Source: Acarospora socialis
Lineage: Eukaryota > Ascomycota > Lecanoromycetes > Acarosporales > Acarosporaceae
Assembly: GCA_025617375.2 (NCBI GenBank)
Contig: JAMYGW020000005.1
Span: 2,108,001 to 2,172,000, forward strand
Length of the DNA: 64,000 nucleotides
Direction of reading: 5' to 3'
The notes below the pieces were generated by a model. It made no database searches. It was not told where the DNA came from and was given only the letters and a program-made list of their open reading frames with translations. Both the position numbers and the translations under genes were made by a program. Positions within the stretch are counted from its first letter, which is position 1. Each line of letters opens with the position of its first letter. Positions 1-64,000 of this stretch are shown here, piece after piece.

Positions 1-3000
1 GACTTCATCGGTAGGCAGGAAGGAAATGTCGAAGGTGAGTGTACTGGCGTATGAGAGGGTCGGGGAAAGGTCAGAGCGGACTTCTTCGACTGTCAGGCCG
101 AAGCGGGGAGCGCTGAGGAGAAAGCCGTTGTACGGGGTCGAGGACGGGTTTGGCTTCTTTAAGCTATCGGCCGTTGCCTCTACCGAGCTTGTGAGCGCGC
201 TCTTGACTTTCACGCACTCGGCCAGTGTCTTCGTTGGCGCCATAACGAATCGTGGCGTTTTGAAGATCGCGACGTGCCGATGAGGCTCGGGGTCCATGCT
301 CTCGCTGTCGAGTCCGTAGTCTTCTGCCAGAGCATGCAAAAACGCTCGCTGGTGAGCTTGCATCGGTTTGAAGCGTAACCGCTTCTCGTGCTCATCGTTG
401 GCGAAGACGCGGAACTCGCGCTCCTGGATTTGGGCCCACTTAACGTTCTCTTGAAACATCTTGAGTGTGTCGGCCGAGTACGGGATGTGATCGTCCTTGT
501 GTGCGTCCGGGTCGATGTTGAGCGCGAGAGCGAGCTTCCGGTTGCGTTCCAGCCTCGCACACTCGTCATCGCAGGCGAGCGTCTTCTTACTGTTACCTTC
601 ACCTGTCTTGGACGCGTTGCATCTCATCTCCTGTTTCAGGTGCTGACATTCGCAGGTGATGAAGAATTTGTGAGGACAAGGCTTATCCTCACGGCAAGCA
701 TATGGAGCGTGACAAGTCTCTTCACATGGATGACCACAGAGTTTCTTGGCCTTGCCACAGGCTTGCTGACACGCTTTCCCAGCGTCTTCGCAGTCTCCCG
801 GTTTGTGGCACAGCTTGCGGCAGAAATGAGAGCCACACTTGAGCTTCCTGCCACAGACCTCACCACAGCGGACGTCTGCGAGCCAACAGGGCTGGTTCTT
901 TAGCCTCCTCTTGCCGCACATGCAACCTTTCTCTGTCAAGAAAGGGCACTTCGGACAGGCTTCGTCGTCTTCGTGGCAGTTGTGCGACACTTGTGGATGA
1001 CCGCAATTTTTCGATCTCTCGCACTCGAACCGGCAAGCGGGTGGCTTGGTGCCACAGGGTAATGGCGGCTGCAGCACGGTTCGTCCGCAGTGACAGCTAA
1101 GTTCATCGAAGATAGCTTCTCGACAACTGCCGCATGCACCTTTGTGACATAACTCAGGGCAGGTGTGGTTGCCGCACTTGAGACTTCTGCCACAAAGCCG
1201 AGTGCAGATATGTTCGGCCTCGAAACCCTCGTCGACCGCCCGGGATGCTGAGCCCAGAGGCCGAAGCTTCCGCTTCAAGGCTTGTCGCTCTGCTGCTCTG
1301 CGTTCTCCAGGACAGCATCGCTCTCCACATTCGTGGCGTCCACAGTTCAGCGACGCTTTGCATATCCGCATACACTGAGGTAGATCATCCGAGCCTTGAT
1401 GACATATCGTGGAAGATGAAGTCCGTCCACAGCGACAGCTGATCGATACCGTAAGCAGGCACGGCATGCATTCGCCAGAATGACATATTTGCTGGCAGGG
1501 ATGACCGCAGGCTAGCTTCTTGAGGCACCTTTTATTGCAATTCGGGATTGGGTCTCCGCAGGATTGCCGAGTAGAATTCGAGATTTCTTCTAACCGTGTC
1601 TTGCCACAAGGACAATGCGACACAACATCTGGCGACCGCGGGCAATGGGGCGATTCAACATCCTGCGGATGACATCGCTTCTCGCAACTGTGTTTGCCGC
1701 AATCGTACATCCTTCCACAAGATTGACCACAGTCAAACGTGCCAACCCATTGATCGATATTATCTTTTGACCCTGCCTCTGTCATCTTCATCACACTCTC
1801 CTTCTCCTCCCCTCGTTCACAGCAGACGATCGACTTTTCTACCTTCCCGCAATAGCAACGAGCGTCCACCAGAAACTCGCAAGCGCCACAAAGCCCTTCG
1901 TGACATTCCCGTTGGCAAGTGTGTTCGCCGCAAGGCATAAGGTCACCGCAAACCTCTCCACAGCTCCAACCTGTATCGTAATTCGTATCCACGCAACGCT
2001 TGCTGACCGACTTCTTGCCACAGAAGCAACTCTGTACGGGACCCATATGCGAACAAGGTGGGCAAGGTCCGGCGTGACAGAACAGCTCGCATGGATGAGG
2101 GCACTTCTTCGGCAGAACACGAGAGTTTCCACACGTTTGTCCGCAAGAATGAGGCGGAATTCCTAATATAGGTCTCGGATCCACTTCTTTCCCACACCAG
2201 CAGGAGTACGTTGAGGGAAGGCCATTCTGTGGTAGATTGCAGCCAGGACATCTCCACTGGCGGGGAGTGGGGATGTCTCCATTCTCTGTCTGTTGCTGCG
2301 CAAGCGTTGAGCCTTCGTTCTTGGACCACCTCTTGATACAACTTAGGTGGAAAACGGTCCAGCATGTTCTACAAGACCAGACCTTTGAATTCCGGCCGAC
2401 CTCGCTGGTGCAGATAGGGCACTCATAAATCCCGTGAGAGATATCTTCGTGCGTCCGAGTAGTAATGTCCGGAGCCGTAGATTTCAGACTAGACCCCCTC
2501 CGTAACCGCGGCACCCTTGCGTTCGTCCTAGGTGGTCCCATAGTCTTACCCTTATGCTCTGATTTCGGATGTTGCACGTATTGCTGGCCGGGCCGGAACT
2601 CTGGAGCGCTGGCTTGCAATGATGAAGCAGTGGAAGACGATGCATCCGCCTCGCCGCTTCTGGTAAGTTGCCCGCCAAATTGGCGCTGACTTTGGACTCT
2701 GGAACCTTGCCCTTGGACATGCCGTATATTCGAATCGGTGTCAATCGATCCCCTACCAACGCCGGAACCATGTGCACTCCTTGAGCCCTGGTGTTCGTGT
2801 GTACCACCTCTTCTACCACCACGATTCCTCTCATTACGAGCAGCACCGCTACCACTCCCACTCCCGCCTACACTTGAGTGCTCTGTAGGTGACGCTTGTG
2901 TGCTCCCTTCCACCGGATCTGGTCGTATCGATAAGGGTGCGTGCTCTTGCACTCTACCAGCATTGTGTGCGCCATCCAGATACTGACCCTCCGAAGTTCC

Positions 3001-3123
3001 ACCTGTCTGCTGAGAGATTGGAAAGCCGCCATTCCTTCGTGGCCTTCGCCACCTAGGACGGTGTTGAGGTACAGACCCCGCTGCCTGATTTGAGATTATC
3101 GGGCTCGGAGCCGGTGTTGCCAT
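1..3123 (-). CDS. FAP1/NFX1-like transcription factor or E3 ligase (3' end cut by window edge)
   Basis: The frame is open without a stop from ATG at 3123 to base 1 (1041 codons) and runs off the window. After a low-complexity Ser/Gly/Arg-rich N-terminus (about residues 1-220) comes a Cys-rich RING/PHD-like domain (about 233-295, starting CPIC and ending WRCPGC). It is followed by a long series of NF-X1-type zinc fingers (about 320-810, recurrent CG..C..C.CH.G.C..C). Last is an R3H domain (about 870-935) with the signature Arg-x3-His seen as RAFLH. This order is that of human NFX1 and yeast Fap1, nuclear proteins linked to transcription and, through the RING, ubiquitin transfer; yeast Fap1 binds FKBP12. 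These roles are inferred from the family. An upstream exon is possible: ATG at 3470, donor GTAAGT at 3454, acceptor at 3196-3195, joining in frame. Otherwise 3123 is the first ATG after an in-frame stop near 3329. Confidence 0.93.
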   Translation of the reverse strand, partial: MATPAPSPIISNQAAGSVPQHRPRWRRPRRNGGFPISQQTGGTSEGQYLDGAHNAGRVQEHAPLSIRPDPVEGSTQASPTEHSSVGGSGSGSGAARNERNRGGRRGGTHEHQGSRSAHGSGVGRGSIDTDSNIRHVQGQGSRVQSQRQFGGQLTRSGEADASSSTASSLQASAPEFRPGQQYVQHPKSEHKGKTMGPPRTNARVPRLRRGSSLKSTAPDITTRTHEDISHGIYECPICTSEVGRNSKVWSCRTCWTVFHLSCIKRWSKNEGSTLAQQQTENGDIPTPRQWRCPGCNLPQNGLPSTYSCWCGKEVDPRPILGIPPHSCGQTCGNSRVLPKKCPHPCELFCHAGPCPPCSHMGPVQSCFCGKKSVSKRCVDTNYDTGWSCGEVCGDLMPCGEHTCQRECHEGLCGACEFLVDARCYCGKVEKSIVCCERGEEKESVMKMTEAGSKDNIDQWVGTFDCGQSCGRMYDCGKHSCEKRCHPQDVESPHCPRSPDVVSHCPCGKTRLEEISNSTRQSCGDPIPNCNKRCLKKLACGHPCQQICHSGECMPCLLTVSISCRCGRTSSSTICHQGSDDLPQCMRICKASLNCGRHECGERCCPGERRAAERQALKRKLRPLGSASRAVDEGFEAEHICTRLCGRSLKCGNHTCPELCHKGACGSCREAIFDELSCHCGRTVLQPPLPCGTKPPACRFECERSKNCGHPQVSHNCHEDDEACPKCPFLTEKGCMCGKRRLKNQPCWLADVRCGEVCGRKLKCGSHFCRKLCHKPGDCEDAGKACQQACGKAKKLCGHPCEETCHAPYACREDKPCPHKFFITCECQHLKQEMRCNASKTGEGNSKKTLACDDECARLERNRKLALALNIDPDAHKDDHIPYSADTLKMFQENVKWAQIQEREFRVFANDEHEKRLRFKPMQAHQRAFLHALAEDYGLDSESMDPEPHRHVAIFKTPRFVMAPTKTLAECVKVKSALTSSVEATADSLKKPNPSSTPYNGFLLSAPRFGLTVEEVRSDLSPTLSYASTLTFDISFLPTDEV

Positions 3124-4411
3124 GGCGAACGCTGGGTAAGGACTTGGATTATCCTCTGGAACTCCCACTTGAGTATTGGACTGTTGTTGGGGCACTGATA
3201 TGTGTGGAGTGAGCCTGTGCGACTTAGAGATAGTAAGTCCGAGGCTCAGTCCGGTTGAGGTGGCGGAAGTTGACTGATATAGAGAAATAAAAGAGGCTTG
3301 ATTAATTGGTAGCCTTCCTTGAACAAATTAAAGCAACTACAGAACGATTTCCGAAACGTCAGTGTAATTGGTAGTACGGGTATGATAACAGAGTTGAGTG
3401 TTGTGGCAAGGGCACGATAATATATACTGCTTGATGACATTCGGGCAAACTTACCGCGATCGTCTGTCATGCTTTCTAACTTTAACTTATGACTCAGGCG
3501 ACTACCTTATAGACTCGATGACTAAGGTGATGTTGTTTGTCTGCATGTGAATATCAGGACACTTTCTGCCATTGTAGGGCTAGGTGGTGTGTACGTAGCT
3601 TTTGCGAATAGATCAAGGCCATACCGGAGATCACTAAAATATTGAAGATCATGACAGACCCTAATCGGCGAATAAGACATTCTAAGCGTAAAGTTCATGC
3701 CCAATGCAATAATAATGGATCCGGGCTGCTCATACAATTCGTCTCCAATACACAGCAGATTATCCACACTCACAATGCATACTCTCTAGGGGAATAAATG
3801 TCACAAGGCCTTAAGGTCATCCCTACGAAACACCTACTGTTAGCACGACCTTCTTCCTCTCGCCTCCCCTATCTCCAAATCATATACTTTATAGTCCTCA
3901 CTACTGTAAGGGTTACTTGTCCGATCTTGTCGCTCTCCTCCGACTCCCATCACGCTTTATTTTCGCATTTACTTCATGCCCTCAATGTATGTCTCGAGAT
4001 GGGAGAAAACAGCACCTATACTTTGTATACATTCATCCACATTGAGTCTCAAGATGGCAAAAGCACCTCTGATAACACCAGCACCGACAAGGGAAGGAAC
4101 TGATTCAAACCTGACCACGGCACCAGCAAGCACCATACAGGTGTCTGTCAGGAAAGATATTCCAGACGGTTGTTGTTGGGACTGACGCGCTTTAATTTAG
4201 CCAGGACCTACCCATCAAGAAAAAGGTCCGGTAGCGGCTACCCTAGCTCCCTAGTCCCGAACTTCATCCCAACGGCTCGCTCTCGGAAGCCTGTCCAAAG
4301 AGGCACCCGTCCGAATGAGACGAGGCTTACCATCAAGCACGAATTGGACCCATCATTGGTCGAAAAGTTTGTCTTGACCTGTTTGGAAAAAATTGAGGAA
4401 GATTGAGTCTT
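3124..4411. other. intergenic stretch with possible 5' exon/UTR of the FAP1-like gene
   Basis: This interval lies between two genes transcribed in the same direction (minus). It probably holds the promoter and 5' leader of the FAP1-like gene and the terminator of the protease gene. Positions 3455-3470 could be a 16-nt first exon of the FAP1-like gene. On the plus strand, 4170-4406 has a frame ending in TGA that looks mildly protein-like. It has no ATG and no splice partner of workable size was found, so no gene is called. Confidence 0.45.
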
Positions 4412-7400
4412 TTAGTCTGACGAGTCGCTAGCCTGTGTGAAGCTCGGCGTTGAAAGTCTAGCGGTGGAGCAAGTGACGTGGTTGAAGGGAGGCGGTAGCG
4501 GTTGGGAGGGAGACGCAGGCGTCCTGGGCGGCGTGAAAAAACGCTTCCGGCCGGCGGAGGAGTCCACCCTCGGGCCCATCTCTGTGACCATCGATGTCCG
4601 GCTGTTGTTCGGCCCCACGGGCTCTTCTTCAGGTGAAAGGAGGCCCCCAGCACTTCTCAGTGTGACTCGCGGGTTTTCCGTAACGTCTCCGGGTGTTAGT
4701 AGTTCGACGTCCGTGGCGCCGGTGACTCGTTTGATGTGATTGAATATCTTGCTGATTGGCGTGAAATAGGTGATGTGGCGCGCCCTGTTGTACGAGATGA
4801 TCTGCCCGAGCAGCTTACCTTCGGATGTGAAGATCCAAGTACCCGAGTCGCCGGAGTCGCCGAGTCCATATGGACGCCTGGGTGCAAAGGCCCAGGCATC
4901 GTAGGGTCCATAGGTTTCATCGTAGAATATTGATGGGTGAGGGGATAGGAAACCATCCGCGAGACCAGTCTCACTGCCGCGGCCAAACACTCGTGACAGA
5001 TACCCACCTTCGGAGCCTGGCTTACCCCATTCTTGAGCGGAGAAATTCATCAGAGTACTGAAGGCAGACTCGTCGACGTATACGGAAGGGGTCCAGCAGC
5101 CTTTATGTATAGAAGCTTGGTGGCTCCCTTCCATGTATGCAGTTACATCGCCTGGGCTGTTACAACCAATGCGGCCCACCGGGAGATCTCCGATCAGAAG
5201 CCAGTCCATCTGAGGCCATATGTCAGCTCGGAGGTCAACTGGAGTCCACTCGACTTACCTCAACGTCTTGATCAAGGCAAAGGCCAGAAGACCAAGCTGC
5301 GTTTCCAAAATTGGTACCCTCGCGTGTGCACACCTTGTTGAGCAAGTCGTCCAAATTATCCAGGTTATCGATGGCAGCATAGTTTTCGTTAGCACAGCGC
5401 TTTATACGCCTACCCTCCAAGCGGGCCACTAAACTTTTCACATCCGGGACCGCAGGACAGCTTAACGTAACTCTTACACCAGGCCCGTCTCCAAACTCAT
5501 ACACACCATTGCAGATGCCGGGCGAATAGTCATAGCCAGGTTCGGCCATTTCTTCATCCTCGTCGTTGCCGGTAATGGATAGAGAAAGGTCTTTCTGATC
5601 ATCGGAGACCAGAATATGGTGAACTGTCATGGCGTAATAGCTCCAATGGCGTCGGCAGAGGTGCTTGATTTTGAGATATCCTCCCAGAGAAACCTTTCCA
5701 CTTCTCAAAGGTCCGTCGGCGGTACCCAGAGAGGCTCCACAAGTAGGCCGTTGCATATAATGGCCATGGACCGACGATGAGAACATACACTGGCCCTGAT
5801 CGGACACTGCCGCGCCGCTTGAGCCATCGTGCTCGTCGCTCGCTGACTTCTCTATCTTGCCCTGAGTGATATTGATGGGTAAGCCTAGAGGCTCCATGCA
5901 ACTTCTCACGAGCGCCAGGTTTAATTTGAGAGGATCCCAGCAGGTGATGCATATGGTGGGTTCTTCATTCATCAGGAACAACTCCAGAGCACCTCTGTTA
6001 CCTTTACCCATAATCTCCCGAGTGCAAGCTTTTATGGATGGCAGCATCTCCGTCCACTGCCTTGATTTAGGATGACCAAATGGTAAGGGCACTGTATTAC
6101 GGTGCTTTGGGTGACTGGGCTCCATGTTGAACGTTATAACGGATGCGGTGGTGACGGACGGTGCATCGACGGAGTCAGGCTCGGCTTTCACAGTACACAC
6201 ACTATCCTTCAAGTAATGTTTCTTGTTCACCATCAACCTCGCTGGACCCTCCTCATCATTGGTATGAGAGGTTTTAACTGCAGCTGAGGGGAAGAGGCCG
6301 GTGTTAGTGCCATGCATTACAGATTTGGAGGTGAAGCCAAAAAGGGCTGCCATCCCAGGATGACTCGTACCTGAGTGAGACTCCTGATAATCGAAAGGGC
6401 TCATGGGTTCTGTCTTGAAATTCATCGTGGATTGTGAGCTGTCAATGGAATTCCCAGCTAACCCTTTGACGGGTGAGTTTGATTGATCTGGATGTGACCA
6501 GTGGGACTGTGGCGTGCTACGAGATTCCGTCACTGGAGACTCTTCGCTCTCGGACCCGGAGCTCTCCTCTTTGGAGTGTTGGTTGTCGGTGCTCATCCGA
6601 TGCACACGTTGTGCATGCTTCATCAGAGTGGTCTTCCGGCAAAAGCTGCTGGAAATCAGCTGGCGTCCTTGCACCTCAACGGAAAATGTACCTCTTGTCA
6701 CATTGGCCGACGGAGCACTTGTAGGGCCGTTTCCCTGTATGTATCCGCCTATGCCTCGCAAGGCTTGACGACTGCCACGGAAACAGATCAGTATGGGTCT
6801 CTGACTTGTCTCCTACTGAAGTAATAGGAGCTGCAGAAGCTAGATACGAATCCCGCTTTCCCTTCATGTTTCGCTGCTCGGAGGGCTGCTGATACTGGTC
6901 AAGGTCTGGCTTCGCTGAAGCAATATCTTCAAATTTGTCTCCGTCAATACCTGGATCGGTTTTGTTGCTAAAGCGCTCGCCCTTGTATGAACATTCTCGC
7001 CAGTCTTTGATATTCGCCATTTCGTCAAGCGCTTTAGGTGACTCCCGCTTAACTTCCATTCTATGACAGTCGCCGGATTCAGCCTTTGTTGACGGCACCT
7101 TCATGTCAGGAGCTGGATGAGTAGGTCCATCCTTATCAAACACGTCTCCGTTGTCCGCTGCCTGGGACCAGGTATCTCGACCTTTCTGTGTCATTTGATT
7201 GCAGTCCAACCTTGTCAGGTCCGAGATGTAACCTGAATCGATAGACTGAATCGAATTTACGGAACGATCTGAAGTCATTGACACATCTTCGAATGCTCTC
7301 TGGTATTTAGGAAAATTCTCCCAAAAAGTACGCAGCTGTTCCCAATTACGTACCCAATCAAAGACCGGAAGTGGCTTTCTATCGGTGACTTCATCAACTT

Positions 7401-8577
7401 CTTTCAACCACTTATTCAAATTCTTTGTAGTCGGAGGCAAATAAAAGCCCCCTTCACGGATAGTTTGATATTCGGGAGAACAAAAATGAGTTTCCCTAAG
7501 GTGCGCGGCAGCATTAGAGTAGCGCTCATACTTCTTACCCGTCCGACAAGCTTCACAGTGAGCGAGGAATTTCTTGTCCAGCGAGATATCCACGGTGATC
7601 CAGACCTTGCGCGTGGGATGACTTGCAGCCATATGTCTTCGATAATCAGCTTTGCGGTTGTAGCGTCGCGGGTAATTGCAGCGCTGGCAGGTGAAAGGCC
7701 CATCAGCAGAAAGAATGGAGGGACTTGCCCGGGGGACCTCGGGAAGAATTTGATCATAGGTCTTGACAGACTGTTTCCGTACAGACTCCTGTAGCTGATG
7801 AGAGCTGTCCATTGGAGAGGGTAGTACTTCAGCATGTGGCATCTCGCCACGTTTAGCAACTGCATTGTCAATGCTGTCTTGAACAGTGTCTGGATGATAC
7901 AAGTACCAATCCCTAAAGTCAGTAGTGACTTTGCCACAATCTGATGGCTCATCCACGAGCGGACGTGTCTGAGATGTTCTGTCAAACAGATATGGATATC
8001 CATAGCCCATCTCGAAATCGTGTACTGAGCGACCGTAACTGTCCTGTAGTGCTGGTTGACCAACATGGTTATAATCAGACTCGTCGAATATAGACCTTGA
8101 TACTTCTATAGGCTGTTGGTGAAACGAATTGGTAAAACTGGCTGTGCTGCCACTTGTCCACGATGGTGGGTCATCTTGTATGGATCCAGCACTCATGTTA
8201 TGGTAATAGACATTCCATCCCGGATCCTGTTAACATCAAAAATCTATTACGGAGGGTACGTAGAGAGCAGCTCATTCCTGACGGGAACGTACGTTGAGAG
8301 TGCCAGAGAAATCCATGGCGATGTCCGATGGGTCGACGTCGACATGGGATGGCGGGCGCGGACAATCTAGCGAGCAATCAAGTGACGAGCCCTGCTGCTG
8401 CAGTTCCTCCCGATCGTGAACCCCTTGCTCTTCGGTCACGAATCGATGTCCATCGAAGTGATTCCATAGGCCAACATTGACATGCGAAGAATCGAGCATC
8501 CAATCCAGCGACGAATCCTGTTCCTGCATTTCCCTACCGCTACCCTCCGCTCCTGTTCGTCCAGCCCAGCTCCCCAT
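4412..8577 (-). CDS. C2H2 zinc-finger protein with C-terminal trypsin-fold serine protease domain (4 exons)
   Basis: Exons read 8577-8293, 8226-6692, 6648-5259 and 5209-4412; all three introns (66, 43 and 49 nt) are GT-AG and keep frame, giving 1335 residues. The start is the first ATG after an in-frame TGA; a second Met is 16 codons on. Two Cys/His clusters lie near residues 275-340. A clear C2H2 finger follows: C599-x4-C604-x13-H618-x4-H623, preceded by a TGKRPYKC linker. It is completed only by splicing at 6691-6649. The half finger before it (ARHRRIH) lacks its Cys pair; a 45-nt in-frame intron (GTAGGA...CAG) may sit just ahead. The C-terminus is a PA-clan protease fold: His in TVHH (H951), Asp in the DW start of exon 4 (D1072), Ser in GDSGDSG (S1192). 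Nuclear DNA binding plus proteolysis is inference. Confidence 0.88.
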
Positions 8578-9240
8578 CTCCGACAAGATAGTCGAGAAGG
8601 CAGTAGGAGAAAGTTCAACAATTCTACAAAACACAATCGTTCAAGCACTGCGAGCAACAGCTCTTCAAACAGCTTCAAAGAAGGAAAACGGTTTTGGTAG
8701 TAAGTTCACCAGAACGTGGTTCGGACGATGTAGCCTAGGCGGCAGAGCCGCAACGAGGCAAAACGAGGCGTGCAAGGCTGCAGCATCCCCTGCTGGCCAG
8801 AACACCCGGTCGTTTGAGAAGCCAATCATCGTGATGGGGAATTGCACGAAACGAGACGTTTCTGCTACAGAATGGAAAAAGATGTTGCATAACCATGAAA
8901 TATTGGAGATTCAGTGCGGCATGTACAGTAGGTACCAGTGTTGATGGGGAGGGAAAGGGAGCTTTTTGTAAAGAATACAAATTGGTAGATATTCCAATCA
9001 CAGTTAAAGAACGGGATAGATAAAGGACAAGGTCGGCATTATGTTTGCAATAGATTGATGTTGTTGAATATTGAACGTCCACGACAAGCATCCATATCCT
9101 TGATTGATTGATTGATTGATTACTTCATAGGTGACCAAGGCTGCCTAGGCTGCCATACACCACATAACTACAAACAGACTAGCGCATACTTTCTTGCCCA
9201 CAAATCAAAAAGCCAAAGCCAAACTATGATTCAGATCCCA
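8578..9240. promoter_or_regulatory. upstream region of the zinc-finger/protease gene
   Basis: About 660 bp of GC-balanced DNA lies between the start codon of the zinc-finger/protease gene and the edge of the mutated repeat block. Several open frames cross it on both strands, but none looks like a protein or has splice support. It is expected to carry the promoter and leader of the minus-strand gene; no specific regulatory site was recognised. Confidence 0.4.
9100..9121. repeat. TTGA tetranucleotide microsatellite
   Basis: Five perfect TTGA units plus TT. It lies about 120 bp outside the mutated block, next to where the LINE 3' end should be, and could be unrelated slippage or a remnant of a LINE tail. 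Confidence 0.9.
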
Positions 9241-11798
9241 TTAATGCCCTGTAGCTCTCTATTTCTCAGTACTGATGTCTTGCTAGTTTTCTCTGTAAGT
9301 GTTCTAAGTTAATGTCTTTCTCAGATTGTCATTCTAGAGAATTATTGTTGCTATAAACAATTAATTGCTGTTTCTGTGATCTGAAAAATGTAACTATATG
9401 AATATATGAATCTTCTATTTCAGACTGTGTTGAGAATTCTCAGCATCTATGTTTAAATTTTCTGACATCTCTTTCATTGTCTGAAATTGTCTCAGATGAT
9501 TGTCTCAAAGCATAAGTATAATGACTGTTTTGATCAGTGCTGAGTTCTTAAAAATCTTCTTCACATCATGAATTCTTTCAAATAGATTCTTTCTTAAATT
9601 CTGAGTTCTTGAGCATTCTGTGAGTATATGATGCACTGTTTGAATGTCTTGATTGTAGAAGCATTGAGGAAATTCAGCTCTGTCTATGACATATAAATAG
9701 TGAGTTATGTTTATTTTCTCAATGCAAAGCTGTGTAATCAAGAAGCTGATTGAGCATCAAATGTCTGCATGCTTGTTCAGCATCTTGCAGTTAAGTTTCT
9801 TCTTCAAACTGAAAGTTGTTCTTTCAGAGATTTCATGCTTTTATTCACTGACTCATTTCTTAACTATTCATCTTCAAATGAACATCTTGCAAATGACTGT
9901 CAGACAGTACAGAATCTCTGAGAATGTGTATGAGTTTAAAACTGCAGTTTTTGTGATCTTGTCTGTCTTCTTGTTGTTAAATATCTCTATATGTATTGAT
10001 ATTCAGTGTATCTGTATTCATATGTTTTGTGCATGTAGAGCATTCACATTCTGAACTATTCAATTCAGTAAATACTGATCTGACTGTGTTTTGAGCTTTG
10101 CTGTTGTTCAAATGAATGTCTGATTGTCAATGTATATGTTAATGATTCAGATATTCTGATTCTTCTTCTTAATTTCTCAGATCATATTCATAATCATAAT
10201 CAAATTCTGTAGTTCTGCAGTATATATTGTAGAGATGTCTTTGAGTCTTATGTAGCACATATGATTTCTGTCTCTATCTAAAATCATTATTGCTGCATCT
10301 ACATATTTCTGTATTTCACTGTTGTCAGTATAGATATTCAAGACTTTTTAATCTTAACACAGAGAATTTAAATCATGAGTACACATCACTTTGTCTGCAT
10401 CAGTCACTATAAAGATTGCTGATTCTTTTCATCATGATGATGTAATATAAAGAACTTTTAACTTTAAATTCAGCTCTTTCTGCAGAATAAATTTCTGTAC
10501 AGAGTATTTAAGTTGCAGACACTTTAAAGAACTTTTTTATCTCAGTAACTTGATGTAAATTAATCTGAAGATTCACATCAGACTGTATATTAATATTGTC
10601 ATCATTTACAGTAATAAGTACTTCAGCATCTTCTTTAACTGTTGTTTCATCAGCAGAAGAAACAATTTCATATTCAGAATTGAGTCAGCTATAATGTGAA
10701 AGACATTTGTCACTATTGCATTTACTCATCACTGAATAACAGTGAGTTTCTGAAGTATCTTTTGCTGTTATATAATTGTATTATACTTACTACTGAGTGT
10801 ATATCAGACAGAGCAGCAGTATAGAATTTATGAAAGAATCACAGTGATATACAGTCTCTGTAAGTTGTTTAAATTAAAGTTTCAGATTGAGTCTGTGATT
10901 ACTGTTAAGTTTATTAAACTTGTAATTGTTTTTGTCTGTATATGTCTGAGATGAGTTTCAAAGTTTAATTATAAATCTAAAATAATCTTTAGAACTTAAC
11001 ACATCAGTGAGAATCTGATTGTCTGAGTTTTCAACTTCAGTTTAGCTGTCATGTTGTGTTTCTTTGATTGATTGATGAAGTGTATAAGTTCATATTTTGT
11101 GAAAACAAACACTGAAGCATACTTTCATACTTACAGCTCTGTGTTCTTGTGTATAATCTATAGTGTTTAACAGTTTGTTGCTGTTGTCTCTTCTGTAACT
11201 AAAAATTCAATATTGTTTATTTAATTTGCTGCTGAGACACACAGATCTGATTGAGTGTTTAAATTCAACATGTTAACATTGTAAAATAAATACAGAATGA
11301 AGAACAGTGACAAGTTCTGTGATATGTTTGTGTGTACTTTAAAGAGATCTGATTTGTACTTTAATAGTTTGATTGTTGAAATCTGTCTTTTAAGAAAGCT
11401 GTTTATTTATGTGACTATTTTCATTGAAAGTCTTCTCTTTCACAGATTATGAAGCAGTCTCTAATGTAACATATTGTTAAAGATTTTTAATACATTCAGC
11501 ATTAGTAGTGATGTCACTGATGTCACTAAATTTCAAACTCTTTGTATCTGCTTCAGTAGCATGTGTATGATATATTCTGTAAAGATTGTTTTTCTTTTAT
11601 TTAGAAGTGTTTTAGAGAGTAGATCATGAATCTCTGTCATGTAGTTGATTCTTTGTGTAATGACTAATTTTAGAGCTTTTTTCAGAATATTTAGTAAAGT
11701 CACTAATCTGTACATCTTTGCTTGCTGATAGTTGTTCTTGTTGAACTTTTGCAGTATTACTGTAATAAAATATTTGAAGACATTCAGATGTTTTCTTT
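9240..11798 (-). mobile_element. Tad1-like LINE, piece 1 (3' end: RT and C-terminal part of ORF2)
   Basis: Minus strand. Just inside the right end (11790-11533) is the reverse transcriptase block YRLVTLLNILKKAL, matching the YRPVALLNTLGKALE motif of fungal Tad1-type LINEs. At 9741-9505 is the C-terminal tail of ORF2 with a Cys/His cluster (FPQCFY...TVHHILTEC), typical of LINEs with RNase H-type tails. Stops and shifts occur throughout. The piece ends at Gypsy-1 (target duplication TCTTT); the sequence continues in frame at 17984. The left limit is where CC/CG-containing DNA resumes. Confidence 0.85.
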
Positions 11799-12150
11799 TG
11801 TTATAGTCAAGTCAGAATGAACTTAGAGCAGACTGATGTGTACATGTGAAAGATATATATTCAGAAAATGTTTAAACAGCAGTTACATGACATCTCAACA
11901 TGCTTGATGATGAGCTTGATGAGCAAGCTCAATGAGTTGCATAAGTGAGCTGCCTTAACAGACTCAACAATGAGATCAACAAGCAGACTCAGTATATAGT
12001 CACAGTCATTTTTCTTATGAAAAGAATCATGTTCAACTTAAGTAATCATCTAAGAGTTAAAGATCAGAACCATTTCAGACCAGTCATTATATCAATAAGC
12101 ACAAACTCTTAGTTCTACATATCTGAGAAATCTCAGGTTAGAATGTTACA
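11799..12150 (+). repeat. Gypsy-1 5' LTR
   Basis: 352 bp, TG...CA ends, matching 17627-17978 over its whole length. The U3 part is rich in short inverted repeats built on AGCTTGATGAGC-like words. Confidence 0.95.
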
Positions 12151-12181
12151 CTTTGAACACTCTTATGATATAATAAGTATG

Positions 12182-14090
12182 ATGTCTGACACACAGAAAA
12201 ATGTCTCAATCTTGTTCTTGAGACAGATTCAAGTGAACTCATCTTTATCATCTACTTCAGATAGAATGACAGCACAATCAGTGATGTCAACTCAGATAAT
12301 ATAACTATCTGTGAATGCATCAAAGATTCAGATATTCAATATCTTTGATGAAGAATGAGAAAAGCTGTGAGTCTTTGTGACTAAGCTTGATCTGTATATT
12401 GAATTCAATCAATTAAAGTTTCAAACTGATCAAGAGAAGACATTATTTGCAACAATCTATCTAGTGAATGCAGTCTTTAATTGAGTTAATCTCAAGCTAC
12501 ATGAGTTTTTAGAGAAGAATTACAACAAACACAATGCTGATGTGAAGTTCATGTTCAATGACTTCAGCAAGTTCAAAGAGAAACTTAAGAAAGTCTTCAA
12601 AGTAATTAATGAAGAAAGAGCAGTAGAGAGACAAGTTCACATCTTGTGACAGAGTGAATTGACAGCAATATACATCACAAAGTTTCAGCAACTAGCAGCA
12701 CTTATCAGATGAAATAATGAAGCACTCATTTATCAGTACTATTGTGAGTTAAAAAAGTTCATCAAAGACAAGATAGTCTGAGCAGAATAATCAGACAATC
12801 TTCAGAAAATGATTGATCTAAGTATCAATATCAATAGTTGTCAATAGAAATGACAGATGAAACAAAAAGAATATTAAATGTCATCTATGATAGAAGGTCA
12901 AGGAGAAAGCTTTTAACTGTGAATGAAGTGATATGTTTCACCAATAAAACATAGAAAAACAAACTCTATGAACCTCAATACAATCAAGAAGTGTCATCAG
13001 AAGTCATGAAAGACTAGACAAGTGAAGTATGAATGTTAGTCAGAGTGGTTCACTAAGTCTTAGATAACACTGCAAAACAAGATGTGAACATATTACAACT
13101 GCAAAAAACCTGAATACCTTGCTTGAGAATGCAACAGATCTTGAATGAAAAGAAAAAACATTGCAGTGACAGTCAAGAAAAATGTACACATAGTGCATGA
13201 CATTCTCAGCTGAACAGTCTGTTATGATGACATGTGCAGAGTACACATGAGTGCAAAAGATAAAGTCAGATAATATTCTCAGAAACTGCACAAAGAAGTG
13301 AAGAATGAATATGACACAATGAGTTAATCAATTTACAAGAAAGAATTAACTATTCTTATCAAGAAAAGAGTTCTTGATGCTGAGAAAGAAGATCATGTTT
13401 TTGAAGATGACATTGAAGAAACTGATGATCATGAATTTTAGATTGATGAATCTTGAATATTTCTTGACAGCAATACACTCATAAAAGAAAGTTTGAACAA
13501 TGTCAAGACAGAACTCTTGAAGAAATACTGAACAAAGATTAAGAGAGATTTAAGTGCTCAAAGAAAAGTGACATTAGTCAGCAGAAGAATACTGAAGAAA
13601 AAACAAGAAACTCAATATCAGAAAGCAGAGATATACAAAGAATTCAATGATTTAATGAGAAATGTACAAACAGTCATGAGAGAATCAATAGAAGAATCTC
13701 TTGTGTAAAAAATCAAGAGTCACAAGATTGAAATACACTTATCTGAAGAATATACCACACAGAATAAAGACAGATGAATCTTCAGCAGAGAATATATATT
13801 ATCTGAATTTCTACAAAGAGTAAGAGTCTTAGAGAGTCAGTTGCAGATGAAGTACAATCAGTATGAATTTTGACTACATTTAGAAAGATGCATTGAGCAG
13901 TACAGTCTAAAATATGTGAATCTCATGATCAAAAGAGAATCAAGATGATTTCAAGAACTTTGAAGATGAACTGAACAATCAAGTGAGTTAAAAAACAAAA
14001 AGCTTTCTCAACAAGACTAAAGAACAAGAAGCTAGCAGTGTTTCAAAAACAAGACAATGATCATCAGATATGAATCAAGATTATAATTAA
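12182..14090 (+). pseudogene. Gypsy-1 gag (degenerate)
   Basis: ATG at 12182, 31 bp after the 5' LTR, begins MSDTQKN, the same start as in Gypsy-2 (42816, minus) and Gypsy-3 (35013). The capsid-like part (FDEEWEKLWVFVTKL, then YLVNAVFNW) is readable with TGA taken as former Trp. A CCHC zinc knuckle lies at about 13091-13140, with its first Cys changed to Tyr and its His to Tyr. Many TGA and TAA stops follow. Gag would have packaged the element RNA in cytoplasmic particles. Confidence 0.85.
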
Positions 14091-14099
14091 TGAACATCA

Positions 14100-17085
14100 G
14101 ATTAACATATTGGTGAATTCTGAAGCAGACAGTAATATTATAAATTGAAAGACAGTTAACATGTTGAAATTAGTGACACAGTGAGCATGCTGTTCATTCA
14201 ACATATGAATGACAAATGAAGTCATTGAAAGAATCAATGAGAAAATCTGTGTGAAAGTCTCAATTCTTGAAAACTCACAAGAGATAATATTCAACATTAT
14301 GAAATTAATTGAATATGATGCAATGCTAGAGATGTCTTGATTGCATAAAAAGAATTTAAAGATTGATTGAGTCACAAAAGAAATATGTGCAGTCAAAGAC
14401 ACATACAAGATTTCTGAGCAATCAGAGATGAGCTTATCAGAATATAAGTTATGAGATCACAAAATACTGCTATTGAATGAGAAGCAATCTAAGTAAATGT
14501 CATTATACTCAATGAGCAAGAACCAACTCAAGAAAGTTAAAACTTATCTTGACAAAAATCTGAAGAGAGAATTCATAAGATTATTGAAGTCATCAGTAAG
14601 ATATTCAATTCTGTTCATATCAAAGAAGAATGACAAGAAATGACTATGTGTTGATTACAGACAACTCAACAAGATAACTCATCAAAATAATTATTTTCTA
14701 TCACTGATAAAAGAGTTGCAGAATTAATTAGAAAAGACTAAGTAATTTACAAGCTTAAATCTTAAGAACACATACTACTGAGTTAGAATGAAAGAAGATG
14801 AAAAATGAAAAATGACATTCTGAACAAGATATAAACATTATGAGTATACTGTTATGTCATTTAAGCTGAAAAATGTCTCAGTCATCTTTCAGAGATTGAT
14901 CAATGACATGTTGAGAAAATATCTCAATAATTTTGTGATCACATATCTCAATGATATTCTGATATACTCAGAAGATCTGAAAAAGCACTGAGAGCATGTG
15001 CACAAGATATTGACAAAGCTCAATGAGAGAGTCTTGTATGTGAAAAAGTCAAAAAGCAGGTTCAAAATCAAGAAAGTTAAATTTCTAAACTATGTGATTT
15101 GATCTGAACAAATTAAAAAGAATTTAAAGAAGACAGAAGCAGTCAGAAACTGATTAATATCAAAATGAATTAAGAAAGTACAAGTTTTTCTAGAATTAAC
15201 AAACTATTATTGAAAGTTTGTATCAAACTATGCAAGAATTGCAGAACTGCTGATGCATTTGACACACAAGAGTGAAAAATAACATTGAGATCAAGAACAG
15301 AAGAATGTGTTTCATGTATTAAAGAAAAGTTTTAGTGAAATGACACATCTGAGAATATCAAATTCAGTATGTGAAAAGACACTAAAAACTGATGCTTCAG
15401 ATTTTGCAGTAAAAGCATGTTTGTATTAAATTGAGAATGAATGACAGAGATTTATAACATATCAATTTAGAAAGTTATCAGAACTCAAGAAAAGATATGA
15501 GATTCATGATAAAAAACTTCTTACAATAGTGAAAGCACTACAAAATTGAAGATCTTATCTTACAGAAACAAACAAGTCAATTTAAATCTATATGAATCAC
15601 AAGAATCTGAGAAACTTTGCAATGACAAAGCAACTCAATCAATGACAGATTCATTGAACAGAGCAGTTAACAGACTATGAATTTCAGATTCATTACAAGA
15701 AAAATAATAAGAATAATGAAGTGAATGTCTTAAGCAGATGATCTGATCATGAAGATGTACAGATAATATATGCTGAAATTCTAAGTGAAGACAACAAAGA
15801 AATTCTCACAAAGAACTTAGCAGCAATGTACAAGGTAGAGCAAACTTTCTTGATGAATGAAGAACTCATTGAGATATGTCACTACAGCAGAGTCAGTGAA
15901 CATTTAAAAGTCAAGTACATCAAAGATCTAGTGCAGAGAAGACACAATGTTAATAATTTTAGAAATTGAATCATCAGAATGATCACTGTGTGCAATTTAT
16001 GTTGAAGAAACAAAATCAATTAAGATAAATGATATGACAAAGTAATGCAACTAGATGCATCAAATGCATCATGAAAGTCAATTATTATAAACTTCATCAT
16101 GAAGCTATCATCATCAAAGAATTCAGCATGAAAGATGAAATTCAATAGTATATTGATCATAGTGAACAGATTGACCAAGTACATAATGTTCATTTCATTC
16201 AAAGAAATCATGACAGCATCAGTATTGACATACATCATACTGAGAGAATTGATTAGCAATCATGAGTTATCAAAGAAGTTTATCACTGACAGAGACAAGC
16301 TGTTTACAAGCAAGTTTTGAAAAACACTCACAGCAGAACTCAAGATAAAACACAAAATGTTAACAGCATATCATTCACAGACAGATGAACAAAGCAAGTA
16401 AATGAATTAAACAGTAAAAATATGCTTAAGACACTATGTCAATAAGAGTTAAAATGACTGAATATGACTGTTGTCAACAGCACAGTTTGTGTACAACAAC
16501 ACAAGAAACAAAATCATGAAAGAGACATCTTTCTATGTGAACTATGACTACAACTCAAAGATATGATGAGATCTCAAAGAACATGAATTGCAGAGTCAAA
16601 AGACAATTTTGAACATCACACAGATGAGAAAACTGCATCAAGATCTGACAAAACAGATCAAATAGCAGACAGAATGAACAACAAAGACAAAATCATTTGA
16701 AGAAGAAGAGAAGATATATCTGAGAATGAACAACATATGAACAAAGAGAAAAAGCAAGAAGCTAAAGAACAAGAGCATAGAATCATTCAAGATCATATGA
16801 AACATCAAGAAGTTAAGCTATGAGCTAGACTTATTTAAGAAAATGAGAATACATTTGATATTTCATGCATTCATGCTACAGCACTGCAATCAGTTGATAT
16901 CACTTCAAATCACTGAAATGTCTGTTGAATTCAATGAAGAATATAAAGTCAAGAACATTTTAGAAAAGAGAATGATTAGTGAGAAAGTTCACTATCTTGT
17001 AAAATGAAAAGATTATGATATCTCAGAAAATATCTGAAAACTCAGAGAGAATCTCAAGAACTGTGTAAGAACACTTCAATGTTTT
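14100..17085 (+). pseudogene. Gypsy-1 pol: protease, RT, RNase H, integrase, chromodomain (degenerate)
   Basis: Domains in order: aspartic protease about 14105-14330 (NSEAD where DSGAD is usual); RT about 14500-15120, with the catalytic box reading TYLNDILIY (first Asp of YLDD lost) near 14940-14970; RNase H about 15370-15650 (KTDASDFAV); integrase zinc-binding part near 15870-16010; DDE core with FITDRDKLFTSKF at about 16280-16320; chromodomain about 16960-17060 (VHYLVKWKDYDISENIW). Trp positions in the chromodomain are TGA. Chromodomains of this kind bind methylated H3K9 and steer integration to heterochromatin; that is family knowledge, and it fits the nesting here. Confidence 0.9.
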
Positions 17086-17551
17086 GAGAAAGAAAGTTGA
17101 TATTAGTTCAGAAGAATGATGATATTGAGTCAACAAGTTGTGACATTGTTTGAGAATTCTCATTCTCAGTTTCATCATTATCACTATTAAGTTCAGCAGC
17201 AAAACAGTCAATCTTCTGTGAAGCACATCAGTTCATCTGATTCAGTGTTTTCTGAAGATGCACAACTTTTGAGAAAAGTGCAGCAAGCTCAGCATGCTTG
17301 ACTGTCAGTTCATTGTTTGCTTTACTTATTTTCTTTTGAAGCAAAAGATGAGTTCTATTGAGAGACTTTCACAATACATTGACACATGAATGATCATGAC
17401 AGATACACTTATTGCATTTTGATCAAGATTTCATTACAAAACAATTGATGCTGCAATGAACACAATAGTTACAAGAAAACAGAGCAGACACATCATCAAT
17501 TTGAATCTTCTTTGTGATTCTTAAATGATTTGAATTTTTAGAAAGCATCAT
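17085..17551 (-). pseudogene. Gypsy-1 antisense Cys-rich/coiled-coil ORF (degenerate)
   Basis: On the strand opposite gag-pol, between the chromodomain and the 3' LTR, starting at an ATGATG (17551). It begins MMLSKNSNHLRITKKIQI, then a Cys cluster (CNYCVHC, CFVM, CNKC) followed by a heptad-rich stretch (ISKANNELTVKHAELAALFS). Copies in Gypsy-2, -3 and -4 keep the same layout. The 3' end is uncertain. From memory, similar Cys-rich antisense frames accompany other ascomycete gypsy elements, but no function can be assigned. Confidence 0.7.
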
Positions 17552-17626
17552 TGCTGACAATAAACAATGTAAACACTCTCACTTATATAGACTCTAGAGA
17601 ACTAGTGCCTGAGAAGAAAAAAATAG

Positions 17627-17978
17627 TGTTATGATTAAGTCAGAATGAACTTAGAGCAGACTGATGTGTATATGTGAAAGATGTATATTCAGAAGATGTT
17701 TAGACAGCAGTTATATGATATCTCAACATGCTTGATGATGAGCTTGACAAGCAAGCTCAACAGATTGCATGAGTGAGCTGTCTTGATGAGCTTGACAGTG
17801 AGACTGATGAGCAGACTCAGTATATAGTCACAGTCATTTTTCTTATGAAAAGAATCATGTTCAACTTAAGTAATCATCTAAGAGTTAAAGATCAGAACCA
17901 TTTCAGACCAGCTGTTATATTAATAAGCACAAACTCTTAGTTCTACATACTCAAGAAATCTCAGATTAGAATGTTACA
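17627..17978 (+). repeat. Gypsy-1 3' LTR
   Basis: 352 bp, same length and ends as the 5' LTR; scattered C/T and G/A differences between the two fit independent mutation. Confidence 0.95.
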
Positions 17979-18769
17979 TCTTTCTTCAAGACATAAATTG
18001 TATAAAGATAGTAGTAGAGAGAGTAACTAAGATAAAACTAAATATAGTACTTTATTAAGTATTCTGTTCAAGTCAGAAGTCTTGTTTACAGATATTTGAA
18101 GAATTATGTTGCTGAGCTTCTGTTCTGTGATGAGTGACATAGATATGAGTTTTGAATACTCATAATTTGCAATATTGCTGAGATCTATCTTCAAGAAGAT
18201 TGAAAAGAAGATGATTTGCAGCAGTTTGATCTTGTCACTAAATTTTGTGATTGTGTGATCTTCTCACTTAAGTGCTGATGTGAAAGTCTGACTAACAGTG
18301 TTTCTGTTTCTAACTTACTTCATGAGTTTTTACAGATTTTGAGAATCTTTAATGATGACTTTCACTTGCACTCTATATGTCTGTTTCATTAAAGCTGTCA
18401 GCTTTTTTTTCTTCAAGTTGTAAATTTTAATGTAAACTTTTCAGATCTGAGTTGTCTGTATGTGCTGTTATCTTCTTTTGACTCTGTTCACTTCTTGTAT
18501 GATTTTCTTGATTTTTGATTCAAATTCTGATTTGAATCACTTGCATGAGTTAAATGTGAGTACTAACTCTTGAATTGCTGTCTGTAGAGCATCTGTGATG
18601 ATTTTCATTTGATGTTTCATGATGTTTAAATTGTGATCTTGAAGTGAATTCAGAAGTCTGACTTTTAAAATCTTAATTAGCATTTCTGCATTCAATCTGT
18701 TTCATTGTAGTCATCTTTGAAATATTGTTTCAGTTGCTTTTAGAAGCAAAGTTATTGTCATTAAATAGT
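17979..18769 (-). mobile_element. Tad1-like LINE, piece 2 (ORF2 between endonuclease and RT, start of RT)
   Basis: Minus strand. It reads through the linker typical of Tad1 LINEs (NLWKLMKWVRNRNT; TKFSDKIKLLQIIFF) into the first RT motif (NRILNKVLYLVL, LLSLLLSLYN), which is completed by piece 1 across the Gypsy-1 insertion. At the other end it joins piece 3 across Gypsy-5 (duplication ATAGT). Confidence 0.85.
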
Positions 18770-18963
18770 TGTGAGACTGATCTTGACAGTTACATGATAA
18801 TGAACTTTAAGAGTTGAGATACATAGATAGAATTGTTGCTAGTCTTTGCAAAAGAAAAAGTGTGCACTTTTATTTCTTTGCAAAAACTGACTTACTAAGC
18901 ATATTAGTTATGCAAGATCTTGCAAGAAAACTTTAGTTCTTCACAAATCAGAGTGAGCTTACA
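18770..18963 (-). repeat. Gypsy-5 3' LTR (left)
   Basis: 194 bp, matches 26702-26895 along its whole length. Confidence 0.93.
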
Positions 18964-21830
18964 GTTACTTTTTCTGTTATGTGTTGCATTTTTATGACAC
19001 TTATCTTCAGCTGACTCTCTGTTGAAAAAACTTCTTGATGAGAAGAAAAACAGTGAGTAAGACTTCTTTAATATTCAAAATTCATGAAAAAAAAAAAGTA
19101 TTGAGACAGTTCTTCAGCTCATTTTAGTTTGATCAATACTTCATGATTTAATCTCAGTATTTCACAAACTTGTGTCAATGCTCTGCAAACTTGTCTTAAT
19201 ATTTTGTGAGCATTCTTCAGTGTCTTGTGAACACTATGTCTTACAAATCTTTTTTAATCTTTCATGAACAGCTTTCAGTGTCTCACAATCATTTACAATA
19301 TCTTATAAGTCTTCTTCAATACTCTGTGAACTTGTTCTCAATATTTTATGATTATTCACAATATTTCACAGATCTTCTTCAGTGTCTTGTGATTATCTTT
19401 GATGTTTTGCAGATTTTCTTCAGTATTTTGTAATTATTTATAATGTTTTACAGATTTTATCTGACTGTCATGAATGTTTCTGATGTTTTATAAACTTATT
19501 CAGTTGCTGTAGACATCTCTGATGTCTTATGAACTTACTTGATTGCTATGAACATTTTTGATATCTTATAAACTTATTCAGTTATCACAAATATCTTTAA
19601 CATCTCACAAGCTTATCTGACTGTCACAAACATCTTTGATATCTCACAAGCTTACTTGACTGCTGCAAACATTTTTAATATTTTACAAACTTACTCAGCT
19701 ACTGCAAATGTCTCTGATATTTTACAAGCTTACTTAGTTGTCATAAATATTTCTGATGTCTTGCAAGTTTATCTGACTATCATAAATATTTTTAACATCT
19801 TGCAAACTTATCTGACTGTCAAAAACATCTTTAACATCTTGCAAACTTATCTGACTGTGTTGAGCAAGTGAATGATCTAATTACAATGAAATATTAAGAC
19901 TTCTCACTTACAGCTGAGTAACTTCATCATTATAATCATGATGAAATTTTCATCAAGTCTTTTCACTTATAACTGAGTAAGAATCTCTGAGCAGAATGCA
20001 AAAATGTATTAAAAGTGAACAATTTTAATTTTTTTGCATACAAAATGTGTGTCTTTCTAAACTTTTTTCTGCATCACAATATTTGTACACACAAAATCAG
20101 ATCAAATATAGTTAATGAGTAATTGTGAAGAGACTTTTCTCTGATTTATGCTTGAGATGTCATTACTGAGTATGTGTGAACAATTTGTTTTGAACTTTGA
20201 ATCATGAACATGTTGACTAACACTGTAAGTGTTAGATAATTAAATAATAACTCTTCACTTTGTGAATATTCAGTGATTCTCAGATCTAATTACTGATTCA
20301 AGTCTTTTTAACTGTATACTGACTGATCATAAAACTGCTTTCAGTGTGCAGTCTTTGTGAGTACAAACTTCAGAAAATAAATGCATGTTGAGAAATTAAT
20401 TTCAGCAGCATCAGTATCAAATCATTAATGTTTTACTGTGTTTTACACACTGCAAACACTATAAACAGATTATTTTAATCATTGAAACAGATGTTGTTTG
20501 TGTTTCAAAATGTGTTGCATATGCTTCTGACAGTGAAAAGAAGAAGATGTTCACAAAATACTACAATAATGTCTCAAATTGTATTCAGAAGTGTGCAGAT
20601 TGTCTTTGAGTCAATTGTTTTTGCATTCTCAATATTATACTGTTTCTGTCTGCTTCTGTATCATTATTATTATTTATTTTTACATTATTATTGTCATCAT
20701 CTGCTCTATCTATTTTCACATTATTCTCTGTAAATAACACAGAAAAAAAAAGTACTTCTTCAGAATCTGATTTGTTTTCTTATCTGATGATGATTATATA
20801 CACTAACTCTGATAACATCACTGTTTCTTTTTTTTAAGTTGTCATTTTTAAGTTCAGTGTCATTGTTTTCACTTTTCACATCATCATTATCTGTTTCTGC
20901 AAAGCTGCATACATTGTAGATATTGAACTATCTTATAACAGTTTGTGATTGAAAAGAAACTTCATGAATGATGAAAAATATGAAAATATTTTGACAAATT
21001 ATAATTAAAAAAATAGAAATGTCTCTCATCACTATAATGATTCATTCTTTCTCTTTCTTCTGTAAATTTCTTTCATATTGATATGACTTAAAGTATTAAT
21101 TTGAACAGCATCATCAATCAAAGAAAATAAATCAGCTCTATCTTCTTCAACAGAAGAAAATATATTGATTTTCTTTTTTTTCTGTAGATATCTTCTAATA
21201 AATATGATTCAAAATACTGATCTAAGTAATATCATTTGTAACTAAAAAGAATAAATCTTCTTTTTACTTTCTGATCAGATATATGCTGACTTTTTTATCT
21301 GATGACATCATCTTTAAATTATTCTTTTCAGTTTTTTGTGAATCTTCTGAGAAGCACAAATAGTGAGAATATATTTGTCAATACTGTTAAACTCTCATCA
21401 CAGATCTATTCTACTAAGCTTTGCTGAGTTTTTTTAATTAACATCTTGACTTCTTGAGAATTTCACAGTATCAATACTTTGAGTAGAAAATACTTGCAAG
21501 AGTCTGCACTTCTATGCAGTGTGAGTGACAAGTAATCTTTGTGAGTAAGTATAAAAGTGAAATCAAGTCAGACTTTAGTTCTCTTGAACTTTGTGAATGT
21601 TGACTTGAGTTTGTTGAGATTTTTCTTGTAAAACTTGTTAACTAGTCTTCAAACATTCTTCACATTAACTTTTGATTTTCAGATTAAATCTGTGTATCTT
21701 TTTCATGCAATTTAATATTACAATGTTGACTATGCATCAGAAGTTGTTATGATTTGTAAATTCACAATAATGATGATCTCATATTTGCAAAGATCTGAGT
21801 CTATCACTAAATGTAAAGATTTGAATTCTG
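18964..21830 (-). other. Gypsy-5 3' non-pol region
   Basis: Between the end of pol and the 3' LTR. Apart from the tandem repeat (19090-19865), only short degenerate frames are visible on both strands, with runs of T-rich and A-rich sequence and no recognisable domain. It could be a decayed extra ORF or a long 3' untranslated region. Confidence 0.5.
19090..19865. repeat. 39-bp tandem repeat (minisatellite) inside Gypsy-5
   Basis: The right part (about 19470-19860) shows about ten 39-bp units, recurrent ATCTTGCAAACTTATCTGAC-like words ending in AACATCTTT. The left part has a more diverged, related unit (CTTCAGTGTCTTGTGATTAT-like). A period of 39 equals 13 codons, and one plus-strand frame is open across the clean units, as expected of an in-phase repeat whether or not it was coding. 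Confidence 0.85.
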
Positions 21831-24800
21831 AGAATTCATCATCTTTGTGAAATCTATGAGCTCAAAGTAAACTGATATGAAAGACATCATGAATATTAAA
21901 AGTCTTTAACAGCTTTAACTTGTAGATCTGATTCTTTACTCAATCAATAATTCTATAAAATTCATAGCATAGTCAATTCAGTTTCTGCAAGAATCTCTTT
22001 ATAAATATGTTTTTAATATGTAATCAGATCTTTTGTTCAGACTTAAATATAATGTTTCATTATTTCTTATCATAGTACTTCTTCTGATACTCTTAAACTT
22101 TCATGAGAAATTTTTAAGTTTTTTTGTGATTAATACAAAATCAATTCACAAGAATTTCAGCTTCTGCAGAGTTACTTTTTTTTATTATATATTTAATTAT
22201 TTTATCTGTGAACAACAGATTGAATCTTGAATGATACTTATAGATTATTTCAAAAGATGTCTTTTAAGTTGTGAAATGTCTGCTTGCATTATATGCAAAT
22301 TCTGTCAAGAACAATAACACTGTTCAGTTATTTTGCTCATAATTAACATAACTTCACAGATATTGTTCAAGAACATTATTCTGATGCTTTGTCTGCTCAT
22401 TAGTTTGTGAATGAAAAATAGTGTTTAGTTGTCACTTAATTTTTAAAGTATACATCACATTGATTCAGAATCACAAGATAAACAGTGATTTCTGAACTGA
22501 CACTATGATAATTAAGACTTCATACAAACAGATTATCTTCTGTACAAAGATTTCTGTGAGATTTTTCATAGTTATGTTCTTTTGACATGAAATATAGTGA
22601 TACATCTTCAAAAATTTGTCAATCATATTCAGAATTACATCATAAATATCTTTATAAACTCTGCTCTCTGATAGATCTGTAATGAAGTTTATTATGATTA
22701 TGTTTCAAAATTATGTAGAATATTTTAAGAACTGTAACTGTTCTGTGAGTTTTTCACAAATTACTCATACTTTTAGACATACAAAACAGAATAAACAATA
22801 GTTTTCAATTTATTTTCTCATCTCTGATCATCAGTACTTTTCATAAATTTGTATATAGATTTGATCTGTAGTCAGATGTTCTGTAAAAAAGTCATTGTGA
22901 TGCTTTCACAATATTTTATTATGCAAAGCTTTCACATACAAAATATACATCATATCATTGACATAAAAAAGATCTTTCATCTGCATTCAATTAAGATACT
23001 GACTTTCTTTTCTTGATGTCTCAGCAGTCTTCAGACTCTGAGTCATCTTGTTTGTAAGAAAATTTATTCAAAAATATTTCAAAAAACTCTTTAGAAGAGT
23101 CTTGCTCACATTTTCATATGTGACTTTCTCTGCAGCAGCTTTGCAAACTTACTGTTTATAATTTTTATTTTTTTGATCTGTGCAGTCTGCACTTAACAGC
23201 TATTTAACTTGCATACAAATTCAAATGTGCACTTCATAATTTACACTTGCATTCTGTTCATTCTCTGCAACAATCATTGCTGTTAAGAACAGAATTTCTT
23301 TTAATATTGAGCAATGTTTTATGATAGTATTTTTTGTTTTGATCTCTTGTTAATAATTGACTCTTTGAGATGATTTATTCACAAAATTCATAGTCTTTTT
23401 ACAGTACATCATACAGAAATTGTATGCTGATAGCTGCAGAGCTCATTTTACATGTTTTTGCAACAATTTATGAAATAATTTCACTATTTAATGCAGATTG
23501 TCATAATCTGTAAGAATCTCAACTGTGTATTTTGTTTTTTTAAGATAATATTGTCAGTGACAGATACTCTCAATTATAGTAAGTAGCTTTTCATCATTAA
23601 TTTTATAGTTTCTCTTCACAGATATCATCTTTTGCAAGTAGTACACAACTGATTTTCAGTCATCATGTCTTTGCATTAAAATGTCAGATATAGCAAATTC
23701 TGAGACATCTGTTTTTACTTGAATTTTTTTTTCTGAGTTAAAGTGTCTCAGAAAAGATGCTGTTGTAAAGATTTTGATCAGTTTACAAAAAAAATGTGCA
23801 GTCTTTGAAATCAGAAATTCTGATATCTGCAAGATCAGTTTTTTCTTTAAAATGTTTTTACTGTCTTTCAGCATACTTATAAGCTTTACAGCAATGCAGA
23901 AAAATTCATTTATAAATCTTTTATAGAAGTTTATGAAGTCTATAAAGCTTTGAATTTTGAAAATACTTTTCAACTCTGATCAGTTAAGAATCATGATGAT
24001 GTGATCTTCTTTTATCTTCATTTCTTTATTTATAATGATAAACTTCACAAAAAGTACTCTTTTCACAGAAAACTGACATTTGCTGAGCTTCACATACAGT
24101 TTTATTTCTAAGAGTGCTTTTAGAATGATGTGAACATGTTGTTTATGTTTATTTTCATTCTTAAAATAAATCAGAATGTTGTTCAGAAATATTATTATGA
24201 AGATATTTAGATACTTGTGAAGTATCTTGTGAATGTATGACTGAAAGATTGTCAATGCATTGATTAACTCAAAGAACATCATCAAGTACTTATACAGCTC
24301 ATACTGAATACAAAAGACTGTCTTTCATTTGTCATCTTTGCAGATGCAAATTCAGTAGTAAACATTCTTTATATTAATCTTTGTGAAGATCTTGATCTCA
24401 TTTATGTGATTCATGATCTTCTCAATTAAAAGTAAGAAATAATGATTTTTCATAATAACTGCATTGAGTTCACAGTAATCAACACATAATTACAGCTTAT
24501 CATTGAGTTTGAGTGCAAATAACACTGATGTTTTCACAGAAAACTGTGAAAATCAAATGAAATCATTTTTTAAATTCTCATTCAGATATCTTTGAAGCTC
24601 TGTAAACTTCTTTTCTGAGAGATTATAGATAGAATTGAAGAATGAAGTTTACTCATTAATTAAATCAATAACATAATTCTGCTTGCAGTGCAGAGATAAG
24701 TTATTAGCTTTACTTTCTGAAAACATTTCTGCAAGATTGCAGTACAGCTTTAGAATTTTTACTTGAGCTGTATCACTCTGATTTTTTGTGTACTTTATGC

Positions 24801-26616
24801 AAACTTAATATATCTGACTTAAATCTTCAAATTTTAATTTCTTCATGAGAACTTAAAGATTTAATTCATCACTATTCTCTGACTTTGCAGAATCTTTTAC
24901 ATTTTTTTTTTAAGTGAGAGTTCACTGAGAGTAATTTATTACTGAATTTCATTAAGTCAATTAGATCACTTCAAGTATCATATTAGATTTTATCTTTGTG
25001 ATTGTAAGAAATTTGTGATGCTTGCAAATCTTCTTATTGTTATTGCAGATGAAGATCTGTTCATAATACACATTATATATAATCATCAGTTATTAATTAA
25101 TATCAATAGCATCTCTTGCAGAAAACAGAAATACTAAATTTAAAATTATAATTATGTTCAGACACAAAAAGTTGATGTTATTTCTGCTGTTCATCATTGT
25201 CTGTAGTTTCTGTTTCACAAAATATATCATAATTTATAGAATTTTCTTCTTGAGAAGATTCAACTGAGAGAACTCATATATCTTGTGTATAATTTCTTTT
25301 TTAAAAGACTCTGTCTTTACAGACTTTTTTTTTGTCTTTTCAGTGATATTATTCTTCTTTGAGAATTCATATGCTCTGTGAGAGCTTCACAAGCTTTTTT
25401 TGTTTACAGCATCTGTGAAAGTTTTATTCTTCTTGATGCTTCAGCAGTTTCTTACAAGATGATTAATCTTGTTGTAATTAAAGCACTTAATAGATCAATC
25501 TTTATCATTTTAAAAGACTTTTTTCTTGAATCTTGTTGCAGACTTATCATTAGTCTTTTGAAAAGACTCAGACTTCTTTTGATAAAGTGATGCTTTTTTT
25601 TATTTGTGAAAGAATAAATTGAATTGTAATTTCTTTGTGAGAATTATCATGTTCTCTTTGATATTAAACAGCTTTAATTATTCACAAATCTTTTTGTGCA
25701 TAAGTTTGTTCAAACTGCAATAGAAGAGTATGATTTGAATTTTATTCATCTTGTTTACTTTGCTCTCTATCTGAAATTGAAGTTCATTATAATGATGAAG
25801 ATATTTCTCATTCAACTTTTCATTTCTTTTACTTGCTCACAATCACTTCATTCAGATTTTATGAGTTCAATTTGTCTTATCTTTTAACAAATTCTTCAAA
25901 AATTTCTTCAAGAGTTCTCATTCTTCTGTAAGCTTTTTCTCTTCATAGTATATCTTTTATTGATTTATAATGAAATAGTGTAGATAACAAATTATCTCTG
26001 AATACTGAGTCTTTTTTGATATATTTTCTGTACTGATATTCATCTGATAACAGAAATCATAATAATGACTATAGATGCTGCTCTTATAGAGATTCATACT
26101 TAAGAGTATCTTTACAGACTGAGTTCATTTAACTTCACAATCTATTTTTAAATTCACAAATTCAAAGTAATCATGTTTAATTTGTGTGCAGAGTTGCAGA
26201 TTTATATGTTTTTACTTTGTGAGCTAAATTCTTAACTTTAATTTGTGAATTGCAGTATTTTCTGTGAGCTTCTCAAATTCTGATGTCTTCATGAAAGTAT
26301 TTACTATTTTGTAAAGAAATTCTTTGCTCTTCTGCAAAGTATATCTGATTTTGTGAATGACTTCTTCAGATTTGTGAACTTGCTTGTTGATTTTGTGAAA
26401 TATAATTTGTGTTTCACAAACTTTAAGTTCATTCTCTTCTTCTTCTTCTTCATCATTCAATATCTGTAATATGAAGTTTTTATCACTTTTAAGTTTGTCA
26501 ATAATCAATTCATGAACATCTTCAGTGAAATTATTCACAGAGACTTCAAATTTCTTTAGATGCTTAAATTTTTCTTGCATTACAGAATTCTTTGATTTCA
26601 CTTCTTTCACTTGCAT
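21830..26616 (-). pseudogene. Gypsy-5 gag-pol (degenerate)
   Basis: Gag N-terminal part at 26616-26224 is Lys/Glu rich with a coiled-coil look. RT at 24285-23980 has FLNNILIYF in place of the YLDDILIYS box (both Asp lost). RNase H follows at 23973-23656 (VKTDVSEFAISDILMQ). The integrase zinc-binding segment is near 22960-22760 (HHNDFFTEHL). The polyprotein tail at about 21930-21840 reads YKLKLLKTFNIHDVFHISLL, the usual C-terminal motif of fungal Ty3/gypsy pol. Stops are frequent; the element is dead. Confidence 0.85.
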
Positions 26617-26701
26617 AATTCTTTCTGTTCTTCATGAGAGTTGTTTTAATTTTAAAATCATTGTTGAATAACTACTTTATGATAAATCAGAGTGACAATA
26701 C

Positions 26702-26895
26702 TGTGAGATTAATCTTAACAGTTATGTGATAATGAACTTTAAGAGTTGAGATGCATAGATAAAATTGTTGTTAGTCTTTGCAAAAGAAAAAGTGTGCACT
26801 TTTATTTCTTTGTGAAGACTGACTTACTAAGCATATTAGTTATGCAAGATCTCACAAGAGAGTTCTAGCTCTTCACAAATCAAAGTGAGCTTACA
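26702..26895 (-). repeat. Gypsy-5 5' LTR (right)
   Basis: 194 bp; pair of 18770-18963. Confidence 0.93.
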
Positions 26896-27284
26896 ATAGT
26901 GATCTAAGTCATAATTTTTATGCTTCAGAATTTCACAGTAAATCAGTCTTTATGATGTTTGTGAACTGTTTAAAATCAGATTTATGATGCTCTGATATTG
27001 CTGTGTCTTTTAAATAATGATTTTCTGCAGTAAAAGTAGTGACAGTTGATGTTCATTCATCAAAGTAAGCAATTACTCTGTTTTTAAGTCTTCTTCTACT
27101 GACAGACTCTCTTATATTGAATAATGTAAATTAAAGTTTTCTACAATTAAATGCTGATCATCATCTGTGTCATCTTTCAGTAAATGATCTAGTAGATTCA
27201 GAATCTCTGTAATGTCTTCTTTAATTATTTCTTTGTACAGATTGTGAATCTGTAGATATTTTAACTATTTGTATTTTAGATACT
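26896..27284 (-). mobile_element. Tad1-like LINE, piece 3 (end of APE endonuclease domain)
   Basis: Minus strand. Contains the second half of the AP-endonuclease domain: IVENFNLHYSI (usual form VGDFNLHHP) and later KTQQYQSIINLIL (usual STIDLIL). It joins piece 4 across Copia-A (duplication ATACT) in one reading frame and piece 2 across Gypsy-5. Confidence 0.8.
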
Positions 27285-27504
27285 TGTTGAGAAGTGTGAT
27301 GTTCTAGCTACTTTCATAATCTTAATTAGAACTAGTATCAGAAATTACTCATTACTCATATAGTCTGTGTGACAGAGCATGTGAATAGACAATCTTTACA
27401 ATTCACATCAATCACAGTCAAATCAACAGTGTATGTCTCACTAAATAGACAGTTAGTCAGTAGTATAGCATGAGTATTCTTTTTATCTTTCAATAAATTC
27501 AATA
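27285..27504 (+). repeat. Copia-A 5' LTR
   Basis: 220 bp, pair of 32545-32764; related LTRs flank Copia-B. Confidence 0.93.
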
Positions 27505-27952
27505 AATTATAAGTTCAGATTAGCAAAAAGCTTCTTAGAGAAAGTGCATACTGTTTTAGTGTCTTGACAGCTTGATATGAGAACTCAAAGATTGAGTAAA
27601 ACAAACATTATTGATCATCAATACAGAGCTTTAAAATTGAACAAAACAACACTTTCAGCAGCTTGATACAGAATCAAAATAAATACTCTTGACTGTCAAT
27701 ACAGAACTCAAAGATTGAGTAAAATGACATTCTTGACACTCAATATAAGATTTTAAGATTGAGTAAAACAAGACTTATTGACAACTTGATATGATGCTCA
27801 ACAGTTGAGCAAACAAACACACACATTTCTTCTTTCTCTTATTTACATTATCTTCTTCTGTACATCTTAATACTTCACTTTATTTATTTTTTATATTATG
27901 TACTGACTGTTGTCAAAAACTACATTATGAATTTCAATAACTCTTTTATAAA

Positions 27953-30900
27953 ATGACAACTCATCTCAATTCTCAGTCACAAGAACTGCAATCAATGATT
28001 TATTCTCATGAGAAAATGACTGATAAATGAAGATCTGTAATATACTGTTGAGATTTCAGTGATCAATATTTCTGTTAGTGACTTCTTCTTTTTATTCAAC
28101 AATCTTGACTTTAAAAGTCAGAAGTCTAACACAAAGACTCTGTACTGATTCATCATCTATATTAGTGCAGATGATCAGAAGTACATTACAGACAAGATCA
28201 ATATGAAGAATGCTTAAAATATCTTAAAGTTCAAATACAAGAAAAAGCTGCAGATCACTGAAAAACAATATTTAATGAAGTTTATTGAATACAGAATATC
28301 AACAAATGTGTTTATTAATGAAGTATAAGCATATTTCAGCAAGCTGAGCAGAAAAATTGCTGTGACTCAATCTGATATAACTGATCTATTTAAGTCTGAG
28401 CAACAATTTCAGACATTTCTTTAAGCATTATCTGAGAACTACACAGTGATCTACAACATAATCAATACTCAAAACATTTCAAACATCAAGAAAAGTCTGC
28501 AGAAGCTTCAAGAGAAGAAAACACAATTAAAGACTGTTGAGACTGTTTTATAAGCAGATTAATGCAAAGAGAAAAATCTGACATATTTATATCAGCATGA
28601 TGTGAGATATTATTATTGAAGATTGTCAAGCTTTGACAACAATTACTCTTCTCAGCATAAATCAGTTAAATATCTTCTCTATTGTGACTCTTATCACATT
28701 TAAGACTGTGAATATCTTTCTGCTGCTTGTAAAAACATTGAGTTAAGAAAGTTATTTGTTTTAATTGTGATTAAGTCAGTCAGAAAGTTAGACAAGTTGT
28801 TTGCAAACAACTCACATTATAAAAACAAAATAAGATTCAAGTACAGAAACAGAAAGTATAGAACTTTTGATGCTGAAATTAAGAAAAATAATAACTCATT
28901 CTCATCTGAGTCTAATGCAGAGAAAGACAATAAGATTGTCACTTTGTTTAAGAAAGCTGTCAGTAAAATACTCAGCTCTGAATGAGTTGTGAATTTTGAA
29001 TATTTCACATACATAATTAATTAACATCAACTCTTCAGTGACTCTTTAATATGCATATGATGTTGAAGAATTAAAGTTGAAAGAAAACACTTATACTCTT
29101 ACTACTATAAAGTAACTGTGATGCAGAATGAATTCAGAAACTTTGTGAATCTAAATTTAACATTTTATGTGTCTGAACTAAAAGTTAATCTTTTGTTAAG
29201 AAAGCAAATATGCAAAATGAAATTGCAGAAAAGCTTTGATCAGCACAGTCTTTACATGCAGAATAAACATAATAATGTCATGATAAAAGCATCTGAGTGA
29301 GACAGTGTCTATATAGTCAAATACATTGCAAAAAAACTGAATAAATTCACTCTGTTATCTGTCATACACATATTATTTAATTCAGAGATGATTCTTTCAG
29401 TCACAATATTAAATGTGAACTCTCAGACACAAACTGATTCATTAAGCTCTGCTGACACTTCATTCTCTGCTGATACTTCATTTTTAAGTGAAAAGATTAA
29501 GATTTACAAGCTATAACATCAACAGTTTGCTCATCTTGACACTGCAAAGCTTCATAATCTTTACAAAGTTATGATTCTTGAGAAGTCAATTTTTATTGCT
29601 GAAGACAAGAAGAACATATGTGAAGTTTATGTCATCATCAAGTTTATCAATCAGTAAAAGCACACTGTAAATGAGCAAAAAATCAATATTCTTGTTCTGA
29701 TTTTTATTAATATATACAATTTCTTATCTCTGTCATTTACTGAACATCAGTACTTTCTGAAGATTGTGAACAACTATTTTTGAAAGATATAAACAATACT
29801 ACTGAAATGATGTGATAACATCTCACAAAAACTGCAAGAGTAACAATTAAAGATTGAGCTTCAGATCAGTGTGAGAGTGCTTGTTGTATAAAGTGACAAT
29901 GTTACAGAGTTAAAATCAATTTTGAATAACTGATGCAGATTCTTTAACATTACATTGCAGTACACTGTGCTCTACATGTTTATTCAAAATGATATTGTTA
30001 AAAGAGTCATTTATATCACTGAAAATTCAGTGCACATCATGATCAAAAAAACAGAACTTTCAATAAAGTTCTGAACAGAGACAGCACAAATAGATGTTTA
30101 TTTTCACAACTGAACAGCAACTGATCTCTTGATCAATGATAGATAAATAATTTTGAAGAAGATTTTTACTGATGTACAGTCATTCATTGATTACATTTAT
30201 ATCTGAGATTACAAATACTACTTTTATGTTGATCTCAAATCATTGTCAGAGAACAGATAGAACAAGTTCATGAATAAAAAATGAGTGAGAGTCTTCATGA
30301 ACTATATAAATAAAATTACAAAGCAGTATCTGCTTTGAGTCTCAGATCTCAAATAGATTATCAAGAGTTATGCTGTAAAGTTTGTTGAGAATGAGAAGAA
30401 AAACAGTATTGATTTCAAACTGCAAAAACAAATACTGAACATTCTGTCTGAACAAAAGTCAGTTGAACAATTATGAAAGAATGTAGTCATCATAAATTTT
30501 ACAGTATTTACAACTCTGTCTACTGTCTCTGAACAAACTTACAGACTTAAATTCATGAGTTCAGACAATAAAGAAGAATTTAAGTTGATTGTAAACAATC
30601 TTGATATATTTTCATCAAACATTTATATGATGAATAAATCAATCACAATCAATTTAAACAGATCACAAACAAGTGAATAAAATAAGATCAAGCAGTTTTT
30701 ACATATTGAAGTTTCTGTCAGCAAAGCACTGAATATTTTAACTGAGAAAGTCAAGACATTCTTGTGTGTTGAGATTCTGAAGAGAAAATGAAACAGTGAT
30801 GATAAAGACTTTAATGAATTTATGATTAAGATATTATGAATTATGCTGACACTCACAGTGTTCATCACAGATAATGAAAAAGACACTGAGAATGTTAGAT

Positions 30901-32510
30901 CTGACATTTTCACACTTGTTATCTATGTTGAAGCAGTGAGAGACTCAGTCTGAGAAAAGATGTAAAAAAATGCTATTTATACAGAATTAATAACTCTGAC
31001 AGTCAACAGAACATGAAAAGAAATTGTATCATCAAAGAATGCAAACATAGTGATCAGTAAGTAAGTATTTAAACTTAAACTGAATACTGATGAATTTCTG
31101 AACAAGTTTAAGACAAAAGTTATGACAAGAGATTTTTCACAGATATATAACATTAATTATGAAAACATCTTCACATCTACAGTTAAATTCAACATTCTTT
31201 AAGTCTTTTTTGTCATCATTGTTCTTAAGAATCTTAAATGTCATCAAGTAAACATCAATAACATCTTCATAAAATTCTTTCTTAAAAAAATCATCTACAT
31301 AACAGTTTCTTCTGAAGTTCAAGTTGCATCTGACTGTGCACTGTATATATTGTGTAGTCTTTATAATCTGAAGTAAACTGTGCAAAACTGACATAAATGA
31401 TGTATTACTGATCTGTATAAGTTAAACTTTTATTAAAACAATGTTAATTTATGTCTTCTCATCAACAGCATCAAAAGAATCATGCTGCTTCTCTATGTGA
31501 ACAATATAATTGTAGTTTCAGTAAATTTAATACATATTCTCTAATTTAAGAAAGTTCTTACAGAGATGTTCAAAGTCAAGAACTTAAAAAAGACACAGAA
31601 AATTCTTAACATACAAGTCACATGTGATCACAAGAGAAGAATTTTACATCTAAATCAGACTCATTATGTAAACAAGATGCTGAGAGATCTTCATATGTAG
31701 TTTGATAAGCACAAGATCACAATGATTTCACTCAATAAATATGATACTTTTTGTTTCATCAGTTCAGCTGATCAAAGAATAGATCAAAGACAGTATCAAT
31801 ATGCAATTGAAAATCTGATGTATATAACAATTCATACTCAACTGAACATCATCTTTGTTCTAAATTGATTAAGTCAGTATTTTAGTGATTCTGCAGAGTA
31901 TTATGAACATGTGCTTAAGAAACTGCTGCAATATATGAGATCAATTATCAATTTTGACATTGTGTATGAGTTCAGTGAAAGTCAAGTCATACTTAAATAC
32001 TCTGACTCTGACTATGCATCAGACAAATAAGATCAAAAGTCAATTCTGAAACATATGTACATGTTTAAAGACAAATCAGTATCATGAACAAATCAAAAAC
32101 AGAAGTCTGTTGTTATTTCAATTACAGAGACTGAGTATATAATTATGTCAATATGTATAAAGACTGAGATCTGACTTACACAGATGCTGTGAGACATGAA
32201 TATAAATAAATATCTTGAAGACAATTTATACTGTGTGAACATCAAAAAGAATAAAGCTTATTAAGCAGTCTCATTTCTTCAGTTCAAGAAAGACAATCAG
32301 ATTGTTTTAATTCTGATTAAGAATGCACATGTGCATGAGTAATTAAAGTATATTAACATTGTCTATTATCATATTCATGATCTGCACAAACAAAATCAGA
32401 TTGATGTGAATTTTGTGCTCAGTCAAGACATGATGACTGATGAATTAATTAAGTTTTTATTTAAATAAATCTTTAAGCACTTTGTTGAATAACTGAGACT
32501 TACTGTTAAT
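27953..32510 (+). pseudogene. Copia-A gag-pol (degenerate)
   Basis: The putative gag ATG at 27953 begins MTTHLNSQSQELQ. A remnant zinc knuckle (YCDSYHIWDC) lies near 28680-28720. Integrase spans about 29510-30250, with a GAG-pre-integrase motif (HQQFAHLDTAKLHNLYKV) and core motif (SDNVTELKS). RT spans about 31070-31760, with LLLYVNNIIVVS at about 31493-31525 where YVDD is usual. RNase H follows near 32000-32060 (SDYASDKWDQKSI). Most Trp codons read TGA; other stops are frequent. Confidence 0.87.
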
Positions 32511-32544
32511 GAAAGTCAATAGATGCAGTGTCACTGAGTAAAAA

Positions 32545-32764
32545 TGTTGAGAAGTGCAGTGTTCTAGCTGCTTTCATAGTCTTAATTGAAATTAACATCA
32601 AAAATTACTCATTATTCATATAGTCTGTGTGACAGAGCATGTGAATAGACAATCTTTACAATTCATGTTGATCACAGTCAAGTCAATGATGTATGTTTCA
32701 CTAAATAGACAGTTAGTCAGCAGTATAGCATGAGTATTCTTTTTATCTTTCAATAAATTCAATA
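32545..32764 (+). repeat. Copia-A 3' LTR
   Basis: 220 bp, pair of 27285-27504. Confidence 0.93.
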
Positions 32765-34629
32765 ATACTGCAGCTTCAGAATCATTAGATCTCATGAGTG
32801 TTTTATAACTGTTCAGTGAACTTAATTCAGATGTGTATTCATAAAAAAGCATATCTGTACTGATTCTTCTGTTGTTGCTGAGTAAACTATGTGAAATTGA
32901 TTTTTGCAAAAATGATGAATGCTTTAACTGAAAGAATTCTGTCATGATTTCTGTATCATTAATATATTGTATTTTCAGATATTTAAGTCTCTGAGCATAG
33001 AGATCATGATTTTATCTTGCAATTTCATAGTATTGTGCTGTAAGATGATAAGATTCTGATGTTGTGACATTTAGACATCTTGAGTGAATGTAGTGATCTC
33101 TGTAGTTAGCTTTGTGTTCTTCACTTTTATTCTGTTTTTGATGATTTCAATGTAGTTTTCAGTGAGTGTGCTTCAGAAAGTTTCTGCTGTGTGAATGCTT
33201 GATGTATTTTCTGTTTATATGATGACAGAATTCTGAGTCTTATCTCAATGACTGATCTCTGTCTCTATCTCAACATCTATAACTTTTTGCTTCAGAAACT
33301 TCATAATCATGTGCTTGATTCTTCTGTTCTCTGTGAATGCATTTAAGAGTATTTTATTTGCATTTAATTTGATGAGAAATACTGAATGTTTGTCATTCTA
33401 ATTAAAACTTTCTGATCTTGAAGTTAAAAGAGATAAAATCTTTCAAAAAACTCAGACAGTGATTATCTTCAAGACTGCACTTGTGCTGTTGTCTGATGTG
33501 ATTTTTGATGTGAGATGTTGAGTCTTTTGAGAAGTGAATTCTGAGAATGAAATTGAGAATTGTGTGAATGATGAGCTATTGTCTTTGATTTCAGCACTTG
33601 AAATTCTTCATCAAGTTTGCTTTGTTTCTCATACTATTTACACTTAAGTCATTTCTTTCTGAAATTCTGAGCACTTGTTGTTCTGAGCTTTGTGTGAATC
33701 TCTGCAGCTTACACACTTTTGTATTTTTAGATTTTTAGAGAGACAATCTTCAGATCTATGAAACTCAGCATATAGATTACATTTCTGCATTTTTTCACAT
33801 TGAGCACTTATATAATCATACTTATGACATCTGAAGCATTTCTGAATGCAACAAGCTCAATTATATAATTCAGTCTTCTTATATTCTGAGTTTCAAATCA
33901 ATTCAGTCTGTAAAATCATATTAATCTGTTCTGTATCTGCAAATTTCACTATTATAGAGTTTGCTGTGCACTTGAAAACACATAGTCAGTCTATATAGCT
34001 GATTGAAATGTCTCTTTTATCTTCAATCTTGTGATTCTCAGTCTGTATTTGAGCTATTATTTTCTGCTGATCTTTCATTTTGATGCTGTTTATGAGTATG
34101 TTGTAAACTATGATCTCATATATCATGACTATAACTTTAAAACTGACTTCTAAGAATCTAATTCAGCTGATATTGATTTGAAGTGTTTCTTTTTTAGTCA
34201 TCATAACTATATATATGATTAAGTCTTCTGATCTGAGTTGCTTAACAATTACAATTGTTATAGCAACAATGTTTTAATCTACACTAGTGTGTATGTAGCT
34301 GTTAATGTATATGTGTAGAGCAGCTACATTTAAATCTCATTAGTAATCAATAAGAATTGTATTTGTAAGCTTAATAACTATTTTTTGATCATCTGAGATG
34401 AATAAATTCATATGAATGCTTTAATTCTCAAAGAAGAATGAAAATGACACAGCTAATGAGAAAAAAAGTGTCTAAGTGATAATCTGAGCTTATAGATGCA
34501 TCATTTTGTAGTTTGTTGTGACTGAAAATGTAAAGAAGATGTTTTTATTGATAGAAGTCTTCAGTAAATTCTTTGTAATCATGATGTTGTGTTTCATGAT
34601 GTTGATTTTGCAGCATAAGACATTAAGAT
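32765..34629 (-). mobile_element. Tad1-like LINE, piece 4 (most of ORF1, start of ORF2 endonuclease)
   Basis: Minus strand. At about 33970-33650 lies an ORF1 gag-like segment with zinc knuckles: CFRCHKYDYISAQC (His changed to Tyr) and CVSCRDSHKAQNNKC. This is followed leftward by the endonuclease N-terminal half (HHFCKNQFHIVYSATTEES, then CFFMNTHLN and WDLMILKLQY), which runs in frame into piece 3. Fungal Tad1 LINEs have this ORF1-then-endonuclease-RT plan. It is bounded by Copia-A on the left and Gypsy-3 on the right. Confidence 0.83.
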
Positions 34630-34981
34630 TGTTATGATCAAGTTAGAATGAACTAGAACAAACTGATGCATACATACAAAGAGTATATATTCAGAAAATG
34701 TTAAACAACAGTCATATGACAGCACAATAGCTCAACAACAAGTAGATGAGCTGAAAACTCAATTTCTCAACATTGAGATGTCAAGACATCAAGAATACTC
34801 AATGCTAGAACATCAAGCTCACACTATATAGTAAAGTTGTTTCTCTTATGAAAACACTCATGTTTAACTTAAATAATTATCTAAGAGTTAAAGATCAGAA
34901 CTGTTTCAGATCAGTTGTTATATTAATAAGCACAAACTTTTAGTTCTATATACTCAAGAAAGCTCAGATTAGAACATTACA
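34630..34981 (+). repeat. Gypsy-3 5' LTR (U3 variant)
   Basis: 352 bp. It shares ends and the 3' half with Gypsy-1 LTRs, but its central U3 segment (about 34710-34830) matches only 58357-58708. Confidence 0.93.
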
Positions 34982-35012
34982 CTTTGAACATTTTTATAAT
35001 ATAATAAGTACA

Positions 35013-36975
35013 ATGTCTGACACACAGAAGAATGTCTTAACTTTATTTTTGAAATAAGTTCAAGCAAACTTATCTCTATCATCTACTTCAGATAAAACAA
35101 CAGCACAATCAGTGATGATGTCAGTTCAGATCATATAATTATCTCTGAGTGCATTTAAGATACAGATACTGAATATCTTTGATGAAGAGTGAGAAAAGTT
35201 GTGAGTCTTTGTGACTAAACTTAATCTATATATTGAATTCAATCAACTGAAGTTTCAAATCAATCAAGAAAAGACACTGTTTGCAACAATCTATCTTGTG
35301 AATGCAGTCTTCAACTGAGTTAATCTCAAGCTGCATGAATTTCTAAAGAAAAAGTACAAAGAATGTAACACAGATATGAAGTCTATGTTCAATGACTATG
35401 AACAGTTTAAAAAAAAACTCAGAAAAGTTTTCAAGATAATTAATGAAGAGAGAGCAGCAGAAAAATGAGTTTATATTTTGTGACAGAGTGAATCAGTAAC
35501 AGTATACATTACAGAGTTTCAGTGATTAGCAGTACTTATCAGATGAAATAATGAAGCACTTATCTATCAGTACTATTGTGAGTTAAGAAAGTTTATTAAA
35601 GACAAGATAATTTGAGCAGAATGATCAGACAATCTTTAGAGAATGATTAATCTGAGTATCAATATCAATAGTTGTCAATGAAAACAACAGATAAAACAAA
35701 AAAAATATTGAATGTTATTTATGATAGAAGATCAAGAAGAAAGCTTTTGATCATGAATAAAATAATACATTTTATTGATAAAATATAGAGAAACAGACTC
35801 TATAAATCTCAATATAATCAAGAAGCATCATTAAAAATCATAAAAAACTAAATAAACAGAGTCTGAATGTCAGACAGAGTAATTCATTAAGTTTTAGATG
35901 ACATCACAAAATGAAACATAAATATATTATAACTGCAGAAAATCTAAACATCTTGTCTGAGAATGCAACAGATCTCAGATGAAAAGAAAAAATGTTGTAG
36001 TAACAGTTAAGAAAAATACACACATAGTGCACAACATTCTCAACTAAACAATCTGTTACAATGACATGTGCAGAGTACATATAAACACAAAAAATAAAGC
36101 TGAATAATATCTTCAGAGATTATGCAAAGACACAAGAGACAGATATAACATAATGAGTTAACTGATTTATAAGAAAGAATTAGCTATTCTTATGAAAGAA
36201 TATATCAAGAAAAACATTCTTGATGTTAAGATTGAAGAGACTGATACTTGAGAAACTCAAATAGAAAAAGACTACAGCAATAATATCTGACAAGTACTGA
36301 ATTTGAATGCAAATCAGAAAGAAATCAACAAATAAGAAATCAATATAAAACTGAAGAAAGCATATCAACACTCAGAAAATCAATGCAGAGTGTTGAAGAA
36401 AAATAAGCTTCAGTTTGAGAAGCAAAAACTTAAACAAGAAATACAAGCTTGAAAATGAGAAGCAGAACACAAAAAAACAAAAGAAAAAAAGATATATGAT
36501 CAGCTAAAAGAGCTAATGATAGCTGTTAAAGATGAATGTTTCAGCAGTGATGATATAGTATTGTCAAAATTTCTTGTTTAAAAAATGAAGAATCACAAAA
36601 TTGAAATATACTTACTTGAAGAATACATCACACAGAATGAAGACAGATGAATCTTCAGTGAAGAATATATATCATTTGAATTTTTGCAAAAAGTAAAAGT
36701 CTTTGAAAGTCAATTACAGATAAAGTATAATCAGTATGAACTCTGATTACATTCAGAAAGACACATTAAACAATACAATTTAAAATATACAAATCTTATG
36801 ATCAGAAGAGAATCAAGATGATTTTAGAAACTTTGAAGACAAGCTGAATGATTAAGTAAGTCAAAAAATGAAAAGCTTTCTCAACAAAACTAGAGAGCAA
36901 GAAGCTAGCAGTGTCTCAAAAACATGACAATAATCATCAAATATGAATCAAAATCACAATCAATGAACATCAGAT
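35013..36975 (+). pseudogene. Gypsy-3 gag (degenerate, interrupted)
   Basis: ATG at 35013 begins MSDTQKN as in the sister copies. A zinc knuckle remnant (YYNCRKSKHLVWEC) lies near 35930-35975; its first Cys is Tyr. Downstream it has the Lys/Glu-rich linker also seen in Gypsy-2 and -4. It is cut at CAGAT by Gypsy-2 and continues at 43199. Confidence 0.83.
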
Positions 36976-37326
36976 TGTAATGTTTTAACCTGAGCTTTCT
37001 TAAGTATGTAGAACTAAAAGTTTGTGCTTGTTGATATAATGACTGATCTGAAATGATTCTGATCTTTAACTCTTAGATAGTTATTTAAGTTGAACATGAT
37101 TGTTTTCATAAGAGAAACAACTCTACTATATAGTGAGCTTGCTTGCTGATCTTGTTGCTGAGTCTATCAAAATGACTTGTTTATGCAACTCATTGAGCTT
37201 GCTCATCAAGCTCATCATTGAGCATGTCAAGATGTCACATGACTGCTGTCTAAATATCTTCTGAATATATGCTCTTCACATGTACATATCAGTTTGTTTT
37301 AAGTCTGTTTCAACTTGATCATAATA
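36976..37326 (-). repeat. Gypsy-2 3' LTR (left)
   Basis: 351 bp; pair of 42848-43198. Confidence 0.93.
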
Positions 37327-37401
37327 CTATTCTTTTCTTCTCAGACACTAGTTCTCTAAAGTTTATATAAGTGAGAATGTTCACATCATTCACTATCAGC
37401 A

Positions 37402-37870
37402 ATGATGCTTTCTAAAAATTCAAATTGTCTAAAAATTACAAAGAAAATTCAGATCAGTGACACATCTACTCTGTTTTCTTGTGACTATTGTGCTCATTGT
37501 GATATTAATTGTTTTGTAATGAAATCTCAATCAAAATGTGATAAGTGCACTCATCATAATCACTTATGTGTCAATGTATTGTGAAAGTTTCTCAATAGAA
37601 CTCATCTTTTGCTTCAAAAGAAAATAAGTAAAGCAAACAGTGAACTGACAGTCAAGCACACTGAGCTTGCTGCACTTTTCTCAAAAGTTGTACATCTTCA
37701 GAAAACACTGAATCAAATGAATCACTGTGCTTTGTAAAAGATTAACTGTCTTGCTGCTGAACTTAATAATGATAATGATGAGATTGAGAATGAAGATTCT
37801 CAAACAATGTTGTAATTTATCAACTCAATATTGTCATTCTTCTGAACTAACATCAACTTTCTTTTTCAAA
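37402..37870 (+). pseudogene. Gypsy-2 antisense Cys-rich/coiled-coil ORF (best preserved copy)
   Basis: Starts ATGATG at 37402, opposite to gag-pol. The cysteine array is complete: C-x2-C-x2-C-x3-C-x8-C-x2-C-x6-C, with CFVM in the middle, at about residues 24-57. After one stop it continues into a predicted coiled coil (KISKANSELTVKHTELAALF, then KINCLAAELNNDNDEIENED). Six such cysteines plus basic flanks look like a small metal-binding, possibly nucleic-acid-binding domain; function unknown. The 3' limit is uncertain. Confidence 0.72.
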
Positions 37871-37899
37871 ATATTAAAGTGTTCTCATACAGTTCTTGA

Positions 37900-40800
37900 G
37901 ATTCTCTTTGAATTCTCAGATATTCTTTGAGATGTCATAATTTTTTCATTTTATGAAATAATAAACTTCTTCACTAATCATTCTTTTTTTTAAAATGTTT
38001 TCAACTTCATATTCTTCTTTGAATTTGACAGATATTTTAATGATTTAAAGTGATATGAACTGATTGCAATGCTGTAACATGAATGTGTGAAATACTGAGT
38101 GTATTCTCATTTTCTTAAGTAAATTTAACTCATAATTTAACTCTTTAATGTTTCACATGATTCTGAATGATTCAATGCTCTTGTTTTTCAGTTTCTGACT
38201 TTTTTCTTTGATCTGTATGTTGTTCATTCTCAGATATATTTTTTCTTTTTCTTGAAATAATCTTGTCTCTGTCATTCATTCTGTCTGTTGTTTGATCTGT
38301 TTTGTTAAATCTTGATGCAGTTTTTTCATCTGAGTAATATTCAGAATTATTTTTTGACTTTGTGATCTGTGTACTTTGAGATCTTGTTATATCTTCAGAT
38401 TGTAGTTATAGTTCATATAGAAAGATGTTTTTCTCATGATTTTGTTTCTTGCATTATTGTATGCAAACTGTGCTGTTGATAACAGTCATACTTAATTGTC
38501 TTGACTCTTACTGACATAGTGTCTTAAGTACATTTTTACTGTTTGATTCATTTGTTTACTCTGCTTATTTGTCTGTGAATAATATACTGTCAACATCTTG
38601 TGTTTTATTCTGAGTTCTGTTGTGAGCATTTTTCAAAACTTGCTCATAAATAGCTTGTCTCTATTGATGATAAACTTCTTTAATAGTTTATGATTGTTAA
38701 TTAATTCTCACAGTATGATGTATGTCAATATTGATGCTGTTATGATTTCTTTGAATGAAATAAACATTGTGTATTTAATTAATCTGTTCACTATAATCAA
38801 TATACTGTTGAATTTCACTTTTCATGCTGAGTTCTTTGACAGTAATAGCTTCATAATGAAGTTCATGATAACTGACTTTCATGATGCATTTGATGCATTT
38901 AATTGTGTTACTTCATCATATTGTTTATTTTGACTAATCTTGTTTCTTCAGCATGAGTTGCACACAGTGATCATTTTAGTGACTCAATTTCTAAAATCAC
39001 TAATGTTGCACTTTCTTTGCACTAGATTCTCAGTGCACTTGATTTCTAGATGTTCATCAGTTCTGTTGTAATGACACATTTTAATGAGTTCTTTATCTGT
39101 CAAAAGAGCTTGCTTTATTTTGTACATTGCTGCTAAGTTCTTTGTGAGAACTTCTTTGTTGTTTTTGCTCAGAATTTTAATGTATATTGTCTGTATATCT
39201 TCATGATTGAGTTGTTTACTCAAGACATCTGTCTCATCATTCTCATTACTTTTCTTGTAATGAATCTGAAATTCATAATCTGTCAACTGCTCTGTTCAAT
39301 GAACTTGTTGTTGATTGAGTTGTTTTGTTGTTGCAAAGTTTCTCAGATTCTTGTGATCTATATAAATTTAAATTGACTTGTTTGTTTCTGCAAGATAAGA
39401 TCTTCAGTTTTGTAGTGCTTTTACTATTGCAAGAAGTTTCTTGTCATGAATCTCATATTTTTTCTTGAATTCTGATAGTTTTCTAGATCAGTACACTATG
39501 AATTTCTGTTGTTCATTCTCAATCTAATATAGACATGCTTTTACTGTGAAATCTGAAGCATCAGTTTTCAGTGTTTTCTTGTATACTGAATTGAGTATTC
39601 TTAGATGTGTCATTTCACTAAAACTTTTCTTTAATACATGAAATGCATTCTTCTGTTCTTGATCTCAGTGCTATTTTTTGCTTTTGTGTGTCAGATGTGT
39701 TAGTGATTCTGTAATTTTTGTGTAATTTGATACAAATTTTCAATAATAGTTTGTCAACTCTAGAAAGATCTGCACTTTCTTGATTCATTTTGATGTTGAT
39801 CAGTTTCTAACTGCTTTTATCTTTTTTGAATTCTTCTCAATTTGTTCAGATTGAATCACATAGTCTAGAAACTTAACTTTCTTGATTTTGAATCTGTTTT
39901 TTGACTTTTTCATGTACAAGACTTTCTCATTGAGCTTTGCTAATATCTTACACATATGTCTGCAGTACTTCTCAAGATTTTCTGAGTATATCAGAATGTC
40001 ATCTAGATATGTGATTACAAAATCATTGAGATATTCTCTTAATATATTGTTGATCAATCTCTGAAAGATGACTGATGCATTTTTCAATTCAAATAACATA
40101 ACAATATATTCATAATGTTCATACTGCATTCAGAATGCTGTTTTTCATTCTTTATCTTCTTTCATTTTAACTCAGTAATAGATGTTCTTAAGATCTAAGC
40201 TTGTAAATTACTTAGTCTTGTCTAGTCAGTCTTGCAACTCTTTTATCAAAGATAGAGAATAACTGTTTCAATGAGTTATCTTGTTGAGTTGTCTGTAGTT
40301 AACATATAATCATTTCTTGTCATTCTTCTTTGATATGAACAGAATTGAGTATTCTGCTGATGACTTTGATGATTTTATGAATTTTCTCTTTAAATTCTTG
40401 TCAAGATAAGCTCTAACTTTCTTGAGTTGATTCTTGCTCATTGAATACAATGATATTCACTTAGATTGTTTTTTATTCAATAGTGATATTTCATGATCTT
40501 ATAATCTATACTCTAATAAGCTCATTTCTGATTGTTTAGAAATCTTATATGTGTTCTTGATTGCATATATTTCTTTTGTAACTCAATTAATTTTCAGATT
40601 TTTTTCACACAATCAGAGCATCTTTAGCACTGCATTGTATCTGATTGATTTCATAACATTAAACATTATTTCTTGTGAGTTTTCAAGAATTGAGACTTTC
40701 ACACAGATTTTCTCATCAATTCTTTCAATGACTTCATTTGTCATTCATATGTTAAATGAACAGTGCACTCACTGTGTCTCTAATTCTAATATATTGACTA

Positions 40801-41050
40801 TTTTTTGATTTATAATGTTACTGTCTGCTTCAGAATTCATCAATATGTTGATATGATATTCATTGATTATAATCTTGATTCATATTCAATGATCATTGTC
40901 TTGTCTTTGAGACATCACTAGCTTCTTATTCTCTAGTTTTGTTGAGAAAGCTTTTTGTTTTTTAACTCACTTAATTGTTCAGCTTGTCTTCAAAGTTCTT
41001 GAAATCACTTTGATTCTCTTTTGATCATAAGATTCACATACTTTAGACTG
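37900..41050 (-). pseudogene. Gypsy-2 pol (degenerate)
   Basis: Reading leftward: protease about 40860-40600; RT with intact TYLDDILIYS at 40129-39800; RNase H near 39560; integrase zinc-binding segment near 39000-39100 (CHYNRTDEHLEIKCTENLVQ); DDE core about 38900-38550; chromodomain about 38020-37900 (IKWKNYDISKNIW), with both Trp codons now TGA. Confidence 0.87.
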
Positions 41051-42816
41051 TGCTGCTTCATGTGTCTTTTTGAGTGTAGTTAAAATTCATACTGATTGTA
41101 CTTCATCTGCAACTGACTCTCAAAGACTTTTACTCTTTGCAGAAATTCAAATAATATATATTTTCTGCTGAAGATTTATCTGTCTTTATTTTGTGTGATG
41201 TACTCTTTGAGTAAGCATATTTCAATCTTGTGACTCTTCATTTTTCAAACAAGAAATTCTGACAATACTGCATCATCACTGTTGAAACATTCATCTTTAA
41301 CAGCTATCATCAGCTCTTCTAGCTGATCATATGTTTTTTGTTCTTCTGTATTCTTGTGTTGCACTTTTCATTTTCAAGCTTGCATCTCTTGCTCAAGCTC
41401 TTGCTTTCTGAATTGAAGCTTTTCTTTCTTCAATGCTTAATGTTGATTCTCAAAGTGCTAATATGCTGTCTTCAGCTTTATATTGACTTTTTATTTGTTG
41501 ATTTCTTTTTGATTTGCATCTGAATTCAGTGCTTGTCAAATGCTATCACTGTAGTCTTCTTCTATCTGAGTTTCTCAAGTATTGACTTCTTCAATCTTAG
41601 CATCAAGAACATCTTTCTTGATATGTTCTTTTGCAAGAGTAACTAATTCTTTTTCATGATTTGATCAATCTATCATGTCATGTCTATTTCTGATGTCTTT
41701 ATTGTATAACTTCTGAGAATATTATCTGACTCTGTCTTTTGTGCTTATGTGTACTCTGCACATATTATTGTAACAGATTGTTCAGCTAAGAGTGTTGTGC
41801 ACTATGTGTGTATTCTTCTTAACTATCACTGCAACATTTTTTCTTTTCATCTAAGATCTGTTACATTTTCAAACAAGATGTTCAGGTTTTCTGTAGTTGT
41901 AATATGTTTATATTTTGTTTTGTGATGTTGTCTGAGACTTAGTGAATCACTCTGACTAATATTCATGCTCTGTTCATCTAGTCTTTCATGACTTCTGACA
42001 GTGCTTCTCAATTACATTGAGATTCATAGAGTTTGTTTTTCTATGTCTTATTAATAAAACATATTACTTAATTGACAGTCAGAAGCTTTCTTCTTGATTT
42101 TCTATCATAGATAACATTCAATATTCTTTTTGTTTTATCTATTGTTTTCATTGACAACTGTCAATATTAATACTCAGATTAATCATTCTCTGAAGATTGT
42201 TTGATTGTTCTGCTTAAACTATCTTGTCTTTGATGAACTTTCTCAACTTACAATAGTACTGATAGATGAGTGCTTTGTTATTTTATCTAATAAGTATCAC
42301 TAATCACTGAAACTCTGTGACATATACTATTGCTGATTCATTCTGTTACAAAATATAAACTTGTTTTTCTGCTGTTCTTTCTTCATCAATTATTCTGAAG
42401 ACTTTTCTTAATTTTTTTTTAAATTGTGCATAATCATTGAACATAGACTTCACATCTACATTGCATTCTTCATACTTTTTTCTCAGAAACTCATGCAGCT
42501 TGAAGTTAACTTAATTGAAGACTGCATTCACAAGATAAATCATCACAAACAATATTTTCTCTTGATTGATCTGAAACTTTAATTGATTGAATTCAATATA
42601 TAGATTGAGCTTCATCACAAAAACTTGCAGTTTTTCTTGTTTCTCATCAAAAATATTCAGTACCTGTATCTTAAATGCACTCAGAAATAGTTGTATTACT
42701 TGATCTGACATCATCACTGATTGTGTCACTGCTCTATCTGAAGTAAATAATAGAGATGAATTTGTCTGAACTTGTTTCAAAAATAAGATCAAGATGTTCT
42801 TCTGTGTGTCAGACAA
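41050..42816 (-). pseudogene. Gypsy-2 gag (degenerate)
   Basis: ATG at 42816 begins MSDTQKNILILFLKQV and stays open for 101 codons (to 42511), the longest preserved gag start of the family here. A zinc-knuckle remnant lies near 41880-41930. The linker before pol is Lys/Glu/Gln rich. Confidence 0.83.
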
Positions 42817-42847
42817 TGTACTTATTATATTGTAAGAATGTTCAAAG

Positions 42848-43198
42848 TGTAATATTCTAATCTAAGCTTTCTTAAATATGTAAAACTAAGAGTTTGTGCT
42901 TGTTAATATAATGACTGATCTGAAATGATTCTGATCTTTAATTTTTAAATAGTTACTTAAGTTGAACATGATTGTTTTCATAAGAAAAACAACTTTACTA
43001 TATAGTGAGTCTGCTTGCTGATCTTGTCATTAAGCTTGTTGAGATGACTCACTCATGCAATTCATCAAGCTTGCTCATCAAGCTCATCATTGAGCATGTC
43101 AAGATGTTACATAACTGCTGTCTAAATATCTTCTGAATATATGCTCTCTGTGTATATGTATCAGTTTGTTTTAAGTTTATTTTGACTTAATCATAACA
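42848..43198 (-). repeat. Gypsy-2 5' LTR (right)
   Basis: 351 bp; pair of 36976-37326. Confidence 0.93.
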
Positions 43199-43203
43199 CA
43201 GAT

Positions 43204-45267
43204 CAATGCATTGATGAATTCTGAAGTGAATAATAACATTATGAATTGTAAAACAGTTAACATGTTGAAATTGAAGACACAGTGAGTGCATTGTTCATTC
43301 AACATACAAATGATGAATGAAATCATTGAAAGAATCAACAAGAAAATCTGTGTGAAAGTCTCAATTCTTGAAAATTCACAAGAAATAATGTTTGATATTA
43401 TGAAATCAATCAGATATGATGCAATGCTAGAGATATACTAATTGCACAAAAAGAATTTCAGAATTGATTGAGTTACAAAAGAGATATGTGCAATTGAAGA
43501 TGCATATAAGATCTTCAAACAATCAGAGATGAACTTATTAAAATATAAATTATAAAATCACAAAATATCACTATTGAACAGAAAACAATCTAAGTGAATG
43601 TCATTATATTCAATGAGTGAAAATTAACTCAAGAAAGTCAGAACTTATCTTGACAAGAATTTCAAAAAAGAATTCATAAAATCATCAAAATTACTGACAG
43701 AATATCTGATTCTGTTTATATTAAAGAAAAATGAAAGAAAATGACTATGTGTTGACTACAGACAACTCAATGAGATAACTTACTGAGACAGTTATTTCTT
43801 ACTGTTGATAGAAGAGTTACAAGATTGATTAAACAAGATTAAGTGATTCACAAACTTAAATCTTAAGAATGTCTACTATTGAGTCAGAATGAAAGAAGAC
43901 AAAGAATGAAAAACAGCATTTCAAACAAGATATGAACATTATGAATATACTGTTATGTTATTTGAGTTAAAAAATGTCTCAGTCATCTTTCAGAGATTAA
44001 TCAATGACATATTGAGAGAATATCTCAATGATTTTGTGATCACATATCTTAACAATATTCTAATATATTCAGAAGATCTTGAAGAGTACTGCAAGCACAT
44101 GCACAAGATACTGATAAGACTCAATGAGTGAGTTCTGTATGTAAAAAAGTCAAAAAGCAGATTTGAAATCAAAAAAGTGAAATTTTTAAACTATGTAATT
44201 TGATCTAAACAGATCAAAAAGAATTTAAGAAAAACAGAAGCAGTTAAAAACTGATTAACATCAAAATGAATTAAGAAGATACAGATCTTTCTAGAATTAA
44301 TGAACTATTACTGAAAGTTTATATCAAACTATGCAAGAATTGCAGAATCACTGATGTGTTTAACATGCAAAAACAAAAAATAGCATTAAAATAAGAAGCA
44401 GAAGAATGCATTTCATGTATTAAAGAAAAATTTTAGTGAAACAGCACATCTGAGAATACTCAACTCAGTATGTAAAAAGACACTGAAAATCAATGCTTCA
44501 GATTTCACAGTAAAAACATGTCTATATCAGATTGAGAATGAACAACAGAGATTCATAGTGTACTGATTTAGAAAACTATCAGAATTCAAGAAAAGATATG
44601 AGATTCATGATAAAAAACTTCTTGCAATAGTGAAAACATTACAAAATTAAAGATCTTATCTTGCAGAAACAAGCAAATCAATTCAGATCTATATGAATCA
44701 TAAGAATCTGAGAAACTTTGTGATGACAAAGTAACTTAACTGATAACAAGTTCATTGAGTGAAGCAGTTAGCAGACTATGAATTTCAGATTTATTACAAG
44801 AAAAATAATGAAAATAATGAAGCAGATATCTTGAGCAGACAATCTGATTATGAAGATGTACAAATAATATATGTTAAAATTTTAAGCAAAAATAACAGAG
44901 AAATTCTCATGAAGAACTTAGCAACAATACACAAGATAGAGCAAGCTCTTTTGACAGACAAAAAACTTATTAAAATATGTCACTACAACAGAGTCAAAGA
45001 GTATTTAGAAGTTAAATGCACAGAGAATCTTGTGCAAAGAAAATGCAACATTAGTGATTTTAGAAATTGAGTCATCAAGATGATTACTGTGTGTGATTCA
45101 TGTTAAAGAAATAAGATCAATTAAAATAAATGATACAACAAAGTAACACAACTAAACACATCAGATGCATCATGAAAGTCAATTATCATGAACTTCATTA
45201 CAAAACTATTATTATCAAAGAACTCAGCATAAAGAATGAAATTTAACAGTATATTAATTATAGTGAA
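43204..45267 (+). pseudogene. Gypsy-3 pol, first part (protease to integrase)
   Basis: Continues from 36975 across Gypsy-2. Protease starts near 43215. RT at about 43930-44200 has TYLNNILIYS (both Asp of YLDD lost). RNase H is near 44490-44540. A 103-codon open stretch (44759-45070) covers the RNase H to integrase link, with the His/Cys zinc-binding segment. It is cut at GTGAA by Copia-B and resumes at 56910. Confidence 0.87.
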
Positions 45268-45486
45268 TGTTGAGAAGTGCAGTGTTCTAGCTGCTTTCAT
45301 AGTCTTAGTTGAGACTAATGTCAGAAATTACTCATTATTCATATAGTCTGTGTGACAGAGCATGTGAATAGTCAATCTTTACAATTTACATCAATCACTG
45401 TTAAATCAATGATGTATGTTTCACTAGATAGACAGTTAATCAGCAGTATAGTATAAGTATTCTTTTATCTTTCAATAAATTCAATA
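45268..45486 (+). repeat. Copia-B 5' LTR
   Basis: 219 bp, pair of 56691-56909. Confidence 0.93.
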
Positions 45487-45899
45487 AATTATGAGCTCAG
45501 ATTAGCAAGAATCTTTTTAGAGAAAGTGCATACTATTTTAATATCTTAACAGCTTGATACAGAGACTCAAAAATTAAGCAAAACAACACTCTCAGCAGCT
45601 TGATACAGAATCAAAACAAACACTCTTGATTGTCAATACAGAACTTAAAGATTGAGCAAAATGACATTCTTGACACTTGATATGAAACTTTAAGATTGAG
45701 TAAAATGAAATTTATTGACAACTTGATATGATGCTCAACAGTTAAGCAAATAAGCACACATACTTCTTCTTTCTCTTATTTACATTATCTTTTTTTGTAC
45801 ATCTTAATACTTTACTTTATTCATTTCTTATACTACATGTCAATCACTGTCAAAAGCTACATCATAAATTTCAACAACTCTTTCACAAAGCAACAATCT

Positions 45900-48220
45900 G
45901 TCTCAATTCTCAGTCATAAGAACTGCAATTAATGATTTACTCTCATGAGAAAATGACTGATAGATGAAGATCTGTGATATATTGTTGAGATCTTAGTGAT
46001 TAATACTTTTGTCAGTGACTTTTTCTTTTTACTCAGCAATCTTAACTTTGAAAGTTAGAAGTTTGATGCAAAGACTTTGTACTGACTCATCATTTACATC
46101 AGTACAGATGATCAGAAATACATTGCAGACAAGATTAATGTAAAGAATGCTTAAAATATTTTGAAGTTCAAATACAAGAAGAAGCTGCAGATCACTGAAA
46201 GACAATATTTAACAGAGTTCATTGAATACAGAATGCTGACAAATGTATTTATTAATGAAGCATAAATACATTTCAGCAAACTGAACAGAAAGATTGCTGC
46301 AACTCAGTTTAATATGACTGATTTATTTAAATTTGAACAACAATTTCAGACACTTCTTCAAGCATTATCTGAAAATTATACAATGATCTACAACATAATC
46401 AACACTTAAAACATCTTAAACATCAAGAAAAGTCTGCAGAAGCTTCAAGAGAAAAAGATACAACTAAAAACTGTTGAGACTGTTTTGTAAACAGATTGAT
46501 GCAAAGAGAAAAACTCAACACACTTATATCAGCATGATGTGAAATATCACTATTGAAGATCATCAAACTTCAGTAACAATCACTCTTCTCAGTATAAATC
46601 AGTTAAATATTTTTTCTGTTGTGATTCTCATCACATTTGAGACTGTGAATATTTTTCTGCTGCTTGCAAAAATATTAAGTTAAAAAAGTTATCTGTCTCA
46701 ACTGCAGTTAAATTAGTCAGAAAGTCAGACAAATTGTTTGCAGACAACTCACATCATAAAAACAAAATAAGATTCAAGCACAGAAACAGAAAACATAGAG
46801 TTTTTGATACTGAAACTGAAAAAAACAATGATTCATTCTTATTTGAGTCTGATGCAGAGAAAAACAATAAGATTGTCACTTTGTTTAAAAAAGCTGTCAG
46901 TAAGATACTCAGTTCTGAATGAGTTGCAGATTTTAAATACTTCATATACATAATTGATCAACATTAATTCTTCAACAGTTCTTTAATATGCATACAGTGC
47001 TGAAGAATTAAAGTTGAAGAAAAACACTTATACTTTCACTACTGTGAAGTAACTGTGATATAAGACAAATTCAGAAACTTTGTGAATCTGAGTTTAACAC
47101 TTTATGTGTTTGAATTAAAAGTTAATCTTTTATTAAGAAAGCAAATATACAAAATGAAATTGCAGAAAAGCTTTAATCAGCACAGTCTTTACATGCAGAA
47201 TGAATATAACAATGTCATAATAGAAGTGTCTGAGCAGAGCAGTGTCTATATAGTCAAATACATCACAAAAGAACTAAATAAGTTCATTCTGTTATCTGTC
47301 ATACACATGTTATTCAATTCAGAGATGACTCTTTCAGTCACAGTATTAAATGTAAACTTTCAGACACAAACTGACTTGTCAAGCTCTGCTGACACTTCAT
47401 TCTTAAGTGAAAAGATTAAGATTTACAAGCTGTGACATCAACAGTTTGCTCATCTTGACTTTGCAAAACTTCACAATCTTTACAAAGTTACAATTCTTAA
47501 GAAGTCAATCTTCATTGCTGAAGACAAGAAGAATATGTGTGAAGTTTGTGTCATTATCAAATTTATCAATCAGCAAAAGCACACTGTGAGTAAGCAGAAA
47601 ATCAACATTCTTACTTTGATTTTCATTGATATATGCAGTTTCTTATCTCTGTTATTTGTTGAACATCAGTACTTTTTGAAGATTGTGAACAATTATTTTT
47701 AAAAGACATGAACAATACTGCTGAAGTGATGCAATAATGTTTCACAAAAATTATAAGAGTGACAACTAAAAATTGAGCTTCAAATCAGTATGAAAGTACT
47801 TGCTGTACAGAGTAACAATGTTATAAAGTTAAGATTAATTCTGAATGATTAATGCAGATTTTTTAACATTACACTGCAGTACACTGTGTTCTACATGTCT
47901 ATTCAGAATGATGTTGTCAAAAAAGTTATTCATATCACTGAGAATTCAGTGCACATCATGATTAAGAAAACAGAACTTTCAATAAAGTTTTAAATGAAAA
48001 CAACATAAATAAATGTTTATTTTTACAATTAAACAGCAACTAATCTGTTGATCAATAACAGACAAATAACTTTAAAGAAGATCTTCATCAGTGTGCAGCT
48101 GTTCATTGATCACATTTGTATCTGAAATTACAAGTACTACTTTTATGTGAATCTTAAGTTGTTGTCAAAGAGCAGACAGAATAAGTTCATAAATTAAAAA
48201 TAAATAAAAGTCTTCATAAA
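45900..48220 (+). pseudogene. Copia-B gag and most of integrase (degenerate)
   Basis: Aligns with Copia-A from the gag start region to late integrase. The zinc knuckle remnant is CDSHHIWDC near 46620-46655. The GAG-pre-integrase motif is near 47425-47480. The element is broken at ATAAA by Gypsy-4; the frame continues at 54448. Confidence 0.83.
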
Positions 48221-48570
48221 TGTTATAATCAAGTCAGAATGAACTTGAAGAAGACTGATGCATACATGTGAGAAGTATATATTCAGAAAATATTTAGACA
48301 GCAGTCACATGACATCTTAACATGCTTGATGATGAGCTTAATGAACAAGTTCAACAGATTGCATAAGTGAGCTGTCTTAATGAGCTCAATGATGAGATCA
48401 GCAAGTGAACTCACTATATAGTAGAATCATTTCTCTTATGAAAATGATCATATTTAACTTAAATAACTATTTAAAAACAAAGACCAGAACTGTTTCAGAG
48501 CAGCTGTTATATCAATAAGCACAAACTCTTAGTTCTACATATTCAAGAAAGCTTAAATTAGAATGTTACA
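48221..48570 (+). repeat. Gypsy-4 5' LTR
   Basis: 350 bp; pair of 54092-54442. Confidence 0.93.
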
Positions 48571-48601
48571 CTTTGAACACTCTTATGATATAACAAGTAT
48601 G

Positions 48602-50560
48602 ATGTTTGACACACAGAAGAATGTCTTAATCTTATTTTTGAAGTAAGTTCAGACAAACTCATCTCTATCATTTACTTCAGATAGAGTGATGACACAATTA
48701 ACAATGATGTCAGCTTAAGCAATACAACTATCTTCAAGTGCATCTAAGATACAGATATCAAATATCTTTGATGAAGAATGAAAAAAACTGTAAGTCTTTG
48801 TGATGAAGCTCAATCTATATATTGAATTCAATCAACTGAAGTTTCAGATTGATCAAGAGAAAATCTTGTTTGTAACAATCTATTTTGTGAACACAGTCTT
48901 TAATTGAGTTAATTTCAAGCTGCATGAGTTTCTGAAAAAAAAGTATGAAGAATGCAATGTAGATGTGAAGTCTATGTTTAATGACTATGCACAGTTTAAA
49001 AAAGAATTAAGAAAAGTCTTCAGAATAATTGACAAAGAAAGAGCAGTAAAGAGATGAGTTTACATCTTATGACAGAGTGAATCAGCAGCAATATACATCA
49101 CAGAGTTTCAGCAGTTAGCAATACTTATTAGATGAAATGACAAAGCACTTATTTATTAGTACTATTGTGAGTTGAGAAAGTTCATTAAAGACAAGATAGC
49201 TCAAGCAGAACAATCAGACAATCTTTAGAAAATGATTAATTTAAGTATTAATATCAACAGTTGTCAATGAAAGCAACAGATGAAACAAAAAAAATATTGA
49301 ATGTCATCTATGATAAAAGATCAAGAAGAAAGCTTCTGATTATGAATGAAGCAATATATTTTATTAATAAGACATAAAGAAATAAACTCTATAAATCTCA
49401 ATATAATTAAGAAACATTATCAGAAATCATGAAAGACTAGATGAACAGAGTATGAATGTCAGTCAGAGTGATTCACTAAGTCTTAGATGACACTGTGAAA
49501 TAAGATGTAAATGTGTTATAACTGTAAAAAACTCAGACATCTTGTCTGAGAGTGTAACAGATCTTAAATGAAAAGAAAAAATGTTGCAGTGATGATCAAA
49601 AAGAATACATGCATAGTACACAACACTCTCAGCTGAACAGTCTGTTACAATAATATGTGTAGAGTACATATGAGTGCAAAAGACAGAGTTGAATGATATT
49701 CTCAAAAATTATACAATAAAGACATCAGAAACAGACATGACATGATAAATTGATTAAACTACAAGAAAGAATTAGCTACTCTTGTGAAAGAACATATCAA
49801 GAAAGATATTCTTGATGTTGAGATCAAAGAAATTAATACTTAAGAAACTCAGATAAAAAAAAACTACAGTGATAATATTTGACAAGCACTGAATTTGAAT
49901 GCAGATCAGAAAGAAATTGATGAATATGAAGTTAATATAAGACTGAAGACAGTGTATCAGCACTCTGAGAATCAACATCAAGTATTAAAGAAAAAAAAGC
50001 TTCAATTCAAGAAGCAAAAGCTTGAGCAAGAGATGCAAGCTTGAAAATGAGAAGTGCAACACAAAAATGCAAAAGAACAAAGAATATATGATCAGCTAGA
50101 AGAGCTGATGACAGCTGTTAAAGACAAATGTTTCAACAGTGATGACATGATATTGTCAGAATTTTTTGTTTGAAAAATGAAGAGTCACAAGATTGAAATA
50201 TGCTTACTCAAAGAGTACATCACACAAAATAAAGACAGATAAATCTTCAGCAGAAAATATATATTATTTGAATTTTTGCAAAGAGTAAAAGTCTTTGAGA
50301 GTCAGTTGCAGATGAAGTACAATCAGTATGAATTTTAACTACACTCAAAAAGACACATGAAGCAGCACAGTCTAAAGTATGTGAATCTTATGATCAAAAG
50401 AGAATCAAAGTGATTTCAAGAACTTTGAAGACAAGCTGAACAATCAAGTGAGTTAAAAAACAAAAAGCTTTCTCAACAAAACTAGAGAATAAGAAGCTAG
50501 TGATGTCTCAAAGACAAGACAATGATCATTGAATATGAATCAAGATTATAATCAATGAAT
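48602..50560 (+). pseudogene. Gypsy-4 gag (degenerate; intact zinc knuckle)
   Basis: The initiator MSDTQKN is altered to MFDTQKN here. The CCHC zinc knuckle at 49513-49554 keeps all four ligands (CYNCKKLRHLVWEC), unlike the sister copies. Many stops elsewhere. Confidence 0.83.
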
Positions 50561-50564
50561 ATCA

Positions 50565-53560
50565 TATCAACATATTGATGAATTCTGAAGCAGACAGTAA
50601 CATTATAAATTAAAAGACAGTCAATATATTAGAATTAGAGACACAGTGAGTGCACTGTTCATTTAACATATGAATGATAAATGAAGTCATTGAAAGAATT
50701 GATGAAAAAATCTGTGTGAAAGTCTCAATTCTTGAAAACTCACAAGAAATAATGTTTAATGTTATGAAATCAATCAGATACAATGCAGTGCTAAAGATGC
50801 TTTAATTGTGCAGAAGAAATCTGAAGATTGATTGAGTTATGAAAGAAATATGTGTGATTGAAAACACATATAAGATTTTCAAACAATCAGAAATGAGCTT
50901 ATCAGAGCATAAGTCATGAAATCACAAAATACTGCTATTGAATGAAAAACAATCTAAGTGAATATCATTGTACTCAATGAGCAAGAATCAACTCAAGAAA
51001 GTTAAAGCTTATCTTGACAAGAATCTAAAGAAAGAATTTATAAAATCATCAAAATCACTGACAGAATACTCAATTCTGTTTGTATCAAAGAAGAATGACA
51101 AAAAGTAATTATGTGTTGACTACAGACAACTCAATGAGATAACTCATCAAGATAATTATCTTTTATCTTTGATAGAAGAGTTGCAAGATCAACTAAACAA
51201 GACTAAGTAATTCACAAGCTTAGATCTTAAGAACATCTACTATCAAGTTAGAATGAAAAAAGATAAAGAATGAAAAACAGTATTCTGAATGTGATATGAA
51301 CATTATGAATACACTGTTATGTCATTTAAATTAAAGAATGCATCAGTCATCTTTCAGAAATTAATCAATGATATATTAAGAGAATATCTCAATGATTTTG
51401 TGATTACATATCTAAATGATATTCTGATATACTCAAAAGATCTTGAGAAGTACTGCAGATACATGTGCAAAATATTAGCAAAGTTTAATGAGAAAGTCTT
51501 GTACATAAAGAAGTTGAAAAGCAGATTTGAAGTCAAAAAAGTTAAGTTTTTAGATTATGTGATTCAATCTGAACAAATTAAAAAGAATTCAAAAAAGACA
51601 GAAGCAGTTAGAAACTGATTAACATCAAAATGAATCAAGAAAGTGCAGATCTTTCTAGAATTGATGAACTATTATTGAAAGTTTGTATTAAGTTATGCAA
51701 GAATTGTGAAATCACTAATGCATTTGACACACAAAAGCAAAGAATAACACTGAGATCAAGAACAAAAGAATGTATTTCACATATTAAAGAAAAGTCTTAG
51801 CAGAACAGCACATCTGAGAATACTCAACTCAGCATGCAAGAAAACACTGAAAACTGATGCTTCAGATTTCACAGTAAAAGCATATTTATATTAGATTGAA
51901 GATAAACAACAAAAACTCATAACATATCAATTTAGAAAACTATCAGAACTCAAGAAAAAATATGAGATTCATGACAAGAAACTTCTTGCAATAGTGAAAG
52001 CACTACAAGACTGAAGATCTTATTTCACAAAAATGAACAAGTCAATTCAGATCTATACAGATCACAAGAATCTGAGAAACTTTGCAACAACAAAGCAACT
52101 CAATCAATGACAGATTTGTTGAGTGAAGCAGTTGACAGATTATGAATTTCAGATTCATTACAAGAAAAATAATGAGAATGATGAAGCAGATGTCTTGAGT
52201 AAATAATTTAATCATGAAAATATACAGACAATACACATCAAAATTTTAAGCAAAGACAACAGAGAAGTTCTCATGAAGAATTTAGCAGCAATGTACAAGA
52301 TGAAGTAAGCTTTCTTGATGAACAAAGAACTCATTAAAATGTGTCACTACAGCAAAGTTGATGAACAGCTAAAAATCAAGTGCACTGAGAATCTAGTGCA
52401 AAGAAGATGCAATATTAACAATTTTAGAAATTAAGTCATCAAAATGATTACTGTGTGTGACTCATGTCAAAGAAACAAGATCAGTTAAGATAAACAATAT
52501 AATGAAGTAATATAACTAAATGCACTGAATGCATCATGAAAGTCAGTTATCATGAACTTCATTACAAAACTATTACTGTCAAAGAACTCAGCATGAAAAG
52601 TAAGATTTAACAGTATATTGATCATAGTGAATAGATTAATTAAGTACACAATGTTTATTTCATTCAAAGAAACTGCAACAGCATCAATATTGACATATAT
52701 CATACTGCAGAAACTGATTAGCAATTATGAACTATTAAAGAAGTTTATCACTGATAGAGACAAGTTATTTATGAGCAAGTTTTGAAAAATGCTCATGACA
52801 GAACTCAAGATAAAACACAAAATGTTGATGACATATTATTCACAGACAAACAGACAGAGTAAATGAATGAATTAAACAGTAAAAACATACTTGAGACACT
52901 ATGTCAGTAAAAGTCAAGACAATTGAGTATGACTGTTATCAATGACACAGTTTGCATACAATAATGCAAGAAACAAAATCACAAAAAAAACATCTTTCTA
53001 TATGAACTATGACTACAATTCAGAGATATGATGAGATCTCAAAGAATATGAATCACAAAGTCAAAAAACAATTCTGAATATCACTCAGATGAAGAAACTA
53101 CATCAAGATTTAACAAAATGAATTAAACAGCAGACAGAATGAATAATAAAAACAAAATCATTTCAAGAAGAAAAAAAGATATATCTGAGAACAGACAACA
53201 TACAAATCAAAGAAAAAAGCAAGAAGCTGAGAAACAAAAGCATTGAATCATTTAAGATCATGTGAAACATCAAAGAATTAAGTTACAAGTTAAACTTACT
53301 TAAGAAGATGAGAATATATTCAATATTTTATGCATTCATGTTACAGCATTGTGATCAGTTCATATTACTTTAAATTATTAAAATATTTGTCAAACTCAAA
53401 GAAAAATATGAAGTTAAGAACATTTTAGAAAAGAAAATTATTAGTGAGAAAGTTCATTATCTCATAAAATGAAAAAATTATAACATCTCAGAAAATATCT
53501 GAGAACTCAAGAAGAATCTCAAGAACTGTGTAAGAACACTTCAATGTTTTGAGAAAAGAA
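50565..53560 (+). pseudogene. Gypsy-4 pol (degenerate)
   Basis: Protease is near 50570-50790. RT at 51319-51618 (open for 99 codons) has TYLNDILIYS. RNase H is near 51850. Integrase runs about 52330-53000, with FITDRDKLFMSKF at about 52740-52790. The chromodomain lies near 53430-53530, with Trp codons as TGA. Another Trp position before the RT core reads TAA, a rarer outcome in this block. Confidence 0.87.
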
Positions 53561-54016
53561 GTTGATGTTAGTTCAAAAGAATGATGATATTGAGTCAACA
53601 AATTACAATATTGATTGAGAATCTTCATTCTCAATCTCATCATTATCACTATCAAGTTCAGCAACAAGACAGTCAGTCTTCTGTGAAGCATGATGATTTA
53701 TTTGATTCAGTGTTTTCTAAAGATGTACAACTTTTGAGAAAAGTGCAGCAAGCTCAATGTGCTTGACTGTCAGTTCACTGTTTGCTTTACTTATTTTCTT
53801 TTGAAGCAAAAAATGAGTTCTATTAAGAAACTTTCACAATATATTGACACACAGATGATCATGATGAGTATACTTATTGTATTTTGATTGAGATTTCATT
53901 ACAAAACAATTGATGCTGCAACAAACACAATAGTCACAAGAAAACAGAGCATGCACATCACTGATCTGAATTTTCTTTGTAATTCTTAAACAATTTGAAT
54001 TTTTAGAAAGCATCAT
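53560..54016 (-). pseudogene. Gypsy-4 antisense Cys-rich/coiled-coil ORF
   Basis: ATGATG at 54016 begins MMLSKNSNCLRITKKIQI; first stretch open to 53834 with CDYCVCC, CFVM and a partly mutated second Cys cluster (KYNKYTHHDHLC). Same place and strand as in the sister elements. Confidence 0.68.
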
Positions 54017-54091
54017 TGCTGATGACAAACAATGTGAACATTCTCATTTATATAAACTCTAGAGTACTAGCACCTGAGAAGAAAAAAATAG

Positions 54092-54442
54092 TGTTATGAT
54101 CAAGTTGAAATGAACTTGAAGAAGATTGATGCATACATGTGAAGAGCATATATTCAGAAAATATTTAAACAGCAGTCATGTGACATCTCAACATGCTCAA
54201 TGATGAGCTTGACAAGCAAGCTTGATGAGTTGCATGAATAAGCTGTCTCAATAAGCTTGACAATGAGATCAGCAAGCAAACTCACTATATAGTAGAGTCA
54301 TTTCTCTTATGAAAACAATCATGTTCAACTTAAATAACTATCTAAGAGTTAAAGATCAGAACTATTTCAGATCAGTCATTATATTAATAAGCACAAACTC
54401 TTAGCTCTACATATCTGAGAAAGCTCAGGTTAAAATGTTACA
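54092..54442 (+). repeat. Gypsy-4 3' LTR
   Basis: 351 bp; pair of 48221-48570. Confidence 0.93.
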
Positions 54443-56690
54443 ATAAACTATACAGATAAAATCACAAAGCAGTATCTGCTTTGAGTTTCAGATCTTAAGT
54501 GAATCATTAAGAGTTATGCTGTAAAGTTTGCTGAGAATGAAAAGAAAAACAGTGTTGATCTTAAACTGCAAAGATAAATGCTGAACATTCTGTCTGAACA
54601 AAAGTCAGTTAAATAATTATAAAAGAATGCAGTCATCACAGATATCACAGTATTTACAACTCTGTTTATTGTTTCTGAGCAAACTCACAGATTCAGATTC
54701 ATGAGTTTAGACAATAAAAAAGAGTTTAAGTTAATTGCAAACAATCTTGACACATTTTCATCAGATATTCATATGATGAATAGATCAATCACAGTTAATT
54801 TAAACAGATTACAGACAAGTGAATAGAGTGAGATTAAGTAGTTTTTACATATTAAAGTTTCTGTCAGCAAAGCACTGAATATTTTAACTGAGAAAGTTAA
54901 GACATTCTTGTGTGTTGAGATTTCAAAAAGAAAATGAAATAGCAACAATAAAGACTTCAATAAGCTCATGATCAAGATATTATGAACTATGCTGACACTT
55001 ATAACATTCATCACAGATAATAAAAAAGACACTGAGAACATCAGATCTGATATTTTCACATTTATTATCTATGTTAAAGTAGTGAGAGACTCAGTCTGAA
55101 AAGAAATGTAAAAAAATGTTATTTATACAGAGTTAATGACTCTGACAGTCAACAGAACATAAAAAGAAATTGTGTCATCAAAGAATGCAAACATAATGAT
55201 CAGCAAATAAATGTTCAAACTTAAGTTGAACACTGATGAATTTCTGAACAAGTTTAAGACAAGAGTTATGATGAGAGATTTCTCACAAATGTATAACATT
55301 GATTATGAAAACATCTTTGCATCTACAGTCAAGTTCAATACTCTTTGAATCTTTCTTGTTATCATTGTTCTTAAAAATCTTGAATATCATCAAGTAAACA
55401 TCAACAACATCTTCACAAAATTCTTTCTTAAGAAGATCATTTACATAACAGCTTCTTCTGAAGTTCAAATTATATTTAACTGTGTACTGTGTATATTGCA
55501 TAGTCTTTATGATCTGAAGCAAACTGCATAAAATTAACATAAATAATGTGTCACTGATCTGTGCAAGTTAAACTTTCATTAAAGCAATATTAACTCATGT
55601 TTTCTCATCAACAGCATCAAAAGAATCATGCTGCTTCTCTATGTAAATAATATGATTGTAGTCTCAGTAAGTTTGATACACATTCTTTGATTTAAGAAAG
55701 TTCTTATGAAGATGTTCAAAGTTAAGAACTTGAAGAAGACACAGAAAATTCTTGATATATAAGTCACACATAACTGCAAGAGAAGAACTCTACATTTAAA
55801 TTAGACTCATTATGTAAATAAGATGTTGAAAAATCTTCATATGCAGTTTGATAAGCATAAGATCACAACAATCTTACTTAATGAATATGATGCTTTTCAT
55901 CTCATCAACTCAGCTGATCAAAGAATAGATTAAAGACAGTATCAACATGCAATTGAAAGTCTGATGTACACAATGATTCATATTTAATCAAACATCATCT
56001 TTACTCTAGATCAATTAAGTCAGTATTTTAATGATTTTGCAGAACATCATAAATATGTGTTTAAAAAACTGTTGCAATATGTGAGATTAATTATCAATCT
56101 TGACATTGTGTATGAACTCAGTGAGAGTCAAGTCATGCTTAAATACTTTGACTTCAATTATGCATCAGACAAACAAGATCAAAAGTCAATTCTAAAACAT
56201 ATGTATATACTTAAAGACAAATCAGTGTCATGAACAAGTCAAAAGCAAAAATCTGTTGTCATCTCAATTACAGAAACTGAATACATGATTATATCAATGT
56301 GTATAAAGACTGAAGTCTGACTTACACAAATGCTGCAAGACATAAATATGAACAAGTATCTTGAAGACAATTCATACTGTGTGAACATCAAGAAGAATGA
56401 AGCTCATCAAGTAGTCTCATTTCTTCAGCTTAAAAGAGACAATCAGACTGTCTTGACTCTGATTAAGAATGTACATGTGCATGAGTAATTAAAGCATATT
56501 AACATTGTTTATCATCATATTCATAATCTGCATAAGCAAAATCAGATTGATGTAAACTTTGTGTTCAGTCAAGACATAATAACTGATGAACTAATTAAGC
56601 TCTTATCTAAATGAATCTTTAAGTACTTTATTGAACAACTGAGACTTATTGTTAGTGAGAGTCAATAGATGCAGCATCATCAAGTGAAAG
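54443..56690 (+). pseudogene. Copia-B pol, second part (integrase end, RT, RNase H)
   Basis: Resumes the Copia frame after Gypsy-4. RT spans about 55240-55950, with LLLYVNNMIVVS at about 55636-55668. RNase H is near 56150-56210 (NYASDKQDQKSI). It matches Copia-A 30310-32510 base for base apart from C/T and G/A differences. Confidence 0.85.
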
Positions 56691-56909
56691 TATTGAGAAA
56701 TGCAGTGTTCTAGCTGCTTTCATAATCTTAGTTGAGACTAGCATCAAAAGTTGCTCATTATTCATATAGTTTGTGTGACAGAGTATGTGAATAATTAATC
56801 TTTACAATTCATGTTGATCACTGTCAAGTCAATGATGTATATTTCACTAGATAGACAGTTAATCAGCAGTATAGCACAAGTATTCTTTTATCTTTCAAAA
56901 GATTCAATA
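56691..56909 (+). repeat. Copia-B 3' LTR
   Basis: 219 bp; its first two bases read TA instead of TG, a G-to-A change. Confidence 0.9.
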
Positions 56910-57840
56910 GTGAACAAATTGATCAAATATATAATGTTCATTTCATTCAAAGAAACTGTGACAGCATCAGTACTGATGTACATCATACTGTGAAAATTAA
57001 TTAACAATTATAAACTATCAAAAGAATTTATCATCAACAGAGATAAGCTGTTTACAAGCAAGTTTTGAAAAACACTTACAGCAGAACTCAGAATAAAACA
57101 CAAAATATTGATAACATATTATTTACAGATAAACAGATAAAGCAAATGAATGAATCAGATGATAAAAACATACTTGAGACACTACATTAATAAGAGTTAA
57201 GATGACTAAATATGACTGTTATTGACAGCACAGTTTGCATACAACAACACTAAAAATAAGATCACAGAAAAGACATCTTTCTATGTAAATTATAATTACA
57301 ACTTAAAGATATAACAAGATTTCAGAAGACACAGATTAAGAAGTCAGAAAGTGATTTTAAATATTGTTTAGATGAAGAAACTGCATCAAGATTTAATGAA
57401 ATGAATTGAACAGCAGACAGAACAAATGACAAAGACAAAATTATTTGAAGAAGAAGAAAAAATATATTTAAAAATAAACAACATATGAATCAAAGAAAAA
57501 AGCAAGAAGCTGAAAAACAAGAACATTGAATCATTCAAGATCATATGAAACATCAAGAAAATAAGCTATGAGCTAAACTTACTCAAGAAAATGAGAATAC
57601 ACTCAGTATTTCATGCATTCATGTTACAGCACTGCAATCAGTTCATATTACTTTAAATCATTGAAACATCTGTTGAACTCAATGAAGAATATAAAGTTGA
57701 GAATATTTTAAAAAGAAGAATGATTAATGAGAAAGTTCATTATTTTGTAAAATGAAAAGATTACAATATCTCAGAAAATATCTGAGAACTCAAAGAAAAT
57801 TTCAAGAACTGTGTGAGAATGCTTCAATGTTTTAAAAAAA
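56910..57840 (+). pseudogene. Gypsy-3 pol, last part (integrase core end and chromodomain)
   Basis: Continues from 45267. FIINRDKLFTSKF replaces FITDRDKLFTSKF near 57027-57067 (the core Asp after Thr is lost). The chromodomain at about 57710-57800 reads VHYFVKWKDYNISENIW with Trp as TGA. Confidence 0.86.
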
Positions 57841-57849
57841 GAAGTTGAT

Positions 57850-58281
57850 ACTAGTTCAGAAGAATGACAATATTGAGTTCACAAATTATAATATTGTTTA
57901 AAAATCTTCATTCTCAATCTCATCATTATCACTATCAAGTTCAGCAGCAAGACAGTTGATCTTTTGTGAAGCACAGCAATTCATTTGATTCAATGTCTTT
58001 TGAAAATGCATCATCTTGACAGTAAGAACATCAAAAATCATATTTGCATCATTTATTTTCTTTTGAAGTGAAATACAAATTTTATTAAGAGACTTTCACA
58101 AAACTGCAACACACAGATGACTGCAACAAGTATATTTATTACATTTTGATCTTTCACTGATCATGACAAAGCAATTGAGACTGCAGACAGTATAAAACTC
58201 ACAAGAAAATGTGATGAGACTATCACTGAGTTGAATTTTCTTTGTAATTCTTAAATGATTGAAATTTTTAGAAAGCATCAT
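57850..58281 (-). pseudogene. Gypsy-3 antisense Cys-rich ORF (divergent copy)
   Basis: Start ATGATG at 58281, open to 58096: MMLSKNFNHLRITKKIQL, then CEFYTVC, CFVM and CNKYTCCSHLC. It shares the core layout but differs more in the Cys region than copies 1, 2 and 4 differ from each other, matching the divergent LTR of this element. Confidence 0.68.
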
Positions 58282-58356
58282 TGCTAATGATGAACAATGT
58301 GAATACTCTCACTTATATAGATTCTAGAGAACTAGTGTCTGAGAAGAAAAGAATAA

Positions 58357-58708
58357 TGTTATGATCAAGTCAGAATGAGCTAGAACAGACTGATGCATAC
58401 ACATGAAGAATGTATATTCAGAGAATGTTAAACAACAGTCATATAACAGCACAATGACCCAACAGTGAGCAGATGAGCTGAGAACTTGATTTCTTGACAT
58501 TGAGATGTCAAGACATCAAGGGTGCTCAACACTAGAGTGTTGAGCTCACACTATATAGTAGAGTTGTTTTTCTTATGAAAACAATTGTGTTCAACTTAAG
58601 TAACTATCTAAGAGTTAAAGATCAGAACTGTTTCAGACCAGCTGTTATATCAATAAGCATAAACTCTTAGCTCTACATACCTGAGAAAGCTCAGGTTAGG
58701 ATGTTACA
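58357..58708 (+). repeat. Gypsy-3 3' LTR (U3 variant with strong hairpin)
   Basis: 352 bp. Keeps several CC/GG dinucleotides lost in the 5' copy. Contains a perfect 10-bp-arm palindrome at 58524-58545 (GCTCAACACT, 2-nt spacer, AGTGTTGAGC) and, just upstream, TTGACAT/ATGTCAA arms. Confidence 0.93.
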
Positions 58709-59060
58709 GAGATCAGCTGCAATTTGAGCTGTTTTAAGCTGCAAAAGAATGCATTCTGCAAGAATCTGAACAGACTGAACAAAGAACTCAATGTAGTTTC
58801 ATTGTAAAGTCTTCTTGATCTTGTCATTCTTCACATTTTCTGTTGTGAAGGTCTGAAGTTGAATTGCTTTGTATTTGATTTGAGTGATGTGTTTCAACAA
58901 TGATGAGAATTTCACTTCTATAGTTGATCATGAGAATTCAGACATCATGATCTATATCAAAAGATAGAGAGTGATGAGCTGAGTTACAGGCTTGATTTTG
59001 GGCTTAATATGGGCTGTTTTGGTGGAGTTATTTCAAAAATTTGGTTCAGGCTGTTTGAGG
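58709..59060 (-). mobile_element. Tad1-like LINE, piece 5 (5' end and ORF1 start)
   Basis: Minus strand. ORF1 probably starts at ATGATG (58948), reading MMSEFS, then EVKFSSLLKHITQIKYKAI and ECILLQLKTAQIAADL up to the Gypsy-3 junction, and continues at 34629. The last roughly 100 bp outward would be the 5' UTR; the true end is uncertain. GG/CC are less depleted here than deeper in the block. Confidence 0.68.
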
Positions 59061-59853
59061 TGTTTTCAAGCATCCATATCCCAGCATAACAACACCCCAC
59101 CCTACAACCCTCTGCCCAGCACTCCACTCGCACCGCCACAACCCTACAACTCTCTCCCTCCAAACATCAACCATATGCCCTGCCGCCCGGTTCCCCTTCT
59201 TCTTCAACTCAACCGCCTCTCCCTTCCGATTTCTCGACTCTGTAGCACCAGATTCGCAAACCGCCACTCGAATCACTCAGGTGGTCGGCATGTGGCTCGC
59301 TTTGACCAATATTATGCACAGGCCTTGGCCTTTCTCTTTGCAACCTGTACCCATATAGTTTGATCTTATCCTTCCTTTCTTCAGGAGCGTCTACGAGTGC
59401 CAATGAGTTGCATTGCTATCGCTTATTTCAGGTCATACGAATCCCCTGAATGTTGACCGGTTTCGGAGACATGCCAGTGCAAGCGAATGTGCTTCTTGGT
59501 TTACGGAGCACTTCACTGCACCTCCATCGTGTGTTTCATCGGCTTATTGACACACAGGCTGCGATATCTATTTTGTCAGGTCGCCAGAGTTTCAGGAGAC
59601 GCGCACCTTTTATTCAGTGATGCTTCAAGATCAAATCTCATGGGTTGCTGTGTTCATGTCTCATGTAGGATTTTCGCATCAAGCAGATAAGCTACAATGG
59701 GCTGCTCAGAGAGTTCATCAATGCTGCCTTGGCCACGTAACTATATGAAAAGTATCATAAAGCTCACTGGCACAGCTGAGACATCAAGTTGCTTCTTCTG
59801 TACTTGTCGTCGTTGTTTAGAAGCATTGCTTGTTTCTTATCCTCTCTTTCCAG
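59061..59853. other. intergenic DNA upstream of the small right-flank gene
   Basis: GC-balanced, with a C-rich patch (59090-59250). No convincing gene is visible. The promoter and first exon of the gene at 59854-60604 probably lie here. One candidate first exon starts with ATG at 59697 and ends before GTAACT (59736), joining in frame to an acceptor at 59875, but this is not proven. Confidence 0.4.
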
Positions 59854-60604
59854 ACAACCACCTCGGCCTCTCCAGTCGAAACACCCTGGCTGTCGGGCTC
59901 ATCGCCGAATGTACTGGACAAACGTACGCGTTGGTTGGACAATCCAACCCAAAGAGTATGTGGCTCCATCTTCGGCTGTCCCAGCATCGCCGACTGCAAC
60001 ACAGCCGTCAAATGGATGACAACAGAGGACAATCGGGCAAATGCCATCAACCGTCACTTTTGGAATGGAATCTCAGCCCATCCTCCTAGTTTCATCAATG
60101 AAGCCCTGCCTCGGGTTTTCAAATTTGGTTCGTAAAATAGCAGCATTATCTGATTATGGGCCTGACTTCAAGAGCTAACCAATATTACCCTCCAGAGAAT
60201 TGTGCTATCCTGGTCTCAACGATGAGATGGGTCAAGGAGAGTCGTTTTGGCTGGCTCGTCGATAACATTCCCGTTGAACCATCGGACATCGCAAGCTTCG
60301 ATCAAGTCAGAGCGGCCGTTGAAGAGGTAGACCACTACTGTGTCACAGGTCCGCCACAGGGCAAGAGGTGGGGAGGACTCCAGCGAGCAGGTAAGCGTCC
60401 AGTTCTCTAAATTCGTCACAGAATTCTAGTCGGTATGGTGGACACTGCTCAATCCAATTGCCAGGTCGACATCTCAACTTGGCCGTCATAGTGTTCGCGC
60501 CGGGGCAGTACCAAGGGTATATCTCCAGGGACTACTATCTCAATTGGCAAGATATGACTCTTCCGGGGAACCCGCTTGTCGCAAGACCTAGGTCAGACCT
60601 TTGA
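59854..60604 (+). CDS. hypothetical protein, three visible exons (5' end unresolved)
   Basis: Exons 59854-60127, 60196-60390 and 60465-60604. The introns have donors GTTCGT and GTAAGC, the first with a CTAAC branch site, and both end in CAG. The joins keep frame to TGA at 60602-60604, giving about 203 codons. The visible frame has no ATG, so at least one 5' exon is missing. The acceptor at 59853 follows a pyrimidine run, and 59875 is an alternative. Motifs include SIFGCPSIADCNTAVKW and the C-terminal HLNLAVIVFAPGQYQGYI. Five Cys are spread over the visible protein. No family is recognised and no signal peptide can be judged without the start. It lies about 0.8 kb from the mutated block. Confidence 0.62.
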
Positions 60605-61242
60605 AGACTGCTGGGATGCTTACCATGAGGAGAAGAGTGAAGCATGAGGAGCATAAATGCTGGCTGTAGAAGCGGACTTTTTTATGTTTTCAATAACATC
60701 ATATCATTGAAAGCCCTTGGAGTTGCGGAATCATTGCCTGGAAGAACTGCGTAAAACCTAATCGTGCCACTGTCCCAAGTTCCCGGTAGACCTATGGTTG
60801 TAGCTAATTCGCCATAGCTAGTAGGTTGTCTGGGAATTGATCTACGGAGAAACGGCAAGAAGTTGAGTACGGCATAGTAGGTACTACCGTAAGGGAGATG
60901 GTGACTATTAAATCTTCCAATCAGCGAAGAAAGGGCAAGGTAGGTAGGAAACAATCGATTGATGAATTCTCGCGAGTGAGAATGCCATCCAACATCACTC
61001 TGAAAAAAGGCGGAGTAACATGTTCTCCCCCATGACAGTAAAACCTCAGGTTCATCTCCTTGTTTACGACTCAGCAATATCGCCCCAAATCATCTTAAGC
61101 CTATGCAGAATCCCTGTTCCGCAGACTTACCCGTCATGGACCACCCCGAATTGAATAGAGATACCAGGCTTTCATGCCTAAATCCACATCTGATCTTACA
61201 ATACGCCTAAATACGTGCCTGAACCCCCGGACACAATCGACT
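60605..61242. other. intergenic stretch without recognised gene
   Basis: A 131-codon minus-strand open frame (61077-60682) lacks an initiator ATG and does not resemble a protein. At 61207-61232 is a segment (AAATACGTGCCTGAACCCCC) that recurs in similar form at 62188-62210. Confidence 0.4.
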
Positions 61243-61244
61243 TA

Positions 61245-61295
61245 CAGTTCTACGTCAAAAGTCTACGCAAATGACCCATTTCACACCAAAACTCA
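61245..61295 (+). repeat. MITE left terminal inverted repeat
   Basis: 51 bp; pairs with 61650-61700. Confidence 0.82.
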
Positions 61296-61649
61296 ACATG
61301 TTCCATCTATGAAATAAATAACACAACATATTGATAAATTTCTGATCTTTGAGAATCTAAAAAGATTTTTATAAGGTCTCTGAGTGCATATAAAAATATC
61401 ATATTATTTATAAGTAGAATGGTGGGTAACATTACTGCATTGTCGCATATACTCAAAAACTGTTGAAATTACATACAAATTTGAATGTTTTTCTCATTCA
61501 TTGAGTTCACACTGTGTATAACAGAACACCACAATTAATCTATAAATTCTGAACTGATGAAAGTCTTGATAAAGTAAAAGTCTAAAACATCCTGAAGTTT
61601 CAGAAATTTTGACTGTCTAGAGTTCTGAGTTCTATAGCTGTGATATCAG

Positions 61650-61700
61650 TGAGTTTTGGTGGAAAAGAGGCCATTCGCGTAGACTTTTGACGTGTAACTC
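61650..61700 (-). repeat. MITE right terminal inverted repeat
   Basis: 51 bp; pairs with 61245-61295. Confidence 0.82.
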
Positions 61701-61859
61701 TACATAAAGTTCAAATCAACAGGACTTCTCAACCTCAGAAATAGGAAGGACGGTGAAGCCAGTTGACTCACAGAGAAGTGAGTTATACATTAGTATTAAC
61801 ATTGTTGTTTCCAAGTCTAACCCCCTAAGAAGCCGTGTAGAAACTCTATAATGCTTTCA

Positions 61860-62360
61860 TACAAACGTGGGTTAGGTGAGGACTGAGTTAGGTGTGAGTT
61901 TAGGCATTGTAGGCTCAGGTCTAAGTTTGGGTGTGAACTTAGACCTGAAAGTCTGAAACTACTGTCTGACTAGGCTGGTCTATGATCAGTGGATCTAGAG
62001 TCTACATGTATAGATTTGTAGTCTACCCGAATCACGGGCATAAACATACCATAGATACCCAACTAGGTCACAAAGATCTCCGAAAAGTGATCTACTCGTA
62101 GAGTACTGTTGCCTCCTCTACAGGCATATAGAAATTCGGCTCAGTTTTGCTACCTTCTCGTATTCTCCCCTCCACCTGCCACCGATGTGTAAATACACAC
62201 CTGAACCCCCACCCCAAAGTTTTACCTACACATACGGGTAAGCCCTTACCTAAACTCCTACCTGACCTCCCGCCTATACTCCATACTCACACCTATACAC
62301 ACCCCCCGAGTCCACGCCCAAGTTCACACTCAAGCTCATGCCCAACCCATGCCCCAGATT
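61860..62360. repeat. degenerate G-rich and C-rich short repeats in opposite orientation
   Basis: On the plus strand 61866-61945 is G-rich with recurrent TTAGG/GTGAGTTTAGG words. At 62165-62360 the plus strand is C-rich, and its complement carries related words (AGGTGTGAGTATGG, AGGAGTTTAGG). The two blocks are thus loosely inverted, about 220 bp apart. The remaining intergenic DNA to 62975 shows no gene. Confidence 0.45.
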
Positions 62361-62975
62361 CGCGCCGCCCATACACACAGGACCGTCTGGGTTTCAGTCT
62401 AACCAGACTTCTAAAGGTGGCCGTTTCAGAGTCTACGCAGAGACGTATATGGGGAGGTTTGAGTAAACTCACATCCCCACATGCAGCATGGGAGATATGA
62501 CCATAGCAACCTACCGGCACCAAAAATCAGACAGGGTAGCTGTCCGTACTCCGACAGGACGCAAACTCGGGTGACTGGGAGTAACGGACAGTTTAGACAA
62601 CCTTATTGTTTCGGCACGCTGATGGATTCGGGAACGGACTCTACAAGGAGGTGCTTCTAAGCCATTGTACTGTACACCATGGGCCAACCCCGTCCAAAAG
62701 CCAACGACCTTGGCAACAATCGATACAGCGATCCCCATCATAACCCGTAATCATAACATGCCCGGCCTCCTGAGGGTTAGGTCCTCACACAAACGACGCT
62801 GCGAGCAAGACTACCTATCCTATCCAGAAAACAGAAGGCCCCCAACGACAGAAACCCGCCCGCTGGTCTTAGCGTTAACGACAAGCATTGAGAAAGCCCC
62901 TTATCCTCAACACGGTCACAGCTTCCCTACTTGTACAATCCCACCAAATGTACACCCATCCGTCCGGCCAGGACG

Positions 62976-64000
62976 CTACCTCTTCCCCACCCGGTTCTTC
63001 CGATCCTCCTTCCCCGCCGACCTGACACCCACCATGAACGCGTCTTCCGGCCCCACATCCCACCTCCCCCTCAACAGCCTCAACACGTCCTCCCTCGCGC
63101 CATAAAGCTTGCCCTCGAGCGAGCTCAGCACCGCAACAGCAGCGCGGATGCAGACGGTGTCGCCTTCGAAGACGAGGACGTCCCACACCCGACTCAGCAC
63201 GTCGATCTCCAGGCCGCAGGTGAAGAGGGTCTGGAACATCTGCTCGAAGAGCTCGGACTCCGTCAGGTGCAGGGTGTGGAAGAGATGGTGGTGGAGACGG
63301 GGCAGTTTGAGCGCGAGGATGTTGGTGGTGAGGGTGTAGGATTTGTGCATGGCGCCGGGGTCGTGCACGAAGAAGGCGAGGGGCAGGGGCCGGTTGAGGG
63401 TGTTGGCGAGGGTGCGGAAGGCGGTGGCGGGCGTGGGGAGGGTGAGGAGGAGGAGGGCGGCGATGAGCTGGGGAGGGTGGTCAGCAGACTGTTGGTAGAG
63501 ATAGGACGTCAGAGTTGAGGAGATCGTAATGCTTACATGTGTACCGTGGCTGTAGCCCACGTCGCTGCGATACATCGAATAGGCCATGAGCACGTCCACC
63601 AGGTCTTCGCTCAAGGGTCCACCGGGCTGGAAGATCTTCAGCTCGGGAAAGGTGTGCTGGATGTCCCTTCGTATGGCCTTGAACCACTGCTTCTCCCGCT
63701 CGTTGTTGGTGTTGCCTTCCGTGACTTCGACGTCCACCTCCTTTGCTCGCCGCAACGCCTTCCTGTAGCTTTCCTCCGTCAACGCCAAATCGTTGCCAAC
63801 GGCTCTCTGCCACACCTGGCCCCGTGACTTGGGCGCGATCCCGCGCCACCATAGTTCACGGGTTCGCGGTTGACGGATGGTATGCTCCCAGTTGGGTAGG
63901 ACGTGTTCATCCCAGATGCGTAGCAGCGAGGCTTTGGTGTCATCGCGCGCGCATTGCAGCTCGGTCACTCTGGCAGCCTTCTTCTTTTCTACGGGCGCAT
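62976..64000 (-). CDS. TBC-domain protein, TBC1D12/14-like (5' end cut by window edge)
   Basis: Exons 64000-63537 and 63467-62976; the intron (69 nt, GTAAGC...CTGAC...CAG) is in frame, and removing it joins GYSHGTH to LIAALLLLTL. The frame is open to the window edge, so the N-terminus is missing; about 318 residues are visible. They start with a Lys-rich segment, then WDEHVLPNWEH, RELWWRGIAPKSRGQVWQRA and AVGNDL, the entry to a TBC fold as in TBC1D12/TBC1D14. TBC proteins are GTPase-activating proteins for Rab GTPases in membrane traffic. Here the Arg-finger position (DxxR) reads DIQH and the Gln finger (YxQG) reads YSHG. The rest of the fold, through EQMFQTLFTCGLEIDVLSRV and WDVLVFEGD, looks intact. 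Confidence 0.92.
   Translation of the reverse strand, partial: APVEKKKAARVTELQCARDDTKASLLRIWDEHVLPNWEHTIRQPRTRELWWRGIAPKSRGQVWQRAVGNDLALTEESYRKALRRAKEVDVEVTEGNTNNEREKQWFKAIRRDIQHTFPELKIFQPGGPLSEDLVDVLMAYSMYRSDVGYSHGTHVSITISSTLTSYLYQQSADHPPQLIAALLLLTLPTPATAFRTLANTLNRPLPLAFFVHDPGAMHKSYTLTTNILALKLPRLHHHLFHTLHLTESELFEQMFQTLFTCGLEIDVLSRVWDVLVFEGDTVCIRAAVAVLSSLEGKLYGAREDVLRLLRGRWDVGPEDAFMVGVRSAGKEDRKNRVGKR

What the first reader, a model, noticed from the sequence alone, without database searches (positions are those of the whole stretch)
9240..59060. Mutation signature that removes CG and CC/GG but spares CA/TG
Seen directly: across about 50 kb CG is almost absent and CC/GG are rare, while CA and TG stay common. 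Conserved Trp codons of gypsy and copia pol read TGA almost throughout (for example all chromodomain Trp in four copies) and only rarely TAA. TGG to TGA needs C-to-T at the first C of CCA on the other strand, a CpC site; CpA targeting would give TAG. Known: classic RIP in Pezizomycotina prefers CpA and leaves TA-rich, CA-poor DNA. Inference: a RIP-like or deaminase/methylation-linked process with CpG+CpC preference.
Basis: partly seen in the sequence, partly recalled or inferred. Interest (0 to 1): 0.85.

Follow-up and report, generated by a model that had tools for sequence, protein, structure and literature searches.

The report
Fungal repeat mutation erasing CG and CC
In this fungus, repeated DNA is mutated until hardly any C is left standing before a C or G, almost the reverse of the usual fungal repeat-mutation pattern, so standard detection scores miss it.

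Summary
Between window 9183 and 59129 there is no CG (1057 expected) and 67 CC/GG (2115 expected); CA/TG is high and TA low. The block is mostly nested retroelement copies. In 19 loci taken by place, mainly contig starts, 72 of 83 AT-rich one-kb bins are CG-depleted, 62 of them also CC-depleted. A less-mutated relative and its mutated sister copy differ at 474 of 2590 positions, all transitions. All 106 CG and all 98 CCA sites changed, but only about 13% of CA and of CT. CG sites change mostly on one strand, CCC often stops at CTC, and CG goes before CC. A one-hit-at-a-time model (hand-set rates CG 4, CC 1, CA/CT 0.03) comes close; one-shot mutation does not. Best reading: a RIP-like, enzyme-driven mutator with inverted 3'-base preference, acting in many small doses or sparing the second strand. 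The genome has DIM-2-like, RID-like and DNMT5-like genes. Which enzyme acts, when it acts, and the species were not determined.

The parts
9184..59128 (.). Block without a single CG and nearly without CC/GG, GC 29%
9250..11798 (.). Left part of the block: diverged, low-copy sequence with partial matches elsewhere at 66-86%; about 1.5 of 2.5 kb has no detected second copy, yet CG is 0
11799..17983 (+). Gypsy-type LTR retroelement copy A, LTRs about 11799-12152 and 17627-17979; holds 20 of the 67 remaining CC/GG
   Evidence: aligns to L026, which was found by its integrase domain; protease-like match at 13768-14496, E 0.0018, below Pfam's cut-off
18770..26896 (-). Second retroelement family, about 8.1 kb, with long matches elsewhere in the genome at 80-86%; reverse transcriptase and RNase H at 23488-24489 (-)
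27285..32764 (.). Element X copy 1 (class not determined)
34617..36975 (+). Gypsy copy D, first segment with 5' LTR
36976..43198 (-). Gypsy copy B, inserted in D
43199..45267 (+). Gypsy copy D, second segment
45268..48220 (.). Element X copy 2, first part, inserted in D
48221..54442 (+). Gypsy copy C, inserted in X copy 2; 87% identical to B, differing almost only by transitions
54443..56909 (.). Element X copy 2, second part
56907..58708 (+). Gypsy copy D, last segment with 3' LTR
58709..59128 (.). Right edge: CG-free but with some CC/GG; 58774-59066 matches one other place (C2) at 77%

Best explanation
This is the product of a RIP-like genome-defence process that converts C to T in repeated DNA, with a target preference almost opposite to classic RIP: C is hit when the next base is G (fastest) or C, and only rarely when it is A or T. 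Shown here: the target rule, its rate order (CG > CC >> CT, CA), 5'-T favoured and 5'-A disfavoured at CC, near-complete saturation, change of mostly one strand at CG, and outcomes that fit hits one after another with the context re-read after each. Inferred: an enzyme of the fungal DNA-methyltransferase set (a RID- or DIM-2-type protein) does it, in many low-dose rounds or with built-in sparing of the second strand. Because the products TG and CA are poor targets, the process stops at TG/CA and does not build up TA.
For: Pair L026/L035: 2590 columns, 474 differences, all transitions; CG 106/106 hit, CCA 98/98 changed, CA 49/373, CT 41/328. LTR pairs within four elements: 201 transitions, 2 transversions in 1406 columns. 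Element X: 750 transitions, 13 transversions in 5415 columns of two stretches. CG is lost before CC: of 83 AT-rich bins, 10 are CG-depleted with CC above the cut-off, 0 the reverse. At CG columns of L026, none of 15 copies keeps a CG. The sequential simulation comes close, one-shot does not; with equal rounds and independent strands even 400 rounds leave TA above the observed share. DIM-2-like, RID-like and DNMT5-like genes are present.
Against: No cross, methylome or mutant links any enzyme to the pattern. About 1.5 kb of 9250-11798 has no detected second copy but is equally CG-free. One copy of a closely related pair (L026) is almost untouched while its sister is saturated, unlike textbook RIP, which hits both (recalled); 13 TG/CA swaps suggest L026 was hit lightly. 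The simulation rates were set by hand, not fitted, and it does not reproduce the strand lean in L035 (66 TG to 30 CA observed, 45 to 47 simulated) or CTC over TTC (24 to 18 observed, 17 to 21 simulated). A copia-type pair about 82% identical over 1256 columns shows no such mutation. Four of 83 AT-rich bins pass the classic RIP indices.
Confidence: 0.72

Rival explanations
1. Passive decay: heterochromatic CpG and CpC are methylated during vegetative growth and 5-methylcytosine deaminates spontaneously over evolutionary time.
For: Mostly one strand per CG site, no clear clustering of strands (z -1.0 to 2.1 in 15 copies) and gradual accumulation fit rare independent events. DIM-2-like and DNMT5-like genes are present.
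Against: No transversion in 2590 columns while CC sites took about 4.5 expected hits each in the hand-set model implies a rate thousands of times the transversion rate, far above what spontaneous deamination gives (recalled).
Confidence: 0.12
2. A mitotic mutator linked to DIM-2, as proposed for Zymoseptoria tritici, but with CpG/CpC instead of CpA specificity. This overlaps with the best explanation (same enzyme set) and differs in timing.
For: Many low-dose rounds fit mitotic divisions at least as well as sexual cycles (inference). In Z. tritici a functional dim2 raises C-to-T mutation in repeats during vegetative growth (PMC8016269, passages). A DIM-2-like gene with a long open frame is present.
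Against: In that species the mutations hit CA, not CG (same passages). Nothing here separates mitotic from premeiotic action.
Confidence: 0.3
3. An APOBEC-like cytidine deaminase acting on element DNA.
For: C-to-T with a dinucleotide rule. CG hits lean to the antisense strand of the element: 736 CA against 541 TG in 15 copies, and 34 to 14 in L035 at sites with the same 5' class on both strands.
Against: The deciding base is 3' of the C, whereas APOBEC enzymes read the 5' base (recalled); both strands are hit throughout each copy. A search for PF08210 found nothing, but nothing rang in the controls either, so it is uninformative.
Confidence: 0.04
4. Sequencing or assembly artefact, or ordinary AT-rich DNA.
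For: None found.
Against: Flanks are normal. The first 10 kb of contig C15, just as AT-rich, keeps CC (o/e 0.87-1.32) and much of its CG (0.29-1.03). Different copies show different TG/CA choices at the same CG sites.
Confidence: 0.01

Closest known systems
Repeat-induced point mutation (RIP) of Neurospora crassa
   Same: C-to-T on both strands of repeated DNA, AT-rich blocks of dead retroelements, RID and DIM-2 (here: -like) genes
   Different: Order there is CpA > CpT > CpG > CpC (PMC5496416, passages); here CpG > CpC >> CpT, CpA. No TA build-up; standard RIP indices are negative
RIP of Trichoderma reesei
   Same: CpG strongly used; RID1 and DIM-2
   Different: CpA about equal to CpG, CpC last (PMC5496416 and PMC10170752, passages)
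CpG-type RIP-like mutation (Microbotryum TpCpG; Aspergillus nidulans CpG with CpA; Tuber CpG with CpA)
   Same: CpG lost from transposons
   Different: No CpC signature in the survey of 10 genomes, whose main text does not hold the term CpC (PMC4352252, passages; also PMC2621366, passages). The CpG-only basidiomycetes there lacked RID
RIP in Monilinia
   Same: CpC affected, as CpC-to-TpT double mutations
   Different: Secondary to classic CpA-to-TpA; CpG goes to TpA (PMC8959702, passage)
Rhizoctonia solani AG8 hypermutation
   Same: Its Table 2 gives CpC the shortest mean distance between mutations of the four CpN
   Different: Heterozygous SNPs in genes and repeats alike, described as CpG-biased (PMC4014442, passages)
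Dim2-linked mitotic mutation in Zymoseptoria tritici
   Same: C-to-T in repeats linked to a DNA methyltransferase
   Different: CA-specific (PMC8016269, passages)

Membership tests
RIP (general) | C:G to T:A transitions far above other changes in repeated DNA | tested here: met
   474 transitions, 0 transversions; 201 to 2 in LTR pairs
RIP (general) | Confined to duplicated sequence | tested here: inconclusive
   Most of the block is multi-copy and the flanks are normal; about 1.5 kb of 9250-11798 has no detected copy; 32765-34616 was not tested for copies
RIP (general) | RID/Masc1-type methyltransferase in the genome | tested here: inconclusive
   L006 has a DNA_methylase match with an SPPCQ motif (recalled as RID-like); the two matched stretches leave profile positions 182-253 uncovered. 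Amselem et al. report part of PF00145 missing in RID, the passages seen not saying which part. No tree was built
RIP (general) | Both partners of a duplicated pair mutated | tested here: inconclusive
   L035 saturated, L026 at most lightly hit
RIP (general) | Premeiotic timing; dependence on RID or DIM-2 | not testable with these tools
   needs crosses and mutants
Classic CpA-type RIP | CpA preferred; CA/TG depleted, TA enriched | tested here: not met
   CA o/e 1.55, TA 0.61; TpA/ApT 0.68 and (CpA+TpG)/(ApC+GpT) 1.58 in the block, against RIP cut-offs >0.89 and <1.03 (PMC6180176, passages)
CpG-only RIP-like mutation | Only CpG lost | tested here: not met
   CC/GG o/e 0.02; CCA 98/98 changed

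The most novel reading that the evidence does not exclude
A distinct repeat-directed mutator whose target is C before a strong base (at CC with 5'-T ahead of 5'-A), which changes only one strand of each CpG and re-reads its context after each hit, so that it stops at TG/CA; possibly a RID or DIM-2 lineage that has inverted its specificity, or a second enzyme working beside RIP.
Probability: 0.3. Interest if true: 0.82.

Novelty: new variant of a known kind. Interest (0 to 1): 0.68.

Why it matters
What sets the target preference of RIP is, as far as I know, open (recalled). A natural system with nearly the opposite preference, in a genome with recognisable DIM-2-, RID- and DNMT5-like genes, gives a comparative handle on that question. 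The outcome pattern (mostly one strand per CpG, CCC stopping at CTC) records how the mutations arose: singly, not as one burst. Practically, the two standard RIP indices call this block unmutated although it has lost all its CpG, so surveys that rely on them would overlook such genomes. A published rule that RIP stops are TAA or TAG but not TGA (PMC3828140, passage) is reversed here: 11 of 12 new stops are TGA.

Tried and rejected
APOBEC search: uninformative. Local strand clustering of CG hits: none clear. The 5' base as cause of the strand lean: does not explain it. The copia pair L027/L036, chosen as a second mutated/unmutated pair, turned out unmutated on both sides (147 transitions, 75 transversions) and is kept as a control. 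Clutterbuck's 2011 survey of ascomycetes, which may list further preferences, did not appear in the listings and is known only through citations. That this preference was not found in print rests on ten searches of an open-access library that lacks most subscription journals. Fifteen papers were opened, all by passages only; in three (PMC9073689, PMC10246852, PMC8865532) the CpC hits were other abbreviations. Rows dropped: copy D; matches in L013, L019 and L028 not used. In one search a column was dropped if any copy had a gap or transversion there or a changed neighbour, and CA/CT columns also if fewer than two less-mutated copies kept the C, which biases the less-mutated CA/CT figures low.
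Full report
What is there. The window lies at G000:C5:2108001-2172000 of an unnamed 31.1-Mb genome in 38 contigs. Between 9183 and 59129 there is no CG (1057 expected), 42 CC (1015 expected) and 25 GG (1100 expected). Of these 67, 40 are at the two edges, 20 in copy A (11953-17908) and 7 elsewhere. In 9240-59060 CA is over-represented (o/e 1.55), TA under-represented (0.61) and GC content 29%; both flanks are near normal (GC 51% and 50%; CG 0.87 and 0.76, CC 0.94 and 1.06).

What the block is. Self-comparison shows nested repeat copies: gypsy-type copies A (11799-17983), B (36976-43198, minus), C (48221-54442) and D (three segments between 34617 and 58708), an element X in two copies, and a retroelement of about 8.1 kb at 18770-26896 with reverse transcriptase and RNase H matches. 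A search with 5 kb of copy C gave 39 matching stretches in the genome, itself included, with 29 of 424 candidates scored; the 8.1-kb element gave 46, itself included, with 26 of 96 candidates scored. The left part, 9250-11798, has only partial matches elsewhere (66-86%), and about 1.5 of 2.5 kb has none detected; the tool warns that no match does not prove rarity. The stretch 32765-34616 was not tested for copies.

The rule of mutation. L026 (contig C14) is a relative of the gypsy family that keeps near-normal CG and CC (o/e 0.79 and 1.04). Its closest match elsewhere, L035 (contig C12), is 82% identical, the next ones 77-79%. L026 and L035 align over 2590 columns with one gap; 474 positions differ, 457 being C-to-T or G-to-A from L026 to L035, 17 the reverse, none a transversion. 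By 3' base, C became T per strand in 116/212 CG, 251/306 CC, 49/373 CA and 41/328 CT. All 106 CG sites changed: 66 TG, 30 CA, 10 TA. CCA became TCA in 87 of 98, TTA in 8, CTG in 3; CCT became TCT in 81 of 97, TTT in 12, CTT in 1, and 3 stayed. So the base hit is the C that precedes C or G. Thirteen of the 17 reverse differences are part of TG/CA swaps, read here as light CpG mutation in L026 itself (inference).

Other copies agree. At L026 columns with CG, nine strongly mutated copies show 0 CG, 320 TG, 425 CA, 91 TA, and six less mutated copies 0 CG, 221 TG, 311 CA, 13 TA. CC before A/T was hit in 264/270 and 127/180; CA in 296/1620 and 76/1080; CT in 298/1512 and 80/1008, under the column filters told in Tried and rejected. 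In the less mutated copies TCC is hit more than ACC: TCCA 97/111 and TCCT 130/139 against ACCA 69/123 and ACCT 62/107, with GCCA 33/40 and GCCT 35/45 between. So CG goes first, then CC with TCC ahead of ACC, then slowly CA and CT. In 19 loci taken by place (L005-L023, mainly contig starts), 83 one-kb bins are below 40% GC; 72 have CG o/e at or below 0.10, 62 of these also CC at or below 0.25, and none is CC-depleted without CG depletion. Eleven bins are not CG-depleted. Four bins pass the classic RIP indices, all in the first 4 kb of contigs C1 and C9.

How hits accumulate. If both strands of a CG were hit independently in one saturating episode, nearly all sites would read TA. Observed TA is 2.4% in the less mutated copies (13/545) and 9% in L035 (10/106), the latter below the 13.5 of 106 that the sequential model gives through later CA-to-TA change. 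CCC in L035 became CTC 24 times and TTC 18, out of 57; CCG became CTG 21, TCA 19, TTG 6, TTA 8, out of 54. A simulation from L026, one hit at a time with context re-read, with hand-set rates CG 4, CC 1, CA 0.03, CT 0.03, gives on average TA 13.5, CTC 17.1, TTC 21.4, CTG 18.8, TCA 22.7 and 462 differences; one-shot mutation gives TA 106, CTC 0.2 and 603 differences. The sequential model does not reproduce the strand lean of L035 or CTC exceeding TTC. With equal rounds and independent strands, 20 rounds give TA 50% and 400 rounds 15% in the saturated case, and 14.5% and 3.5% in the partial case, all above what is observed. So either there were of the order of a hundred or more small rounds, or the enzyme leaves the second strand of a changed CpG alone (inference). 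Hits do not clearly cluster by strand along a copy (z -1.0 to 2.1 in 15 copies), but they lean to the antisense strand of the element (736 CA to 541 TG), and copies differ in the lean (p 0.007).

It is an active process. LTR pairs are taken to have been identical at insertion (established knowledge). In four elements they now differ by 201 transitions and 2 transversions in 1406 columns. B and C differ by 792 transitions and 16 transversions in 6199 columns. Element X shows 750 to 13 in 5415 columns. With no transversion in 2590 columns and about 4.5 expected hits per CC site in the model, the targeted rate is at least some thousands of times the transversion rate (inference), which speaks against passive decay of methylated cytosine.

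Enzymes. The genome has a DIM-2-like gene (1158-aa open frame; DNA_methylase and DUF7893 matches, BAH match just below its cut-off; best PDB match 9bap, deposited as DNA (cytosine-5-)-methyltransferase, E 4.7e-200), a RID-like gene (SPPCQ motif, frame interrupted once by what looks like an intron) and a DNMT5-like gene (DNA_methylase and SNF2 matches, weak RING matches below cut-off; best PDB match 7r76, E 6.5e-207, deposited as 'DNA repair protein Rad8', recalled as Cryptococcus Dnmt5). The names rest on domains, motifs and recall; no tree was made, and nothing here says which of them acts.

Against what is known. N. crassa prefers CpA > CpT > CpG > CpC and T. reesei CpA about equal to CpG, CpC last (PMC5496416, passages). 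A survey of ten genomes reports CpA, CpT and CpG signatures, and its main text does not hold the term CpC (PMC4352252, passages). Monilinia shows CpC-to-TpT double mutations beside classic CpA-to-TpA (PMC8959702, passage). A recent review gives DIM-2 a CpT preference and RID no activity detected in vitro (PMC13297926, passages). None of the passages read describes CpG first and CpC second with CpA spared. The standard indices for the block are TpA/ApT 0.68 and (CpA+TpG)/(ApC+GpT) 1.58, which by the cut-offs >0.89 and <1.03 (PMC6180176, passages) would read as no RIP.

Verdict. It works like RIP, in a genome with DIM-2-, RID- and DNMT5-like genes, but it fails the defining features of classic CpA-type RIP and of CpG-only mutation. 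I file it as a new variant of repeat-directed C-to-T mutation with inverted 3'-base preference. Results against this reading: a CG-free stretch without a detected copy, an almost untouched sister copy, and an unmutated copia-type pair at about 82% identity, which may simply lie below a homology threshold.

Noticed in passing
window 9250-11798: CG-free although about 1.5 of its 2.5 kb has no detected second copy in the genome; either its partners are lost or mutation spread from neighbours.
   Followed up: partly
L026 and L035: A nearly unmutated and a saturated copy of one subfamily that differ by no transversion in 2590 columns: a natural before-and-after pair.
   Followed up: yes
L027 and L036: Copia-type pair about 82% identical over 1256 columns with ordinary divergence and no CG/CC loss; it may mark an identity below which copies escape.
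   Followed up: partly
L024 (contig C15, first 10 kb): AT-rich (23-38% GC) without the signature; the 247-kb contig may be mitochondrial or foreign.
   Followed up: no
L025 (contig C30): GC 68% with an integrase frame in a 27-kb contig; looks like bacterial contamination.
   Followed up: no
L010 1-4000, L018 1-1000: First kilobases of contigs C1 and C9 are AT-rich with normal CC and less CG loss; four one-kb bins there pass the classic RIP indices.
   Followed up: no
L035 and 15 gypsy copies: CG hits lean to the antisense strand of the element, not explained by the 5' base.
   Followed up: partly
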